From: Geobacillus thermocatenulatus
GTDB lineage: Bacteria > Bacillota > Bacilli > Bacillales > Anoxybacillaceae
Length of the DNA: 64,000 nucleotides
Reading direction: 5' to 3'
NCBI RefSeq assembly: GCF_002217655.1
Contig: NZ_NEWK01000002.1
Coordinates: 187,164-251,163, forward strand
In this document: in pieces, positions 1-64,000 of the stretch
Position numbering within the stretch: the first letter of the stretch is position 1
How the letters are laid out: each line of letters starts with the position of its first letter
Made by a program: the position numbers and the translations under genes
The notes under the pieces: model-generated
Databases searched by the model: none
The model's input: the letters and a program-made list of their open reading frames with translations, nothing else
Told to the model about the DNA's origin: nothing

Positions 1-2
1 TT

Positions 3-716
3 ATGCATGAAAACAAATATTTAACCATTTACCATGACCTCATTTCCCGCATCCGCCGCGGAGAATGGAAGGCGTACGACAAGCTGCCATCGGAACACGA
101 GCTGGCCGCCCGGTATGAGACATCGCGCGAGACGATTCGCAAAGCGCTCCATTTGTTGTCCGAGCACGGCTATATCCAAAAAATGAAAGGAAAAGGATCG
201 ATCGTCCTTGACGTCGGCAAATATGACTTTCCCGTATCCGGATTGGTCAGCTTTAAAGAACTGGCGCAGACGATGAAGCAGCCGGTGCGGACGATCGTGC
301 ATGAACTGGCGATCATCAAGCCGGATCGCGAGCTCAGGCAGCAGCTGCGCGCCTCAAGCAAAGACGAAGTGTGGAAAGTCGTGCGCGTCCGGGAAATCGG
401 CGGAGAGCGGATTATTTTGGATAAGGATTTCTTTTTGAAGAAGCATGTGCCGCTATTGACGAAAGAGATTTGCGAAGACTCGATCTATGAATACTTGGAA
501 ACGAAGCTGCATTTGCCCATCAGCTTTGCCAAAAAGGAAATGTCCATTGATGGGGCGACGGACGAAGATCACCGCTATTTGGACTTAAACGGCGATGACC
601 GCGTCGTGGTCGTCAAAAACTACGTGTATTTAAGCGATGCTGCATTGTTTCAATACACGGAATCGCGTCACCGGCTCGACAAGTTCCGATTTGTCGATTT
701 TGCGCGCCGGAAATGA
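3..716 (+). CDS. treR: Trehalose operon transcriptional repressor (GntR family)
   Basis: 237-residue GntR/HutC-type regulator. Residues 1-70 form the winged helix (LPSEHELAARYETSRETIRK is the recognition region) and residues 85-235 the UTRA effector domain. It resembles B. subtilis TreR over its full length, including the ending FQYTESRHRLDKFRFVDFAR. In that family the protein represses the trehalose PTS/phosphotrehalase operon and is released by trehalose-6-phosphate. treR usually closes the tre operon, so treP and treA probably lie just left of the window (inference). The start ATG is at the window edge, so its RBS cannot be judged. A terminator hairpin follows. Confidence 0.93.
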   Translation: MHENKYLTIYHDLISRIRRGEWKAYDKLPSEHELAARYETSRETIRKALHLLSEHGYIQKMKGKGSIVLDVGKYDFPVSGLVSFKELAQTMKQPVRTIVHELAIIKPDRELRQQLRASSKDEVWKVVRVREIGGERIILDKDFFLKKHVPLLTKEICEDSIYEYLETKLHLPISFAKKEMSIDGATDEDHRYLDLNGDDRVVVVKNYVYLSDAALFQYTESRHRLDKFRFVDFARRK

Positions 717-773
717 CAACGCCTTCTGTGCCCCAGGTTGTTTGTGAGCCAGTCTGGGGCGGATGGAAGTGTG

Positions 774-810
774 GGCCACGCTGCAAACTGCAGCGCGGCT
801 TTTTTTGTTT
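774..810 (+). terminator. Rho-independent terminator after treR
   Basis: An imperfect GC-rich stem (GGCCACGCTGCA pairing with TGCAGCGCGGCT) is followed directly by a run of seven T. It lies about 60 bases after the treR stop. A second short inverted repeat (GCCCCAG / CTGGGGC, 730-760) precedes it. Confidence 0.75.
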
Positions 811-828
811 GCGCGGGCAACATAAATT

Positions 829-857
829 TTATAAGTAAAACTATGTTCTAAATCATC
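829..857 (+). other. Replication terminator site (Ter), left copy 1
   Basis: The sequence CTATGTTCTAAATCATCAA (841-859) matches the B half of the B. subtilis Ter consensus (CTATGTACYAAATNTTC, as I recall it) with a GTAC to GTTC change. An AT-rich, weaker A half lies to its left. The 13-base core recurs at 2436 and, on the other strand, at 58616. An RTP gene lies 9.5 kb away. The B half faces right, so by the B. subtilis rule this site should stop leftward-moving forks. Confidence 0.75.
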
Positions 858-929
858 AATGAAAATCATAAAAAACCTACATTATGGCTATCCTTCTTGG
901 TAACAACAGTACGTGAAGGAGGCGCCGAC

Positions 930-2342
930 GTGGAAGGAACATGGTGGTCGCTGTTGCCTTTTTTGCTCATCATTCCATTGGCAATATGGTTGAAAGAAAT
1001 TTTACCCGGCCTCGTGGCCGGATTGCTCGTCGGGGCGTTTTGCCTTGAGCGGTCGGCTGTTGGCGCGATTGAGCGCGCTGTTTCCGCCATTCTTCACGCT
1101 CTTACGGATTCGGAACATATGAAAGTGGCGGCGTTCTTATATTTGTTCGGCTCTCTTGTCGGCATGATGCAAATTACCGGCGGGATCAAAGGGGTTGTCG
1201 AGAGACTTTCCGGCCGCATCCGCTCGAAGCGGGGGATTTTGTTGTTCGTTTGGCTGACGGTGCCGGTGACGTTTTTTATGCCGATGTTTCGCATTATGCT
1301 CCTTGGACCAGTGATGAAAGCGGTCCTTCGCCAGTTTCGCATCGACCGCCGCCGCATGGCGTACATGATCGATGTCTCAACCGAACCGATCATCGTGCTT
1401 TTGCCGGCGGCAACGGCATTTGTCGGCTTTATGACTTCCGTTGTCGCCGCGGCGCTTGAGCAAAACGACATTCACGAATCGCCGTATGACGTGTTTTTGC
1501 ACAGCCTGCCGTACAACTTGTTTGCGATTTTCGCTCTGGCCGTCGGGGTGTTGACGACGATGTTGAACATCCGGATCGGCAAACCGCGAGCGAAAAAAGA
1601 GGAAGGGGAAACGAATGAACTGCACGGACTCGGGTTGCGCAAGGAGCTGGCGCTGATCAACGGAGAGCCGCTTCATTTATTCGTTCCGTTGGCGCTGTTG
1701 CTCGGCTTGACGTTTGCCTTTTTTGTCTATGACGGTCGGCGGCGCGGAGCAAACCGCTGGATTGAGGCGTTTTCCGCGGCCGATGCGACATGGGCGATGA
1801 TGTTGGCGTTGTTTGTGACCATCCTTTTGTCGATGGCGTTTTATTTATGGCGTCGACAATCGCTTTCAGAGCTGACATACCATTTTTTTGCTGGAGGTAA
1901 CGAAATGATGGCGCCGATCGGCATGCTCGTTCTCGTATGGGCGGTCTCGGCGGTGGCGGGGGAACTAGGATTTGCGGAGTACGTGTCGTCGACGTTCGGC
2001 ACATGGCTGCCGGGGGCATTCGTGCCAGCGGCCGTGTTTTTGGTCGGATCGTTTTTATCCTACTTTATCGGTTCTTCATGGGGAACGTGGGGCATTTTGA
2101 TGCCGCTTGGCGTCACGCTTTCCCATGCGACCGGAGCGCCGCTCGAAGTGACAGTCGGCGCCGTGTTTGCGAGCGGGACGTTTGGCGCCTTTGCTTCTCC
2201 GCTTGGCGATACGACGATCACGACCGCAGCCATTATGGATATGGACTTGATGAGCTATGCGAAATATAAACTGCGCCTCTCTCTCCTTTGCGCCGGCGCG
2301 TCGCTCGCAGGATACGTTCTTTTGCCGCTTTGGATGCCATGA
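930..2342 (+). CDS. NhaC-family Na+/H+ antiporter-like membrane protein
   Basis: About 470 residues with around 11-12 hydrophobic segments. The C-terminal block containing FASPLGDTTITTAA fits the conserved P-x-S/G-D-T-T motif of the NhaC family (sodium/proton or dicarboxylate-coupled antiporters). I place the start at GTG 930 because AAGGAGG lies 7 bases upstream; an in-frame TTG at 897 has no such site. The protein sits in the cytoplasmic membrane. Its true substrate (Na+/H+, or malate/lactate exchange as in YqkI/MleN relatives) cannot be told from sequence. It is monocistronic, with a Ter site just upstream and another downstream. Confidence 0.8.
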   Translation: MEGTWWSLLPFLLIIPLAIWLKEILPGLVAGLLVGAFCLERSAVGAIERAVSAILHALTDSEHMKVAAFLYLFGSLVGMMQITGGIKGVVERLSGRIRSKRGILLFVWLTVPVTFFMPMFRIMLLGPVMKAVLRQFRIDRRRMAYMIDVSTEPIIVLLPAATAFVGFMTSVVAAALEQNDIHESPYDVFLHSLPYNLFAIFALAVGVLTTMLNIRIGKPRAKKEEGETNELHGLGLRKELALINGEPLHLFVPLALLLGLTFAFFVYDGRRRGANRWIEAFSAADATWAMMLALFVTILLSMAFYLWRRQSLSELTYHFFAGGNEMMAPIGMLVLVWAVSAVAGELGFAEYVSSTFGTWLPGAFVPAAVFLVGSFLSYFIGSSWGTWGILMPLGVTLSHATGAPLEVTVGAVFASGTFGAFASPLGDTTITTAAIMDMDLMSYAKYKLRLSLLCAGASLAGYVLLPLWMP

Positions 2343-2420
2343 ACCAGCGGAACGCGCCGCCGGCCGGTCTTTTCAAGCTTCCTAATAGGTGAACAGGTTG
2401 GGATGTTCACCGTCTCATTT

Positions 2421-2449
2421 TATAATTATAAAAAATGTTCTAAATAATC
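2421..2449 (+). other. Replication terminator site (Ter), left copy 2
   Basis: AAATGTTCTAAATAATCAA (2433-2451) repeats the core of the copy at 841 in the same orientation. The first two bases of the CTATG core are AA here, so this copy may be weaker. It lies between the nhaC-like gene and the promoter at 2463. Its orientation should block forks moving leftward. Confidence 0.7.
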
Positions 2450-2462
2450 AATAAATCAACAA

Positions 2463-2491
2463 TTGAAAACAAGAACAAACCAGAGTATGAT
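2463..2491 (+). promoter_or_regulatory. Sigma-A promoter of the thioesterase operon
   Basis: TTGAAA (2463-2468) and TATGAT (2486-2491) are separated by exactly 17 bases, which is the ideal geometry. The start point would fall inside the palindrome at 2501, fitting repression by promoter occlusion. Confidence 0.65.
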
Positions 2492-2500
2492 AAAAATAAC

Positions 2501-2518
2501 ATACTGACTAGTTGGTAG
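2501..2518 (+). promoter_or_regulatory. Palindromic operator (TetR type?) upstream of the thioesterase operon
   Basis: ATACTGACTAGTTGGTAG lies 9 bases after the -10 element. It matches 14 of 18 positions of the palindrome upstream of the SDR/enoyl-CoA hydratase cluster when that site (43675-43692) is read on the - strand (ATACTAACCGGTTGGTAT). The position relative to the -10 is nearly the same at both. I infer one TetR-like regulator, encoded outside this window. Confidence 0.6.
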
Positions 2519-2609
2519 CTGCAAATCCAACTCAGCCACGCCCCATGCTCACCCAAACGAATATTGTGGGCGAAAGGGGCAAAAAAAGGAAAGAAAGGAA
2601 GAGGGAGAA

Positions 2610-3059
2610 ATGAAGACGCACATTATTACCATCAACCCACGCTTTTGTGAAACGGATGCGCTTGGACATTTAAGCAACATTAGCTATTTTATTTATTTAG
2701 AAGAAGCGCGCACCCGCCTGTTTGATGAATGGCGTTACGGCGGGCGAACGGACGACTGGCATTTTATTTTAGCTTCCACCAAGTGCGATTTTATCAACCA
2801 AGGATTCTTCGGACGACGATTGCGCGTGGAAACCAATGTCTCCCGGATTGGCAATAAAAGCTTTCAATGCATTCATCGCATCATGGAAGAGGAAACAGGG
2901 AGACTGATCGCCATTGGAGAGGCAGCGGTCGTCCATTTCAATTTCCAAACCCAAACGAGCGAACCATTGCCCGATGACTTGCGGACCATGCTTGCCGAAT
3001 ACCTTGTGCCGTCCGTGGGGGAAACGATTTCGCCGGCATCGTGCAAAAAAAGGGAGTGA
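2610..3059 (+). CDS. Acyl-CoA thioesterase, 4HBT hot-dog fold
   Basis: 149 residues. The N-terminus (PRFCETDALGHLSN-x(4)-YLEEAR) is the classic YbgC/4-hydroxybenzoyl-CoA thioesterase motif, with the catalytic Asp in ETDALGH. Such enzymes hydrolyse short or medium acyl-CoA thioesters in the cytosol. The RBS GAGGGAG precedes the ATG. It is the first gene of a likely three-gene operon with a PLP enzyme and an acyl-CoA dehydrogenase, behind a clear promoter and palindromic operator. That suggests a catabolic acyl-CoA pathway. The substrate is unknown. Confidence 0.82.
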   Translation: MKTHIITINPRFCETDALGHLSNISYFIYLEEARTRLFDEWRYGGRTDDWHFILASTKCDFINQGFFGRRLRVETNVSRIGNKSFQCIHRIMEEETGRLIAIGEAAVVHFNFQTQTSEPLPDDLRTMLAEYLVPSVGETISPASCKKRE

Positions 3060-3176
3060 ATACCATCCGCCTGTACGGCGGATTTTTCATTTTCAACTTT
3101 CCCACGTTTTTTGGACCGAACCACCGAAGGCGACATACTTTGTAAATAGACGAAATGGCGGAAAGGGGGAATCAAC

Positions 3177-4676
3177 ATGGCCATTCACGCTGTGATCGGC
3201 AATGCGGTGTATACATGCCGCGGGGAGCTTGAGACGTATTTTCAGCCGTTTCGCGATGGAACGATCGGCCGCTTTCATCCGTTTTCTACGCCGTTTGGCA
3301 AACAGCGGCTTATTTACGCCGACTGGACGGCAAGCGGGCGGCTGTACCGGCCGATTGAAGAGAAGCTGACGCATGAGCTCGGTCCATTTGTCGGCAACAC
3401 GCATACGGAATCGAATGTAACCGGAACGAAAACGACGCTTGCCTATCGCTATGCAAAAGAAATCATCAAACAGCACGTTCATGCCGGGAAAAACGACGTC
3501 TTGATCATGCAAGGCGCCGGGACCACAAGCGCCGTCAACAAGCTGCAGCGTCTGCTTGGCTTGCGCGTACCGGAACGATGGAAGCACCGCTTGTCCCTTC
3601 ATGATGAGGAGCGGCCAGTCGTCTTTGTCACCCATATGGAGCACCATTCCAATTTATTGCCATGGGTGGAAACCATCGCGGAAGTCGTGGCGGTCCGGCC
3701 GACCAAGAACGGGGATGTCGATCTTGACCATTTGCGCGAGCTGCTGGAGCGCTACCGAGATCGGCCGCAAAAAATCGGTGCCTTTACTGCTTGCTCGAAC
3801 GTCACGGGGTTGGAAACCCCATATCATAAGCTGGCGAAAATCATGCACGAGCATGGCGGCCTTTGCTTTGTCGATTTTGCCGCTTCCGCTCCGTACGTCC
3901 GCATCGATATGCATCCGGACGACCCAATGGAGCAGCTTGATGCCATTTATTTCTCCCCCCATAAGTTTCTCGGCGGGCCGGGAAGCGCCGGCGTGCTTCT
4001 CTTTAACAGCCGTCTTTATCATCAGCACGCTCCGGATCACCCCGGCGGCGGGACGGTGTACTGGACTGACCCGTGGGGGAACTATGAATACATCCAAGCC
4101 ATTGAGGAACGCGAAGATGGCGGAACACCGCCGTTTTGGCAAACCATCAAGGCAGCGTTGGCCATCCAGCTGAAAGAGCAAATGAACGTAAAACAGATGC
4201 GCGCCCGCGAAAAGGAACTTGTTTCCCTTCTTTTGCCGGCGCTCAAAAGCATTCCCGGCGTCCGCGTGCTTGAAGGACATCGGGACGACCGTCTTGGCAT
4301 CATCTCATTTGTCATAGATGGATTGCATTACAATCTTGTTGTCAAACTGCTGAATGACCGCTTCGGCATTCAAGCACGCGGCGGCTGTTCCTGCGCCGGA
4401 CCATACGGCCACTATTTGCTTGGCATCGACAAGGAACAATCCGCTATGTTGCTTCAAGAAGTCAAAAACGGCAATCCTCTCGCCAAACCAGGATGGGTGC
4501 GTCTGTCGCTCCATCCTACGATGACGAACGAAGAAGTGTATGCGATCATCCACGCCATCCGTCAAATCGCCCGCTATGGCCGCCGCTGGCAGGAGGAATA
4601 CGAGTACGATGCTGGGAAAAATGAGTTCGTCCACCGTGACGATGATCGGTACATTCGGCATTTCTTTCTCTTTTAA
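3177..4676 (+). CDS. Class-V aminotransferase-fold PLP enzyme (cysteine desulfurase-like)
   Basis: 499 residues, longer than the roughly 400 of typical cysteine desulfurases. YFSPHKFLGGPGSAG contains the Schiff-base Lys in the SPHK context. RGGCSCAGPYGHYLLG resembles the active-site Cys loop of the SufS/NifS branch. GRLYRPIEE and GNTHTESN fit the class-V N-terminal region. The RBS AAAGGGGG precedes the ATG. It could be a desulfurase, selenocysteine-lyase-like or aminotransferase enzyme; the family is broad and this long subtype is, to my knowledge, uncharacterised. It lies between acyl-CoA genes, so a role in degrading a sulfur- or amino-containing substrate is possible (inference). Confidence 0.75.
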   Translation: MAIHAVIGNAVYTCRGELETYFQPFRDGTIGRFHPFSTPFGKQRLIYADWTASGRLYRPIEEKLTHELGPFVGNTHTESNVTGTKTTLAYRYAKEIIKQHVHAGKNDVLIMQGAGTTSAVNKLQRLLGLRVPERWKHRLSLHDEERPVVFVTHMEHHSNLLPWVETIAEVVAVRPTKNGDVDLDHLRELLERYRDRPQKIGAFTACSNVTGLETPYHKLAKIMHEHGGLCFVDFAASAPYVRIDMHPDDPMEQLDAIYFSPHKFLGGPGSAGVLLFNSRLYHQHAPDHPGGGTVYWTDPWGNYEYIQAIEEREDGGTPPFWQTIKAALAIQLKEQMNVKQMRAREKELVSLLLPALKSIPGVRVLEGHRDDRLGIISFVIDGLHYNLVVKLLNDRFGIQARGGCSCAGPYGHYLLGIDKEQSAMLLQEVKNGNPLAKPGWVRLSLHPTMTNEEVYAIIHAIRQIARYGRRWQEEYEYDAGKNEFVHRDDDRYIRHFFLF

Positions 4677-4780
4677 GCTTCCGAGAGCAAGGACGGTCAT
4701 TTTTTCATGCGTTTTTGTTTTCAGTCCTAGCCAGAACTCGGTACAATAAAGGCATCTTGACCAAAAGAAGGGGAGAACCG

Positions 4781-5959
4781 ATGAACGAATTGTACCATTT
4801 GCTTGTGCGAACCGATCGGGAGCAACAATTGTACAACCAAGCGCGTCGCCTTGCGGAACGGTTTGCGGAAAGGGCGGCGCATGATGACGAACAGGCAACG
4901 TTTCCATTTGCCGATTTTGCCGATTTAAAAGAGGCTGGATTCCTTTCCTTGACCGTCCCAACTGAATACGGCGGCCAAGGGGCGTCGCTTTATGAGCTCG
5001 TGCTCGTGCAAGAAACGATCGCCCAAGGCTCTGGGGCAACCGCCTTGGCGTTCGGCTGGCACGCAAGCATTCTCATGCGTTTATTTTTGCTTCGCCGCTG
5101 GCCAGAATCGGTGCTCACTCATTTGGCGAAAGAAGTCGTTTGCCGCCACGCGCTCATCAACAGCGCCCACTCTGAACGGACAACTGGCAGCCCGGCGCGC
5201 GGCGGTAAACCGGAAACGACGGCCGTCTTTCGCCATGGCCGCTTTGTGCTTCGAGGGCGAAAGACATTTGCATCGTTAGCCCCTGCGCTCGATTACGTAT
5301 TGATTTCCGCCACGATGGAAGACGGTCGGGTCGGTGAATTTCTCGTGCCGATGTCTGCTTCAGGCATCCGCATCGAGCCGACGTGGAACACGCTTGGCAT
5401 GCGGGCGACGCGCAGCGATGATCTTGTTCTTGAAGAGGTCGAAGTCGACCAAGAGGCGCTCGTCGAGACGCTCGGAGAAGCGAATGAAGCCGCTCCGGCG
5501 CAAGGATGGCTGTTGCACGTGCCGGCTTGTTACTTAGGCATCGCCATTGCGGCGCGCAATGAGGCGCTTCGCTTTGCCAAGACGTACCAGCCTAATACCC
5601 TGCCTCACCCAATCGCCTCGACGCCAGAAGTGCAGCGGAAAATCGCGGAAATGGAATGGCGCCTCACCCATGCGCGCCATTTCCTGTACGCGGTCGCCGA
5701 TTTATGGGATCGCTATCCGGAAAAACGGATGGAAATGAAAGAGGAGTTGGCAACAGCCAAATTGGTCGCCACCAATACCGCGCTTGAAGTCGTCGATTGG
5801 GCGATGCGCATTGTCGGCGGACAAAGCTTGTTTGCTGACAACCCGCTCCAGCGGCATTACCGTGACGTCCGCGCTGGACTCTACAACCCGCCGGCGGATG
5901 ACTTGACGTTTCAATGGCTTGCCAAGCGGGCATTGTCTCACAACCCACCTGCTCCATAA
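4781..5959 (+). CDS. Acyl-CoA dehydrogenase family flavoprotein
   Basis: 392 residues when started at ATG 4781, which has AGAAGGGGA 6-7 bases upstream; an in-frame ATG at 4715 would add 22 residues without an RBS. The N-terminal helical part contains VPTEYGGQGASLYEL, the middle beta domain LGMRATRSDDLVLEEVEV, and the C-terminal helical part IVGGQSLFADNPLQRHYRDVRA. All are typical of the ACAD superfamily, including the branch related to DszC/SfnB monooxygenases. The usual catalytic Glu of ACADs is not obvious, so an oxygenase-like role is also possible. Last gene of the operon, followed by a strong terminator. Confidence 0.82.
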   Translation: MNELYHLLVRTDREQQLYNQARRLAERFAERAAHDDEQATFPFADFADLKEAGFLSLTVPTEYGGQGASLYELVLVQETIAQGSGATALAFGWHASILMRLFLLRRWPESVLTHLAKEVVCRHALINSAHSERTTGSPARGGKPETTAVFRHGRFVLRGRKTFASLAPALDYVLISATMEDGRVGEFLVPMSASGIRIEPTWNTLGMRATRSDDLVLEEVEVDQEALVETLGEANEAAPAQGWLLHVPACYLGIAIAARNEALRFAKTYQPNTLPHPIASTPEVQRKIAEMEWRLTHARHFLYAVADLWDRYPEKRMEMKEELATAKLVATNTALEVVDWAMRIVGGQSLFADNPLQRHYRDVRAGLYNPPADDLTFQWLAKRALSHNPPAP

Positions 5960-5983
5960 AACAGAACGGACTCAAGAACACGA

Positions 5984-6019
5984 AAAAGCTGTCCCGGCTT
6001 TGTGGGGGACAGCTTTTTT
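5984..6019. terminator. Bidirectional terminator between the acyl-CoA dehydrogenase and speE
   Basis: AAAAAGCTGTCCC and GGGACAGCTTTTTT form a stem with A-rich and T-rich tails. It can end the + operon and also the convergent speE gene, which stops at 6032. Confidence 0.85.
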
Positions 6020-6031
6020 GATGCCAAGCGG

Positions 6032-6907
6032 TTATTCCACCTCAAGCGCCGAACGCAAAAACTCGGGCAAGGCGAAACATTGACGAAAGACCGCATCATT
6101 GACGTATTTCGTGTCGTTTGGAATGGTTGTTTGCGCCGGGAAAACGAGCGGCCGTTTCGAGCCGATCGTAAAGCTCCACAATCCGCCTGGATACGTCGGC
6201 ACCACAGCGGTGTACACAAGCACATGCGGGAACAGTTCGCGAATGTTGCGGTACGTCCGTTTCAAAATATCCAAGTGGAAAATCGGCGACTGGCTTTGGC
6301 AGACCATCAGCCCGTCCGCTTTCAAGGCGCGATGGACGTTGGCGTAAAACTCCGGTGAAAACAAGGCTTCCGCCGGGCCGACAGGGTCAGATGAATCGAT
6401 CATAATGACGTCGTAGACGCTTTCCTTCCCTTGCACAAACACGACGCCATCATCATAAACAAACCGCACGCGCGGATCCGATAAGTTGCCGGAGACAGCT
6501 GGCAAATGCTCTTTGCACGCCCGGACGACTTTTTCGTCGATTTCCACCATGTCGATGGCTTCAAGATGAGCGTATTTCGCCGTCTCACGAGCTGCGCCGC
6601 AGTCGCCGCCGCCGATGATGAGCACCCGCTTCGCTTCCGGATGAAACTGCAGCGGCACGTGCGAAATCATTTCGTTATAAATATGGCCGTCAATCGAGGT
6701 CGTTTGCACGACGCCATCGAGTACGAGCATGCGGCCAAAATCGTACGAATCCAAAATCATCACATGCTGGTACTCGGACGGCTCGGCAAAAATCACCTCT
6801 TTGATTCGATAGCTGATTTTTAAGTTGTCGCGATCATCTTCGGTGAGCCAAAGCTCTCCATTGTCCATATGCAAGTAAGGTGGCAAAGCGTTTCTTTCGT
6901 GTTTCAT
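6032..6907 (-). CDS. speE: Spermidine synthase / polyamine aminopropyltransferase
   Basis: 291 residues with the SpeE fold. GGGDCGAARE is the decarboxylated-SAM (dcSAM) binding glycine loop, where many SpeE proteins have GGGDGG. DSSDPVGPAEALFSPEFY carries the catalytic Asp region, and VPTYPGGLWSFTIGSK is the conserved C-terminal motif. It transfers an aminopropyl group from dcSAM to putrescine, or to agmatine in many thermophiles. The N-terminus is about 15 residues longer than B. subtilis SpeE (ELWLTEDD aligns with the usual start). A strong RBS (AAAGGAGG) supports the ATG at 6907. No speD neighbour is seen, so this may be a second paralogue. Confidence 0.88.
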   Translation of the reverse strand: MKHERNALPPYLHMDNGELWLTEDDRDNLKISYRIKEVIFAEPSEYQHVMILDSYDFGRMLVLDGVVQTTSIDGHIYNEMISHVPLQFHPEAKRVLIIGGGDCGAARETAKYAHLEAIDMVEIDEKVVRACKEHLPAVSGNLSDPRVRFVYDDGVVFVQGKESVYDVIMIDSSDPVGPAEALFSPEFYANVHRALKADGLMVCQSQSPIFHLDILKRTYRNIRELFPHVLVYTAVVPTYPGGLWSFTIGSKRPLVFPAQTTIPNDTKYVNDAVFRQCFALPEFLRSALEVE

Positions 6908-6952
6908 TGTGACCTCCTTTAGTCATGCAGATGTTTTCACACCTTTCTAATC

Positions 6953-7135
6953 TTAATATATTCTTCGTCTTGTGGCAAACAAAGGGGATGTGATCGGCCG
7001 GTGCCGGACGGACGTATTCATCCCGCCGCCCATGTTTGACGACTGGTTTCTTTTTTCCAATTGATGATCGTTCTTGCCGCCACATCCCGCGCAAAGGCCG
7101 AGCGCCAAGGTGCCAATCGCCGCCAAGGCCGCCAT
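6953..7135 (-). CDS. Possible small lipoprotein or decayed ORF
   Basis: A 60-codon frame between nsrR and speE encodes a hydrophobic start (MAALAAIGTLALGLCAGCGG) that looks like a signal region with a lipobox-like Cys, followed by a polar tail. The same frame reads back about 20 further codons without a good start codon or RBS. It may be a degraded gene or have a non-standard start. No family recognised. Confidence 0.3.
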   Translation of the reverse strand: MAALAAIGTLALGLCAGCGGKNDHQLEKRNQSSNMGGGMNTSVRHRPITSPLFATRRRIY

Positions 7136-7238
7136 CGGTTTCGCATCATCCCGCGTCTTCCTTCCGTAGCGCGATGCTTGGTGATCGTGTGCCTGCCAAA
7201 CGCCAAAAAACTCTCCAGCTTATAGCCAGAAAGTTTTC

Positions 7239-7682
7239 TCAACCGCGCCGCTCTTTCAATAAAGAACGAAGCGACGCTCGGTCTTCAAGCAAGTCGGCGA
7301 GCGTATACGCATCCAGCACACGCAAAAACGCCTCTAACGCCTCGTGAAGTGCGAAGCGAAGCCGACATACCGGCGTTAAGACGCACTCATTGCCATGGGC
7401 GGCAAAACACTCGACAAGCGATAAGTTTTCCTCCGTTTCGCGAACAACCGCGCCGATGACAATCTCCTCGGGGCGTTTCGCCAGGCGGATTCCACCGTTG
7501 CGCCCACGGATCGTTTCAATGTAGCCGAGTTTGCCAAGCTCATGGACGATTTTGCTTAAATGATGCTCTGAAATGGAAAAGGCAGCGGCAATGTCTTTGA
7601 TGTTTGTTTTTTCTTCTTCATCAAGCGCGCCTAAAAACAAGAGGACGCGCAAGGCGTATTCCGTATAGTTCGTCAACTGCAC
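7239..7682 (-). CDS. nsrR: Nitric-oxide-sensing Rrf2 repressor
   Basis: 147 residues. The N-terminal winged helix (MQLTNYTEYALRVLLFL, then SISEHHLSKIVHELGKLGY and TIRGRNGGIRLA) and three Cys in VECF, NECV and PVCR (about residues 92-106) match NsrR, which binds an Fe-S cluster destroyed by NO. B. subtilis NsrR is 146 residues. It is divergent from hmp, and the shared 170-base intergenic region has two NsrR-like palindromes, so it should control hmp and perhaps itself. Confidence 0.9.
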   Translation of the reverse strand: MQLTNYTEYALRVLLFLGALDEEEKTNIKDIAAAFSISEHHLSKIVHELGKLGYIETIRGRNGGIRLAKRPEEIVIGAVVRETEENLSLVECFAAHGNECVLTPVCRLRFALHEALEAFLRVLDAYTLADLLEDRASLRSLLKERRG

Positions 7683-7763
7683 CGTGATTCACAACCTTTA
7701 AGCGGCATTCTTGATCCCATTGTACCACACCTGATTCGAACGGAGAATTGTGAACAATTTATT

Positions 7764-7787
7764 AAAGATGTATTTGAAATATTGCTT
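7764..7787. promoter_or_regulatory. NsrR-like operator (partial palindrome)
   Basis: AAGATGTATTTGAAATATTG resembles the NsrR box (ATRTATYTTAAATATAT type). It is the more degenerate of the two copies in the nsrR-hmp gap. Confidence 0.55.
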
Positions 7788-7813
7788 TTTCGTAGTGCTC
7801 ATGATTGAATAAA

Positions 7814-7834
7814 AGATGTATTAAAAATACATGT
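7814..7834. promoter_or_regulatory. NsrR operator in front of hmp
   Basis: GATGTATTAAAAATACATG is an almost perfect dyad (ATGTATT / AATACAT) about 20 bases before the hmp start. This is the expected place for NsrR repression of hmp. Confidence 0.75.
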
Positions 7835-7853
7835 TTTTTAAGGGGATGAAATC

Positions 7854-9089
7854 ATGACAACGACAACGAAATTGCATCCAAAAACGATTGAAATGGTAAA
7901 ATCAACGGTTCCTGTCTTGGAAACACATGGTGAACAAATTACGAAACGGTTTTATGAACTCATGTTTTCCAACCATCCGGAGCTGCTCCATATTTTCAAC
8001 CACGCCAACCAAAAGCAAGGGCGGCAGCAACGCGCCTTGGCCGCAGCCGTGTATGCGGCAGCGCGCTATATCGACCAGCTTGATGCGATTTTGCCGGTTG
8101 TGCGGCAAATCGGCCATAAACACCGCAGCTTAGGAATCAAACCAGAACAATACCCGATCGTCGGAAAGCATTTGTTGCTGGCGATCAAAGACGTGCTCGG
8201 CGACGCCGCCACCGACGAAGTGATCACGGCTTGGGCGGAAGCATATGAAGCCATTGCGTCCGTTTTCATTCAAGTGGAAAAAGAGCTCTACGATGAGGCA
8301 GCGGCCAAACATGGAGGCTGGCGTGACTTTCGGCGATTTGTCGTCGTGAAAAAGGTGAAAGAAAGCGGCGTCATTACTTCGTTTTATTTGAAGCCGGAAG
8401 ACGGCAAGGCCATCAGTGATTATTGGCCGGGCCAATACGTCAGCGTCAAACTGTCGATTCCGGGCGAGACGTATACGCATATTCGCCAATACAGCTTATC
8501 GGATGCACCTGGAAAAGGGTATTACCGCATCAGCGTCAAACGGGAAGCAGCTACAGAGGACAAGCCGGCCGGCATGGTTTCCAACTATTTGCATGATCAT
8601 GTCCAAGAGGGCGATGTGCTCGATCTTAGCGCTCCAGCCGGCGATTTTACGCTTGATTTGTCCAAAACGACGCCGGTTGTGTTCATCAGCGGCGGCGTCG
8701 GCATCACTCCGCTTTTGAGCATGGCGCATACGTTGGCCATCCGCCAACCGGCCCGCCCAGCGACGTTTTTGCATGCTGCTTTGAATGGCCGCGTACACGC
8801 ATTTGACGAGGAGCTTCAGATGTTGGCGGAACGCCCGTCATTTTCGTATCATATTTGTTATGAGTCGCCGTCCGACGAGGACCGCCGCCATCCGCATTTT
8901 GGCAAAGAAGGGCGGATTGACCTTGCATGGATGCAATCCGTGATCCCGACGAAAGACGCAGACTTTTATTTCTGCGGCCCGGTGCCGTTTATGAAAACCG
9001 TCTATCGCGCTCTAAAACAATGGGGCGTGTCAGAGGAGCACATCCATTACGAATTTTTCGGCCCGGCCGGCGATTTGACGAAAGACTGA
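7854..9089 (+). CDS. hmp: Flavohemoglobin (nitric oxide dioxygenase)
   Basis: 411 residues. The globin domain (about 1-140) contains the haem-proximal region HKHRSLGIKPEQYPIVGKHLL. The FAD domain (about 155-260) contains RQYSLSDAPGKGYYRISVKRE. The NAD(P)H domain (about 265-405) contains ISGGVGITPLLSM and FCGPVPFM. The enzyme oxidises NO to nitrate with O2 and NAD(P)H in the cytosol. RBS AAGGGGA precedes ATG 7854. NsrR boxes upstream and divergent nsrR indicate NO-inducible expression. Full length for the family. Confidence 0.96.
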   Translation: MTTTTKLHPKTIEMVKSTVPVLETHGEQITKRFYELMFSNHPELLHIFNHANQKQGRQQRALAAAVYAAARYIDQLDAILPVVRQIGHKHRSLGIKPEQYPIVGKHLLLAIKDVLGDAATDEVITAWAEAYEAIASVFIQVEKELYDEAAAKHGGWRDFRRFVVVKKVKESGVITSFYLKPEDGKAISDYWPGQYVSVKLSIPGETYTHIRQYSLSDAPGKGYYRISVKREAATEDKPAGMVSNYLHDHVQEGDVLDLSAPAGDFTLDLSKTTPVVFISGGVGITPLLSMAHTLAIRQPARPATFLHAALNGRVHAFDEELQMLAERPSFSYHICYESPSDEDRRHPHFGKEGRIDLAWMQSVIPTKDADFYFCGPVPFMKTVYRALKQWGVSEEHIHYEFFGPAGDLTKD

Positions 9090-9115
9090 GAGAGGTTTTT
9101 CGCTTGCCAAGGAGC

Positions 9116-9138
9116 TGACCCAAAAGGGTCATTTTCCT
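9116..9138 (+). terminator. Terminator after hmp
   Basis: TGACCC AAAA GGGTCA followed by TTTTCCTT. Short stem, moderate strength; a second hairpin follows at 9200. Confidence 0.55.
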
Positions 9139-9199
9139 TAACAAAACACAACATATTGTTTCTTAATGATTATCTTATACCTATATACGGCAATAAGAA

Positions 9200-9235
9200 A
9201 GGGTGTCCTGATCCTTTTGGGACACGCTCTTTTGT
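9200..9235 (+). terminator. Second hairpin with T-tract between hmp and purU
   Basis: GGGTGTCC and GGGACACGC pair around a short loop and are followed by TCTTTTG. It may reinforce termination after hmp. Confidence 0.5.
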
Positions 9236-9312
9236 TATCTCCCTGTTGGCAAGCTCATGAATTTTTTGTATGATGAATGGCAAGGAAAAGCAAGAAAAGG
9301 GAGAGACAACGC

Positions 9313-10215
9313 ATGACGACATTTCGCCAACATCGCTGGCAATCATTTTTGCAAGGTTACGAGCAGCGCGCTCGAATCCTTATTTCCTGCCCAGATCGCC
9401 CGGGCATCGTCGCGGCGGTGACGTCGTTTCTGTACGAACAAGGGGCGAATATCGTGGAATCGAGCCAATACTCGACTGACCCTGAGGGAGGGACGTTTTT
9501 TCTCCGCTTGGAGTTCGACTGTCCGAACATCGCCGAGCGAAAAGAAGAGATCGAAGCGGCGTTCGCCCCGATCGCGGCTGAATTTCAGATGCGTTGGCAG
9601 CTTCGGCTGCACAACGATATTCGGCGAATCGCGATTTTGGTCTCCAAAGCCGAGCATTGTCTGCTTGAACTTCTTTGGCAATGGCAGGCGGGAGAGCTGA
9701 TCGCCGACATCGCCCTTGTCATCAGCAACCACCCCGACTTGCGCGAGACGGTCGAGTCGTTTGGCATCCCGTATGTGCATATTCCGGTGACGAAAGAAAC
9801 GAAAGCGGACGCCGAAGCCGAACAAATTCGTCTGCTTCGTGAGTATCAGATCGACACGATCGTGCTTGCCCGCTACATGCAAATTTTGTCGCCGGCGTTT
9901 GTGGCTGAATTCCCGGGACGGATCATCAACATCCACCACTCATTTTTGCCCGCCTTTATCGGCGCGCGTCCGTATGAGCGGGCGTATGAGCGCGGCGTCA
10001 AATTGATCGGCGCCACATCGCACTACGTCACCGACGATTTGGATGAAGGGCCGATCATTGAGCAGGACGTCGCCCGCGTGGATCACCGCCACCATCCGGA
10101 CGACTTAAAGCGGATCGGCCGACTGATTGAAAAAACGGTGCTCGCCCGGGCGCTTCGGTGGCATTTGGAAGACCGGGTCATCATCCACGGAAATAAAACG
10201 ATCGTGTTTTATTGA
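9313..10215 (+). CDS. purU: Formyltetrahydrofolate deformylase
   Basis: 300 residues from ATG 9313 (RBS AAGGGAGAG). An N-terminal ACT domain ([21 protein letters not shown], about 20-95) precedes a formyltransferase-fold domain with [23 protein letters not shown] and [16 protein letters not shown], which hold the catalytic His and Asp. It hydrolyses 10-formyl-THF to THF and formate, balancing one-carbon pools. Size equals B. subtilis PurU (YkkE). An earlier ATG at 9277 lacks a good RBS. Confidence 0.93.
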
Positions 10216-10218
10216 AAC

Positions 10219-10250
10219 CAAGCGGGAGAGGATTTTTCCTTTCCCGCTTG
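10219..10250. other. Inverted repeat at the purU-rtp junction
   Basis: CAAGCGGGA and TCCCGCTTG form a 9-bp perfect stem with an AT-rich loop. No T-tract follows the right arm, so it is a weak terminator at best. It directly precedes a TATAAT-like element (10251-10256) that could serve rtp. Confidence 0.45.
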
Positions 10251-10324
10251 ATATAATGAAGACAAGCAGGATTTCGCCGCCCAAAGAGCGAAATTTCATC
10301 CGTAGGGAAGGAGGGAAAAAGCCT

Positions 10325-10699
10325 ATGGGAGAAAAACGGACGCCCAGCGGTTTTCTGTTAAAACAACGTGCGTTTTTAAAATTGTATTTGATTACGCTCA
10401 CCGAACAGGAGCGGCTGTACGGACTGAAGCTGCTTGATGTATTGCGCCAAGAGTTCAAGCCGTTTGGCTACCGGCCGAACCACTCCGAAGTGTATAAGGC
10501 GCTGCACGATTTGATTGAAGACGGCATTTTAAAGCAAGTGAAGCAGAAAAAAGAGGGAATGAAGTACCAAGAAGTCGTCTACTATCGGTTCGCCGAGGGC
10601 GGACAGGAAAAGGCGAAGCTGTACAAACGCCAGCTCAAGGCGGAACTTGATCGGTGCGCGGCGCTCATTCGCAAGGCGATTGAGGACAACTTCGGTTGA
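10325..10699 (+). CDS. rtp: Replication terminator protein (RTP)
   Basis: 124 residues from ATG 10325, preceded by AAGGAGGG. The sequence tracks B. subtilis RTP (122 residues) from end to end: GFLLKQRAFLKLYLITLTEQ, ERLYGLKLLDVLRQEF, PNHSEVYKALHDLIEDGILK and AKLYKRQLKAELDRCAALI. RTP is a winged-helix dimer that binds Ter sites in pairs and stops the replicative helicase in one direction. Finding it together with dif and opposed Ter-like motifs marks the replication terminus. A longer frame opening at 10127 overlaps purU and is not supported. Confidence 0.93.
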   Translation: MGEKRTPSGFLLKQRAFLKLYLITLTEQERLYGLKLLDVLRQEFKPFGYRPNHSEVYKALHDLIEDGILKQVKQKKEGMKYQEVVYYRFAEGGQEKAKLYKRQLKAELDRCAALIRKAIEDNFG

Positions 10700-10825
10700 G
10701 AGCGCCTCGTTTTTTCTTTGTTAAATTTACATAATATATTTATGGTCTAATTCTTTTGTTTTGCGTCCTGCCGGGCGATCTAGTAGAATGAGAGGGGAAG
10801 ATCGCCACAGAGAGGAAGTCAGAAG

Positions 10826-11701
10826 ATGGGAACATGGCCGTTGACGGTCACGAAAGAAATGGAAAAGCGAAAAGAACTGTTCCGCCGCGATCCGGATCGC
10901 GCGTTGATTGGAGCGGGCGGGTACAAGGCGGCAGATGAGGCGATCGTGCACGATGCCGCCATTGCGCTCGCGCTTGGGAAAAACGTGCTCTTAAAAGGAC
11001 CAACCGGATCGGGAAAAACGCGGCTTGCTGAAACGTTGTCCGCTTTGTTTGGTCAACCGATGCACAGCATCAACTGTTCCGTGGACTTAGACGCCGAAGC
11101 ATTGCTCGGTTTTAAGACGATCGTGCACCAAAACAGCCAGGCGGTAATCGAGTACGTGCCCGGACCCGTCATCCAGGCGATGACAAAAGGGCATTTGCTA
11201 TACATTGACGAAATTAATATGGCGAAACCAGAGACGCTGCCGATTTTAAACAGCGTCCTTGACTACCGACGTCGGCTCACCAATCCGCTGACTGGCGATA
11301 TCGTACAGGCGAAACCGACATTTGGCGTCATCGCCGCGATCAATGAAGGCTATATTGGCACCGTACCGCTCAATGAGGCGCTCAAAAACCGGTTTGTCGT
11401 CATCAATGTGCCGTATGTGCAAGGAGAAACATTAAAATCGGTATTGTTGGCGCAAACTACATTAACGGATGAAACGTTGATCGATCGTTTCGTCGCCCTG
11501 TCGGCTGATCTGCTTGTGCAGGTGCGAAACGGACAAATCGCCGAGGAAGCGGCTTCGGTGCGCGCTTTGGTGGATGCGTGCGATTTGGCGGCGTACATGC
11601 CGCCATTGCGGGCCATTGAACGAAGCATCGTCGATAAGCTCGACGATGAACGGGAACAGGTCGCAGTGCGCAACATCGCTGAAACGTGGTTTGACGAATA
11701 G
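10826..11701 (+). CDS. MoxR-family AAA+ ATPase (NorQ/CbbQ-like)
   Basis: 291 residues. Walker A is GPTGSGKT (about 52-59), Walker B LLYIDEINMA, sensor 1 GVIAAINEGY, and the arginine-finger region LKNRF. This is the NorQ/CbbQ/YojN type, which pairs with a VWA-domain partner to insert metals into or remodel a client such as nitric oxide reductase or Rubisco. The partner gene starts 10 bases downstream. No nor structural gene is visible here, so the client is unknown. The nearest B. subtilis counterpart is YojN. Confidence 0.85.
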   Translation: MGTWPLTVTKEMEKRKELFRRDPDRALIGAGGYKAADEAIVHDAAIALALGKNVLLKGPTGSGKTRLAETLSALFGQPMHSINCSVDLDAEALLGFKTIVHQNSQAVIEYVPGPVIQAMTKGHLLYIDEINMAKPETLPILNSVLDYRRRLTNPLTGDIVQAKPTFGVIAAINEGYIGTVPLNEALKNRFVVINVPYVQGETLKSVLLAQTTLTDETLIDRFVALSADLLVQVRNGQIAEEAASVRALVDACDLAAYMPPLRAIERSIVDKLDDEREQVAVRNIAETWFDE

Positions 11702-11711
11702 GAGGCTCGGC

Positions 11712-13616
11712 ATGGAGCGGTTTATGATGTTCAATGACCGAACGGTCGACTCGAGTTTGGTCATGCAGCTGTCTGACCTCGCCCAAACGCTCATGCGCCG
11801 CCGCGACGTTGCCATCCAGTTCGCCGCCCATTCCGGCGTGCATTCTGTCAAGCCGGTCGTTTACGTCAGCCATTTTTGGGATGGGTATCCACCATTGGAG
11901 CGGGAAACGGCGATGAAAAGCGACGTCGGCTTGCGCATCATCGGCACGCGGCGGCATACCGATCCATTGGCGGTTCGCGCCTTCCGACATGCGGTGGAAT
12001 CCCGGCCGCTCTCCAAGCTTTCCAAACAACTGTTTACATTCGCTGAAGATCTTCGCTTGGAAGCCGTCTGCGAGCGGGAACGCCCCGGGATGAAGCGATG
12101 GTTCCACACGCGCCGCCGCATGTACCGCCGCTACTTCACTCAGCAATGGCAAGCAAACAGGACGCGCGGTGCTTGGGCGGATCAGTTTTTGGCGGGGATG
12201 TATTTGCGGCTCACGGCCGATTCGCCGCTTGATGATGCGCCGCTGGCTCCGATGGTGGATGAAGCGGTGCAGGCGCGCCTTGAAACGTTATGGCCGCAAT
12301 TTTTTGATGCTTCCTCGACAGCCGAGGTGGCGGACTGGGCGTTCGCCGTTGTGGAACTGATGGAGGACGTGCTGCCTCATGATATGGTCAATGCCTATAC
12401 ATCGCTGCCAATCGTTGAGGATGATGCGGACGAGAACACGATGACGCTTCAAGATCTCAAACGGACCAACCCATTGGAAAACCGCGATACCCTTCAAGAG
12501 GCGGATGGAGAGGCCAAGCGGCAAGTGCTGCCAACGTGGCATCGGGAAACGAGCCGAGCGGGTGGAAGCTTTCTCCGCTTTGAGCTCGAACGAGGCAGCC
12601 GCACCGAGATCATCAGCGATGAGGCGAGGCCGGGTGAAGACGGCGATCAGGCGCTGGCCGTCGTGAAAGGAACGTCTCGGCCGACGGCGCGAAACGAGTA
12701 TGGCCTGGAAGCGCAAGCATCCTTCAGCGAACAGCCGCCGGCTGGAAACAGTGCGCCGTATGGCGAGGCCAACCGCCAAGCCGATCTTGTGCTTCTTCCT
12801 TCGTCGCCAAACCTCGCGCATCTTGAGCAATACCGCGCCAAACAGGCGGCGGTGGCGCCGTATCGAAAACGGCTTGTGCGCATCATGGAACAATGGCTTG
12901 AACACCAGCGCTCCGCTTGGCGCACGAACTTGCCCGTCGGTCGGCTGCGCAAACAATTGGTGTCGTTTTTCACTGATGAGCGGCCGCGCTTGTTTTACAA
13001 AAAAGGCGAGCCGACGCGGCGGTTTGATGCGGTCTTCGGCCTGCTTGTCGATTGCTCGGCTTCGATGCATGACAAAATGGAAGAGACGAAAACCGGGCTC
13101 GTTCTTTGCCATGAGGTGCTGAAAACGTTGCGCGTGCCGCACCAAATTGTCGGATTTTGGGAAGATGCGAACGAAGCAACCGCTTCGCGTCAGCCGAACT
13201 ATTTGCAGATGGCGGTCTCATTCCATCGCTCGCTTGAGCCGTCGAGCGGCCCGGCGATCCTGCAGCTCGAGCCGCATGAAGATAATCGCGATGGATTGGC
13301 GATTCGCTGGATGACCGAACAGCTTCTCAAGCGCCCGGAAGCACAAAAAGTGCTGCTTGTCTTCTCTGACGGCGAACCCGCCGCGTACGGATATGAACAA
13401 AACGGCATCATCGATACGCACGAAGCAGTCGCCGAAGCGCGCCGCCGCGGCATTGAGGTCGTCAATCTCTTTTTAGGCCACGGGGCCGACGATGAGTCAA
13501 CGCGGCGGACGATTGAAAACATCTATGGTCGTTTCCGCGTCTTTGTTCCGCATGTGAGCGCGTTGCCGGATCGGCTGTTGCCGCTCTTGAAAACGTGGTT
13601 GCAAAAAAGTTTGTGA
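11712..13616 (+). CDS. VWA-domain protein (NorD/YojO-like) partner of the MoxR ATPase
   Basis: 634 residues from ATG 11712 (RBS GGAGG). The N-terminal half is helical and charged, with an acidic, low-complexity linker around residues 230-340. The C-terminal VWA domain starts near residue 435 with the MIDAS motif DCSASMHDKM and continues with LVFSDGEPAAYGYEQ. Such proteins are the metal-binding partners of MoxR ATPases. Homologous in plan to B. subtilis YojO. The stop is followed at once by the RBS of nrnB, so all three may be co-transcribed. Confidence 0.85.
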   Translation: MERFMMFNDRTVDSSLVMQLSDLAQTLMRRRDVAIQFAAHSGVHSVKPVVYVSHFWDGYPPLERETAMKSDVGLRIIGTRRHTDPLAVRAFRHAVESRPLSKLSKQLFTFAEDLRLEAVCERERPGMKRWFHTRRRMYRRYFTQQWQANRTRGAWADQFLAGMYLRLTADSPLDDAPLAPMVDEAVQARLETLWPQFFDASSTAEVADWAFAVVELMEDVLPHDMVNAYTSLPIVEDDADENTMTLQDLKRTNPLENRDTLQEADGEAKRQVLPTWHRETSRAGGSFLRFELERGSRTEIISDEARPGEDGDQALAVVKGTSRPTARNEYGLEAQASFSEQPPAGNSAPYGEANRQADLVLLPSSPNLAHLEQYRAKQAAVAPYRKRLVRIMEQWLEHQRSAWRTNLPVGRLRKQLVSFFTDERPRLFYKKGEPTRRFDAVFGLLVDCSASMHDKMEETKTGLVLCHEVLKTLRVPHQIVGFWEDANEATASRQPNYLQMAVSFHRSLEPSSGPAILQLEPHEDNRDGLAIRWMTEQLLKRPEAQKVLLVFSDGEPAAYGYEQNGIIDTHEAVAEARRRGIEVVNLFLGHGADDESTRRTIENIYGRFRVFVPHVSALPDRLLPLLKTWLQKSL

Positions 13617-13633
13617 CAAAAAGGTGGGACCCC

Positions 13634-14875
13634 ATGATCAAATTATTCACTGACAGCGATCTAGACGGCATCGGCTGCGGATTGCTCGCGAAGCTGGCGT
13701 TTGCCGAGGTGAACATTTCGTTTTGTTCCTATCGCAATTTGGATGAACGGGTCGTCCAATTCTTGCAAAGCGACGAGGCCAACGGCGCCATGTTGTTTAT
13801 CACCGACTTGGCCGTCGGCAAGGAAGTGGAACAGCAACTCGCTGAACGGGCGGCGCGCGGCGGCCATGTGCAAGTGATCGACCACCACGTGACGGCGCTT
13901 CATTTCAATGACTACCCGTGGGGACAGGTGGTGCCGGTGAGGGATGATGGCAAAAAGACGTGCGCCACCTCGCTCTTTTACGACTATCTCGTCCGCGAGG
14001 GAAAACTCGCACCTAATGAAACGCTAGATGGGTTCGTCGAGCTCGTCCGCCAATACGACACGTGGGAATGGGAAGAGAATGGGAATTTGCAAGCGAAGCG
14101 GCTGAATGATTTGTTGACGATTTTCGGGCTTGACGGCTTTTGGGAGACGATGAGCGAGCGGCTCTCCTCCAGAGAACCGTTCTCCTTGACCGAGACGGAA
14201 GAGCTGCTTCTCGATATGGAAGAGAAGAAAATTCAGCGTTACATTCGGCAAAAGCAAAAACAGCTTGTTCAGCGCTGGCTTGGTGACTATTGCATCGGCG
14301 TCGTCTTTGCCGAGCGCCATTTGTCGGAATTGGGCAATGCGTTATCCAAGCGTTATCCTCATCTTGACTTGATCGCTTTAGTCAACATGGGGACGAAACA
14401 TATTGGCTTTCGCACCATTCATGATGACGTCAACGTCGCTGAGTTTGCCCAGCAATTCGGTGGCGGCGGCCATCCCAAGGCGTCCGGCTGTTTGATCGAT
14501 GATACAACATTTCCGCTGTTTGTCGTCGAGACGTTCCCGCTTCTGCCGGTATACGGTGATGCGGAACAAAACCAATTGAACAAAAAAGACGAGGCCGAAG
14601 GAGTGTTTTGGACCAATCATCATGGACAATGGTGGCTGAGTCGCAAAACCGCTCAAGGTTGGAGCGTGTATGCCGATGGGGGAGAGACCCATACGTTCCC
14701 AGAGGAAATCGCCGGCGAACGCTGGCTGAAGCGGCAGTTTGCCGCTGGCCTTGCCCATGATGCAGCCGTGCTCGACTTTTTAAGCGTTCGGCTCGGACGA
14801 GACAAAGATGCCATTCAAGCCGACTATAAAGCGGCTGTCAAACAATACAAGCAACAAACCGGCATGGAATCATGA
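13634..14875 (+). CDS. nrnB: DHH-family oligoribonuclease
   Basis: 413 residues from ATG 13634 (RBS AAGGTGGGA). DSDLDGIGCG (motif I), ITDLAVG, VIDHHV (DHH) and the DHHA1 signature FGGGGHPKASG (about 280-290) identify a DHH/DHHA1 phosphoesterase. The long C-terminal extension fits B. subtilis NrnB (YngD), which degrades 2-5-mer RNA from the 5' end. Mn2+ should bind the Asp/His cluster. The 3' end runs directly into a peptidase remnant. Confidence 0.85.
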   Translation: MIKLFTDSDLDGIGCGLLAKLAFAEVNISFCSYRNLDERVVQFLQSDEANGAMLFITDLAVGKEVEQQLAERAARGGHVQVIDHHVTALHFNDYPWGQVVPVRDDGKKTCATSLFYDYLVREGKLAPNETLDGFVELVRQYDTWEWEENGNLQAKRLNDLLTIFGLDGFWETMSERLSSREPFSLTETEELLLDMEEKKIQRYIRQKQKQLVQRWLGDYCIGVVFAERHLSELGNALSKRYPHLDLIALVNMGTKHIGFRTIHDDVNVAEFAQQFGGGGHPKASGCLIDDTTFPLFVVETFPLLPVYGDAEQNQLNKKDEAEGVFWTNHHGQWWLSRKTAQGWSVYADGGETHTFPEEIAGERWLKRQFAAGLAHDAAVLDFLSVRLGRDKDAIQADYKAAVKQYKQQTGMES

Positions 14876-15191
14876 TGCCGCCGCTGTGGACGGCACGGTC
14901 GTTCGGTATGGGTGGAGTGAACTCGGTGGCTGGCGGCTGACCATTCGGACAAAGGCCGGGCTGTTTCTCTATTATGCCCACTTGCAAGGATATGCGGCGA
15001 ATCTGTCGGAAGGACAAGCTGTCGTGAAAGGACAGCTCGTCGGCTTTGTCGGCGACTCTGGCTACGGTCCGGTCGGCACGACTGGAAAATTCGCCCCGCA
15101 CTTGCACGTTGGCCTGTATGATGCGAACTGGAATGCGATCAATCCGTATCCATACCTAAAATATTGGGAACAAAACGGATTGCGGCACTAA
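14876..15191 (+). pseudogene. C-terminal remnant of an M23 metallopeptidase
   Basis: About 104 codons encode the second half of a LytM/M23 domain: VDGTVVRYGWSELGG, YYAHLQGYAANLSEGQAV, GFVGDSG and the zinc-site motif APHLHVGLY. The first zinc motif (HxxxD) and everything before it are absent. No signal peptide, start codon or RBS is present, and the frame begins at the nrnB stop. This looks like a deletion fusing nrnB's 3' end to a peptidase gene. Confidence 0.8.
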
Positions 15192-15245
15192 CCGGCAAGA
15201 TCATCACAACCCGCAAGGTTCAACAGCCACATATGCGCAAAAAGA

Positions 15246-15292
15246 AAAAGGTGTTCCGATCTCTTTTAGGAAGGATTGGAACACCTTTATTG
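15246..15292 (+). terminator. Terminator hairpin after the nrnB region
   Basis: AAAAGGTGTTCC and GGAACACCTTT pair across a loop of about 20 bases, with a short T-tract (TTTATTGG). Confidence 0.6.
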
Positions 15293-15393
15293 GTTGCGGA
15301 AAGGCCGAAGAGAAAATGTTAACATAATTGTAACAGTTTTTGTGTTTAGGAAAAACAGTCTTTGATTATAATAATAATAGGGAGGTGAAGACG

Positions 15394-15588
15394 GTGAAAC
15401 AGTATGTCTTTTCCTTCTACACAGTCCAAGGGAAAACGATTGTGTGGGAAGAGGCCATTCCGGCATCTGGGATGATGGAAGCCTTTTCAAAAGCCCAACG
15501 GCTTCTGGTGAAGCATAAGCAAGAAAAAGGCGTGCCAGTTCGCGTTCGGTATAAAGGCGTCCGCTATCGTCAAACGGATATTGCCTAA
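15394..15588 (+). CDS. Small conserved-looking protein of unknown function
   Basis: 64 residues from GTG 15394, preceded by GGGAGGTGAAG. Basic protein (VKQYVFSFYTVQGKTIVWEE start, C-terminus rich in Lys/Arg). No family recognised. A -10-like TATAATAATAATAG lies upstream and a terminator follows, so it looks like a self-standing gene. Confidence 0.6.
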   Translation: MKQYVFSFYTVQGKTIVWEEAIPASGMMEAFSKAQRLLVKHKQEKGVPVRVRYKGVRYRQTDIA

Positions 15589-15643
15589 ACGAAAAAGGAT
15601 GAGATCATGCGGTCCCTGCAGCTGCCGACGCGCAGTGGGTAAC

Positions 15644-15690
15644 GTGCAGCTTCTTGAATGAGAATCAAGAGGCTGCGCGTTTTTATTTTA
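15644..15690 (+). terminator. Terminator after the 64-residue gene
   Basis: GCAGCTTCTTGA and TCAAGAGGCTGC pair (11 of 12) and are followed by a long T-rich tract starting at 15679. Confidence 0.75.
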
Positions 15691-15699
15691 TTTTATTTT

Positions 15700-15766
<67 letters not shown>

Positions 15767-15779
15767 AGACTCTTTCATA

Positions 15780-15867
<88 letters not shown>

Positions 15868-15898
15868 TTGCAACCGCAGCGCAGTGAAAAGCAGAAAA

Positions 15899-16324
15899 CT
15901 ATATGTAGTTCAATATTTCACGAGGCGCAAAGTTGTCGATTTTCTGCAATTCGTCTTTGCTCCATCATTTGAGTCCTTTCAGTGTGTCTTTTTCGTTCTT
16001 TGTCATATGTTCGATAGACAACACCGTATCGGATTGGATCGTGATTTGATAATAAATTTCCCGGCTAATAAAAGAACCTTGTTTTCCTTCAATCCATACA
16101 TCCAGTTGGAATATGGGCTCACCGAGAAGATCAACCACTATGCCTAGTTCTTCGTATAATTCCCTTTTTAAAGCTTCAGCTGGGGTCTCGTTTTCTTCAA
16201 TGCCCCCTCCTGGAGTAACCCATAACGCTTTGTTTCCTGCCACGTCCCGAAATTCAAATTGCTGAAGAAGAATTTCGTTTCGCTCATTGATGATCACTGC
16301 TCTAGCACATTTGCGTATCCTCAT
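15899..16324 (-). pseudogene. Nudix hydrolase with an in-frame nonsense codon
   Basis: The Nudix box GGGIEENETPAEALKRELYEE matches G-x5-E-x7-REUxEExGU exactly (about residues 38-60). The frame stops at TGA 15965-15967 after 119 codons (ending LKGLK). The DNA then continues in the same frame for 21 codons of typical Nudix tail (WSKDELQKIDNFAPREILNY) to a TAG at 15899. Many relatives read LKGLKWW at this point, so a TGG to TGA change is the simple explanation. The truncated 119-residue product keeps the whole catalytic box and might still fold. RBS AAGGAGCG precedes the ATG. Confidence 0.8.
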
Positions 16325-16343
16325 CGGGCGCTCCTTTCCAGAT

Positions 16344-16415
16344 CTATTTTACAGATGCAGCCGGCCATGACTGCCGAACTCGGGTTTCATAAATGGCCCG
16401 AATTCGAACGTCCAT
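16344..16415 (-). CDS. 23-codon ORF with strong RBS (leader or gene stub)
   Basis: AAGGAG precedes ATG 16415, which encodes a 23-residue peptide starting MDVRIRAIYETR. The first nine residues and the DNA around the start closely resemble the start of the stub inside the mini-IS at 58900 (MDVRIHAIY). It is likely a truncated 5' end of a gene, or a short leader. Function unknown. Confidence 0.4.
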   Translation of the reverse strand: MDVRIRAIYETRVRQSWPAASVK

Positions 16416-16486
16416 GATGGGAAAACTCCTTCTTTTCTTTGTGTGTCAAAGATTCATATTTATTGATAAAAAACTAACTAAGAGAA

Positions 16487-17443
16487 TCATAAAATAGAAT
16501 AATTCCTACCCCGCCCTTCAATCTGATCCTTGTATCCGATCAGTGTGTTCTTCATGGTATTCGGATAGCCTGTCTTGAGTCTAAGCTCTTTTAGAGGCAT
16601 CGCTGGATTCTCAACCATGATCTTTTGAATTCGTATTATTTCTTGTGAATCATATGCTGCTTTATAAGCCATAAAAGGTGATACATAGTCGCTGATATTG
16701 ACAAAGGTGAGTTCTTCGTGTCCCGTCCATTTATATAGTTTGATTTGCTGTTGAAACTTCATTAAGTTATTTCCTTCAATAAGGAACCGGTATATTAAAT
16801 CACTTTTTATCTTGGCAGTATTGGACGATTCAAGATAATTTTGTTCCAACAAAAATATAACCATCCCCATAAATGTATCCACTATTTGCAAAGGTATTGA
16901 TTTAACAGAGTTTTGAGAAAGGACATTAACAACGCGGTAATTTTTATTGCGATAAGCCGAATGTGCATTCATCTGTTCAATGATTTTCGTTTCAAGAAAA
17001 AGCTTATCATACTCATCATTCTGGTCTACCTTAATCTTCACCTTAATCGTTCCAGATTCTTGACTTGATAAATCCCGAGTCATTCCATAAAATAATCTTT
17101 CCGGTATTTTGATATAGAATAAGTTTCTTAGTTCAGTCGCCGTTAATCCGATTTTCTGTGCCGCATACAAAGCATCCCTATTATTAACGGTTAGAATATT
17201 AATCTGTACATTCTCATTAATAACCGTATGAAGAGTTTGAAAATATTTTTTGACAAGGTTGTCTTTCGTATACTCTCGAAAATGAAGTTCACTAAAAGAA
17301 TTACACTGTTTAAAAATGTTTCGAACTTGCTTAACAACCCTTGCCATTGCGGCATCGGTTCCTCCGTAAGCCCCATAGTAAGAATAGTCAGCGTTAAACT
17401 GGTCGAGTTTATTGCTCTCATCAAAATAGATTAAGTAGTGCAT
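16487..17443 (-). CDS. DUF3800-domain protein
   Basis: 318 residues. The start MHYLIYFDESNKL has the conserved FDES motif of DUF3800, an RNase H-like fold family often found near mobile and defence genes; its reaction is not established. Conserved polar positions include VKIKVDQNDEYDK (about 140) and QIVDTFMGMV (about 195), where the Asp fits the family's second acidic site. The gene is AT-rich compared with neighbours, suggesting transfer. The RBS AAAGGAG lies before ATG 17443. A tandem-hairpin RNA lies in its 5' region. Confidence 0.75.
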   Translation of the reverse strand: MHYLIYFDESNKLDQFNADYSYYGAYGGTDAAMARVVKQVRNIFKQCNSFSELHFREYTKDNLVKKYFQTLHTVINENVQINILTVNNRDALYAAQKIGLTATELRNLFYIKIPERLFYGMTRDLSSQESGTIKVKIKVDQNDEYDKLFLETKIIEQMNAHSAYRNKNYRVVNVLSQNSVKSIPLQIVDTFMGMVIFLLEQNYLESSNTAKIKSDLIYRFLIEGNNLMKFQQQIKLYKWTGHEELTFVNISDYVSPFMAYKAAYDSQEIIRIQKIMVENPAMPLKELRLKTGYPNTMKNTLIGYKDQIEGRGRNYSIL

Positions 17444-17529
17444 ATTTAAAGTAAACTCCTTTACTTTCCATACATAAATTCATTTTGTGTTGACTAAAAC
17501 ACGTTTATACCTTACAATCATAAAAAGAA

Positions 17530-17627
17530 GGTGTTGTTTTCCCCGCCGCCGCTGGGCAGGGCTGATAACATCTCAACGTACGGAAGGATAGCTTTTCCCC
17601 GCCACCGTTGGGCAGGGCTGAGCTATC
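17530..17627 (-). ncRNA. Tandem-hairpin RNA upstream of the DUF3800 gene
   Basis: Read on the - strand, two hairpins (17627-17587 and 17572-17530) share CAGCCCTGCCCA, GGCGGGGAAAA and the same inner 7-bp stem (CCCTGCC with GGCGGGG). Their outer stems differ in sequence yet still pair (GATAGCT/AGCTATC versus GATGTT/AACACC). The internal loop (CAG opposite AAA) is invariant. Conserved shape with changed outer pairs means selection on RNA structure. Candidate structured RNAs named after DUF3800 genes have been described by comparative genomics; this fits that theme, though I cannot assign a subtype. Confidence 0.7.
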
Positions 17628-17893
17628 TTTTTATTTTGACGTGAACGTTTGTCCTGTCCCTTTCCCTATGCTATTTGATCTTGATTTGATTCTGCCGCAA
17701 TCATACTGAAAAACACATAATTTGTCAATAAAATACATACTATTCTCAAAGATTCTCCGAAGGCTCTTTTCTCTCTGCAAATCTCTGACACATAAGCATA
17801 AAAACAGGTAATTGAGCGCTCTAGTTTCCTTTCAACGAATCTTTCCCTTTTGATCCACAACAAGTCTAAGAAAGAATCCCTGGATATGAATAT
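17628..17893. other. AT-rich intergenic stretch
   Basis: No convincing gene. On the - strand this is the likely promoter and leader region for the DUF3800 transcript. A 65-codon - strand frame (17666-17863) has no RBS and no recognisable content. Confidence 0.5.
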
Positions 17894-17935
17894 AAAAAAG
17901 CAGCTTGCCCCTTAAACGGACAAGCTGCTTTTTTT
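17894..17935 (-). terminator. katG terminator
   Basis: AAGCAGCTTG and CAAGCTGCTT pair, flanked by A-run and T-run on either side, directly after the katG stop. Confidence 0.88.
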
Positions 17936-17940
17936 GCTGG

Positions 17941-20160
<2,220 letters not shown>

Positions 20161-20166
20161 CTACAA

Positions 20167-20182
20167 TTGATAATGATTAGTA
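20167..20182 (-). promoter_or_regulatory. PerR/Fur-like box upstream of katG
   Basis: TTGATAATGATTAGTA agrees with the 7-1-7 PerR/Fur consensus (TTATAATNATTATAA) at about 11 of 14 positions. It sits about 20-35 bases before the katG start. Assignment to PerR rests on the target gene. Confidence 0.55.
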
Positions 20183-20388
20183 CATTAGAATTATAATAAA
20201 TTAATATTTATTTGTAAAGGAAAAACAATATTTTTGATCGAATTTTCTGGATCAAAGCAATGACCCTTGATTATAGGTTTCTCTCTCATTTTTTAAAAAA
20301 ATAGTTATTCGTCAGAATCCATTTTTGTAGCATCATCATTTAATACAGTAGTATCAAATCTAAAAATTTATGAAAGGATGATAGACGA

Positions 20389-20871
20389 ATGGTTTGTGTG
20401 TGCAATAGTGGATTGTTTCCCCAATTGTTTTTTACGCAGTCTTCAACGGATTTGCCCATTACCATTCCTCTGACCGGAACTGCCGTCACGGAAGTGCTTC
20501 GTTTGCAGCCGATTACGACCCTCAGCGGCGATCGCGTCAAGCTTGATTCGATGGTCGAGTTGGAACTGGCTGTTTTAGCTCTTCTATCCGGTGCTACTTT
20601 AACAGGAATCACATATCGGCTGGAACGGTCAACAAACGGAGGAGCTTTTGTCCCAATTGCGTCACTTGATGTCGAATCCCTTCTACCCGTACTCTCACTC
20701 GCCGCGAATACAACACTTTTCCCGAACTTGACATGGGTCGACGCACCGGGCGTAGGGACGCATGTCTATCGCATTGTCATTGAAACGAACGGTGGGATTT
20801 TATCCACCTTGCTAAGCGGCATTACAGCGGAAACTCGCGCCTTGAACGCTCTTGTTGTTCGCAACGTATAA
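20389..20871 (+). CDS. Unknown protein, possible spore-surface beta protein
   Basis: 160 residues, rich in Leu, Thr, Ser and Val, with two Cys at the very start (MVCVCNSG). The repeated alternation of hydrophobic and polar residues suggests a beta-sandwich, as in exosporium proteins. No signal peptide. The RBS (GAAAGGATG) is close to the start and a strong terminator follows. Neighbouring genes (20953, 21624, 22461) look like the same kind of accessory, possibly sporulation-linked, proteins. Function not known. Confidence 0.6.
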   Translation: MVCVCNSGLFPQLFFTQSSTDLPITIPLTGTAVTEVLRLQPITTLSGDRVKLDSMVELELAVLALLSGATLTGITYRLERSTNGGAFVPIASLDVESLLPVLSLAANTTLFPNLTWVDAPGVGTHVYRIVIETNGGILSTLLSGITAETRALNALVVRNV

Positions 20872-20878
20872 CCCGGCA

Positions 20879-20925
20879 AAACCGGCTCAGCGAAAGGCGA
20901 TTGCCCTCTGAGCCGGTTGTTTTTG
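20879..20925 (+). terminator. Terminator after the 160-residue gene
   Basis: AACCGGCTCAG and CTGAGCCGGTT form an 11-bp perfect stem followed by GTTTTTG. Confidence 0.85.
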
Positions 20926-20952
20926 CTTTATGGCGCATAGGTCTTCAGGCTG

Positions 20953-21531
20953 TCAAGTATGGACAACAATATGGTTCAACGCTCGCACTCCATTAGGCAG
21001 CTGTTGGCAGAAAAAAAATCCGTCCATTTTGTAGGTGGTGGCGACTTCACGCATACCGACTTGAAATTGGAAATTAGAAAAAGAGAGCGTTTGCCCTGGC
21101 TCGATGCGTGACACATGAATCGGCTTTAGCCAAAATTCCCCCTTCTCCTCCGCGATGTTCTCGGCCTCCTCATTCATATATTGCCACGCTTCCATGACGA
21201 GCGGATTGAGACGGCGATCGTATTGAATGCCGCCTCCTAACTTTGCGGATAACGCCATGTGTTCTTTCGGAGAAACGCGCAGACAAATGTAAGGATGTTC
21301 TAAAGGAGAAGATCCCAGATTGCGAATCACGAAGTTCCCCGCAATCATCCCTTTCTGCCCCTCTGTCTTTGGAAGCAATAAGGAATACGTGAAATAGCAA
21401 ACGACACAAATTTCATTAGACAAGACCTGTTGAGGCAAACGTTTGATTTCCGCAACCACTTGCTTCACCATGCGAAGCTCTTGCTCAATCGCTTGTATTT
21501 TCTGTTCCAACTCTGGAATCCGATCCATCAT
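20953..21531 (-). CDS. Unknown 192-residue protein with N-terminal coiled coil
   Basis: Residues 1-35 (MDRIPELEQKIQAIEQELRM onward) are a clear heptad coiled coil. The rest is a globular domain with two Cys (EICVVCYF, about 41-46) and no recognised family. Two ATGs are adjacent (21531, 21528) after GGGGGAAGG. It is convergent with the 160-residue gene and upstream of no obvious operon partner. A role in a protein coat is only a guess. Confidence 0.6.
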   Translation of the reverse strand: MMDRIPELEQKIQAIEQELRMVKQVVAEIKRLPQQVLSNEICVVCYFTYSLLLPKTEGQKGMIAGNFVIRNLGSSPLEHPYICLRVSPKEHMALSAKLGGGIQYDRRLNPLVMEAWQYMNEEAENIAEEKGEFWLKPIHVSRIEPGQTLSFSNFQFQVGMREVATTYKMDGFFFCQQLPNGVRALNHIVVHT

Positions 21532-21623
21532 CCTTCCCCCTTCTGTGTTCTATGCATTCTATAGGTATGAAAAAAAGAGGAGAACATCTCCTCTTTTTTT
21601 CGCATAAAATGGAAACCTCGTTT

Positions 21624-22259
21624 CTACATAGCCGGAAACACAGCGGGGCATTGCGGCGGAAAGACATCCACCGGACATTCTTCTTCGCAGATGATTTCAG
21701 GGCGGGGTTGGCAGAACCTTGCGGCAACTTCCAAAATGACTTCAAACGTCACAACGATGCTTTGGCAAATACGGATGGAAATATTGGCGGTAATGCTGTT
21801 TCCGCTTTGTGTAAACGCCCCGACGCGACAAGTATTAAAGGTGTTTTGCACAGCATTGCAGCACACCGTTGTGCCTTCTGGAGCGCAAAGGATGACTTCC
21901 TCGCTGGTTGTGATTAACGCGGGGTTGCTGACGACGGTTACTTGAGCGCCCGTTGCGTTCGTTCCCGTTACCTCCAACACGACTTGAATCGTTTTGCTTA
22001 AGGTGACGGCTTGCAGCGTCACAATTTGATTGCCGACCGTGCACTCAATATCCCGGCGAGGGGCGTCTTCCCCACACTCCAACAATGTGACCGAACAGCT
22101 GACTTGGGAAACCGTGACTCCATCTAAAGAACCAGCTGGGAATGTGAATGTGATGTCTTGCGCCAGCTGTACAACGTGTGTCGTCCAGTCATAGACTTTG
22201 CACACTTGAATGCACTCTGGATCAAATTGTTGAGCAAATTGCTCTAAATTGATAGGCAT
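21624..22259 (-). CDS. Cys-rich probable spore coat/exosporium protein
   Basis: 211 residues from ATG 22259 (RBS AAAGGATTGG). An in-frame start at 22280 lacks an RBS. About ten Cys are spread through it, including DPECIQVCKVYDW near the start and ICEEECPVDVFPPQCP at the end, between Thr/Val-rich beta-like stretches. The pattern resembles disulfide-linked spore-surface proteins of bacilli, but I cannot assign a named family. Confidence 0.55.
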   Translation of the reverse strand: MPINLEQFAQQFDPECIQVCKVYDWTTHVVQLAQDITFTFPAGSLDGVTVSQVSCSVTLLECGEDAPRRDIECTVGNQIVTLQAVTLSKTIQVVLEVTGTNATGAQVTVVSNPALITTSEEVILCAPEGTTVCCNAVQNTFNTCRVGAFTQSGNSITANISIRICQSIVVTFEVILEVAARFCQPRPEIICEEECPVDVFPPQCPAVFPAM

Positions 22260-22460
22260 AGAACCAATCCTTTCTTTCATGAATTTTTGTCAGGCTACTC
22301 TATAGTATGATGGGGATAAATACAAGTTATAGTAAAAACAACTATTTTTATTCATTTTTGAAAACAAAAATGATATGACTCATGCATGAGCAAGCAGGGC
22401 ACCCATTTTTCGATGTCTGCATATAATGGCTACCATGACATGCGGAAAAAGGTGATGGAC

Positions 22461-24122
22461 ATGAGCAAGGAGCAAAAAACCACCCAATTGCAGCAGAAAA
22501 TCATCCACCTGAAATCAGAATTGGACAAATACAAAGCACTGCTCGCTTCATTAGGCTCTCAAGAAGAATGGGAGCGTCTTCACATGGAAAAGGATGAACT
22601 CCAGGCGAAGCATGATGAACTCATCGAACAATGCCGCCGTTATGAAGAGATGCTATCCGCGCAAACGAGTGAGATTGAGCGCTTATCGGAAACATTGAAA
22701 ACAATGAAGGAAGAAAAGGAATTGTTGCGACAGGAGACGGAGCAATGGAAAACAGAATGCGCCTACTGGCAAGAACAAGCGGAAGCCAATCAAAAACACA
22801 TCCAGTCTTTAGACGAGACATTGAAGGCGTTTCAACAAAAGGAAACAAAATGGAATGAAGAACGAAAAAAAACAAAAGAACAACATCAAGTGCGAAAGGA
22901 CGGGACCCTTTCGTTTATGAACGAATCGATCGATTCATGGGCATCTTGGCTAGAGCGACTAGAAAAAGATTACAATACGATGAAGGGACAAATAGAGAAA
23001 ATGGCCAAAGATGTTTCCAACCTGCAAAACAATGTAAGCAACATCCCGAAAATTGAAGCATTGGAAAAAGACATCGGAGTGTTTACGAAGCAAATGCAAC
23101 AAATCCAAGACAAACTATCCAAAATCGAGATCGAACGACAAAAAGACTCCTTGACGCTGCAAAAACATATTTTCACCCAACAAATGGAGCTGGAGTTGAT
23201 GATGGAAAAGGTCACGAGTTTTGCCAGTGAGATCAAACATCTCTCGAACCAAATCGCCGACTTAACCCGATCGCGGAATGACCCACCCAAGGAATCGCCA
23301 AATGACGATACAATTGAATTGAAGGAGATGCTGTCCCAACTCATGGAGCGGTTAACGGCATCCTCTGATGAGAAATCGAAAGAACCAGCAACATTACCGA
23401 TCCAATCAGCCATTCCCTTTTCAACAGACATGCAACCGGGAAAAACACCGTTATTCCCCAACAGTTTTTTGAAATTACAGGATTTTATGGATGGCACCAA
23501 TCAACCTATTGTCGTCTCACCTGTGAAACGCAAAGAAACGCATGCATCCCATCTATATTCGCAAAAATCGATCCCAATCAAACGCGTTCGAATGGAACAT
23601 CCGTCTTCCCACCATCGCCATCCATCCCAGCTCCCATTCTCTCCTGCAGAGGATGAGGACAATCGATTGAATATCAGCGTTCAAAACGATCATACTGCTT
23701 CAAATCTAGGAAAACGCTCAGACGCTTCAAGGCTGGAACAGAAAAAGGACCACCAGTTGTTTACACAGACAGATGAAGTAAAGTTTGAAAGCACCCCTAA
23801 AGCGGCGGACCCGTTAAAAAACGAGGATGAACGACCTAAAAAAGCAGATCCGAACATGGAAATCACAGAGAATCAGGAATCTCTAGTTTCTCCCGATGGC
23901 CAAGAGGCGCTGATGCAAGATCCAACATCGGCATCCAGCATTTCGACCGACGGGCAGCAATCAGATTTCAAAACCTATGAAGCGGCGGCACCCCTTCCTT
24001 CCGCCTCCGTTTTGATCCAAGAAGACGCCATCCTTCATGCAGAAGACTCTTTGATGGCAGAAGGGAAACCGTCAAAATGGGGATTATGGTCTCTATTCAA
24101 AAAGACGAAAACATCTCAATAG
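22461..24122 (+). CDS. Long coiled-coil protein of unknown function
   Basis: 553 residues from ATG 22461 (AAAAAGGTGAT upstream). An in-frame ATG at 22386 has no RBS but cannot be excluded. Residues 5-150 and 165-290 are heptad coiled coils rich in Gln, Glu and Lys. Residues 310-530 are low-complexity, Ser/Pro/Asp-rich and likely disordered. The C-terminus is WGLWSLFKKTKTSQ, an amphipathic basic tail. The plan resembles spore-associated or cell-surface structural proteins. No enzyme motif seen. Confidence 0.65.
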   Translation: MSKEQKTTQLQQKIIHLKSELDKYKALLASLGSQEEWERLHMEKDELQAKHDELIEQCRRYEEMLSAQTSEIERLSETLKTMKEEKELLRQETEQWKTECAYWQEQAEANQKHIQSLDETLKAFQQKETKWNEERKKTKEQHQVRKDGTLSFMNESIDSWASWLERLEKDYNTMKGQIEKMAKDVSNLQNNVSNIPKIEALEKDIGVFTKQMQQIQDKLSKIEIERQKDSLTLQKHIFTQQMELELMMEKVTSFASEIKHLSNQIADLTRSRNDPPKESPNDDTIELKEMLSQLMERLTASSDEKSKEPATLPIQSAIPFSTDMQPGKTPLFPNSFLKLQDFMDGTNQPIVVSPVKRKETHASHLYSQKSIPIKRVRMEHPSSHHRHPSQLPFSPAEDEDNRLNISVQNDHTASNLGKRSDASRLEQKKDHQLFTQTDEVKFESTPKAADPLKNEDERPKKADPNMEITENQESLVSPDGQEALMQDPTSASSISTDGQQSDFKTYEAAAPLPSASVLIQEDAILHAEDSLMAEGKPSKWGLWSLFKKTKTSQ

Positions 24123-24139
24123 CGAAGAGGCGGGAACAC

Positions 24140-24320
24140 TACCGCCTCTTCGCTTTGAATTGCTGTTTCGCCGCATAACTGGCCGCAGCACGATCCCCTC
24201 CACTTTTTTTGCACCTCCCGCCACGACGATCGGTTTTCCGTGAAGCGACGGGTCGCGGGCGATCTCGCAACTGGCGAAAAACGAGTTGCGGTCGATATGA
24301 AAAATGATCCATCCGCGGAG
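24140..24320 (-). pseudogene. Relic of a Y-family DNA polymerase (dinB/uvrX-like)
   Basis: On the - strand the DNA encodes WIIFHIDRNSFFASCEIARD then PSLHGKPIVVAGGAKK, the start of a DinB/UvrX-type polymerase (the HID-x-NSFFAS motif holds the catalytic Asp). A frameshift then moves into AASYAAKQQFKAKRR, which matches the expected next segment, and the gene ends after about 60 residues. The rest (about 350 residues) is missing. Clear decayed gene fragment. Confidence 0.8.
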
Positions 24321-24360
24321 ATTCACACTCTGTTGATGAGCCCATGAAAAAAGGCTCTCA

Positions 24361-25803
24361 TCAAGGTTGCTTCCTCCTTTCCCTTTGCAGCCAGCGATAG
24401 ATCGAAGCCGCATCCTCTTCATCCACATCCACGACGCGGGCGCGGGTGCCGAGCGGCATGACGGAAGCGGAAATCGTCGCCAGCTGTTTTCGCTTTTGCC
24501 ACCACGTCGCTGATGTTTCGAGCGATTGAACGTGACGTTTCAAGACATACGTCGTCGTTTGCCGAAACCACCCGCTTCGAAGCGCCAGTTGCTGCGATGA
24601 AAGTGCCCATCCCGCGATTTGAAATCGGCGGATGCCGATCCATGCCCCGAGCGGCAACACCAACAACACAGCCGCCCCCCATGGACGTTCCATATATGCC
24701 GCCAAGATGGCGGGTATCACGAGCCAAACAAGCGGACGAAGCATGTAACGGCGTTTCGCGCGCCTAGGCAATGGAGAAAAGGAAACGCCGAGATCGTACT
24801 CGGGCAAACAAGCTTGCATGATCGACGCGACTTTCCGCTTTTCAACAAGCGGACAAAGAACGACATCCCCTGCTCCGCCGCCATCGAGCCTCCCACCGGC
24901 ATGAATCAAGGACACAGAGGCGTAGCCAAACAAACGGCGCAGCCAATTCTCATGAATCACGACGCCTTGGACGCGGGCAGCTGGGACGGCTACCTCTTTT
25001 CGTTCCAGCCATCCGCGGGCAATGACAATCGTGTCCTCTTGTTTCCGCACGACAAACGAAGCGTACCGGATCATGTTTTGTACGATGGCCACTCCATAGG
25101 CGGTCAAGAGAAGCGACAAGATGAATAGAGCAATAAGCCATCGTCCATGTCCGTTCCATGTCGACTGAAGATCGCGGATCAGCGCCTCATATGGAATGAA
25201 GTCGCCTAATTGCGACAAAAACCCACATAAAGCGGCAACCACGCCAAGCGCTCCACCGCTTGTCAACGAAGCCACCCCGATTTCTTTCGCCGATAAGGTA
25301 AACAGTGCACGATGTGGACGGTTCGCGGATGGTTCCGGATGGGCGGCGTTTTCCACCTTGTGTTTCGCCTGTTCCACGCATCGTTGCAGGCGGCGGGCTT
25401 CTTCCTTTGATATGGCCCGAAGCGTCACTTCTGCTTCACCGAGGGCATCGCCCGCCGCCTCAATATGTACTTGAACCACCCCCGCCATCCGCTGCCATAT
25501 CCCCTCTGTCACTGAAATCCCATGGATGCGCTCGAGCGGAATCGAACGTCTTTTGCGGACAAACACGCCTTCTTCCACGAGCAAGCGGTCTTCATCCCAA
25601 GCGTACGTAAAACGGAGCCAAGACAGAACCCCCATCACCACCGTGTATACGACAGCCGCCAGCGGCACGATGAAATCCTGCCAAGAGAAGCGGTTCAGGC
25701 TGCCAGCCACCATGATCAAAAGGAGTGGAACGACCATGTTTTTCAGTTCTTTTCCGACTCCCGCCATAATCGCAACGGGATGAAGGCGGCGTCTAGGCGT
25801 CAT
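24361..25803 (-). CDS. ydbT: bPH2-domain membrane protein (YdbT-like)
   Basis: About 480 residues from ATG 25803 (GAAGGTGG nine bases upstream); ATG 25809 is also possible. Several membrane segments (about 15-55, 185-210, 230-260, 365-395) alternate with bacterial PH-like domains: DEDRLLVEEGVFVRKRRSIP, LERIHGISVTEGIWQRMAGV and RKQEDTIVIARGWLERKEV. The order fits B. subtilis YdbT, whose molecular role is unclear. It overlaps ydbS and follows it as an operon. Confidence 0.82.
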   Translation of the reverse strand: MTPRRRLHPVAIMAGVGKELKNMVVPLLLIMVAGSLNRFSWQDFIVPLAAVVYTVVMGVLSWLRFTYAWDEDRLLVEEGVFVRKRRSIPLERIHGISVTEGIWQRMAGVVQVHIEAAGDALGEAEVTLRAISKEEARRLQRCVEQAKHKVENAAHPEPSANRPHRALFTLSAKEIGVASLTSGGALGVVAALCGFLSQLGDFIPYEALIRDLQSTWNGHGRWLIALFILSLLLTAYGVAIVQNMIRYASFVVRKQEDTIVIARGWLERKEVAVPAARVQGVVIHENWLRRLFGYASVSLIHAGGRLDGGGAGDVVLCPLVEKRKVASIMQACLPEYDLGVSFSPLPRRAKRRYMLRPLVWLVIPAILAAYMERPWGAAVLLVLPLGAWIGIRRFQIAGWALSSQQLALRSGWFRQTTTYVLKRHVQSLETSATWWQKRKQLATISASVMPLGTRARVVDVDEEDAASIYRWLQRERRKQP

Positions 25804-26275
25804 CTTCATCCACCACCTTCGCCCACTCGGCAATCAAGCGGCAAAGCTGCTCTGCTTCTTCCATCGGAAGAGCGGGAATTTCATGGGCAGCCGCCGCTGT
25901 GAACACCGCGATGGAAGCCAACCCGTACCGCTTGAGAAGCGGACCTTGCCGCACATCGACGTACTGAACGCGAGCCATCGGGATCAAAGTCCGTCTCGTG
26001 GACCAGACTCCTCGCTGAATGTCAATCTCTTCTTCGCGAATGTCATAGCGCCAACGTCTTTGGCGCAACGGCGGGAGCCAGACGACCCATACAATGGCTT
26101 GCACCACCCAAACGCCGACCAACACGATCAATAACCAAGGAGGAGCATGGAACTGCGAGAGCAGCCACATGACTCCCCCGATCGCCACACCGGAAGCCAA
26201 TGCCCCAAGCGTTCCAGTCAAGCGCCACACGGTGACCGCTTTGGCCGAAATAGGTTTTCCGCTGTCATGAAACAT
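25793..26275 (-). CDS. ydbS: bPH2-domain membrane protein (YdbS-like)
   Basis: 160 residues: two transmembrane helices (about 20-75) followed by a PH-like domain (RYDIREEEIDIQRGVWSTRR then TLIPMARVQYVDVRQGPLL). Strong RBS AAAGGAGA. The end overlaps the start of the ydbT-like gene, so the two products probably form a membrane complex, as their pairing across bacilli suggests. Confidence 0.83.
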   Translation of the reverse strand: MFHDSGKPISAKAVTVWRLTGTLGALASGVAIGGVMWLLSQFHAPPWLLIVLVGVWVVQAIVWVVWLPPLRQRRWRYDIREEEIDIQRGVWSTRRTLIPMARVQYVDVRQGPLLKRYGLASIAVFTAAAAHEIPALPMEEAEQLCRLIAEWAKVVDEDDA

Positions 26276-26546
26276 TCTTCCAATCTCCTTTTCTGTGAAA
26301 ATACGCGCCTTGCTCAGTCTTATACTTGAAGGGCGAGGAACAAGGTTTGCTCATGAAGACTTTTTTTTGAGATCAACTTCATTTCCAGTATAACAAAGGT
26401 TTTCCATGTTGACGAAGTCGTTTTTCGCAAATCGTTGACAGAACGACCAAACTATTATATTCTGAAACTATCTTTTTTGCTTAACCGCATAAAAGCGAAA
26501 AAGCACATCTATGAATCAACATCAGAACAGAAAGGTTGTTGTCAAC

Positions 26547-27911
26547 ATGGAACAATCCCGTCCCCAGCTGCAAAAAGGACTATTGCCCCGCCACGTTCAG
26601 CTGATCGCGTTAGGGGGGATGATCGGCACCGGCATTTTTAAAGGAAGCGCCGAGGCCATTCATATCGCTGGACCAAGCGTCGTGCTCACGTACTTGATCG
26701 GCGGCGCGCTGTTGTTTTGGATTATGGCTGCACTGGCCGAGATGGCAATCGCGTACCCGGGATCGAACGTTCAGCACTTGATCCGCCGGGCGTTTGGCTT
26801 TCGCCTGTCATGGATCGTCGGCTGGCTGTATTGGCTCAACTGGACGTTGGTCACCGTGGTCGAACTGCTGGCTGCCGGCAGTTTCCTAAGCTATTGGTTT
26901 CCGTCTGCGCCGTTATGGCTGCTTGCCCTCCTATGCGCGTGTTTGATCATGGGGTTGAATCTTTTCCCTGTGAAGTATTACGGGGAGGCGGAATTTTGGC
27001 TGGCCGGCCTGAAAGTGGCGGCGCTAGTGGTGTTTATCGTGCTCGGAGCGGGCGTATGGATTGGCGTGATCCCAAACGGCATAGGCGGTTCGTTTCCATC
27101 CGCGGGCAACGGCGGATGGTTTCCGCACGGGTTTGCCGGAACGCTCAGCGCCTTGCTTGTCGTCATGTTTTCCTATGGAGGGGCGGAGCTGATGGGGGTA
27201 GCGGTGACGGAGATGAAAGACGCCGAGCAGGTGATGCCGCGCGTCATCCGCACAACGATTTGGCGGGTCATCGGCTTTTATGTGCTGCCGATGGCCATCA
27301 TTTGCGGCATCATGCCGTGGAACACCGTTTCGGAAACGAACAGCCCATTTGTCCAAGTGTTGGAAGCCGTCGGGTTGCCCGGAGCGGCCCATGTCATGAA
27401 CGCGGTGTTGCTTATTGCCGTCTTATCAGCCGCCAATACGGGCGTCTATGCGACTTCTCGGCTGCTTTACACCATGGCTGAACAAGGAGAAGCGAACCGC
27501 CGCTTGCAGCGGACGACGAAACACGGGGTTCCGCTGTACGGGATGGGCATGGTTGCCGTCTGCATCGCCGCTGGTGTGGCCGGCGCCTACTTGGCGCCGG
27601 GGCGGATCATCGGAGAATTGATGACGATCCCTGGATTTACGGTGCTCATCGTTTGGATGATGATCGGCGCCGCTCAGCTGAAGCTGCGGCCGCACTACAA
27701 AACGAAGCCGTTTTTCCAAACGAAAGGATTTCCGTACACAACGATGGCGGCGGTCGGGGCGCTCGGGGCAATTTGGCTTGGCTTTTTGCTTCAAGGAGAG
27801 CATCGGATCGGTTCGCTTCTCTGCGTGGCCGTCTTGATTCTCTTATCCATCTATTCCACTGTCAAAGAAAAGCAACATCAAGCAACAAAAGCGCCCGGGC
27901 GAACGGCGTAA
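26547..27911 (+). CDS. APC-family amino acid permease
   Basis: 454 residues with 12 hydrophobic segments. The start LPRHVQLIALGGMIGTGIFKGSAEA is the APC/AAT helix-1 motif with the G-x-GIF substrate loop. VMFSYGGAELMGVAVTEMKD is the helix-6 counterpart. Related to YbxG/YbgF-type permeases of B. subtilis. Start chosen at ATG 26547 with AAAGG 11 bases upstream. Substrate unknown. A single-gene unit. Confidence 0.85.
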   Translation: MEQSRPQLQKGLLPRHVQLIALGGMIGTGIFKGSAEAIHIAGPSVVLTYLIGGALLFWIMAALAEMAIAYPGSNVQHLIRRAFGFRLSWIVGWLYWLNWTLVTVVELLAAGSFLSYWFPSAPLWLLALLCACLIMGLNLFPVKYYGEAEFWLAGLKVAALVVFIVLGAGVWIGVIPNGIGGSFPSAGNGGWFPHGFAGTLSALLVVMFSYGGAELMGVAVTEMKDAEQVMPRVIRTTIWRVIGFYVLPMAIICGIMPWNTVSETNSPFVQVLEAVGLPGAAHVMNAVLLIAVLSAANTGVYATSRLLYTMAEQGEANRRLQRTTKHGVPLYGMGMVAVCIAAGVAGAYLAPGRIIGELMTIPGFTVLIVWMMIGAAQLKLRPHYKTKPFFQTKGFPYTTMAAVGALGAIWLGFLLQGEHRIGSLLCVAVLILLSIYSTVKEKQHQATKAPGRTA

Positions 27912-28041
27912 CCAAACCGCCTCTTTTCGCTCGGGCGACGGCTAGAGACGGGCGCTCTTTCATCATGGATGGCGCCCGTCTTCCTTTTTCCGCTCCAAGG
28001 GAAATGGCTGTGCGTTTTGCGGAAACACCGATGATGATTCG

Positions 28042-28608
28042 TTAGTTGGCCGGCGACAGCTCATCTTCGGTCACCCACTTATGGTTGGTCACTTTTTGAC
28101 CAGTTTCCGTATCGACGTAATCGACCATATACACCGTCGTTTGTTTCGCCGAATCAATGATTGCTTTGGCGCCTTTCATCCCTTCCATGTGATCGGCATT
28201 CAAGACAACTTCGTCGCCCGGCTGGAACGGTTTGTCACCGGCGTTTTCGATTTCCTCGTGGATGACCCATTTATGGTTTTTCACTGGTTTCCCGCCTGTG
28301 GTTGGGGTATATGTGACCGTATAGACGATCGTGTCAAAGGCACCAGTGACAGTCGCCTTGGCTCCATCCATCCCCGGCATATGGTCGGCGTGGATGATGA
28401 CTTGGCTTCCGACCGGATACTTTGGATGTTTCGCTTCCTTCAATCCGGCCGGCACCTCTTTGGAGCCCGAGTGATTCATTCCTTCATGCCCGGTGTGAGA
28501 AGCCGTATGTTCCTTTGGCGCTTTGTTGTCGTTTGCACCGGTGCAGGCCGATAACAAGAGCGCTGCCATGACCGAAGTTGTACCTAACAACATTTTCCAG
28601 TTTTTCAT
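28042..28608 (-). CDS. ydhK: DUF1541 lipoprotein (YdhK-like)
   Basis: 188 residues from ATG 28608 (GGAGGGTGAAAACG). Lipobox LLLSAC (about 17-22) marks a lipoprotein. After a His-rich linker (HTASHTGHEGMNHSG) come two tandem DUF1541 repeats: VIIHADHMPGMDGAKATVTG with KNHKWVIHEEI, and VVLNADHMEGMKGAKAIIDS with TNHKWVTEDEL. The His-rich linker and relatives in copper/metal islands suggest metal binding at the cell surface (inference). Confidence 0.85.
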   Translation of the reverse strand: MKNWKMLLGTTSVMAALLLSACTGANDNKAPKEHTASHTGHEGMNHSGSKEVPAGLKEAKHPKYPVGSQVIIHADHMPGMDGAKATVTGAFDTIVYTVTYTPTTGGKPVKNHKWVIHEEIENAGDKPFQPGDEVVLNADHMEGMKGAKAIIDSAKQTTVYMVDYVDTETGQKVTNHKWVTEDELSPAN

Positions 28609-28799
28609 CGTTTTCACCCTCCTTGCTTTGTTAGCATACCCGACATTTGTGCAGATTTTGTGGAGAAACCGCTTTTGTTTCCATTCCCCGCCATCGCGGC
28701 GGGCGCACAAGTCGTGACGATCATGCCGACGGCGTCCGGCCATTTGCCGCTAAAGGCCGTATGGCGCCTAGGCTGAACTCCCTTTTGGGCGGGGCTGTT

Positions 28800-29357
28800 T
28801 CACCCCGCTGCTTTTTGCCCTATCTTTCTCCAGACGAACCACAAAAGAACGATCGATGCAACAGCGAGCATCAGTTTACCCGGCCAGGCGGCCTCGAGGA
28901 ATTGATGGACGGCATACGCTTCCATCCATAAAGCTGGGAGCTTGCCGAGCGAGCTAGCCGTTGCAAACACAGGAAGAGACGTGCGGCCGATGGCAGCAAC
29001 GAACGTCACCGCGCCTGATGGCACAAACGGCAACAGTCGAAGCGCGAAAATAAGTCCAAATGCCTCCTTGCCACTTGCATGAAGCAACGGCTTCACCTTG
29101 GGATGGGAAAGCCATGTCGTCTCGCTCCATCGGCGAAGTCCTTTTCGATACAAGACAAACGAGACGACCGCTCCGATCGCTTCGCCGGCAAACGACACCC
29201 AAAAGCCGGGCCAAAATCCGAAAACGGTCAAATTGGCGGCAGTTAAAAAGGCGCTTGGGACGACCCCGAGCACGCTGATCGCCACATTGCAGGCTAGACT
29301 CAAGAAGTACGCCGCTCCGCCGTATGCTTGAAGGAACTCAATCATCCGTTCTTCCAT
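28800..29357 (-). CDS. TVP38/TMEM64-family (DedA-like) membrane protein
   Basis: About 185 residues from ATG 29357; TTG 29366 is also possible. Four to five membrane segments and the VTT motif region FALRLLPFVPSGAVTFVAAIG (F-x3-R-x4-P) identify the SNARE-associated/VTT family, as in B. subtilis YtxB. Some family members act as phospholipid scramblases. It lies just downstream of the two-component genes. Confidence 0.82.
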   Translation of the reverse strand: MEERMIEFLQAYGGAAYFLSLACNVAISVLGVVPSAFLTAANLTVFGFWPGFWVSFAGEAIGAVVSFVLYRKGLRRWSETTWLSHPKVKPLLHASGKEAFGLIFALRLLPFVPSGAVTFVAAIGRTSLPVFATASSLGKLPALWMEAYAVHQFLEAAWPGKLMLAVASIVLLWFVWRKIGQKAAG

Positions 29358-29388
29358 TTGGCCCAAACGCCTCTCTTTCCGAAAATGG

Positions 29389-30069
29389 TTATGACTTGCG
29401 CCCTTCCCATTTGTAGCCGACGCCCCAGACCGTCTGCAAATATTCGTCCGCTGGGAACCCCGCTTTCCGCAATTTTTCGCGGATGTTTTTCATGTGGGAA
29501 TCAACGGTCCTCTCTTCCGTATCAGCGAGATAGCCCCATAGCGATGCGATGATTTGCCCGCGGCTGAACACCTGATTCGGGTGCTTTAACAGCAGCCCCA
29601 AAATGGCAAATTCTTTCGGCGTCAACGCAATCGGCTTATCTTCGTAGCGGACCGTATGTTCCTCTTCGTCCCATACAAGCCCGGCCGCGCGAATGGCGGA
29701 ACGACCGCCGACTGTACGGCGCAGCACCGCTTCAATGCGAGCAAGCAGTTCCGCCTCGTCAAACGGTTTCGTCACATAATCGTCCGCTCCGATTTTCAAT
29801 CCTTGGACAATATCCGCCGTCTCATCGCGAGCGGTGACCATCATGATCGGCACATTCGAAAACGATCGGATGCGGCGGCACGTTTCCCATCCGTCGAGTT
29901 CTGGCATCATGACATCAAGCAACACCAAATCGGCGTGATGGCGCCGCAAATAGTCAATGGCTTCCGCCCCTGAACGCCGTTTCACGCAACGGTAGCCGTT
30001 CGGCGCTAAATACAATTCCAATAAATCAAGCATCCGCTCTTCATCATCAACCAACAGCAAGGTATACAT
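29389..30069 (-). CDS. OmpR/PhoB-family response regulator
   Basis: 226 residues. Receiver domain: VDDEERMLDLLELYL, phospho-acceptor Asp in LLDVMMPELDGWETC (about residue 52), conserved Thr (MVTARDE) and Lys (YVTKPFDEAELLARI). DNA-binding winged helix with LTPKEFAILGLLLKHPNQVFSR and ERTVDSHMKNIREKL. The ATG sits 2 bases after the kinase stop with GGAGG inside the kinase's last codons, so translation is coupled. Confidence 0.93.
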   Translation of the reverse strand: MYTLLLVDDEERMLDLLELYLAPNGYRCVKRRSGAEAIDYLRRHHADLVLLDVMMPELDGWETCRRIRSFSNVPIMMVTARDETADIVQGLKIGADDYVTKPFDEAELLARIEAVLRRTVGGRSAIRAAGLVWDEEEHTVRYEDKPIALTPKEFAILGLLLKHPNQVFSRGQIIASLWGYLADTEERTVDSHMKNIREKLRKAGFPADEYLQTVWGVGYKWEGRKS

Positions 30070-30071
30070 CG

Positions 30072-31445
30072 TTATCCCTCCGGCAGCGTAATGAGGATGG
30101 TCGTTCCTTTTCCTTGTTCGCTTCGAGCGGCGATCGTTCCCCCGTGCGCCTCGACGATTTCTTTGGCAATCGCCAAACCGAGTCCGGTCCCACCGCTTGT
30201 CCGCGACCGCGATTTGTCAACCCGGTAAAACCGCTCGAAAATCCGGGGCACATCTTCCGGTGGAATACCGGTTCCTTCATCGGATATGGCAATGACGATT
30301 CCTTGCTTTTGAAGGTGAACGGCGACGGCCACCGTCGTGCCGGAAAACGCGTACTTTCGTGCATTGTCAAGCACATTGATCATCACTTGCTCGAACCGCT
30401 GCCGATCGATCGCAGCCATGACCGAACCGGGGCACTGGCACACAAGCGACAGCGATTTTTCCTGAAACGCGGGGCGCAGTTTTTCACACAATTTTGTCAA
30501 AAACGAACAAAGATTCGTCGGCTGCTTTTCAATCTGGAACGAGTGTTGCTCCAGTTTGGCTAATTCAAACAAATCTTTGACCATCTTTTCGATCTTTTCC
30601 GCTTCTTCGTAAATGATCGCCATATAGTTCGCCCGTTGCTCCTCAGACAGATGCGGACGTCGGGCAATGTCCGCGTATCCTTTCACATACGTCAGCGGCG
30701 TGCGCAATTCATGAGAGATGCTCGCTAGAAATTCGCTCCGCTCTTGTTTCAAATACGCCAAATCGTTGGCCAGCGTTTGAATCGCTCTCCCGAGTTGCGC
30801 CAGCTCGTCGTTGCCTTTCATCTCGAGGCGGACGGAAAAATCCCCCCGGCTGAGCGCCTCGGTCGCCTGTTTCATGCGAAGGAGCGGCATCGTGATGGCG
30901 CGGGAGAAAAAGGCGATGGTCAACACGGTGATCGCCACCGACAGCACGCCAACGACAATAAAATGATGCTTCAGTTTATACACCATCGTCCGGATCGAGC
31001 GGGTGTCTTGAAACATATACACATATCCCCTTGTTTCCCCCCCGATTTGAATCGGGCTGACGGCAGCGATATGCGACGCCCGCTTCCAGTCGGTTTCGAC
31101 CATCATTCCCCGGCGGGGAATATGACGGCCGTTCGTTAAAGGAATGATGCGCTTGGCAAACGGAACAATGCCGCTAGATGCCGATACAATTCGGCGCCGG
31201 GCGTCAGTGATGGCGACATCGGTTTCCGCCTCCGATTCCATCATCACGACATGCGCCAACGTCGTTCGATCGTTATTTTTCTCCAAGACGTTGCGGTGGC
31301 TGTTTCCCCGCGCTATCAGTTGCGCGAATTCTTCCTCGATGCGCGCATGGACGAGCGTAGCGTAGAGGGAAACGAACAGCACCATTTCAATGGCCAAGAC
31401 AAAGGCAAAAAACAGCATTCCGAGTTTCCATGACAGTTTTCGCAC
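30072..31445 (-). CDS. Membrane sensor histidine kinase
   Basis: 457 residues from GTG 31445 (GAGGAGAGG). Helix 1 at 8-30, an extracytoplasmic domain of about 130 residues, helix 2 near 160-180, HAMP about 180-235, H-box SISHELRTPLTYVKGYADIA, N-box VLDNARKYA, G1 DEGTGIPPEDV, F-box and G2 GTGLGLAI. Partner of the overlapping response regulator. The stimulus is unknown. Gene order kinase-then-regulator is less common than the reverse. Confidence 0.93.
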   Translation of the reverse strand: MRKLSWKLGMLFFAFVLAIEMVLFVSLYATLVHARIEEEFAQLIARGNSHRNVLEKNNDRTTLAHVVMMESEAETDVAITDARRRIVSASSGIVPFAKRIIPLTNGRHIPRRGMMVETDWKRASHIAAVSPIQIGGETRGYVYMFQDTRSIRTMVYKLKHHFIVVGVLSVAITVLTIAFFSRAITMPLLRMKQATEALSRGDFSVRLEMKGNDELAQLGRAIQTLANDLAYLKQERSEFLASISHELRTPLTYVKGYADIARRPHLSEEQRANYMAIIYEEAEKIEKMVKDLFELAKLEQHSFQIEKQPTNLCSFLTKLCEKLRPAFQEKSLSLVCQCPGSVMAAIDRQRFEQVMINVLDNARKYAFSGTTVAVAVHLQKQGIVIAISDEGTGIPPEDVPRIFERFYRVDKSRSRTSGGTGLGLAIAKEIVEAHGGTIAARSEQGKGTTILITLPEG

Positions 31446-31558
31446 GGATTCCTCTCCTCATCCATCAAGCCCGAGTGTCATTTCAATTTTACTATTTTAT
31501 TTGGCAAATGTGCAGAAAGTGTGGAGATGCGGCTTTGCGCCGCGCCAAAGTGTCTTAC

Positions 31559-31596
31559 CCGCCAAGGAGACAAACCTTGGCGGATGCGTCTTTTTC
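31559..31596 (+). terminator. Hairpin with T-tract upstream of topB
   Basis: CCGCCAAGG and CCTTGGCGG form a perfect 9-bp stem, followed by ATGCGTCTTTTTC. No + strand gene ends before it, so it may be a topB leader attenuator or stray terminator. Confidence 0.55.
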
Positions 31597-31659
31597 ATTC
31601 TTCCTTTATACTAAGAAGCAGACTGTGCTCATGTGGAGACGACAGAAAGGGGTTTATCG

Positions 31660-33753
31660 ATGAAATCGCTCGTGTTAGCGGAAAAGCCGAGCGTCGCCCG
31701 CGACATCGCCCGCGTGCTCGGTTGCAAGCAAGCGCATAAACATTATTTTGAAGGAAAGCAGCATATTATCACCTGGGCGCTCGGCCATTTAGTTGAGCTG
31801 AAGATGCCGGAAGACTACGACCGGAAATACGAAACATGGCGGCTGGAGGACTTGCCGATCATTCCCAAGCGAATGGGTTTGAAAGTGATCCGGCAAACAA
31901 GCCACCAGTTTCGCGCCATTGAACGGTTGGCAAAACGACCGGATGTGAAAGATGTCATCATCGCGACCGACGCGGGCCGCGAGGGGGAACTGGTGGCGCG
32001 CTGGATTTTAGAGATGATCGGTTGGACGAAGCCGATTTGGCGTCTATGGATTTCGTCGCAAACCGACCGCGCCATCCGCGACGGCTTCCGCCAACTCAAG
32101 CCCGGGGTGCAGTTTGAACGCCTGTATCAATCGGCCGTCTGCCGCGCCGAAGCCGACTGGCTGATCGGGTTAAACGTCTCGCGCGCTTTGACGACCAAAT
32201 ACAACGATCCGCTTTCGGCCGGGCGGGTGCAGACGCCGACGCTTGCGATGATCATCGAGCGCGAACGCGAGATCCAATCGTTCGTTCCCGTGCCATATTG
32301 GACGATTCGGGCCAAGATCGGTTCCATCACGGCCGTATGGGAGCGGCATGGCGGACATCGTCTGTTTGACCAAGACGAGGCCAGCGGGCTGATGGCTCGT
32401 CTCAAAGGCCAGCCGGCGCGCGTCACATCGATCAAGCGGAAGCGGAAAAGCGAGCCCGCCCCGCTGCCGTATGACTTGACCGAGCTGCAGCGGGACGCGA
32501 ACAAGCGGTTTGGCTTTTCGGCGAAAAAGACGCTCTCGGTGTTGCAGCGGCTGTATGAACAACACAAACTCGTCACGTACCCGCGCACCGATTCGCGTTA
32601 TTTGCCAAGCGATATGGAAGCGACGATGACCGAGCGGTTGTTGGCGATGAAATCCGGTTATGAGGACGTCATCGCTCCGCTTCTCGCCAAAGGCAAAGCC
32701 AAAGCAGCCAAGCGGGTATTTAACGATGACAAAGTGACCGATCATCACGCCATCGTTCCAACGGATGAGCGGCTCAACCTTAGCAGGCTGTCGACCGATG
32801 AGCGTAAGCTGTATGATCTCATCGCCCGCCGTTTTTTGGCGCTTTTTTACCCACCGTACGAATACGAAGCCGTGACCGCCGTTTTAGAGGTGGGCGGCGA
32901 GACGTTTGTCGCCAAGGAGACGGCGGTTGTGAACTTCGGATTTAAAGCGGTTCTCGGCAAAGAAGAAACGGATGCCAAACCGACGTTGTCACACCTCGCA
33001 GAAGGTCAGACGCTCCCATCGGTGCAGCTTGAGAAGGAACAATCGTTCACCGAACCGCCCGCCCGTTATTCGGAAGCTGATTTGCTCGCGCAAATGGAGA
33101 AATACGGGCTCGGCACGCCGGCGACAAGAGCGGACATCATCGAACGGCTGGTCGAAACCGAAGTGGTCGAGCGAAAAGACGGACGGTTTTATCCGACGAA
33201 AAAAGGAAAACAGCTGATTGAGCTCGTCAATGAAGAGCTGAAATCGCCGGAATTGACCGCCCGCTGGGAGCGGGAGCTGGAGGCGATCGCCCGCGGGAAA
33301 GGAAATCCACAACAATTTTTGGCCAACATCCGCCGGCAAACGCAGCAGCTCGTTGCCGAAATCAAGCAAAGCGAGCAGGTATACAAAGCGCCAAACCTCA
33401 CGAATCTCACATGCCCAGAATGCGGTGCGCTTTTAAAAGAGCGGAAAACGAAAGACGGACGGATGCTTGTCTGCTCGAACTTAGCGTGCCGCTACCGCCG
33501 CCGGCGCGACCCGAAACTGTCGAACCGCCGTTGTCCGCAATGCCACCGGCGTATGGAAATGCATGAAGGAAAAGCAGGACTTTATTTCCAATGCCGCCCG
33601 TGCAATATTGTCGAAAAAGCGGACGAGACCAAACGCATCGCCGCAAAAGGAAGCGAACGGGCGCTTCTCAAAAAATACAGTCCGACCAACGAATCGTTTG
33701 GCACGAGTTTAGGGGAGCTGCTCAAGCAGGCGTTGAACGAAAAAAAGGAATGA
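31660..33753 (+). CDS. topB: DNA topoisomerase III
   Basis: 697 residues from ATG 31660 (AGAAAGGGG). Toprim domain (LVLAEKPSVARDIARVLG, DAGREGELVARWIL), the catalytic Tyr in LVTYPRTDSRYLP (about 310), and the helical motif YGLGTPATRADIIERL. The C-terminus carries two zinc-ribbon-like CxxC pairs (CPECGALL with CSNLAC, and CPQCHRR with CRPC). A type IA enzyme that decatenates and relaxes single-stranded regions; its place in the terminus may help unlink sister chromosomes, though location alone proves nothing. Confidence 0.95.
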   Translation: MKSLVLAEKPSVARDIARVLGCKQAHKHYFEGKQHIITWALGHLVELKMPEDYDRKYETWRLEDLPIIPKRMGLKVIRQTSHQFRAIERLAKRPDVKDVIIATDAGREGELVARWILEMIGWTKPIWRLWISSQTDRAIRDGFRQLKPGVQFERLYQSAVCRAEADWLIGLNVSRALTTKYNDPLSAGRVQTPTLAMIIEREREIQSFVPVPYWTIRAKIGSITAVWERHGGHRLFDQDEASGLMARLKGQPARVTSIKRKRKSEPAPLPYDLTELQRDANKRFGFSAKKTLSVLQRLYEQHKLVTYPRTDSRYLPSDMEATMTERLLAMKSGYEDVIAPLLAKGKAKAAKRVFNDDKVTDHHAIVPTDERLNLSRLSTDERKLYDLIARRFLALFYPPYEYEAVTAVLEVGGETFVAKETAVVNFGFKAVLGKEETDAKPTLSHLAEGQTLPSVQLEKEQSFTEPPARYSEADLLAQMEKYGLGTPATRADIIERLVETEVVERKDGRFYPTKKGKQLIELVNEELKSPELTARWERELEAIARGKGNPQQFLANIRRQTQQLVAEIKQSEQVYKAPNLTNLTCPECGALLKERKTKDGRMLVCSNLACRYRRRRDPKLSNRRCPQCHRRMEMHEGKAGLYFQCRPCNIVEKADETKRIAAKGSERALLKKYSPTNESFGTSLGELLKQALNEKKE

Positions 33754-33761
33754 GGTTGCCA

Positions 33762-33801
33762 CACCGCGCTAGGGGCTAATGCCCCTGGCGGTTTCTTTTT
33801 C
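33762..33801 (+). terminator. topB terminator
   Basis: ACCGC-GCTAGGGGC and GCCCCT-GGCGGTT pair with one bulge, followed by TCTTTTTC. Confidence 0.8.
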
Positions 33802-33873
33802 ATCTTTGAATCTGAAACCTCCCTCTCATTGCCTCGTATATATAGATAAATCTATCGCAAAGGAGCGATCACG

Positions 33874-34071
33874 ATGTTGAAAAAATGGCTAAAAGCACTT
33901 TTCGGCCATCCCCATCATCCGTCGCACTACCATAAACATTACAGCAGCAGCGACCACCATTATTACAACCCGACGTATCATTCGCACCATCACCCGTCCC
34001 AGTACGGACACCATCACTACAAAAAGAAACATCATAGCGGCAGCCTCTTCTCAAGCTTCTTCGGCAGCTGA
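33874..34071 (+). CDS. Small His/Ser/Tyr-rich protein
   Basis: 65 residues, about a third His, with runs such as HPHHPSHYHKHYSSSDHHYY and a C-terminal GSLFSSFFGS. RBS AAAGGAGCG. The stop overlaps the kinase start (TGATG), so the two are co-translated. His-rich small proteins in bacilli are often spore-coat associated or bind metals; either is inference. Confidence 0.7.
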   Translation: MLKKWLKALFGHPHHPSHYHKHYSSSDHHYYNPTYHSHHHPSQYGHHHYKKKHHSGSLFSSFFGS

Positions 34072-34472
34072 TGAAACGTTTGTTCGAACGCCATCCGCTC
34101 ATCGCCCGCTGGTTTGACCGGCCGCATCGGAACGGAACTATACTTCATGGCCGCTATGAAGTCATCGAAGAGCTCGGGATGGGAAGTTACGGCATCGTCT
34201 ACAAAGGGCGCGATCACCTGACAGGCCGTCCTGTCGTCATCAAACAAGCGCGGCGGACAAAAGGCGAAGACGGCCGCCGCTTGCTTCAGCGCGAAGCTGA
34301 CGTGCTCGCCCTCCTGCGCCACCCGCAAATTCCGAGGCTGTATGATCGGTTTGTGGAGCGTGGACAGCCGCATCTCGTGATGGAGTATATCGACGGAGAA
34401 ACGGTGGAAGACCGGATTTTCAAACTGGAAGCCAAGTACACGGAACAAGAGGCGTTTCGATTGTTAAAGGAG
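34071..34472 (+). pseudogene. N-terminal half of a split Ser/Thr protein kinase
   Basis: 134 codons: glycine loop (ELGMGSYGIVYKG), catalytic Lys (VVIKQARR), alphaC Glu region and VMEYIDGETVEDRIF. The frame then enters foreign DNA and stops 4 codons later. The other half starts at 40634 with IVHRDLRIPNIIW and IIDFGLA. Joining 34472 to 40634 restores one reading frame (LLKE-VLEVV) and a roughly 275-residue bacterial Hanks-type kinase like B. subtilis YbdM. GGAG occurs at both junctions (34469-34472 and 40630-40633), as expected of a 4-bp target duplication. Confidence 0.88.
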
Positions 34473-34479
34473 CATTCCC

Positions 34480-34589
34480 GTTAGGAGCTTTTCCGGGGAC
34501 TTGATCAAAAAAAGCCCTCTTGGTATGATGCAGGGGTGTCAAACAACACCTACCATCATGCCAAGGAGGACTTCAGATGAATTGTACAC
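34480..34589 (+). mobile_element. 5' fragment of an insertion sequence with RBS-sequestering hairpin
   Basis: CTTGGTATGATG and CATCATGCCAAGG pair across a roughly 28-base interior that itself contains AGGTGT/ACACCT-like pairing. The right arm includes the RBS (AAGGAGG) of a start codon at 34577 (MNCTQN). Hiding the RBS in a stem is a known IS device against read-through expression. The frame is lost after about six codons, where a different IS fragment begins. Confidence 0.6.
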
Positions 34590-34880
34590 AAAACCGACGG
34601 GACAGGCGATTTTTCAGCTGTTTCAATATGTGAACGTCGTCCTGTTCAAGCTGCCGGATGGGCGCATCCAACGCTCACTGGATCGCTCCCTTACCCCTGA
34701 TCAGCGAAGGATTCTGCAGGGGTTGGGGCTGGATGAGAGCATTTACGTGTAACGTCATACGGAACGACCAGCGATGGTAAAAAAAGGATTGCCATCGCTC
34801 GTTGTGTTGGTCAAAAAGTTATTCTGAAAAACTAAATAAAAAATCCTTTGTTTTGACCTTGTTAGGGTGCGAAATGTGAG
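34590..34880 (+). mobile_element. 3' end of an IS1634-type element
   Basis: Frame PTGQAIFQLFQYVNVVLFKL through LDRSLTPDQRRILQGLGLDE to a TAA at 34750 is the C-terminus of an IS1634-like transposase. Non-coding right end follows: GCGATGGTAAAAAAAGGATT, then TAAAAAATCCTTTG and the terminal GGGTGCGAAATGTGAG (34865-34880). The same right end occurs at 59037-59052 and, inverted, at 46155. Confidence 0.75.
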
Positions 34881-35014
34881 GATAGCTACGATTTTTATTT
34901 TCGAGTGTTTCATTAATTTTTTTCTCCCGAGTTCAACAGTTTGAAGTCCATTTTAGGAAAACAAAATTTGAAAAATCCTGTTCTATTGAGGGTTTGAAAA
35001 TTACTAGTCTAGAA

Positions 35015-35155
35015 TGTAAATTAGCACATTATTTCAGAATCCCTTTTTCAAATTATTTCGGACGGATTCGGAAATAATGTGCAAAATCTTTGCGAATTAT
35101 TCCAGGTTTTGCAGATTATTTCCGAACATTTGCACATTATTTCGGATGATTAACT
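35015..35155. repeat. Left-end iteron array of the transposon
   Basis: About six copies of a GCACATTATTTC(G/A)GA-like unit: 35023, 35048 (AATTATTTCGGA), 35069 (inverted, GGAAATAATGTGC), 35094, 35113 and 35132. Spacing is about 20-25 bases, two DNA turns. Closely similar in the second copy at 45377-45515. Confidence 0.75.
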
Positions 35156-35210
35156 AGAATGAGGATGGATCGGGATGAAACATAACAGGGGCCGATCAGC
35201 CCCTGCTGTG

Positions 35211-36011
35211 TCAGTACCCCATTTCTTCGGCTGCCATACGCACAATGTCTTCGTCAATCATATGTTTTTTTAATTGAGCGCCGTATAACAGGCAAGTGGT
35301 GGCGAGGTTGTTGATGATCCGCGGCCACCCCTGCGACTGCAGGGCGATCGCTTCTAAGGCAGCTGGGGTAAAAATCGGGTGTTTCGCCCCCGCCTGTTTC
35401 AGGCGGTGTTCGATATATCCTACCACTTCTTCCTTATCAAGAGGCCCCATCTGGTATCGCATGATGATTCGTTGGTGAAGCGGACGGTGTTGATTCAACC
35501 GTAGTTTTGCCTGTAAATGGGGCAGCCCCGCCAAAATCAAGACAAACGGATTTGTTGAGTCCATGTGAAAGTTGAACAGGATCGCGATATCCTGCAGAAA
35601 GGCATCCTTCGCTAAATGCATTTCATCGAGGATGAACACTGACGTTACCCGTTGTTCAAGATACAAGCGCTCGATCCCTTGTTGGATTTGATAAAACAAG
35701 TCGACCTTGCGGTATTTCGGCTCTTCCCCGAGCCCGAAGGCAAGGCCGCGATAAAAGTCCATCACGCTTCCCGTTGACAATGGAAAATAAACGACGTGAT
35801 ACAGTGACGGATTCAGGGATTCCTTAAACGCCCGAAGGGCGAATGTCTTGCCGGCCCCTGGTTCACCGATCAATAGCCCGATCCCTCTTGTTCGTTTCAC
35901 GTAGTCCAAAGCGGCGAGGGCCTCTTGATACGAGGCCCCTTGATAAGCCTCTGGTGGATTCGTCTCCTTCGAAAACGGCTCTCGGGAAAGGGAATAAAAC
36001 GTTTTATACAT
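35211..36011 (-). CDS. AAA+ ATPase of the transposon (ExeA/TniB-like)
   Basis: 266 residues. Walker A GEPGAGKT (about 48-55), Walker B SVFILDEMHLAKD, sensor-like LILAGLPHL, arginine-containing QRIIMRYQMGPLD. The start MYKTFYSLSREPFSKETNP is the ExeA/GspA-type N-terminus seen in transposition ATPases. It probably activates the transposase and selects target DNA, as MuB and TniB do (inference). It overlaps the transposase gene by 8 bases. Confidence 0.85.
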   Translation of the reverse strand: MYKTFYSLSREPFSKETNPPEAYQGASYQEALAALDYVKRTRGIGLLIGEPGAGKTFALRAFKESLNPSLYHVVYFPLSTGSVMDFYRGLAFGLGEEPKYRKVDLFYQIQQGIERLYLEQRVTSVFILDEMHLAKDAFLQDIAILFNFHMDSTNPFVLILAGLPHLQAKLRLNQHRPLHQRIIMRYQMGPLDKEEVVGYIEHRLKQAGAKHPIFTPAALEAIALQSQGWPRIINNLATTCLLYGAQLKKHMIDEDIVRMAAEEMGY

Positions 36012-37251
36012 CGTTTTCGCCTCCCTCTACCGGGACCGCCGCAAACGGTGACCGATGGCGTTTCACATAGGCATTGTCCTCGAAGCGAACAAGGACCGCT
36101 TCGGCGACCCGTTGACCGTCTTCGTACACATACACGCCTTGTTCATCATAACGGAGTTCGATCGATTGTCCGATGAACCGGGGCGGAACTTCATACAGCT
36201 GCTTGTTCAACGTGACCGTACCATCGGCCTTCACTTTACGGTATTCGCGTTTCAAAAAGATCGAGTCGAGCCAATCCGAATCCTCGACGAACGACACCAA
36301 ATGGACTTGCGATTGAAACACTTCATGTGGCGTCTTCCCGTTCAACGAGGCATGCGGTTTTCGATGGTAATCTTCCTCCAACCACTTCCAAAATCGCTCG
36401 TTTAGCTCTTCGAGCGACTTCGGTGAATTCATTTCGAGCAACGGGTAAAACCGCGTCTGTACGGTGCGGAAAAATCGTTCGATTTTCCCTTTGCTTTGCG
36501 GATCGTACGGCTGGGTATGGATCAAGGTGATCCCTAACTCCGCGCAGGCGTACTGCAAGGGTTCCGCCCGATAAATCTTGCCGTTATCCGAGTAAATTCG
36601 CTTCGGCTTTCCGTATCGAAGCAGCGCTTCCTTGGTTACGATCCGCAACCCGTCAAATTTCTCGGAAGAGAAAAACTGAGCGTACGGCACGACCCGCGAG
36701 CAGTCATCGATATAGGCAATCAAAAACGTTTTTTGCGTTTTGCCATTCACGCGAATCAACGGGCCATGGGACAAATCACCTTGCCAGAGCTCATTGACCT
36801 GATCGTACGCGAATCGTTTTCGTTCAGGAATCGGTAAAATTTCTTTCCCCACGAGGTTGTATTTTTTTAAAAGTCGGTATATAGTGAAATAAGAGATGGA
36901 TTGGATTTCCCCCTGCTCGATAAGGTGTTGGTAAAACACCGTCACGGGCATGTGGGGGTGTTTTTTTCTCAGGGCTAAAATGTGATCCTCTTCTTCAGGT
37001 GACAGCCTCCGGGAATGGCCACGGTCCGACCGTCGTTTCGGCTTCAGTGCCTCAAAGCCCCCTTTTTTGTACTGCGTGCACCAGTCGAGGATCGTTTTGG
37101 CGGCGATGCGTTTCTCTCCATGGTGGGGAACTTGATGGATCCGTTCCGCTACTTCCTTCAAGTACGTTTTTGGATCGACTTGTCCATTCACCAATGGAGC
37201 GATCAATCCATACCGAAATAAAGCGATCTCCTGTCTCATCGACTCATTCAT
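36004..37251 (-). CDS. DDE/integrase-core transposase
   Basis: 415 residues. Helix-turn-helix region 45-120 (AAKTILDWCTQYKKGGFEAL), rve integrase core about 160-330: first Asp in LWQGDLSHGP or IAYIDDCSR, second Asp in RIYSDNGKIYRAEPL, Glu in QSKGKIERFFRTVQ. The C-terminal beta domain (RFIGQSIELRYDEQGVYVY) resembles the Mu transposase C-terminus. Together with the ATPase it resembles the TniA/TniB and MuA/MuB plan. RBS GGAGGAGATCG. Confidence 0.88.
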   Translation of the reverse strand: MNESMRQEIALFRYGLIAPLVNGQVDPKTYLKEVAERIHQVPHHGEKRIAAKTILDWCTQYKKGGFEALKPKRRSDRGHSRRLSPEEEDHILALRKKHPHMPVTVFYQHLIEQGEIQSISYFTIYRLLKKYNLVGKEILPIPERKRFAYDQVNELWQGDLSHGPLIRVNGKTQKTFLIAYIDDCSRVVPYAQFFSSEKFDGLRIVTKEALLRYGKPKRIYSDNGKIYRAEPLQYACAELGITLIHTQPYDPQSKGKIERFFRTVQTRFYPLLEMNSPKSLEELNERFWKWLEEDYHRKPHASLNGKTPHEVFQSQVHLVSFVEDSDWLDSIFLKREYRKVKADGTVTLNKQLYEVPPRFIGQSIELRYDEQGVYVYEDGQRVAEAVLVRFEDNAYVKRHRSPFAAVPVEGGENDV

Positions 37252-37393
37252 TTCGATCTCCTCCTTCGTTCATCCCATTCTAGGACCTTATCGGTCCATC
37301 CTGTCTCTATCCTATCGGATCATTCCCCCGACCGTCGAGAGGAAAGGTTTGTGGAATCTATAAATGATTCCATATAAGGGGATATAAGTAAAA

Positions 37394-37987
37394 TCAGGAA
37401 CTGAATGTACGTGCAAAAAGATGCGTCGATCGGTGCTCCCATATCTCTTGGATGACGAAAAAGAGGCCGATCTCCTCCATCGTCTGGATCCACCATAGGG
37501 CTCGTTCTCTCGCTTGGGCGATGGCAGGACCAATTTTTCTCCAGCGCTCCGCAAAAAACCAATGAAGGTGGTTCAAATTTCGGAATAAACGTCGGACATA
37601 AAATAAAACCCCTTCATCCGTAGGAAGGAGTGGAGCCTCCTCCATCCCCCGTTTCGGAGTCAGGCCCAACCGTTCTTTCACCACTCTCCATATGGTGGGC
37701 AACGTATACTGAAAATAAGGGAGAAGAAATGAAGGCAACACGGCCACCGTCCTCCTGCACTCCGGGCAGCGATACCGAGCGATCCAAATGCGATAAGACT
37801 GATGCGACGTCACGGCATTTCGTTCGTAGTACCCATGGCGATAAAGAGGGCGTTTTGCCTGGCAATGAGGGCACCGCTTAAGAAGGGGAAAGTCGTTTTG
37901 TTTTCCCCGCTGGGCATATGTCTGGACATCGACCTGAAAGTCATGAAACCGAATCACGTCCTCGTCCCCCCTCTGGAAATCACCCAT
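37394..37987 (-). CDS. DUF6431-like zinc-ribbon protein of the transposon
   Basis: 197 residues. Two CxxC pairs (RCPHCQAKRP about 38-41 and YRCPECRRT about 73-76) form a zinc ribbon around RHGYYERNAVTSHQSYRIWI. The rest is helical and basic. A decayed copy lies at 39225. It is the first gene of the transposon, next to the right end, and presumably binds DNA. Its role in transposition is undescribed as far as I know. GTG/ATG starts near 37987 lie close to the terminal repeats. Confidence 0.75.
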   Translation of the reverse strand: MGDFQRGDEDVIRFHDFQVDVQTYAQRGKQNDFPLLKRCPHCQAKRPLYRHGYYERNAVTSHQSYRIWIARYRCPECRRTVAVLPSFLLPYFQYTLPTIWRVVKERLGLTPKRGMEEAPLLPTDEGVLFYVRRLFRNLNHLHWFFAERWRKIGPAIAQARERALWWIQTMEEIGLFFVIQEIWEHRSTHLFARTFSS

Positions 37988-38109
37988 GTCCCATTCCGAA
38001 ATAATTCACAAAAAATTTAGCACATTCTTTCGGAAAGGGGGAGAGGGATATTCCGAAGGAATGTGCAAAAAAGAGTCTTTTTTGTGCGGAAATAAAGTGA
38101 TAATTTACA
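37985..38109. repeat. Right-end iteron array of the transposon
   Basis: Units CCGAAATAATTCAC (37994), GCACATTCTTTCGGA (38021), TTCCGAAGGAATGTGC (38050) and the terminal GGAAATAAAGTGATAATTTA (38088-38107). A close relative forms the right end of the second element at 49446-49535. Confidence 0.7.
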
Positions 38110-38299
38110 CTTTCATAGGCATACGTTTTACCAAATTAATCCTTATTAATATGATTCACTCGCAAGCTCGTTCCATTAGCATATAAAATCGAGGAAGCAA
38201 TAAGGGCTTCTTCAGTCTTATCTTTCCGATCGATTCATCCACATGAAATCAGCTTAGAATAGTTCCAATGTTTATTGAGAAATAAAAGCACAGAGATTT

Positions 38300-38562
38300 A
38301 CAGAGAATTTAGTTTGCACCAACTTTACATGGAGTAATAGGCAACGATCGATCAATTGGGGACTTCGTTTTGTCTTGCAACCCCATCCTGAAATCGCAAC
38401 CTCGAATGTATTTCGTTGGATTCAAGGGTTTGTCTAGGGTTTCTTTCAGATTTCGCTTCTCCATGGACACCCTTGCCTTTGACTGATGATTCACATATCC
38501 CAACATCCCCCGACGCCCATAGAGGACTTTCACCGCCTAGTTCATCGACCTACCCGGCACAC
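38300..38562 (-). mobile_element. 5' fragment of a group IIC (bacterial class C) intron
   Basis: On the - strand, starting at 38562: GTGTGCCGGGTAGG, then GGTGAAAGTCC, GGCAAGGGTGTCC, GAAATCTGAAAGAAACC and ACAAAACGAAGTCC, ending near AAAGTTGGTGCAAACTAAA. These blocks appear in the same order in the 5' domain I of Geobacillus GsI-IIC-type introns as I recall it. It sits immediately after a terminator hairpin (38566-38604), the known target of class C introns. No intron-encoded protein or domain V/VI is present, so it is a 5' stub of about 260 bases. Confidence 0.75.
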
Positions 38563-38565
38563 AAT

Positions 38566-38604
38566 AAAAATCGCAGTTGTAAAATTAAACAACTGCGATT
38601 TTAT
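38566..38604 (-). terminator. Terminator of the secreted-protein gene, intron target
   Basis: AAAATCGCAGTTGT and ACAACTGCGATTTT form a 14-bp stem followed on the - strand by TTTTTATTGT and then the intron 5' end. Confidence 0.85.
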
Positions 38605-38614
38605 AAAATGGAAA

Positions 38615-39013
38615 TTATGGTTTATAAACTTGAATTCCACCATATGAACTTACATCTTTTTCAGGCGTATTATAGTGTCTGACAGAATATTCACCTGGTC
38701 CAGGCTTAAATACTTTCTCAACATACCGCTCACTTCCACTAATTGTCCCCTTATACCATTCGACACCGTTTTTAAATATCTTATAAGTCGTACTTTTACG
38801 AGGAGCATTATAGTAATAATAAATGCCCACATGTAACTCTTGTCCACTTTCAACTGTTACTCGAGAAGTAGTTGCGCTACTTTCCCCTACGCGTAAATTA
38901 AGTCCTGATTGTTCAACTAAAACTGCGGCATAGGCACTAGTAATTGTAATGATCGAAAGAACTAATGAAGCTAAGATAATTAGTAGATTCTTTTTCTTCT
39001 TGCTAAATGTCAT
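38615..39013 (-). CDS. Small secreted protein of unknown function
   Basis: 132 residues. Signal peptide: KKKKN, hydrophobic LLIILASLVLSIITITSAYA with an AYA-type cleavage site near residue 29. The mature part is Ser/Tyr-rich, with an SH3-like or beta-sandwich look (LNLRVGESSATTSRVTVESG). No family assigned. AT-rich relative to the host genome, so probably imported with the mobile region. Own terminator; AT-rich promoter region at 39014-39200. Confidence 0.65.
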   Translation of the reverse strand: MTFSKKKKNLLIILASLVLSIITITSAYAAVLVEQSGLNLRVGESSATTSRVTVESGQELHVGIYYYYNAPRKSTTYKIFKNGVEWYKGTISGSERYVEKVFKPGPGEYSVRHYNTPEKDVSSYGGIQVYKP

Positions 39014-39224
39014 TTTGCCAAATCCCCTTTCTTTTTTTATTATTTTTTAAATAATTATACAATGGAAACTATGTCGAAATTTGTTACAATTTGTATTATG
39101 TCGAAAAATAGTAATATTTTACTATTAGATACCAATTCTCTATCGATATAGGATTTGAAGCCAAGCATAACTTAAAATTGTCGATCATATTTACTCTTAT
39201 TGAAAAAAGTGAGGAAAATCCTAT

Positions 39225-39435
39225 AGCATAAACGGTGTGAACGAACTCCTTCATCGCCATGGATATTACGAGAAGAATGCCGTTGTAAGAGATCAAACGT
39301 ATTGCATTTGGCTCCCCCGTTATTGGTGTTCCGAATGCCAGGGACGGTACTCCCCCCTTTCTCCTTCCCTATTTCCAATACACGATCCCAATGATTTTCT
39401 CCTATGTCAAAGAGCGATTAGCCTTGATCCGACAA
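39225..39435 (+). pseudogene. Decayed fragment of a DUF6431 gene
   Basis: Encodes LLHRHGYYEKNAVVRDQTYC and RYWCSEC, then after a frameshift near 39343 PPFLLPYFQYTIPMIFSYVK and ERLALIRQRG, paralleling residues 50-115 of the intact DUF6431 protein at 37394-37987. Opposite orientation, so this is the remnant of another transposon copy. Confidence 0.75.
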
Positions 39436-39469
39436 AGAGGGATCCGTTTGTCCCCGTCCTTTCTGACCT

Positions 39470-39824
39470 GACAGGGCGTATCATTTTAGATATGACGCTC
39501 GAACAAGCGGCGGAAGCAGTAATGGCATGGGTTCGGCAATCTAATATGGCGGTCAGCGTTATAGAGAAAAAAACGGAATCGGAGCGTTATAACGATGATA
39601 TACAAGCGCTAAAAGAAATGGTCGCCAAACAGAACGAGTTGCTAAAAGAACTCATGATGAGGCTGGATCAGCAACAAAAATACATAGAGGAAAACCTAAA
39701 GAAAAGGGATGAACTTCTTATGCAGTCCCTAAAGGAGTCCATGGAGACACGCAAAATGATCGCGGCGGCCAAAGAGGAAGAAGGGAAAAAGAAAGGGTTT
39801 TGGGCCCGTCTGTTTGGTAAATAA
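39470..39824 (+). pseudogene. C-terminal part of a DUF3967-type protein
   Basis: About 118 codons: LEQAAEAVMAWVRQSN, a long coiled coil (DDIQALKEMVAKQNELLKEL) and the ending KKKGFWARLFGK. DUF3967 proteins usually have a MerR-like N-terminal DNA-binding domain and occur on plasmids and mobile elements of bacilli. That domain is missing. An open frame from 39237 fuses the DUF6431 relic to this part, probably by chance. Confidence 0.6.
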
Positions 39825-39930
39825 GTCTGTTCATCAAATTGATGAATAGTTAGGGTCTGGAATCCGCAAATTGCGGACTCGCATCAAATACCATAACGGC
39901 GATATAACGCTATAAGCGACACAATTAAAG

Positions 39931-39966
39931 AGGGTGTCCCCAAAGTTGAGGACACCCTTAAAATTT
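39931..39966 (+). terminator. Terminator after the DUF3967 fragment
   Basis: AGGGTGTCC and GGACACCCT form a 9-bp stem followed by TAAAATTTAG. Confidence 0.6.
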
Positions 39967-40021
39967 AGGAGAAAATATCGGAGCAGAGTAAGGCGAATAT
40001 CGCCCGATTATCGTAGTATCC

Positions 40022-40265
40022 AATGTTTGCCGTTATCCGAGTAAATTCGCTTCGGCTTTCCGTATCGAAGCAACGCTTCTTTGGTCACGATCCGCAACCC
40101 GTCAAATTTCTCGGAAGAGAAAAACTGAGCGTACGGCACGACCCGCGAGCAGTCATCGATATAGGCAATTAAAAGCGTTTTTTGTGTTTTGCCATTCACA
40201 CGAATCAACGGGCCATGGGACAAATCATCTTGCCAGAGCTCATTGACCTGATAGTACGCGAAATG
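40022..40265 (-). pseudogene. Internal fragment of the DDE transposase
   Basis: About 80 codons nearly identical to residues 165-245 of the transposase at 36004-37251 (LSHGPLIRVNGKTQK, DDCSRVVPYAQFFSSEKFDG, GKPKRIYSDNGK), with small changes such as QGD to QDD. Both ends are cut. Third trace of this transposon family in the window. Confidence 0.85.
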
Positions 40266-40421
40266 TTTTCCTTCCGACCTTTTTATTTAGAGGAAATTTT
40301 TTATTTCTTCTCGCATAATCAGCTCTAAGTAAAATGCTTCACACAAAATTTTATACATCATCTATTGCTCAATCATTATTATGTGTGAGTAAAATATTTG
40401 TGGGTGACATTCCGAAATGAT

Positions 40422-40465
40422 CCCCGACGAGGGTTGCGAACTTTTGTTCGCGACACTCGTCGGGG
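40422..40465. repeat. Long hairpin in the mobile region
   Basis: CCCCGACGAGGGTTGCGAAC pairs with GTTCGCGACACTCGTCGGGG around a 4-base loop: 20-base arms, about 18 paired. The stretch 40266-40629 around it has no gene. It may be the end structure or transcript hairpin of a lost element. Confidence 0.7.
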
Positions 40466-40633
40466 CCACCAAGCGAAGCGCGGTAGAAAAAAGCAAATGT
40501 CATGCAAACGCACCCTAGGTCTGTAAGATATCCACAAAACTGAAAAAGGATGTAAGGGATTTTGTCGAAAAATATTTTTTGGACACCCCTGAGAGGCCGA
40601 AAAGCCTTGATAGATCAACATTTCTAGAGGGAG

Positions 40634-41059
40634 GTGCTTGAGGTCGTCCGGAACGTCCATGCTTTCGGCATCGTCCACCGCGATTTGCGCATCCCGAACA
40701 TCATTTGGCGCGATGGAGCGGCGGTGATCATCGATTTCGGCTTGGCCTGCCGCATCGGCGAGCCAGTGGATTTCCACGATGACGACCCGCTTGAGAAGCG
40801 GCTGCGGCGCGAACCGCATCCACGGAGCGATTTCTATGCCCTTGGACACTTCACCTTGTTTTTATTGTATTCTACCTATGAACCGACAAGTGACGAGGAA
40901 AAAAGCTGGGAAGAAGAGCTCGATTTATCGCCAAACGCTCGTCGGATCTTGCGGAAAATGCTGCAGCTGGATGCGCCGTATGACCATGTTGACGAGTTGA
41001 TCGACGACGTGGATCAGTTGCTCGCAGAACCCATCCGGAATCAAGCAGGGGCGCTTTGA
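40634..41059 (+). pseudogene. C-terminal half of the split Ser/Thr protein kinase
   Basis: 141 codons: catalytic loop IVHRDLRIPNIIW (HRD-x4-N) and the Mg-binding DFG in IIDFGLA, followed by the helical C-lobe. It continues the frame of 34071-34472. A GTG start at 40634 with GAGG upstream could allow expression of the C-lobe alone, but without the ATP-binding lobe it should not be active. Confidence 0.88.
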
Positions 41060-41208
41060 CGTTTGATCGCACCGTTCCCCGACCAGCCACCCCTTTTCCC
41101 CATTTGGAAAGGGGGCTGTTTCATTTGAGGCGAAGTGAAAACAAAATACGCCCCGTTTCTCGCTGATGGAGAAACAGGGCGCAGCGCTCTTTTGGCACTG
41201 CCGCTCGC

Positions 41209-41988
41209 TTATTTTCCTTGGAACACCGGGCTCCGTTTCTCTTTAAACGCCGCCACCCCTTCGCGATGGTCTTCGGTTTCCACCATCAGCCCTTGAACGA
41301 GACGCTCTTCTTCGAGAATCTCCTCGAGTGTCGCGGTCAGCGCGTGCTCAATCAGCCGTTTTTGTTTTCCGATGGCTTTCGTGGGCCCGCACGCCAGCTT
41401 CGAGGCGAGCGATTCTGTCGCCTCGCGCAGTTTCTCAGCTGGGACGACCTCGCTTAGGACGCCCAATTCATACAGGCGACGGGCTGGAATCGGATCGGCG
41501 GTGAAGAAAAACTGTTTCGCCAAATGCGGACCGACAAGCCGCGGGAGCCAATACGACCCGCCACCGTCGGAGACAAGGCCGACTTTCGCAAAGCTCAAAA
41601 TGAATTGACTGTCTTCGGCCGCGAGGATCAAATCACACGCCAGCGCGAGGTTAAATCCCGCCCCGGCAGCGAATCCGTGCACCGCGGCCATGATCGGTTT
41701 TTCGCATCGTTGCATAGTCAGAATGAGCCGATTAAGTCGGCCGATATGCTCATACGCCTGCGAGGCGCTTGATTGCCCCATCGTTTTTACATCCCCGCCG
41801 GCGCAAAACGCCCGCCCAGCGCCGGATAAGACGATGACGCGGACGGCATCATCCGCCGCGGCGCGTTCGATTTCATCCGTCAGTCCGGCAATCATCTCCG
41901 GGCTGAAGGCATTGAGCCGCTCCGGGCGATTCAGCGTCAACCATAATACAGAACCGGATTGTTCCACAAGCAAATGCGAGGTTTCCAT
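41209..41988 (-). CDS. Enoyl-CoA hydratase/isomerase
   Basis: 259 residues of the crotonase fold: TLNRPERLNAFSPEM, oxyanion-hole segments SGAGRAFCAGGDVKT and VHGFAAGAGFNLALACDLI, and the catalytic region FAKVGLVSDGGGSYWLPRLV. It hydrates or isomerises enoyl-CoA in beta-oxidation-like pathways. Last gene of a cluster with two SDRs that starts behind a palindromic operator at 43675. Confidence 0.88.
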   Translation of the reverse strand: METSHLLVEQSGSVLWLTLNRPERLNAFSPEMIAGLTDEIERAAADDAVRVIVLSGAGRAFCAGGDVKTMGQSSASQAYEHIGRLNRLILTMQRCEKPIMAAVHGFAAGAGFNLALACDLILAAEDSQFILSFAKVGLVSDGGGSYWLPRLVGPHLAKQFFFTADPIPARRLYELGVLSEVVPAEKLREATESLASKLACGPTKAIGKQKRLIEHALTATLEEILEEERLVQGLMVETEDHREGVAAFKEKRSPVFQGK

Positions 41989-42027
41989 ATTCCTTTGCTC
42001 TCCCTTTCCATTTTGGACTTTTCCGTT

Positions 42028-42798
42028 TCATTTGATGAGCCATCCGCCATCCACCAACACATCAGAGCCGGTCATGTACGACGCTTCCGGTGAGGCAAGA
42101 AACGCAATGACGTTCGCAACTTCTTCCGGTTGCCCAACTCGCCCCAAGGCAGTGTTGCGCTCGATGGCTTTCACAAACCGCTCGTTTTGCAGTCCGCGCT
42201 CGGTAAGCGGCGTCTCGACAAAACCGGGCGAGACGGAATTGACGCGGATACCATACGGCGCCAGCTCCAAAGCGAGCGATTTGGTCAAGTTGATGACCCC
42301 TGCTTTCGCCGCGCTGTAGTGCGGAATTTCCGCCCCGGCCTGATGGCCGGACAATGACGCTACGTTCACAATCGCCCGATTGGCGCGCTCGCGTTTTGCC
42401 CCTTCGATCATCAGCGAAGCGAACGCCTGCGACACAAGAAACACGCTTTTGATGTTGATGCGTTGGACGTCATCCCACTCTTGTTCCGTCAACTCAAGCC
42501 ATCTCGCATGAGTGGAGATGCCGGCGTTATTGACAAGCACATGCAAGTCGCCGTACCGCTGTCGGACATACTCGGCCAATGCTTGCACTTGTTCGCGGTC
42601 GGTGACATCCGCCGCAAACCGGTCAACGCCCCCCGGCGTCCCGAGACGTGCGATTTCTTCTGCAGCCTCCTCCAGTTTCGCTGCTGTACGGCCGACAAGC
42701 ACGACAGCGGCGCCTTCTTTCGCCAAACGGAGAGCCGCCGCCTTGCCGATGCCGCTGCCTCCTCCTGTGACCACGGCCACGGTATTCAAAAAACGCAT
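42028..42798 (-). CDS. Short-chain dehydrogenase/reductase
   Basis: 256 residues. NAD(P) loop VTGGGSGIGKAAALRLA, DVTD, NNAGIS, catalytic Ser in NVASLSG and YSAAK motif (YSAAKAGVINLTKSLALEL). C-terminal GSDVLVDGGW. Classical SDR of the FabG/3-hydroxyacyl-CoA dehydrogenase type. Between another SDR and an enoyl-CoA hydratase. RBS GGGGAGAGG. Confidence 0.88.
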   Translation of the reverse strand: MRFLNTVAVVTGGGSGIGKAAALRLAKEGAAVVLVGRTAAKLEEAAEEIARLGTPGGVDRFAADVTDREQVQALAEYVRQRYGDLHVLVNNAGISTHARWLELTEQEWDDVQRINIKSVFLVSQAFASLMIEGAKRERANRAIVNVASLSGHQAGAEIPHYSAAKAGVINLTKSLALELAPYGIRVNSVSPGFVETPLTERGLQNERFVKAIERNTALGRVGQPEEVANVIAFLASPEASYMTGSDVLVDGGWLIK

Positions 42799-42872
42799 CG
42801 TTTTCCTCTCCCCTCATTTCTGTTGCTAGCCTAGCGGTTAGGGCGTGCCCTTCTTTTTTCAAACTTCGGCCG

Positions 42873-43625
42873 CTAAAACGTCAGCCCGCCACCGTCAACC
42901 GATAATGTTGCGCCGGTGATAAACGACGCTTCATCGGACGCCAAAAACAACACCGCGTTTGCCACTTCCTCTGGCGTCCCGATGCGGCCGAGGGCGTTCG
43001 CCTTCGAGATGATCGGCCATTTGCGCTCATCTTGTTTCCACGGCGTGATGATGTTCGTATCAATGACCCCCGGCGCAATGGCGTTGACGCGAATGTTAAA
43101 TTTCCCATATTCCAATGCGGCATTTTGAGTTAACAAAATGACACCTGCTTTTGATGCGTTGTAGGCGGCTTGATATTTTTTTCCCTTCAGCCCGAGCAGG
43201 CTGGCCGTGTTGACAATCGCCCCACCCCCGGATGCTTTCAGTGCCGGCACCGCGTATTTGATGCCAAGAAACACGCCCTTTAAGTTGACGTTAATGACCC
43301 GGTCCCACTCTTCTTCAGACAAGTCGGTGCTCCGCACTTCCGAATGGCCGATGCCGGCATTGTTGAAGAGAATATGGAGGCCGCCAAAGGCATCAACCGC
43401 CGTTTGGACAAGGCGGCTCACTTGCTTGGAATCGGCGACATCCGTCTGGACAAAAATCGCCTCCCCTCCTTTTTCCCGAATCAGGCGGACCGTCTCTTCC
43501 CCTCCCGCCTCGTCAATGTCGCTCACCGCCACTTTGGCGCCTTCTTCCGCAAAGCGGATTGCCGTCGCCCGGCCGATGCCGCTCGCGCCGCCGGTGACAA
43601 TCGCCGCTTTTCCTTTTAGCCTCAT
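42873..43625 (-). CDS. Short-chain dehydrogenase/reductase
   Basis: 250 residues. TGGASGIGRATAIRFAEEG, NNAGIGH, NTASLLG with the catalytic Ser, YNASKAGVILLTQNAALEYG. ATLSVDGGGLTF at the end is typical of glucose/3-hydroxyacyl-type SDRs. First gene after the operator/promoter at 43675-43733. The two SDRs are paralogous but only moderately alike, so they likely act on different steps. Confidence 0.88.
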   Translation of the reverse strand: MRLKGKAAIVTGGASGIGRATAIRFAEEGAKVAVSDIDEAGGEETVRLIREKGGEAIFVQTDVADSKQVSRLVQTAVDAFGGLHILFNNAGIGHSEVRSTDLSEEEWDRVINVNLKGVFLGIKYAVPALKASGGGAIVNTASLLGLKGKKYQAAYNASKAGVILLTQNAALEYGKFNIRVNAIAPGVIDTNIITPWKQDERKWPIISKANALGRIGTPEEVANAVLFLASDEASFITGATLSVDGGGLTF

Positions 43626-43674
43626 GATCTTCCCGCCTTTCGATCCGCTTCTGAATCCGTTTTCAACAGATGAT

Positions 43675-43692
43675 ATACCAACCGGTTAGTAT
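43675..43692 (-). promoter_or_regulatory. Palindromic operator (TetR type?) upstream of the SDR cluster
   Basis: ATACCAACCGGTTAGTAT is a near-perfect dyad (8 of 9 pairs), placed 12 bases after the -10 of the - strand promoter. It resembles 2501-2518 at 14 of 18 positions when inverted. See that entry. Confidence 0.65.
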
Positions 43693-43704
43693 GTTGTTTC
43701 TTTT

Positions 43705-43733
43705 ATTATACATCACATTTAGAATATTTTAAA
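43705..43733 (-). promoter_or_regulatory. Sigma-A promoter of the SDR/enoyl-CoA hydratase cluster
   Basis: On the - strand: TTTAAA (43733-43728), 17-base spacer, TATAAT (43710-43705). The -10 is a consensus match. Confidence 0.6.
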
Positions 43734-43854
43734 CATTTTTATACCTCTAATCGGAAAAGCCTGCACTTCCAAACAAAGACAAAGCCAACGGCAATCGAGC
43801 ATGCTTCCCCTCCTGACGCGTCTCCTCCCTTCAATGAACACCATGCTGTTAAGG

Positions 43855-43886
43855 AAAAAAGAGGAGCCGCAGTTTTGGCTCCTCGT
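43855..43886 (-). terminator. Terminator of the two small genes at 43942-44493
   Basis: GAGGAGCC and GGCTCCTC pair; on the - strand six T follow. Confidence 0.8.
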
Positions 43887-43941
43887 TCATCCATCGATAA
43901 GGTCAGCGGCGCTGCTGGCGGTTCGGCCTTCATCATCTCCC

Positions 43942-44196
43942 CTATCTTGAAATTTGGAAAAAGAACGATCGACACACGGAATCCAATGACTGCAACCGCT
44001 CGATCAGCCCCTGCAAATCGCACGTATGGAGCGTATCGCTCAGTTCGCGGCCTTCCTCCGTCACCAAGTGCAAGTGAATTTCCATGCATCCGTCCCAGCG
44101 AACGTTGGCGTCAAGCCAGCCATCTTCGCTCTCGAGCTCCAGCCCGACCGTCTCCCCTTGGTCATTTTCGTGTTTTGTTTTGATGACCCATACCAT
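43942..44196 (-). CDS. Small acidic protein of unknown function
   Basis: 84 residues, acidic (VGLELESEDGWLDANVRWDG). Two Cys late (HTCDLQG, SVCRSFF). RBS GAAAGGGCGG upstream. No family recognised. 30 bases after another small gene, so probably an operon of two. Confidence 0.6.
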   Translation of the reverse strand: MVWVIKTKHENDQGETVGLELESEDGWLDANVRWDGCMEIHLHLVTEEGRELSDTLHTCDLQGLIERLQSLDSVCRSFFFQISR

Positions 44197-44226
44197 CCTT
44201 TGTTCCGCCCTTTCCTGTTCGCCGCC

Positions 44227-44493
44227 TCACTCTTGTTGTTCCGCTCCGATTCCTGACACCGGGGAGCCAGTGGACGTATGTTCATTCACCCAACGGAGTG
44301 CCGCGTCCACCACTGCATCGGCGTCAGAAAGCTGGGTGCGGTGCTCAATGATCCAATTGAGCCCGTCTTGCGGATCAAGGTTATGTTGTAAACATTCCAC
44401 CAAAAATGATTGGACACATGCCGCATCGCTCCGCTCCCACGCTCCGCACTGGCGGCGCCAAATCGCTTCGATCGCATCTTTCCCAAACTGCAT
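44227..44493 (-). CDS. Small protein of unknown function
   Basis: 88 residues, mostly helical (KDAIEAIWRRQCGAWERSDA), three Cys. RBS GGAGGGAAGG 5 bases before the ATG. First gene of the pair. No family recognised. Confidence 0.6.
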   Translation of the reverse strand: MQFGKDAIEAIWRRQCGAWERSDAACVQSFLVECLQHNLDPQDGLNWIIEHRTQLSDADAVVDAALRWVNEHTSTGSPVSGIGAEQQE

Positions 44494-44646
44494 TGAGTTC
44501 CTTCCCTCCTGTTGCCCATATTGTCATCCATAGTATGCCTACAACAGATGACAGGGCCCCACAAAAGAAATTGGCAGAAAAGGATTTTATTTCCATTTGT
44601 ACGGCATCCATCAATGGCCATACTGAGAATATGGAGGTGTTGATTC

Positions 44647-44853
44647 ATGAGAGAGCCTTGGGAAGAACGCGGCGCCACTTCCAGCCTGCCGCGCTATACC
44701 CCGGGAATTGGCGTTCCCGATGAAATGAGCCCGATTCGCGACATCGCCCGCGGTTTTGAAAACGGTCGGCCGCCGGTGATCGAAGTGACGCCAGCTGACA
44801 GCCGCCAAACGACGGATGATATCGATTTTCCGTCGGTTGACCGCGCGTTTTGA
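44647..44853 (+). CDS. Small protein of unknown function
   Basis: 68 residues, Pro/Asp-rich and probably mostly unstructured (RYTPGIGVPDEMSPIRDIAR). RBS GGAGGTG 7 bases before ATG. Followed by a hairpin. Not recognised. Confidence 0.55.
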   Translation: MREPWEERGATSSLPRYTPGIGVPDEMSPIRDIARGFENGRPPVIEVTPADSRQTTDDIDFPSVDRAF

Positions 44854-44857
44854 AAAA

Positions 44858-44900
44858 GTGGCAACAAGGGCGTCCTTGTTCGGTGGCCCTTGTTGCTCGG
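44858..44900 (+). terminator. Hairpin after the 68-residue gene
   Basis: GCAACAAGGGC and GCCCTTGTTGC form an 11-bp perfect stem; the T-tract is weak and interrupted. Confidence 0.55.
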
Positions 44901-45007
44901 CTTCCGTTTTCTTCCTCTGCCATCGCCGTGCACTCGATTGGCGGCATGACCGGGTCGTTTTGGCCATATACATAGCCATATAGACCATTCCCATGGAGGG
45001 ACAGCCG

Positions 45008-45376
45008 TTGCCGATTGAGCTTCCGGACATCACGGTCATTTGCCCGGATCCAGCCGTAGAGCATGTGTTTTCTTCCATTCACCAACGGTGGGAACAATTG
45101 GTCAAAACAAGCCCGCCTTACTCCAAAGGAGAACTGTTTTCCCTTCCGTTTCCATACGTCGTTCCCGGCGGGGTGTACCAGCAGCTCTTTTACTGGGACA
45201 GCTATTTCATTATATTGGGACTGAACATTTCAAGGCTGCACGAACTCGCCCGCAGCATCGTCAACAACTTCTTTTACGAGTTGAAAACGTTTGGAATCAT
45301 TCCAAACAGTTCCGAACTGGCCCACTTAAGCCGTTCCCAGCCTCCGTTATTGACGTCGATGATCGAGGAGGTATGG
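45008..45376 (+). pseudogene. N-terminal part of a split GH37 alpha,alpha-trehalase
   Basis: The GH37 signature 1 is present as VVPGGVYQQLFYWDSYFIIL, with the following SSELAHLSRSQPP. I favour TTG 45008 as start since GGAGGG lies 7 bases upstream; ATG 44993 overlaps that RBS and follows an in-frame TAG. The frame reads MIEEVW and then enters a transposon at 45377. The rest resumes at 49542; joined, about 416-421 residues, which restores both GH37 signatures. The enzyme would split trehalose into two glucose. Confidence 0.88.
45371..45376 (+). repeat. Target duplication, left copy
   Basis: GTATGG directly before the terminal TGTAAATT, repeated at 49536-49541 directly after AATTTACA. Confidence 0.85.
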
Positions 45377-45583
45377 TGTAAATTAGCACATTATTTCAGA
45401 GTCCCTTTTTCAAATTATTTCAGACGGATTCGGAAATAATGTGCAAAATTTTTGCGGATTGTTTTAGATTTTGCACATTCTTTCGGGACGTTTGCACGCT
45501 CTTTCAGATGAAGATTTCCAACGCGCCTGATGGACCGATGGAAAAGAGAAAGCACAAAAGAGGCCGATTCGGCCCCTTTCGTG

Positions 45584-46148
45584 CTAATACCTCATTTCCT
45601 CTGCGGCCATGCGCACCACTTCTTCGTCAATGGCGTCCTTTTTCAGCTGATGCCCGTATAACAGGCACGTCGTGGCCAACGTGTTGATCACCCGAGGCCA
45701 TCCCCGCGACTGCAGGGCAATCGCCTCTAACGCCGATGGAGTGAAGATCGGATGCTTCGCCCCGGCCTGTTTCATCCGATGCTCGATGTAGCCCGCCACC
45801 TCTTCCTTCTCCAGCGGCCCATCCGGTATCGCATGATGATTCGCTGATCGAGAGGGCGGTGCTGATGGAGCCGCAGCTTCCCCTGTAAATGGGGCAGCCC
45901 GGCCAAAATCAAGACAAATGGGTTGGTCGAATCCATCTCAAAGTTGAACAAGATGGCGATGTCCTGTAAAAAGGCATCCTTTGCGAAATGCATCTCGTCC
46001 AAAATGAACACCGGCGTGATCCGTCGTTCATGATACAATCGCTCGATCGCCTGCTGGATTTGGCGGAAGAGGTCTACCTTGCGGTACTTCGGTTCCTCTC
46101 CTAATCCCAAGGCCAGTCCACGGTAAAAATCCATCACGCCTCCGGTGG
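45584..46148 (-). pseudogene. Truncated, frameshifted transposon ATPase
   Basis: Matches residues of about 80-266 of the ATPase at 35211-36011. A one-base deletion near 45817 (GGCCC where the intact gene has GGCCCC) splits it into two frames: MDFYRGLALGLGEEPKYRK onward, and YIEHRMKQAGAKHPIFTPSA onward. The Walker A part is gone, replaced by an IS end at 46155. Confidence 0.88.
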
Positions 46149-46154
46149 ATAACG

Positions 46155-46545
46155 CTCACATTTCGCATCCAGACCATCCCAAGATAAAGGATTTTTTATT
46201 TACTTTTCAAAAATAATTTCCGGCCCAACACGATAAGCGATGGCAATCCTTTTTTTACCATCGCTCGTCGTTCCTTATCGCCTTTCGCATATTTGGCCTT
46301 CGGATCCCATTCGTTGTGAGCAAGCTGGAGATACGCCACGGTCGTTCCATCTTTGTTTTTGCGTGTGACTCGCCGTATGTACATGCCTATATTATAACCG
46401 ATATTCAGCTTTTTTAAAAGTTAAAATAAATGATTCGTGTGCCTATGGAATTCAGCGTTTTTTTCTAGGATCCGCATCGTGAAATCCTTGATATTACAGC
46501 ATTTTAACCATTTTCATTTGCCTAAAATGGCCTCAAAACTGTCGA
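46155..46545 (-). mobile_element. IS1634-type mini-element remnant
   Basis: The - strand frame 46384-46196 encodes the start of an IS1634-like transposase (MYIRRVTRKNKDGTTVAYLQ) joined to right-end sequence (RRAMVKKGLPSLIVLGRKLF), so the centre of the gene is deleted. The right terminus reads, inverted, CTCACATTTCGCATCC. Upstream DNA to about 46540 (CCGAGTTCGACAGTTTTGAG) recurs at 34927-34946 and is probably the other end of such an element. Confidence 0.7.
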
Positions 46546-46785
46546 ACTCGGGTTTATATTTAAAAAGTCTAAATGCTTTTTTATTAAGTGTCTTACTTTT
46601 TCAACTTCAGATTTATCTCTGTATTCGTCATCGATTTCATCTAATTTTAATATCTCAATTCCATATTTATTTCCAAAAATATAAGCATTAAGATTTGGTT
46701 CCCATTTAATACGAAATCCTTTACTTACTATTGTTATCCTCCCTCTATAAATAGACAAGCAGACAGTATACGTCTGCTTGCCCAT
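46522..46785 (-). pseudogene. Small gene of the peptide cassette, truncated at its 3' end
   Basis: About 87 codons from ATG 46785, or about 70 if translation begins near the good RBS GAGGGAGG (46733-46740), which however is not followed by a standard start codon. The segment IKWEPNLNAYIFGNKYGIEI loosely recalls the start of ribosomal protein uS2 (RWNPKM-x(2)-YIF-x(3)-NGI), possibly by chance. The last nine codons are IS-derived sequence, so the native C-terminus is lost. Confidence 0.45.
46756..46780 (-). promoter_or_regulatory. Hairpin between the peptide gene and the downstream ORF
   Basis: CAAGCAGAC and GTCTGCTTG form a 9-bp perfect stem with a 7-base loop, 13 bases after the peptide stop. 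A weak or partial terminator here would give more peptide mRNA than downstream mRNA. Confidence 0.6.
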
Positions 46786-46792
46786 TTTTAAA

Positions 46793-46903
46793 TTACTGAA
46801 TCTTTGATTCCATAATTCTACCTGTTGGGTGATTACAAATTGCTGCAACACCTTTTGGCTTAAGTGGTTGTGGCTTGAGCGTTTCTTTGTTATTTACTTC
46901 CAT
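46793..46903 (-). CDS. 36-residue peptide, possible exported/modified peptide precursor
   Basis: ATG 46903 follows a near-perfect RBS (AAGGAGGTGAGAAAA). The peptide starts MEVNNKETLKPQPLKPKG and ends VAAICNHPTGRIMESKIQ: a charged leader-like half and a half with one Cys. Neighbours are an MFS exporter upstream and a small ORF downstream, with a dyad-bearing promoter region before it and a hairpin after it. This plan is common for small secreted or modified peptides, but no modifying enzyme is present here. Confidence 0.55.
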   Translation of the reverse strand: MEVNNKETLKPQPLKPKGVAAICNHPTGRIMESKIQ

Positions 46904-46930
46904 TTTTCTCACCTCCTTACATATAAATTC

Positions 46931-46960
46931 CTCTAAATCTATAATAAATATGATTTAGAG
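46931..46960 (-). promoter_or_regulatory. Inverted repeat in the promoter region of the peptide gene
   Basis: CTCTAAATC and GATTTAGAG are perfect 9-bp arms separated by TATAATAAATAT, 28 bases before the peptide start. A TATTATAG element on the - strand lies between the arms. Likely operator. The right half superficially resembles the Ter core but differs in the GTTC part. Confidence 0.6.
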
Positions 46961-46974
46961 CAAAATAAGGAATA

Positions 46975-48225
46975 CTAGTGAGTCTGTGTATTTTCAATCC
47001 TTTTTACTTTATTAGGCGTATGGATATAATGTTTATATGCATATAAGGAACCTACTACAAAATGTATTATCCCCATAAACAAAAATACGAATTTAGTCCC
47101 CCACAAATCTCCAACAAAACCGAATAATAGCGCAGATAATGGATATGAAATTGCAATAATACAATTAATAAAACCATTTGTTCTACCAATTAAATTATCT
47201 GGGATTTCTATTTGACGGATTTTCAATCCGATCATCGAACGTATATTAGTCAGCATGAATTCGATAAAAAAGAGAACTATTACAAAGTACCAAGGAACAA
47301 AAAACATTCCGATGAAAGTAAACGATGCTAAAATGACCATAAAAGAATATAAACGTAGCTTAAAATCTTCATATTTATTGATTATTCGAGGCGCAATTAC
47401 AGAAGATATGATTCCAAGTAGTATTACAGCGCTGTAAATAACTCCAATATATATCGAGCTTAAATTATTTTCCGATGCCAGATAATAAAATAAAAAGGTA
47501 TAAAATGAAGCTCTTGCAAGATTTGTAAACCAATTAATAGATGTTACTTCTAACAAGGTTTTATTAGTACGAAGAAGAGTTAGACCTTCTTTTAGTTCAC
47601 TTAAATAATCCAATAGCACACCTTTTTCTGAGTTTCCCTTTTTATTTTTATAATTCGGGAATTTAATTGGTATAAATAAAAATACTAATATAGGTATTAC
47701 GTATAAAAACGAATTGAATAGTAATGTGAAACTTGCTCCCCATAATCCAATCATCGTACCACTTAATATTTGTCCCATTGCCTGAGCGATCTGTATTGTA
47801 CCTGTATAATATGCATTTATCTTATTTAACTGTTCTTTTTCGACCAAATATGGCAAAATCGAATGTTCAGATAATATTCTATTCACCATGATTACTGTCG
47901 TAATCATAAAAGCAACAACATAAATAACTCCAATGCGAAAAAAATCAAATATATCTAATAATGGTATTATAAGTAAAAGAACAAGCCTAAGTGAGTCAGA
48001 TAATACCAACAAAAGTCTTCTGTTCATGTTATCTAGTAAATTTCCAATAAATGGACCAATAATTATGTAGGGTAAATACTCGACTGCGAATACAGATGCG
48101 AACGTAGTTATACTCTCACCTTTTTCTAGTACAATAAATGCAAGCGCAAGCGCATATATGTTCTCACCAAATCTAGAAAATATATTAGAAATAAAATATA
48201 ATACGAACCATTTCTTATCGATCAT
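46975..48225 (-). CDS. MFS efflux transporter
   Basis: 416 residues with 12 membrane segments. GPFIGNLLDNMNRRLLLVLSD is the MFS loop 2-3 motif (G-x3-D-x2-NRR), and the family is that of macrolide/lipopeptide efflux pumps (Mef-like). Very AT-rich with A/T-ending codons, unlike the host genes, so it was acquired. RBS GAAGGAG precedes the ATG. It may export the peptide encoded next to it or confer drug resistance; sequence cannot decide. Confidence 0.82.
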   Translation of the reverse strand: MIDKKWFVLYFISNIFSRFGENIYALALAFIVLEKGESITTFASVFAVEYLPYIIIGPFIGNLLDNMNRRLLLVLSDSLRLVLLLIIPLLDIFDFFRIGVIYVVAFMITTVIMVNRILSEHSILPYLVEKEQLNKINAYYTGTIQIAQAMGQILSGTMIGLWGASFTLLFNSFLYVIPILVFLFIPIKFPNYKNKKGNSEKGVLLDYLSELKEGLTLLRTNKTLLEVTSINWFTNLARASFYTFLFYYLASENNLSSIYIGVIYSAVILLGIISSVIAPRIINKYEDFKLRLYSFMVILASFTFIGMFFVPWYFVIVLFFIEFMLTNIRSMIGLKIRQIEIPDNLIGRTNGFINCIIAISYPLSALLFGFVGDLWGTKFVFLFMGIIHFVVGSLYAYKHYIHTPNKVKRIENTQTH

Positions 48226-48305
48226 TTTGCTTTCTCCTTCAAGAATCTTTTTGCAATATTAATAGAACCTATCGTACCGCAATCTTGTTAAGAGATTAAA
48301 ATTAT

Positions 48306-48525
48306 TGGTTAGAGCAAGCCGAAACTCGTTTGACCCAATGGTTTGACCGGTACCTTTTTAGCGACTGTGCCGCCGTACGCAGTATTGCCAAGGCACTCAT
48401 CACCCGAAGAGACGCAGTGCTTTCTTGCATCGTTTTTTCTTACTCAAATGGTTCAATGGAAGGAATCAACAACAAAATAAAATTGATCAAAAGGCGAGGA
48501 TATGGGTATCGAAATCTTTATCTTT
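48306..48525 (+). pseudogene. C-terminal fragment of an ISL3-family transposase
   Basis: Frame LTQWFDRYLFSDCAAVRSIA and SNGSMEGINNKIKLIKRRGY with GYGYRNL is the ISL3 C-terminus; the Glu in SMEG-x-NNKIK is the last catalytic acidic residue. It ends by running into the ArdC-like gene's 3' end. Confidence 0.82.
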
Positions 48526-49494
48526 TTCATTTTTATTGTTTTTGTCTTGATCTTTAGATGACTCATGTATCTGACGCAATTCTTTGATTCGTTCTTTCAT
48601 CAACTCGTCGATTTCTTGGATAATGCCCTGGGCGACATGCTGAATCTCTTTCATGGCCTGTTTCGCCAACTGAATGTCTTTAGCCCAGGTCGCAATATAT
48701 CCAGCGCTGTATGGTTCTGTGTCCAATCCGTAATATTTGGAGACGATAAATGCAACAGCTTCAGCTTGTGCTTCTTTGTGTCCTCTAGGCAATTTTTGCA
48801 TGTCACTGTCTTTATGATGCAATTGAGCGTGGGCGTATTCGTGAATGAGCGTTTTGAATTTCAATGAAGTATTTTCAACAGACGCATTAATACGAATAAG
48901 GTGCTTTGCTCGATCATAGTACCCCTTTATATTCGGGTCGTCTAATACCTCTTCTTTCACTTCAATTCTGTTTTTATTCAAGTGAGCCAGAAAATGCTTG
49001 TAAAGCGACTGAATGCGTTCACTTTCCTTTAAATCTTCACGAATCAATTTTCGGATATCAAACATCTCTTTTCCTTGGGTTTGGCTAATATCAAAGACGT
49101 TGACAAAGCGAAAGCCTTTTAGAATTTCTTTCTTTTCCATCACTGTTCGCCCCTTTTCATCACGGACAGGCTTGTTCGTTTCAGGGTCAATTTTGGGTTG
49201 CAACTTCTTCTCGAAGATCGGCGCAAAAATCTTAATGGCCTTTTCGCCTTTTTGAACGTGCCTACCAAGCTCCTGCCACGCTTTGTATCCCATAACCAAC
49301 GTGGCATTGGGTTTCTGTGATAAAATCATCATGACATTGTGAAGGCTGTACTTTGGAAACCTCGCAACCACCTCTAGGTATCGTTGAAACTCTCCATTCT
49401 TGAAAATGCGCTCAATGGCTCGATCAACTTCTTTTTGGATTTTGTTCAGCTTTTTTTCAGAAAAGGGGAGAGGGCTTTCTGAAGGAGTATGCAA
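48487..49494 (-). CDS. ArdC/LtrC-like protein with zinc-peptidase motif (5' end rebuilt from transposon DNA)
   Basis: 335 residues. The N-terminal ArdC/DUF1738-like domain (FPKYSLHNVMMILSQKPNAT, GYKAWQELGRHVQKGEKAIKIFAP) binds single-stranded DNA in plasmid anti-restriction relatives. The central ImmA/IrrE-type metalloprotease motif is LIHEYAHAQLH with the distal Glu in EAQAEAVAFIVSKYYG. The first roughly 13 residues (MHTPSESPLPFSE) are encoded by the transposon right end and the last few by ISL3 DNA, so both ends are fusions. The core is intact. Typical of plasmids and ICEs, where such proteins guard entering DNA. Confidence 0.78.
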   Translation of the reverse strand: MHTPSESPLPFSEKKLNKIQKEVDRAIERIFKNGEFQRYLEVVARFPKYSLHNVMMILSQKPNATLVMGYKAWQELGRHVQKGEKAIKIFAPIFEKKLQPKIDPETNKPVRDEKGRTVMEKKEILKGFRFVNVFDISQTQGKEMFDIRKLIREDLKESERIQSLYKHFLAHLNKNRIEVKEEVLDDPNIKGYYDRAKHLIRINASVENTSLKFKTLIHEYAHAQLHHKDSDMQKLPRGHKEAQAEAVAFIVSKYYGLDTEPYSAGYIATWAKDIQLAKQAMKEIQHVAQGIIQEIDELMKERIKELRQIHESSKDQDKNNKNEKDKDFDTHILAF

Positions 49495-49535
49495 AAAAAT
49501 GTCTCTTTTGTTCCGAAATAAAGTGATAATTTACA

Positions 49536-50423
49536 GTATGGCGCGGAGACAAAGAGTGGCTCCGCTCCGCTTACGAATGGGCCAAAATCGAATACAAAGA
49601 AGTCTGGATGGACGAAACCACTCACTATCATCCCCAGATCGGCCTCAATAAATATTACGATCGACTTGAGTCGATGCTGCGGGTAAAGGGGGAGGCGTAT
49701 CTCCATTTTGACGAAATGTATATCCCGCCTGCGTTTTGGCATGAAAGGGTCGAGGCGGAGTCCGGTTGGGACTATACAGGCCGTTTTCACCGGCAATGCG
49801 GCTATTTCATTCCGGTGGATCTCAACGCTTTGCTTTATAAGTACGAAACCGATTTAGCGGCGTTTGCCCGCCTTTTAGCTTTAAACGGCGAAGCGGAACA
49901 ATGGGAGCAGGCGGCTAAGCGGCGAAAAGACTTGATGAATCAATATTTATGGAACGAGCCGTTTGGCATGTATTTTGATTTTCATTTCCTCAACGGGCGG
50001 CAGCACTGCTATTATTCGTTGGCTGCTTTTTATCCGTTATGGGCTCGGGCGGCCTCTAAACAGCAAGCAGCGAAAGTCGTCCGGCATTTACCTTTGTTCC
50101 TTCAACCCGGCGGATTGGCCGCCTCCAATATCCAAACCGGATTTCAATGGGACTTTCCTAACGGCTGGGCTCCGCTTCACTGGATCGTCATTAAAGGTCT
50201 GGAAAATTATAGATATCACCAGGAGGCGCAGAAGATCGCCCGGCGATGGATTCGGCTTTGCACCAAAGTGTATTTGGAAACTGGCAACATGTACGAAAAA
50301 TATAATGTGGTCGACATGAGCATCCGCACCGTCGGCCGCTACCCTTCGCAAAAAGGGTTCGGCTGGACCAATGCGGTCTATCAAAAAATAGCGGTTGACC
50401 TTCTTGGGTGCACGGTATGTTGA
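49536..50423 (+). pseudogene. C-terminal part of the split GH37 trehalase
   Basis: Starts with the duplicated GTATGG, then continues RGDKEWLRSAYEWAKIEYKE in frame with the N-terminal part. Signature 2 of GH37 is QWDFPNGWAPLHWIVIKGLE (about 80 residues from the end). SLAAFYPLWA and YEKYNV follow family expectations. The ATG at 49608 could start an internal frame but would lack the catalytic N-terminal residues. Confidence 0.88.
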
Positions 50424-50458
50424 GGCAGTCGGCCTAGGAACGGCTGCCAACGGCCGCC

Positions 50459-51241
50459 CTACCGATGGACGGACGCCCACGGCCGTCCGTTCTCCCAATG
50501 AACGCGCATATGGAGGCGAAACGCCGCTGAAAGCCGCTCATCGGTCAGCACATCCTCTTTTCGCCCAGCGGCGGCAATGCGTCCGTCTTGCAAGAGCAGC
50601 ACATGGGTGATCGATCCCACAATCTCTTCAATATAGTGGGTGACGTATAATACATGGCACGGACGGGACACGACCTGTTCGATCAAGGAAAGCACTTCTT
50701 CACGCGCCAATAAGTCTAGGCCAACGGTCGGCTCATCCAAGATCAGCAGCTTCGGATTCGCCATCAGCGCCCGGGCGATCAACGTTTTTCGCTTTTCCCC
50801 TTGCGACAGCGTCGCGTATCGCTTCCCTTTCACCGCTTGCAGGCGGAACGATTCCATCAATGCCTCCGCTTGATCCCGGTCCTCGCGGGTTACCGCATCA
50901 TACAGGCCAATCGTCGCAAACTTGCCGCTTACGATCACATCTTCGACCGTCTCGGTTTGCAGCGTGTCGTGAAACTGATCGAGCGCGCTGCTGACAAATC
51001 CGATGTGCCGGCGCATCTCCGGCAAACTCGCTTGCCCAAACCGATACCCCAACACCTCGACCTCGCCGCGCGTCGGGTACTGATAGCCGGTGACGATATT
51101 GAGAAGCGATGTTTTCCCCGAGCCGTTTAAACCGAGAATGGCCCATTGCTCCCCTTCATTCATCTCCCAGTTTATATCACGCAAAATTATGCGCTCTCCT
51201 CTTGCCCATGACACATCGCGCATGCGGATGATGACGGTCAT
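50459..51241 (-). CDS. ylmA: ABC-type ATPase (YlmA-like)
   Basis: 260 residues. Walker [11 protein letters not shown]-loop region FVSSALDQ, signature LSQGEKRK, Walker [14 protein letters not shown]-loop YVTHYIEEI. No permease is adjacent. B. subtilis YlmA has the same form and no known transport partner. The start overlaps the nos stop (ATGA), so the two are translationally coupled, an unexplained pairing. Confidence 0.88.
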
Positions 51242-52365
51242 TGTTCCCCTCCCCTTTGTGGTTCGTATGGACGGTCCTGATAGAAAAAGTTGGGCAGCAT
51301 CATCGTGTTGTCATACGACCGATGAAAAATGTGGGTTGTCGCCGGAGAAAGAGGCGGAATCAGCCATGTCCAATCGCCGGTGACATGGCGGCCGGCTGCT
51401 TTCTCTTGCTGTTCAAACAACTGAAATTGGCGCGCGGCGGTATGATGGTCAACGATGCTGACGCCCGCCTTTTTGTAGGAATACAAAACCGCGATATTCA
51501 ATTCGACCAACGCCTTGTCTTTCCATAATGATGCGTTGGAGGTGGTGTCAAGCCCCATGCAAGAGGCCACTTTCGGAAGCATGTTGTAGCGATAATCATC
51601 GGCAAAATTGCGGGCTCCAATCTCCGTACCCATGTACCACCCGTTAAACGGTGCTGCCATATAGCGAATGCCGCCGATTTCGAGGCACATATCGGAAATA
51701 ATCGGGACCGCATACCATTTTAACTGCAGATCGCGAAACCACGGAAACTCTGGATGTTCAATTGGCACCTCAAGCACCAATTCTTTCGGGATCGGCGTCC
51801 AAACAGGCTTCTGGCCGCCTACCTGGATCACCAAGGGCAACACGTCAAAAGGCGTTTTCTCCCCCTTCCACCCAAGCTGTTCGCAGGCGCGGGTAAACGT
51901 GAGGGAGGAGGAGTCGCCGATGATCCCTTCTTCGGTTTCATAGCCCGCATAACGAATCAGTTGATGATTCCAAATGCGCACTTCCCCATTGGGACGGAAG
52001 ATCGTGATCGTCGGCCGGATTTTCCCGCCATTGGTCGCAAACTCAATATGATGGAATAGATAAGAAAAAACCTCGTCTACGGTAACCGCCTCTCTCGCAT
52101 CGATGACATGGAGCGATTGCCAAAACAAGCGGCCGATGCAACGGTTGCTGTGGCGCCAAGCCATCTTCGCCCCATAGCTTAACTCTTCGTACGTATGGCG
52201 GTACGTGCCGGTTTGTTCCACTTCCCAACGGATTTCGTTCAACCGCCGCCTCATTTCTTGCTCACTTTTTCCAAGCTCCCGATAGCTGGCCATGATAAAC
52301 TGTTTCGCTTTTGTCATCAACTGCTCATCTTGCTGTCTGAGCTTATCGCTCTCGATCGTTACCAT
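51238..52365 (-). CDS. nos: Bacterial nitric oxide synthase, oxygenase domain
   Basis: 375 residues from ATG 52365, equal to characterised Geobacillus/Bacillus NOS. Haem thiolate Cys in [13 protein letters not shown] (about residue 66), arginine-binding Glu in [15 protein letters not shown], pterin-site Trp in [13 protein letters not shown]. No reductase domain, so it uses housekeeping flavodoxin/ferredoxin reductases. It makes NO from arginine; NO protects against oxidative stress. Longer frames upstream (to 52542) are the shadow of a small membrane ORF in another frame. Confidence 0.95.
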
Positions 52366-52505
52366 ATATGCTTCTTTTTCCTCCACTTCGCCGTCATTCC
52401 AATTCCAATCAAGAGGCAAATGCCCCCGACCCACCACATTTGCTCGATAAACATCGAAATCGCCAAAAAAAGGAATGCAACACCAAGCAGTCGACGGATC
52501 GACAC
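52359..52505 (-). CDS. 48-residue membrane protein overlapping the nos start
   Basis: GTG 52505 follows GGGGAGAG. The frame encodes [38 protein letters not shown] and a basic end RKKKHIW: two short hydrophobic helices. Its TAA overlaps the nos ATG (ATGGTAA), and GGAGG inside its last codons serves as the nos RBS, so the two are translationally coupled. No known family. Confidence 0.6.
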
Positions 52506-52645
52506 AATTCTCTCCCCTTTTCCCCGCCATTCGTTCTCTCATCTCGCAAAACGAGAAGCATGCATCCTACGGGGCCATTGAACAGGAAGCAACGCTCTCG
52601 TCCTTATTGTAGCAGATGCTTCCAAAAGAAAATAGAGCAAATGTT

Positions 52646-54763
52646 TCAATGAAACAACCCGCTTAGGGCGGCTTTCTCTTTCAGCACGCGCATCCATGGG
52701 CTTAACGGGCCTTTCAACACAAGCCCGGCCAAAAGGGCGGAAACGGCAAACAAGAGAAGCCGCTTGACATCATGCTCAACACGTTCCCATACGATCCCGC
52801 CGACCGCCTCGCGCATGATGTCAATGGCGTAGGTGAACGGCAGCCAAGGGTTTAATTGCTGAAAGAACGGAGGGATCAGCTCAATCGGATACGTGCCTCC
52901 CGCTCCGGCAATTTGCAAGACAAGCAGCACAATCGCCATCGCTTTTCCGACATTGCCGAACAAAGAAACAAGCGAAAAAACCACTGCCATAAAGACAAAG
53001 CTGCACAAAAGGCCAAACGCCATGAACCATCCCGGTTCACGGACGAAAATATTCGGCAAGAAAAAAGCCGCTCCAGCCGTCACGACCATCGCCTGCAAAG
53101 CATTCAGCGTCCAAAAGGTCAACAGCCGTCCGGCATATCGTTCCCGCTCATTCGCGTCCGAAAACGAAGAAGAATCCGTCGACAAGACGGAAACAAGCAA
53201 CAAACATCCTACCCATATGGCCAGCACCGTGTAAAAAGGATTCATGCCCGAACCATAGTTTGGAAGCGGGAAAAGGCGGAACGTTTTGACGTCAATCGGG
53301 TGGGCCAAAAAGGCGCCTTTCGCCTGTGGATCTTGTTTCAACAAGCGAATCAGCTCGTCGATGTTCGTTTCTTTTTTGATTGTCGCTAGAAAGGCGGCCA
53401 GCTCGCGAACCTGGCGGGCAAGAAAGGGATATTGCGCCAGCGCGGTCTTTAGCGATTGTTGCGCAGCCGCTAAATCACGGTCTGTGTTTGACAACCATTG
53501 CTCTGCCTCATGCAACGCTTGATTCATGTGAAGAAGCGTTTGTTTCGCTTGTCGCACCTGTTCCCCTGTTTGATTCCATTTTGCCCGCAGCATAGGCAGC
53601 AGCCGTTGGCGATATGCTTGATCAAGTTGCTGCGTCTGTGCGTCCAATAAGGCCATTTGTTCACGCAGGTGAGTGATCTTCTCTTCGACGTCTGTTGGAT
53701 GTTGTTTCACTAGCGCCGCTGTTTCTTGAATAGACGCTAGCGTCTGCTCGATACGGCTGATGGTGCGCTGCACAGGTTGAAGCGAAGAGGAATCAATCGC
53801 CCCCTCCCATGTTCTCAATGTTCGACTCACTTGCTGAACCAACGGGTTCACGTCCGTTGCCGCCTGTTGGATAAGAGCCGCCCAACGCGCTTGCTTTTCC
53901 AGTGTATCGAGAGACTGTGGGGGCTGCTCTGCAACGGAATAGAGCGCATGAACCACCATTTCCACCGGCTTTTCCCATAAGTGCGATGAAGCATTGACTT
54001 GCATGAACAACGTCTCAACGCGGTCTGTCCATTCTAAACCGCGCTGCACCGTTGCTTTGGCAGCCGGCAGAAGCTCGCGGGCTGTATGAACTAGTGATCT
54101 TGCCTCTTCCACATCGCGATTGAGAGCTTTCAGTTGTCGTTGAATCGTTGGCAATTCGTTTTCCAAACGAAACACGAACGCTTCCACGCGGCGAATGGCA
54201 GGAAGCTGCTGTTCGAGCGTCACTCCCGCTTGGTGGAACAAGGAAAACAACGCGGTATTGACGGTCCTTGCAAACTCATCGCTGACTTGAGCTGACAATG
54301 TGCTTGCTCCGCGCTCCGTGATTTTGGGAGCGATCGCGTTTCGTTTATCGTTTTCATAATAGTAAATAACCGCCCTCTTCGGACGTTTCTGCACTACAGT
54401 GGCTAATTTGGCCGAGAAATCAGCCGGAATGACAATGGTCGCGAAGTAGTCTCCCTTTCGAACGCCTTCTATTCCTTTTTTCTGCGTGACAAATCGCCAT
54501 CCCAACTGGTGGTTGTGTTTTAAGGCCTTGACGATCTCATCGCCGGCGTGAAATCGGCGACCGGCCAACTCCGCCCCTCGGTCTTCGTTCACGACGCCGA
54601 CCGGTAAATCCTCTGTATGGGCATAAGGGTCGATCGAAGCCTCTACATTGATCCAAGCGTAAAGCGAAGGAAGAACAATCAAGCCAAGGGCCAATGTAGC
54701 GGCAGCCCAGTTGGTTGTGAGATGTCTTAAATCGTTTGTGTAAATGCGCCATGCCTGTTTCAC
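52646..54763 (-). CDS. yhgE: YhgE/Pip-type membrane protein
   Basis: 705 residues. One N-terminal helix (about 20-40), a long extracytoplasmic coiled-coil domain (about 190-500) and five C-terminal helices (about 510-700). ASIDPYAHTEDLPVGVVNED is the YhgE/Pip N-terminal motif. The C-terminus is of the ABC-2 permease type. Family members include a phage-infection protein and the type VII secretion component EsaA/YueB. Here there are no type VII genes nearby, so the function is open. Confidence 0.87.
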   Translation of the reverse strand: MKQAWRIYTNDLRHLTTNWAAATLALGLIVLPSLYAWINVEASIDPYAHTEDLPVGVVNEDRGAELAGRRFHAGDEIVKALKHNHQLGWRFVTQKKGIEGVRKGDYFATIVIPADFSAKLATVVQKRPKRAVIYYYENDKRNAIAPKITERGASTLSAQVSDEFARTVNTALFSLFHQAGVTLEQQLPAIRRVEAFVFRLENELPTIQRQLKALNRDVEEARSLVHTARELLPAAKATVQRGLEWTDRVETLFMQVNASSHLWEKPVEMVVHALYSVAEQPPQSLDTLEKQARWAALIQQAATDVNPLVQQVSRTLRTWEGAIDSSSLQPVQRTISRIEQTLASIQETAALVKQHPTDVEEKITHLREQMALLDAQTQQLDQAYRQRLLPMLRAKWNQTGEQVRQAKQTLLHMNQALHEAEQWLSNTDRDLAAAQQSLKTALAQYPFLARQVRELAAFLATIKKETNIDELIRLLKQDPQAKGAFLAHPIDVKTFRLFPLPNYGSGMNPFYTVLAIWVGCLLLVSVLSTDSSSFSDANERERYAGRLLTFWTLNALQAMVVTAGAAFFLPNIFVREPGWFMAFGLLCSFVFMAVVFSLVSLFGNVGKAMAIVLLVLQIAGAGGTYPIELIPPFFQQLNPWLPFTYAIDIMREAVGGIVWERVEHDVKRLLLFAVSALLAGLVLKGPLSPWMRVLKEKAALSGLFH

Positions 54764-54850
54764 TTTGATCCGCTTCCTTTCAAGTCGATCATGCTGTTGT
54801 TAGTATGAGCGGATCAGGGAAAACTAAACCAACTTGGCCAGCCCTGTTGT

Positions 54851-55285
54851 TCATTTGCGAAAAAAGAGCCAAAGCGCCAAAAATAGAAAGCCCATAGCGG
54901 CTAGGCGCATCATGTCAAATGGAATACGCTGTCCGCCGAACAGACCAAAATGGTCAACAATTGAACTCATGACAAGCTGACCAACAATCACCGCCATCAA
55001 TGAATTGGCAACACCGATTTTCGGGACGATGAGCACCATCACAAATACATAAAAGGCGCCAAGAACACCTCCGGTCAGTTGCCATTTCGGCACGGAAAAC
55101 ATGGCAAGCAATTCTCCTTTGCCCAAAAACAATTGCACTAAAAAGAGGACAACCGTCCCGATCAAAAACGAAACGAACGCTCCTTCAAACACACCGATCC
55201 GCTTGCCCAGGCCGCCGTTGACTCCGGCCTGTACGGAAACAGCCATTCCGGCAGCCAAGGCCAGCAGCATCCATAACCATTTCAC
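54851..55285 (-). CDS. DMT-superfamily transporter (YdcZ/DUF606)
   Basis: 144 residues, five membrane helices: AAGMAVSVQAGVNGGLGKRI and LGAFYVFVMVLIVPKIGVAN are DUF606 hallmarks. Half-size DMT proteins usually dimerise or pair with a second copy, none of which is present here. Substrate unknown. RBS GGGGGAATGGG. Confidence 0.82.
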   Translation of the reverse strand: MKWLWMLLALAAGMAVSVQAGVNGGLGKRIGVFEGAFVSFLIGTVVLFLVQLFLGKGELLAMFSVPKWQLTGGVLGAFYVFVMVLIVPKIGVANSLMAVIVGQLVMSSIVDHFGLFGGQRIPFDMMRLAAMGFLFLALWLFFRK

Positions 55286-55455
55286 GTCCCATTCCCCCTA
55301 AGGCGCCAACATTCCTCTTTATCATGATTCAGTTCAAAAAAACTTGTCAAGATATTGGCCATAGCAGCCGAAAAACCCAGGCATGTTGGTTAACCAATAA
55401 AAACCAGATGAGAAGGCTCTATTCCTAGCTGTTCTGCCGTAGTCGGCCATCGGAT

Positions 55456-56664
55456 TCATTGAACAAAAGAATGCCAAAGCCCCCCGGCGAACGAAACGAG
55501 AACAACCGCCCAGGCCGGCCACTTCCAAACGGCAAGGAGAAGAAAAGCGCCAAGAACAAACGCGAAATCGGCCGGCTCGTTCACCGCTTTCGTCCAAATC
55601 GGGTCGTACAGCGCCGCGAGCAAAATCCCGACGACAGCGGCGTTCATGCCGACAAGCGCCGCTTGGAAGCGCGGCTGATGGCGAAGCCAGTGCCAAAACG
55701 GAAACGCGCCAAGCACAAGCAAAAACGAGGGAAGAAAAATGGCTATGGTGGCAACGAGCGCCCCTTTCCAGCCAAAGCTGGCCATCCCAATATAGGCGGC
55801 AAACGTGAACAGCGGCCCCGGAACAGCTTGCGCGGCGCTGTAGCCGGCTAAAAACTGGCTGGCGGTGATCCACCCTTGCGGCACCACTTCCGCTTCCAAA
55901 AGCGGCAGCACGACATGCCCACCGCCAAACACGAGCGCCCCTGCGCGGTAAAAGCTGTCAAACAGCGCCCAAAGCGGTGAAGAAATCGAAGCGCGAACAA
56001 GCGGCAGCGCGACAAGCAGCACAGCAAACAGCAAAAGCAGCGTTGCACCAATGGAACGGCGAATAAAAGGCGGAATGCCTGCCACAGATGAGGAAAGGGC
56101 GACGTTTTTGCTTCGCAATCCAAAAGCGCCAATGCCTCCTGCTGCGGCGATGACGGCGACTTGGCTCCACGCGCCCGGCACAAGAAGCACGGCGACGGCT
56201 GCTATGGTCGCAATTGTCGCCTCAAGGCGGCCGACAGCGAATTTGTGCGCCATCTCCCATACGGCTTGGGCTACGACCGCCACGGCTGCCATCAGCAAGC
56301 CGTGCATCCAGCCGGCGTCACCCCAAGAATGGTGTTGTAGCCAAACAGCAACCAGGCTGAGGGCGACCGCTGACGGCAACGTAAACCCAAGCCAAGCTGC
56401 CAACGCTCCCCAAACGCCGGCGCGCATCAGTCCGATGCCAATGCCAACCTGGCTGCTCGCTGGACCGGGAAGAAATTGGCAAAGAGCAACAAGATCGGCA
56501 TACGTTTTGTCGTCAATCCATTTTTTTCGTTTCACATACTCTTCATAAAAATAGCCAAGATGGGCCACGGGTCCGCCAAACGACGTCAAGCCAAGGCGAA
56601 GCGCCGTGATTCCGACTTCCCAGACGGAGCCGTGTCGGTTTGCTGCTTGTTTCTTTGCAGCCAT
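55456..56664 (-). CDS. chrA: Chromate transporter (CHR family)
   Basis: 402 residues with two homologous CHR halves: RLGLTSFGGPVAHLGYFYEE and LCQFLPGPASSQVGI in the first, FYRAGALVFGGGHVVLPLLE and YSAAQAVPGPLFTFAAYIG in the second. The two-domain ChrA expels chromate from the cytosol. About 10-12 membrane helices. RBS GAAAGGAGCGGG. Divergent from queT-like. Confidence 0.9.
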   Translation of the reverse strand: MAAKKQAANRHGSVWEVGITALRLGLTSFGGPVAHLGYFYEEYVKRKKWIDDKTYADLVALCQFLPGPASSQVGIGIGLMRAGVWGALAAWLGFTLPSAVALSLVAVWLQHHSWGDAGWMHGLLMAAVAVVAQAVWEMAHKFAVGRLEATIATIAAVAVLLVPGAWSQVAVIAAAGGIGAFGLRSKNVALSSSVAGIPPFIRRSIGATLLLLFAVLLVALPLVRASISSPLWALFDSFYRAGALVFGGGHVVLPLLEAEVVPQGWITASQFLAGYSAAQAVPGPLFTFAAYIGMASFGWKGALVATIAIFLPSFLLVLGAFPFWHWLRHQPRFQAALVGMNAAVVGILLAALYDPIWTKAVNEPADFAFVLGAFLLLAVWKWPAWAVVLVSFAGGLWHSFVQ

Positions 56665-56736
56665 GGATCCCGCTCCTTTCGTTCACGAGAGTGTCATGCT
56701 ACAATCATATCATCATGCACGAGAGGAGAGAATACC

Positions 56737-57243
56737 ATGAACGTTCGAACGATGGCGACAAACGGTTTGATCGCCGCCGTGTATATCGCTGTGACGGCGT
56801 TCATCCAGCCGTTTGGCTTTACGAACATTCAGTTTCGCGTCTCAGAAATGTTAAACCACCTAGTCGTATTCCGCCGAACATACGCCGTTGGCATCGTGCT
56901 TGGCGTCTTTTTTGCCAATTTGTTTTTCTCGCCGATTGTCGCATATGATCTTGTATTCGGCGTCGGCCAGTCGGTGCTGGCGCTGCTGATCACGATCTTT
57001 TCCATGCGGCGCGTGAAAAACGTTTGGGCGCGCATGGTGGTCAATACGTTGTCGTTTACCGCAACGATGGCCATCATCGCCCTCGAGCTGAAACTAGCGC
57101 TCGGCTTTCCGTTTTGGCTCACATGGCTGACGACGGCCATCGGCGAGTTTGTCGTCATGGCCATCGGCGCGCCGATCATGTATGCCGTCGGCCGCCGGAT
57201 CGCTCTAGAAGCCTTCCGGGCTGCTGACGGACGCAACGACTGA
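56737..57243 (+). CDS. queT: QueT-type queuosine precursor transporter
   Basis: 168 residues from ATG 56737 (GAGGAGAG 5 bases upstream), five to six helices. FTNIQFRVSEMLNHLVVF is the QueT family N-terminal motif, and FFANLFFSPIVAYDLVFGVG follows. QueT is the substrate-binding component of ECF-type uptake of preQ0/preQ1 or queuine. No preQ1 riboswitch is visible in the short leader (about 70 bases), which is slightly unusual. Frames further upstream overlap chrA and are not real. Confidence 0.85.
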   Translation: MNVRTMATNGLIAAVYIAVTAFIQPFGFTNIQFRVSEMLNHLVVFRRTYAVGIVLGVFFANLFFSPIVAYDLVFGVGQSVLALLITIFSMRRVKNVWARMVVNTLSFTATMAIIALELKLALGFPFWLTWLTTAIGEFVVMAIGAPIMYAVGRRIALEAFRAADGRND

Positions 57244-57253
57244 CCAAGTGTTC

Positions 57254-57511
57254 CTACGGCATCGAGCGAACCGCCCATTCGATGATCAATGAACAGACGG
57301 CGGCGAGCGCCGAGGCCGCCGTCATGGTGGTTAGCATAGACCGCAACTGGGGATGAATATTGGGGCGAAAGTGAAGGATGGCGAGACTGACAGCAACCCC
57401 TCCGATCCATACGACAAGACCCACGGGCGTCATAAGCACGTCCCAGTCGCTAATCCAGAAATAAATCACAGCCGCATGGCAGGCCAGCAGCGCATATAGG
57501 ATCATCCTCAC
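57254..57511 (-). CDS. Small membrane protein of unknown function
   Basis: 85 residues, two to three helices. GTG start 57511 overlaps the stop of the upstream transporter gene (GTGA), so it is translationally coupled. No family recognised. Confidence 0.65.
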   Translation of the reverse strand: MRMILYALLACHAAVIYFWISDWDVLMTPVGLVVWIGGVAVSLAILHFRPNIHPQLRSMLTTMTAASALAAVCSLIIEWAVRSMP

Positions 57512-58509
57512 TGCTCTTCCCCCACGCGATAGGAACGCGAGGCTGCTGAAACCGGTGGGGCCTGCCGGTTCACCGTCTTTGCAGACTCAAAACTATGCCA
57601 GCAAATCCCCGCCACAATGACCGCTAAGCCGACAAACGCCAAGCCGTTCGGAAACGGAGCCGATAATAACAGCACTTCGCCGATAACGGCAAAAATCACT
57701 TCTCCGGATTGCGTCGCTTCTACAGCGGCCAGCTTCCGCTCATTTCCTTTCGCCCGGTCAGTGGCGATGAAAAAAAGCGTCGTCGCGATAACGCCCGAGC
57801 TGATAGCGACAATGAGCGACTGCGCCGTTTGCCCAGCCGAAGGAACTCCGGCTGTCACCCATCCAATCAGCGCCACGACGAACCAAAACGGCAGGCTGGC
57901 CATCGTCATCCCGAATACGCGTTGAAACGCATCAAGACGCCCGGCGCAATGTTCGATCATTTTCCGATTGCCAAGCGGATACGCAAACGCGGCAATCAGC
58001 ACAGGAAAGACCCCCAACGCGATTTCTTTCCAGGTGAGGCGGCTTGCTTGCTGGAACTGGATAAGCACGACGCCGAGCAAAATAAAAAATGAAATGAAGA
58101 GCGCCCGTTTTTCAATCGGACGGCGCACCAATACCGTTCCATTTTTCGTTTCTCTTCGTTCTATAAACAGCGGGCTAAGCAGAACGCCGGCCACAATCGT
58201 GCACTGCCATGTGCCGGCCACCAGCCATCCGGGCCCGTAGGCGGCCGCGTAGGTGAGCGGCGCGTAAAACAAACCGAAACCGACCGTCCCCCAGACGATC
58301 CATGTCCACGGATAGCGTTTCATGTCGCGCCAAATCGGACCGAGGCTGCGGCGTGCCAGAAGAATGGCAAACAGCAACGGAACCATAAAGAAAAAACGAA
58401 GTGACGAGCTCCATGTCCAACTTCCGCCAGCTAGCTCCATAGACCGGTTCAAGATGAACGTAACGGCAAAAAAGAACGAGGCGGCAAGGCCGAGGGCCAT
58501 TTCCCGCAT
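57508..58509 (-). CDS. EmrE-like DMT multidrug transporter
   Basis: 333 residues from ATG 58509 (AAAAGGGGAGAGA). Ten helices in two repeats: MALGLAASFFFAVTFILNRS and the second half at IALGVFPVLIAAFAYPLGNR. It fits the large multidrug-resistance EmrE-type family (about 330 residues). In-frame ATG codons at 58545 and nearby lack an RBS. A Ter site lies in the upstream region. Substrate unknown. Confidence 0.82.
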   Translation of the reverse strand: MREMALGLAASFFFAVTFILNRSMELAGGSWTWSSSLRFFFMVPLLFAILLARRSLGPIWRDMKRYPWTWIVWGTVGFGLFYAPLTYAAAYGPGWLVAGTWQCTIVAGVLLSPLFIERRETKNGTVLVRRPIEKRALFISFFILLGVVLIQFQQASRLTWKEIALGVFPVLIAAFAYPLGNRKMIEHCAGRLDAFQRVFGMTMASLPFWFVVALIGWVTAGVPSAGQTAQSLIVAISSGVIATTLFFIATDRAKGNERKLAAVEATQSGEVIFAVIGEVLLLSAPFPNGLAFVGLAVIVAGICWHSFESAKTVNRQAPPVSAASRSYRVGEEQ

Positions 58510-58602
58510 GGTCGGTCTCTCCCCTTTTGTGATTAGATTCATCATATGGCAGAGCAGTTTTATTTTATCGCATTATTGAAAATTTTTCTATTTGTTTTTT
58601 TT

Positions 58603-58631
58603 GATTATTTAGAACATAGTTTTTTATGATA
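58603..58631 (-). other. Replication terminator site (Ter), right copy
   Basis: On the - strand CTATGTTCTAAATAATCAA (58619-58601) is the same core as at 841 and 2433 but inverted relative to them. It should block forks moving rightward. It lies in the upstream region of the EmrE-like gene. Confidence 0.75.
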
Positions 58632-58798
58632 AGAAGTACACAATAAGAATTGATCAACCCGAAACAGTTCTGCCAGGCGGCAATCCTATCATTACCGCAT
58701 CCATTCTTCTTTCCGTCACCTCCGTTTTCGTTAAATTCTTACTTGTCAAATAGGTATTTATTTATTATTCTTAATTTATCTATTATTCCTATTTATCA

Positions 58799-59052
58799 CT
58801 CACATTTCGCACCCTCCCGACGAAAATCGGGAGGATTTTTTCATCCCGATGTCGAATAGGTCCTTGGTACACAAGGAAAGCAAAGGAGTTTCCACACCAT
58901 GGACGTTCGAATTCATGCTATTTATCTCATAAGGAATGATGAGCGATGGTAAAAAAAGGATTGCCATCGCTTGTTGTGTTGGCTCAAAAAATATTTTAAA
59001 AAAATGAATAAAAAATCCTTTGTTTCTGCACTGCTGGGGTGCGAAATGTGAG
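58799..59052 (+). mobile_element. 254-bp mini-IS (deleted IS1634-type) with 6-bp target duplication
   Basis: Begins CTCACATTTCGCACCC and ends GGGTGCGAAATGTGAG: perfect 16-bp inverted repeats. TTATCA flanks both sides (58793-58798, 59053-59058). Inside are a terminator, a 17-codon stub with RBS (AAAGGAG, start 58900, MDVRIHAIYLIR) and the common IS right end (GCGATGGTAAAAAAAGGATT). No transposase, so it is a non-autonomous, MITE-like element. Confidence 0.85.
58813..58841 (+). terminator. Terminator inside the mini-IS
   Basis: CCTCCCGA and TCGGGAGG form a perfect 8-bp stem with CGAAAA loop, followed by ATTTTTTC. On the + strand it should stop transcripts heading to osmC. Confidence 0.8.
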
Positions 59053-59069
59053 TTATCAGGAGGTTTTTT

Positions 59070-59513
59070 ATGCCTAAGCTTACCTTTTCCTCTGATGTCA
59101 AATGGTCTGGTGAAGGAGTACGCTCGGTGGCTGACATTAACGGCAAACAAGTCATCATTGACGAACCTCCAGCCTTGGGAGGCACCGATCAGGGGCCGAA
59201 TCCCGTAGAGTTGGTCCTAGCCGCACTAGGCGGTTGCATCAATGTACTGGTCTCTCTGTTTGCCAGCCATCACGGGGTCGAACTGAAAGGAGTTCAAGTA
59301 CACGTAGAAGGGGATTTAGATCCCAATGGCTTTATGGAGAAAGCGGACGTTCGGCCTGGATTCTTAGAAATTCGTTACCATATTGATATCGACTCTCCTT
59401 CCGATCCAAAAAACGTCCAAGCTTTGATTGAACACGTTGAACGTGTCTGCCCGGTAAAAGACACCCTAAGGGGCGTACCTACGGTGTCTATAACGAATCA
59501 AAAAACGTCATAA
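59070..59513 (+). CDS. OsmC-family thiol peroxidase-like protein
   Basis: 147 residues. GPNPVELVLAALGGCINVLV carries the first redox Cys and HVERVCPVKDTLRG the second, the OsmC/Ohr plan (YhfA branch). These reduce organic hydroperoxides in the cytosol. RBS CAGGAGG starts right at the target duplication of the mini-IS. The native promoter probably lies upstream of that element (a TTGTCA/TATTAT-like pair near 58743-58770). Confidence 0.85.
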   Translation: MPKLTFSSDVKWSGEGVRSVADINGKQVIIDEPPALGGTDQGPNPVELVLAALGGCINVLVSLFASHHGVELKGVQVHVEGDLDPNGFMEKADVRPGFLEIRYHIDIDSPSDPKNVQALIEHVERVCPVKDTLRGVPTVSITNQKTS

Positions 59514-59524
59514 GGTGAAAATGG

Positions 59525-59574
59525 AAAAGGCTGTCTGAAAAAAGTCGAGCGATGACCTTTTCAGACAGCCTTTC
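59525..59574. terminator. Terminator after osmC
   Basis: AAAGGCTGTCTGAAAA and TTTTCAGACAGCCTTT pair across a roughly 18-base loop; A/T ends on both sides allow use from either strand. Confidence 0.8.
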
Positions 59575-59662
59575 GAGGGTGTTGTTTCCTTCGAGACGCT
59601 ATGCATGACAACCGTGCTGATGAAAGGGCTTCTTCGTTTGTCTTCCTTGCGTGGCGGACGGA

Positions 59663-60883
59663 TTATTTGTCAATTAACTCAATCGGCACAATTTTTCCAT
59701 TTTCCACCGCAGCCACAACGATTTCTGATTCAAAACCGCCATCGTCGCCGATGCTCGGGACGTTATACACTTTCTTTTCTGCTGGAATGTTTTTTAAACC
59801 ATCGTTCATATGTTCGCGGATGGCTTGCGGATCATCGACGGTGCCTGCCGCTTTCATCGCTTCAACGAAAGCATAAAGCGCCAAATAGTTGTAAGCGGCT
59901 TCTGACCCCGGATCTTCGTTGAACTTCGCCCGGTAGTTTTTCACAAACTCGGGAACCGCGGGTTCATCCGACTCGACAAGCGGCATGACGCCGATCGAGC
60001 CTTCCAGCATGTCATAAGAGCCTGTCACCCGTTTCATCTCATCGAGTTTCGCCTGATCCATAATGATAAAGCCGCCTTTAAATCCAAGTTCGCGCGCTTG
60101 TTTCGCCACTTTTGCCGTCGGTTCCGAAGCGCCCCCGATAAACAGCACATCTGGTTTTTCTTTCAAGGCGTTCGTCACGATCGTAAAGAAGTCGGTGTCT
60201 TTCGTAAAGTCAATCGATGATTTGTAGACGACTTTTCCGCCTTGTTTTTCCCAATACGGCAACAGTTTTTCTGTCCAGTCTTTCCCGTATTGCGTCGCCG
60301 TCGGCAAGGCGGCCAGTTTCTTGCCGAAACGCTTCATGGCATAATCGGTAAAAGTCGGGATGTAGCCGTCATAGCGCGGCGGAATGCGCACGGTTAGCTT
60401 GTTGCCGGTCTGCGTAATTTTCGGTTCGCTTGTGTACGCCGCGATGATGAAATTGTCCGTTTGGTTGAACACTTGCAGTGCCATGACGCCGCCGCTGTGC
60501 GGCGTGAAAATGATCGGCGTATGATGTTCCTGCACAAGGCGCTTGGCGTTTGCCGCCGTTTCGTTTGGCAAATATTTGTCATCCAGCGGAACAAGGTTGA
60601 TTTTGTATTTCTTTCCTTTGACCTCAAAACCGCCGCTGTTGTTGATTTCCTCAGCCGCCATCTTCAGACCGTTCAGCGTCCGTTGGCCATAATAAGCGGC
60701 AGGACCGCTCAGCGGACCGCTGTATCCGATGTTGACTGTGCCCGTTTCAGCGCCGCCTCCACCTCCATTGTTGTTGTTTCCGCCGCCCGCGTTGTTGTTA
60801 GTCGTTGAGCTGTTGCAGGCAGCCAGCATCAACATCATGATCGCTGCCATCATCGCCACGATGGACCATTTTCTTTTTTTCAT
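59663..60883 (-). CDS. livK: Branched-chain amino-acid ABC transporter, substrate-binding lipoprotein
   Basis: 406 residues. Lipobox LMLAAC (about 18-23), Asn/Gly-rich linker, then a periplasmic-binding-protein type I fold: GYSGPLSGPAAYYGQRTLNG, HHTPIIFTPHSGGVMALQVF, AAYNYLALYAFVEAMKAAG. Captures the amino acid outside the cell for LivHM. It is last in the operon order, 120 bases after livF. The ligand is assumed from family and context. Confidence 0.88.
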   Translation of the reverse strand: MKKRKWSIVAMMAAIMMLMLAACNSSTTNNNAGGGNNNNGGGGGAETGTVNIGYSGPLSGPAAYYGQRTLNGLKMAAEEINNSGGFEVKGKKYKINLVPLDDKYLPNETAANAKRLVQEHHTPIIFTPHSGGVMALQVFNQTDNFIIAAYTSEPKITQTGNKLTVRIPPRYDGYIPTFTDYAMKRFGKKLAALPTATQYGKDWTEKLLPYWEKQGGKVVYKSSIDFTKDTDFFTIVTNALKEKPDVLFIGGASEPTAKVAKQARELGFKGGFIIMDQAKLDEMKRVTGSYDMLEGSIGVMPLVESDEPAVPEFVKNYRAKFNEDPGSEAAYNYLALYAFVEAMKAAGTVDDPQAIREHMNDGLKNIPAEKKVYNVPSIGDDGGFESEIVVAAVENGKIVPIELIDK

Positions 60884-61005
60884 TCTACTCCCCCCTATTG
60901 ATGATTTATTTTTTCAATGTTCAGATAATATTTGATACGCCCGGTATTCACCCCCTTTCAGTGCCATCTTCTTCTCCTTGCTTTCGTTGCTGGAGAATAT
61001 GGATA

Positions 61006-61713
61006 TTATCCGCCAATGTATGCCTTGCGGACATCGTCGTTGGCGAGCAGCTCCTCCGCTGTTCCTGAGGCAACGATCGTTCCATTTTCAAACACATAGC
61101 CTCGATGGGCGATGGACAGCGCCGCATGAGCGTTTTGTTCAGCGAGCAAAATCGTCGTCCCCTCTTGATTGATTTGTTTAATCGTGGCAAACATTTGCTC
61201 GACAATGAGCGGAGCGAGTCCAACCGACGGTTCATCAAGCAAGAGCACCGCGGGACGCGACATTAAGGCGCGGCCGATGGCGAGCATTTGCTGCTGGCCG
61301 CCGCTTAGCGATCCGGCCGGCTCATTGCGCTTTTCCCGCAGGATGGGAAATAATTCATATACGTGTTCCAACGATCGGCGGATGCCATCTTTATCCTTTC
61401 GATGAACGTAAGCGCCCATCAGCAAATTTTCGTATACGCTCATGCGCGGAAACAGTTTGCGCCCTTCCGCGCATTGCACGACGCCGCGCCCGACGATGCG
61501 GTCAGGCGGAAGCGAGTCGATGCGCTCACCGTTGAGGCGGATTTCCCCTTGCACAGGTTTGTGCAGTCCGCTGATCGTGCGGAACAATGTACTTTTTCCT
61601 GCTCCATTGGCGCCGAGCAAAACCGCAATCTCTCCTCGCTTGACGGAAAACGTCACATCGCGAATGGCGGCAAAACTCCCATAGCGGACCGATATGTTCG
61701 CAACTTCAAGCAA
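61006..61713 (-). CDS. livF: Branched-chain amino-acid ABC transporter ATPase
   Basis: 235 residues from TTG 61713 (AGGAGGGA 7 bases before), overlapping the livG stop. Walker A GANGAGKS, signature LSGGQQQM, Walker [14 protein letters not shown]. The LSVGLAP form after Walker B is typical of LivF as opposed to LivG. Confidence 0.92.
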
Positions 61714-62470
61714 TGGCGCTCCCTCCTAAGTACGCTTGAATGACCGCCTCGTTGTTTTTCACTTCCTCCGGCGTTCCTTCTGCAATTTTCTCTCCATAGT
61801 TCAACACCATAATGCGGTCGGCAATTTTCATGATCATCGACATTTTGTGCTCAATTAGGCAAACGGTCAGGCCCCTTTGCACCATGTTGACGATCAATTC
61901 CTCAAGCCCTTCCGTTTCATCCGGGTTGATGCCGGCTGCCGGTTCATCAAGCAAAACGAGCTCCGGATCGGTCGCCAAGGCGAGCGCAAACGCCGCCCGC
62001 TTTTTCTGTTCCTGCGACAAATTGGCCACCATCCGATCCGCCACATCGGTCAACCCGACAAAGTCAAGCACTTCCATCGCCTTTTCTTTGCATGCCTGTT
62101 CCTCGCGGCGATGCCGTTTCGTGCGCAAAATGGCATCAAATAAGTTGGATGACGTGCGGAGGCGATGGCCGATGATAACGTTATCCATCACCGTCGCCTG
62201 TTCAAACAAGTGAGTCGTTTGAAACGTGCGGGCGATGCCGAGCTTCGCCCGTTCGTTTGCCGGCAGGCGGGTAATATCGCGCCCTTTGAACGTAATCGTC
62301 CCCGACGTCGGCCGATGCAAGCCGCTGATGAGATTGAAAAACGTCGACTTGCCGGCGCCGTTTGGACCGATGATGGCGTTGATCTTCCCTTGCTCGATGG
62401 AAAAGGTGACATCGTTGACCGCCAGAAGCCCGCCAAATCGCTTCGTCAATCGCTCGACGCGCAAAAACAT
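61706..62470 (-). CDS. livG: Branched-chain amino-acid ABC transporter ATPase
   Basis: 254 residues from ATG 62470, six bases after AAGGAGGG; ATG 62476 would abut that RBS. Walker [24 protein letters not shown] signature region, Walker [17 protein letters not shown]. The GINPxE sequence is typical of LivG. Overlaps livF and follows livM directly. Confidence 0.92.
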
Positions 62471-62472
62471 CG

Positions 62473-63513
62473 TCATCCCTCCTTGGCATATCGTTCGCTC
62501 CGCTCTTGGCGCGAGGCAGCAGCCAGTTCCGCGGACGCTTGTCTTGCTTCCAGCTGAAGGCGGCGCGCTTCGCCCCGCTTCGCTTTCAAACGGATGATCC
62601 CCCCAGCAATGCCATGAGGGTAAAAAATGATGAGCAACGTCAATACAGGCCCGAAAATCAACATCCGATAATCTTGCAAAAACTGCAGCTGCTGGGACAA
62701 AAATGTAACCAAGAGCGTGCCGACAACCGGTCCGGCGAGCGTGCCAATCCCGCCGACAAGCAAATACGTTAAAAAGTCAAACATAACGCTGACGTACGCA
62801 ATGTCTGGGCCGAGAAAACGGATGAACGATGCATACAGCGCCCCGGCCAGCGATGTAAAAAAGACCGAGAGAACAAACGAGGCGAGCTTGTTTTTCATCG
62901 TCGAAATGCCAAGCGTCAAGGCGAGCTCCTCGCTGTTGCGAATGGCAATGTACGTCCTCCCCGTCAGCGAATAAACAAGGCGATGCATGATCCAAACAAC
63001 GACAAGCAAGAAAAACAACACCAAATAATATTGCGCGGCGGGCGTTTGAAACGAGAGCGGCCCGATGTCAGCCGGCGCCGGGATGCCAATGAAACCGCGC
63101 ACTCCACCGGTTAAACTGTCCCATTTGTCAATGATCAAATAGATGATGTAGCCGACGCAAAGCGTATAAATGGCGAAAAAGTGTTCTTTCGTTCGCAAGG
63201 CGACAAGTCCGACGAAAACGCCGATCAACGTCGTCAGCAAACACGCTGCGGCAAAAGCAAGCCAAAACGGCCAGCCGGCTTTTACCGTCAAAATGCCGAG
63301 CGCATACGCGCCGATCGCAAAAAATCCAGCGTGGGCAAGCGACAAATACCCCGTATAGCCGGCAAACAAGTTCAATCCGTACACCGCAATCATCCAAATA
63401 AAGGAAATAGTCATCATATGCACGTAATAGCCGTTGGCAACGAAAAGCGGAAAGAGAATCGCCGCAGCGATGAGGGCAGCAAGCCATAGGCGCCGTTTTT
63501 CCAAAATGGCCAT
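62473..63513 (-). CDS. livM: Branched-chain amino-acid ABC transporter permease
   Basis: 346 residues, about ten helices. YGLNLFAGYTGYLSLAHAGFFAIG is the LivM motif. ATG 63513 six bases after AAGGAGGG, overlapping the livH stop. The C-terminus has an extra basic/Ala-rich tail (RLKAKRGEARRLQLEARQAS) of about 35 residues. Confidence 0.92.
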   Translation of the reverse strand: MAILEKRRLWLAALIAAAILFPLFVANGYYVHMMTISFIWMIAVYGLNLFAGYTGYLSLAHAGFFAIGAYALGILTVKAGWPFWLAFAAACLLTTLIGVFVGLVALRTKEHFFAIYTLCVGYIIYLIIDKWDSLTGGVRGFIGIPAPADIGPLSFQTPAAQYYLVLFFLLVVVWIMHRLVYSLTGRTYIAIRNSEELALTLGISTMKNKLASFVLSVFFTSLAGALYASFIRFLGPDIAYVSVMFDFLTYLLVGGIGTLAGPVVGTLLVTFLSQQLQFLQDYRMLIFGPVLTLLIIFYPHGIAGGIIRLKAKRGEARRLQLEARQASAELAAASRQERSERYAKEG

Positions 63514-64000
63514 CAACGTCCCTCCTTGGCAAACAGTCCGTTCGGTTTGACTGTTAAAATGATGACGAGAATGGCGAAGGCGATAATATCCTTGTAGTCA
63601 TTCGAAACATATGTCGCCCCCAAACTCTCGCTGAATCCTAAAATATAGCCGCCGACAATGGCGCCGGGAATGCTTCCCATGCCGCCGAGAATGATGATGA
63701 CAAACGCTTTCAAGATGACGAGATGCCCCATGCCGGGAAACACAAGGTTGATCGGCGAAGCGAGCGACGCAGCCAGTGCGGCCAAACTGCCGGAAAGGAA
63801 AAACGTCAGCATGGCGACTTTATTCGTGTTAATGCCGACCAAATTCGCCCCTTCGCGGTTTTGCGCCATCGCGATGATCGAGGCGCCGATGAACGTTTTT
63901 TTCAAGAAGAGGTAAAGCAAGATCATGATGATGACAGCGGATGCGATGATGAGGATGCGTTGAATGGTCAATGTGAATCCGAACACCGTGACGACATCGC
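63513..64000 (-). CDS. livH: Branched-chain amino-acid ABC transporter permease (partial)
   Basis: Only the C-terminal roughly 160 residues lie in the window: MAQNREGANLVGINTNKVAM and GGMGSIPGAIVGGYILGFSE are LivH motifs. The 5' part runs off the right edge. Stops exactly at the livM start (TGATG). Confidence 0.9.
   Translation of the reverse strand, partial: DVVTVFGFTLTIQRILIIASAVIIMILLYLFLKKTFIGASIIAMAQNREGANLVGINTNKVAMLTFFLSGSLAALAASLASPINLVFPGMGHLVILKAFVIIILGGMGSIPGAIVGGYILGFSESLGATYVSNDYKDIIAFAILVIILTVKPNGLFAKEGR

Follow-up and report, generated by a model that had tools for sequence, protein, structure and literature searches.

The 64,000-nucleotide stretch of Geobacillus thermocatenulatus DNA analysed here, referred to below as the window, is very probably the chromosome terminus of this bacterium with a working replication fork trap of the RTP-Ter type, a reading drawn from sequence. 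Three Ter-type sites lie in opposed orientation on either side of an intact rtp gene, encoding the replication terminator protein (RTP), and a dif site (Table 1). RTP dimers would bind these sites, and a fork reaching the B half of a site first would be stopped, one reaching the A half passing. The left sites (+) would then block leftward forks and the right site (-) rightward forks, so that forks could enter but not leave a 56-kb stretch holding rtp and dif. This is a known system in a new variant with a testable specificity switch: the ATGTTC core would be read by an RTP with lysine 59 (B. subtilis numbering) in its recognition helix.

Table 1. Features of the probable trap region, with positions counted from the first nucleotide of the window.
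Feature	Position	Strand	Basis
rtp, replication terminator protein, 124 aa	10325..10699	+	PF02334 E 9.5e-53, PDB 1BM9 E 1.2e-50
dif site ACTTCTTATAATTTATATTATGTTAACT	15780..15807	+	pattern match; cumulative GC-skew peak close by
Ter-type site 1	826..864, core 841-859	+	exact; matrix score 49.2
Ter-type site 2	2418..2456, core 2433-2451	+	2 mismatches (first two bases); matrix score 36.2
Ter-type site 3	58596..58634, core 58601-58619	-	exact; matrix score 50.2

Ter-type sites, rtp and dif in the window

The three Ter-type sites compare with 0.01 expected, a number reached in none of 100 shuffles, and a weight matrix of 39 columns, derived from 52 sites in other members of the family, scores above 12 in the window exactly at 841, 2433 and 58619. 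All three are intergenic and overlap none of the chosen open reading frames (ORFs) of at least 100 aa. Site 2 is the weaker, with AAATG in place of CTATG, and has the same orientation as site 1; it would be the innermost barrier on the left, as site 3 would on the right, giving an inner trap of 56 kb from 2433 to 58601. Set against the published B. subtilis Ter consensus, KMACTAANWNNWCTATGTACYAAATNTTC (PMC3317982, excerpt), the B half differs twice, GTAC becoming GTTC and NTTC becoming MATC; the preliminary description had recognized the first change and had taken it for the only one. The A half is looser than in this consensus, and it is weak: its AAC[TC]ATG junction occurs in 48 of the 52 matrix sites but in just two of the seven sites of this genome.

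The PF02334 match of the window RTP exceeds the curated cut-off. The tabulated dif site is the sole match in the genome to the dif pattern at up to three mismatches, and the best fit among three window candidates under a looser pattern; the B. subtilis dif pattern at three mismatches has no match in the window. Another candidate, at 10726-10742 directly after rtp, was rejected, matching by eye the XerD half only. The cumulative GC skew of the window peaks at 15831, adjoining dif, and skew has the expected sign in all 20 sampled stretches of the genome (one with 1000 N, one spanning dnaA). Coding strand flips at dif as well, with 10.9 kb on the plus and 1.3 kb on the minus strand to its left and 8.4 kb and 31.7 kb, respectively, to its right, ORFs serving as gene proxy. 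With dnaA at 18.8 kb of contig C1, joining C1 to C2, the contig that carries most of the sites discussed below, would give replication arms of ~1.9 and ~1.7 Mb; dif, skew and dnaA position together put the terminus roughly across from oriC, and dif lies inside the trap. The preliminary description, which had claimed a fork trap of about 56 kb enclosing rtp, dif and a change in gene strand bias, and had called for a check of the GC-skew flip, is supported on these points.

Polarity across the genome and the family

The Ter core has 14 matches in the genome at up to two mismatches, which the matrix splits into seven scoring at least 15.8 and seven scoring at most 3.3. All seven well-scoring sites, six on C2 and one on C1, have trap polarity, that of the C1 site relying on the C1-C2 join, itself supported by skew and by the position of dnaA; good copies are therefore not scattered without polarity, as the claim of a trap had led one to expect. 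The outer, weaker-looking sites, which may serve as backstops, extend as far as 360 kb rightward of dif, and as far as 426 kb leftward if C1 joins C2.

Throughout the family the same elements recur. RTP, as a PF02334 homologue, is present in all 41 family genomes examined, its gene free of stops in each, and the exact core ATGTTCTAAATNATCA is found in 41/41 genomes and 9/9 genera, with 0 for the reversed control pattern (for G026 to G037 the exact-core count alone is the basis). Such persistence argues against a relic or near-silent trap, in which sites and rtp survive while few forks are arrested and forks meet freely near dif. That reading, which we consider very unlikely, draws on a skew flip at dif and not at a Ter site, on the missing A-half junction in five of the seven sites of this genome, and on the little phenotype described for B. 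subtilis mutants without RTP (PMC13220808, in part).

The dif pattern is present in 24 of the 26 genomes searched; G010 has two dif-like matches, and the one ~6 kb from rtp was taken. On the dif-bearing contigs of 17 family genomes, all 50 exact GTTC sites are polar about dif, a count that leaves out small-contig sites and two GTTCA variants in genus g2. These two near-variants, ATGTTCTAAATGTTCA (G002:C1:2193315, +; G005:C1:1137426, -), have the opposite polarity and fall outside that count, whose pattern has ATCA at its end. In this genome and in the family alike, then, the sites form two opposed groups that would let forks in and not out. The GTGC count is 6/6 in five genomes, among the matches listed. 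In 20 RTP-negative genomes, examined out of 211, a looser core has eight matches in eight genomes, all scoring at most 9.9 and hence below each of the seven sites of this genome. The 50/50 polarity in 17 genomes would be unexpected if the sites were operators of a transcription regulator and not fork barriers, and these low scores also speak against operators. Sites 1 and 3 do lie upstream of transporter genes, of the Na+/H+ antiporter and EmrE families, respectively, which such a regulator might control, and in several relatives a Ter-like site precedes rtp, so that RTP may also repress; as an alternative to the fork trap, we nevertheless judge operators highly improbable.

Core forms and residue 59

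Cores of the GTTC form occur alongside rtp in Metabacillus, Peribacillus, Aeribacillus, Sediminibacillus, Salipaludibacillus and Atopococcus as well, while GTGC is the core in Domibacillus, whose sites have four A in the genome stretches examined, and in most Mesobacillus relatives. Among the genomes sampled, GTAC is the main core in the B. subtilis group only; GTTC is the commoner core among these relatives and B. subtilis the exception. Since GTTC is common to the whole family and to other RTP-bearing families, the change from GTAC that had been proposed as specific to the Geobacillus lineage is not supported. Polarity in other families was counted on sites hand-chosen as Ter-like: for GTTC, trap polarity about dif holds in 3/3 sites of G371, 3/3 of G121 and 2/2 of G138; for GTAC, in 5/6 of G176, where one site beside rtp is opposed, like terI/terII in B. 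subtilis; and for GTGC, in 5/5 sites of G118 matching ATGTNCAAAATTC within 400 kb, a looser pattern there giving 10 sites, two with the wrong polarity. An exact match in G121 (62357, -), left out as not Ter-like, has the wrong polarity, and G249 has too few sites for a judgement of polarity. Viral contigs contain no exact Ter, and around the RTP genes of plasmids and phages (L108, L227-L230) the core pattern picks out none that is convincing.

Core base and protein co-vary. Alignment of rtp comprised 150 rows, 128 of them distinct; excluded beforehand were L108 and the two loci whose frame was not located, L061 and L066. Under site rule B, 83 distinct rows gave a single base call, 3 were mixed and 42 gave none. 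Lysine at residue 59 goes with GTTC in 49/49 single-base loci and arginine with GTAC or GTGC in 34/34, and under three site rules this is the only one of 122 columns to separate them perfectly. The mixed loci under rule B are two with K and one with R, each showing G and T; under the loosest rule, C, three R loci have T beside G. The third helix of the winged-helix fold is its recognition helix; the model of the window RTP predicts helices at 12-27, 36-47 and 53-65 and places Lys58, the counterpart of B. subtilis residue 59, in the third. These observations suggest that residue 59 sets the core-base preference, and the K59/R59 split offers a single-residue handle on DNA reading by RTP. That the two traits co-vary through shared ancestry only, another residue or contact setting specificity, is a serious alternative to which we give somewhat less than even weight: perfect separation by this column alone and its predicted place in the recognition helix speak against it, but each trait changes only ~4 times on the tree, with one independent pair on starred branches and four on the best tree, numbers too small for a test, columns 9, 87 and 80 come near to separating, and G294, read as K59, and G353, presumed to be K59, each have three GTGC against one GTTC exact site. 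At residue 55, S goes with ATC and T with TTC in 35/35 locus calls, a separation shared by several other columns; this residue is not claimed as a determinant because four TTC sites occur in G098 despite its S55.

Known traps and their history

The RTP tree places the B. subtilis group inside a set of K59, GTTC rows, with support that is modest (84/82 and 81/63), so its form of RTP and core looks derived. According to Kono 2012 (PMC3317982), fork traps are not broadly conserved beyond the near relatives of E. coli and B. subtilis. The published consensus requires GTAC, and a search relying on it would overlook Ter sites in most of the RTP-bearing genera identified here. The B. licheniformis genome paper (PMC545597, in part) proposed that B. 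subtilis gained rtp after its split from B. licheniformis; since rtp and polar sites occur throughout the Geobacillus family and others, loss in B. licheniformis, inferred from these lineages, appears a better reading. We give even weight to a wider interpretation, in which RTP-Ter traps would be old and widespread in Bacillales families and not a recent acquisition of B. subtilis, with residue 59 largely determining the specificity class (K for GTTC, R for GTAC/GTGC), B. subtilis, from which the RTP structures found here come, as a derived outlier, and the RTPs of large plasmids and phages as a mobile branch.

With B. subtilis the window shares a homologous RTP (PDB 1BM9), sites that are asymmetric and conserved in the B half, and opposed site groups around rtp and dif. 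It differs in its core (GTTC for GTAC, ATC for TTC), in its RTP (residue 59 is K where B. subtilis has R, and residue 55 is S where it has T), in the looser A half and in the 600 bp upstream of rtp, where no Ter-like site is present. In B. subtilis a Ter site lies in the rtp promoter region and serves autoregulation, a feature not counted here as defining a trap. The innermost sites are ~0.1 kb apart in B. subtilis (terI, terII; PMC13220808, excerpt) as against 56 kb in the window. E. coli Tus-Ter, as reviewed, is alike in its polar barriers around dif and different in that protein and site are unrelated.

Components and polarity of the terminus

The three Ter-type sites, rtp and dif of the window (table below) very probably form an RTP-Ter replication fork trap, with opposed Ter groups around rtp and dif. 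The components, their order, orientation, conservation and co-variation are directly established; by analogy with B. subtilis, RTP would bind the Ter sites, forks would be arrested there in a polar manner, and the trap would hold termination near dif.

Features of the window, and the seven high-scoring Ter-type sites on contigs C1 and C2 of the genome (those of the window included)
Feature	Position	Strand	Remarks
Ter-type site 1	core 841-859	+	precedes Na+/H+ antiporter-family gene
Ter-type site 2	core 2433-2451	+	precedes thioesterase gene
rtp	10325-10699		124 aa; PF02334, E 9.5e-53
dif	15780-15807		site match
Ter-type site 3	core 58601-58619	-	precedes EmrE-family gene
High-scoring site, left of dif	C1:1498686	+	GTGC
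High-scoring sites, left of dif	C2:188006; C2:189598	+	
High-scoring sites, right of dif	C2:245765; C2:312833; C2:315588; C2:563163	-	

The three sites are present where the preliminary description had placed them (three counted, 0.01 expected), are all intergenic by the ORFs checked, and score 49.2 (841), 36.2 (2433) and 50.2 (58619) on a 39-column weight matrix trained on 52 sites from other genomes of the Geobacillus family; with the whole window scored, no further position exceeds 12. The encoded RTP matches that of B. subtilis (1BM9; E 1.2e-50) and, among the best 80 of 110 RTP relatives, is identical to those of Geobacillus proteiniphilus and G. zalihae.

Two checks proposed with the original sites, a GC-skew flip and a whole-genome search for the core, both bore them out. 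Within the window, cumulative GC skew reaches its maximum at 15831, 24 bp past dif. Across the genome, sampled as 20 stretches (the first spans dnaA, at C1:18.8 kb, and the one before dnaA holds 1000 N), the skew has the expected sign in 20 of 20, being positive in 13 from dnaA to dif and negative in six beyond dif and one before dnaA; this supports a head-to-tail join of C1 and C2, under which dif would be separated from dnaA by about 1.9 Mb on one arm and about 1.7 Mb on the other. The genome holds four exact, three one-mismatch and seven two-mismatch copies of ATGTTCTAAATNATCA, which the matrix divides into seven at 15.8 to 50.2 and seven at 3.3 or less, and all seven high-scoring sites stand in opposed trap order about dif, the one on C1 provided that C1 joins C2. 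Under the rule that a fork reaching the conserved B half first is blocked, as given in review passages (PMC13220808 among them), + sites to the left and - sites to the right make a trap open from outside. The AAC[TC]ATG junction occurs in 48 of the 52 matrix sites versus only two of these seven, and by sequence the outer sites are the weaker ones.

Polarity about dif extends to relatives: on contigs that also carry dif, it holds for 50 of 50 exact sites from 17 family genomes and, among the matches listed, for six of six exact GTGC variants from five Geobacillus genomes. Opposite polarity is seen in two ATGTTCTAAATGTTCA near-variant sites of genus g2, which end in GTTCA (G002:C1:2193315, +; G005:C1:1137426, -), each with a normal Ter within a few kb. 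Five of six sites are polar in G176, a genome of B. subtilis type, and in G118, of Domibacillus type, so are five of five ATGTNCAAAATTC sites in 400 kb (eight of ten by a looser pattern; an alternative tally takes the five plus one chosen by eye).

Separately, a half match to dif, by eye the XerD arm only, lies 26 bp past rtp (10726-10742, -), and three stretches at 16001-18000, 38001-40000 and 46001-48000 have a GC content of 0.34-0.39 (most 2-kb windows reach at least 0.5), perhaps as recent insertions near the terminus.

Distribution of RTP and of the core base

RTP is encoded in 41 of 41 genomes examined from all nine genera of the Geobacillus family, and exact GTTC-type sites occur in all 41, with no match to a reversed control pattern. 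In an RTP-negative control (20 listed genomes of 211), the looser core appears once each in eight, at matrix scores of -12.5 to 9.9, under all seven sites of the genome studied here. Across the order, 118 of 397 genomes pass the RTP cut-off, some of them only with weaker matches, near E 1e-9. Divergent RTP-like proteins of this strength (families f7, f36, f39; locus L087), and still weaker ones in f24 (near 1e-6), usually occur once per genome and may be distant RTPs or another winged-helix regulator. The best 80 of 110 relatives from named genomes include Geobacillus, Parageobacillus, Anoxybacillus, Priestia, Metabacillus, Peribacillus, Aeribacillus, Sediminibacillus, Salipaludibacillus, Domibacillus, Mesobacillus and Lederbergia, together with one Brevibacillus laterosporus contig and Atopococcus tabaci (Carnobacteriaceae). 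Passages of earlier work describe RTP as found only in a subgroup of Bacillales (Galli 2019, PMC6549158) and propose its late acquisition by B. subtilis (Rey 2004, PMC545597).

The preliminary description suggested that GTTC would be a lineage-specific change in Geobacillus, which points the wrong way. GTTC accompanies rtp in the Geobacillus family, Metabacillus, Peribacillus, Sediminibacillus, Salipaludibacillus, Aeribacillus, Atopococcus and families f14, f23 and f33, and in f44 with some GTGC. GTAC is the core of the B. subtilis group, and among the genomes sampled it is B. subtilis that is unusual. Domibacillus and relatives have ATGTGCAAAATTCA, and Mesobacillus, Lederbergia and relatives mostly ATGTGCTAAA, Mesobacillus campisalis having one GTAC and one GTGC; Priestia loci mostly have no site near rtp. 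The literature passages retrieved contain no description of Ter sites in Geobacillus or of an RTP core other than GTAC, and earlier reports may exist; a search for RTP with Anoxybacillus found no paper.

Many Anoxybacillus, Metabacillus and B. subtilis relatives carry a Ter-like operator about 60-310 bp upstream of rtp, but none was found in the 600 bp 5' of the window gene (9725-10325), which a 312-aa ORF precedes, and this suggests that autoregulation of rtp may differ in Geobacillus.

Residue 59 of RTP and the core base

For 128 distinct rtp loci, the variable base of ATGTNC was read from sites no more than 600 bp upstream of the gene or from exact sites anywhere in the locus. Rule B yielded a single base at 83 loci, a mixture at three and no call at 42. 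Among the single-base loci, all 49 with lysine at residue 59 (B. subtilis numbering; window residue 58) have T, and all 34 with arginine have A (17) or G (17); of 122 columns, only this one gives perfect separation whichever of the three rules is applied. The residue falls within the third helix (53-65) of a predicted model (mean pLDDT 82.6). The co-variation reflects about four changes on a tree of poor resolution, a number too small for testing. GTGC sites are a minority in K59 family genomes; G294 and G353 each have three exact GTGC sites versus one GTTC, K59 being read in G294 only. T is found with R59 in L225, a mixed locus under rule B; the loosest rule gives three such loci. A fair wording is that K59 accompanies T and tolerates G, and that R59 accompanies A or G.

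Small contigs, plasmids and phages

A core-pattern scan of five plasmid or phage RTP neighbourhoods gave no convincing Ter. RTP homologues occur on 16 of 72,556 plasmids, which range from 69 kb to 1.08 Mb and are without exception typed as non-mobilizable; 14 of the homologues are annotated as helix-turn-helix regulators, and the three plasmid stretches L227-L229 carry their own DNA polymerase genes. The top plasmid match, at 72% and with an rtp annotation, may be chromosomal DNA. Others lie in three records of two Brevibacillus phages and on a viral contig (L108:9995-10372). Among the family's small contigs, G027:C5:5029-10517 holds pieces of second copies of both rtp and dif, and an identical 39-mer, a Ter core with another A-half junction, recurs in five genomes (G018:C57, G020:C2, G022:C2, G025:C2 twice, G027:C4), perhaps as a mobile element; a site more Ter-like than this 39-mer is present on G033:C2 and G038:C3.
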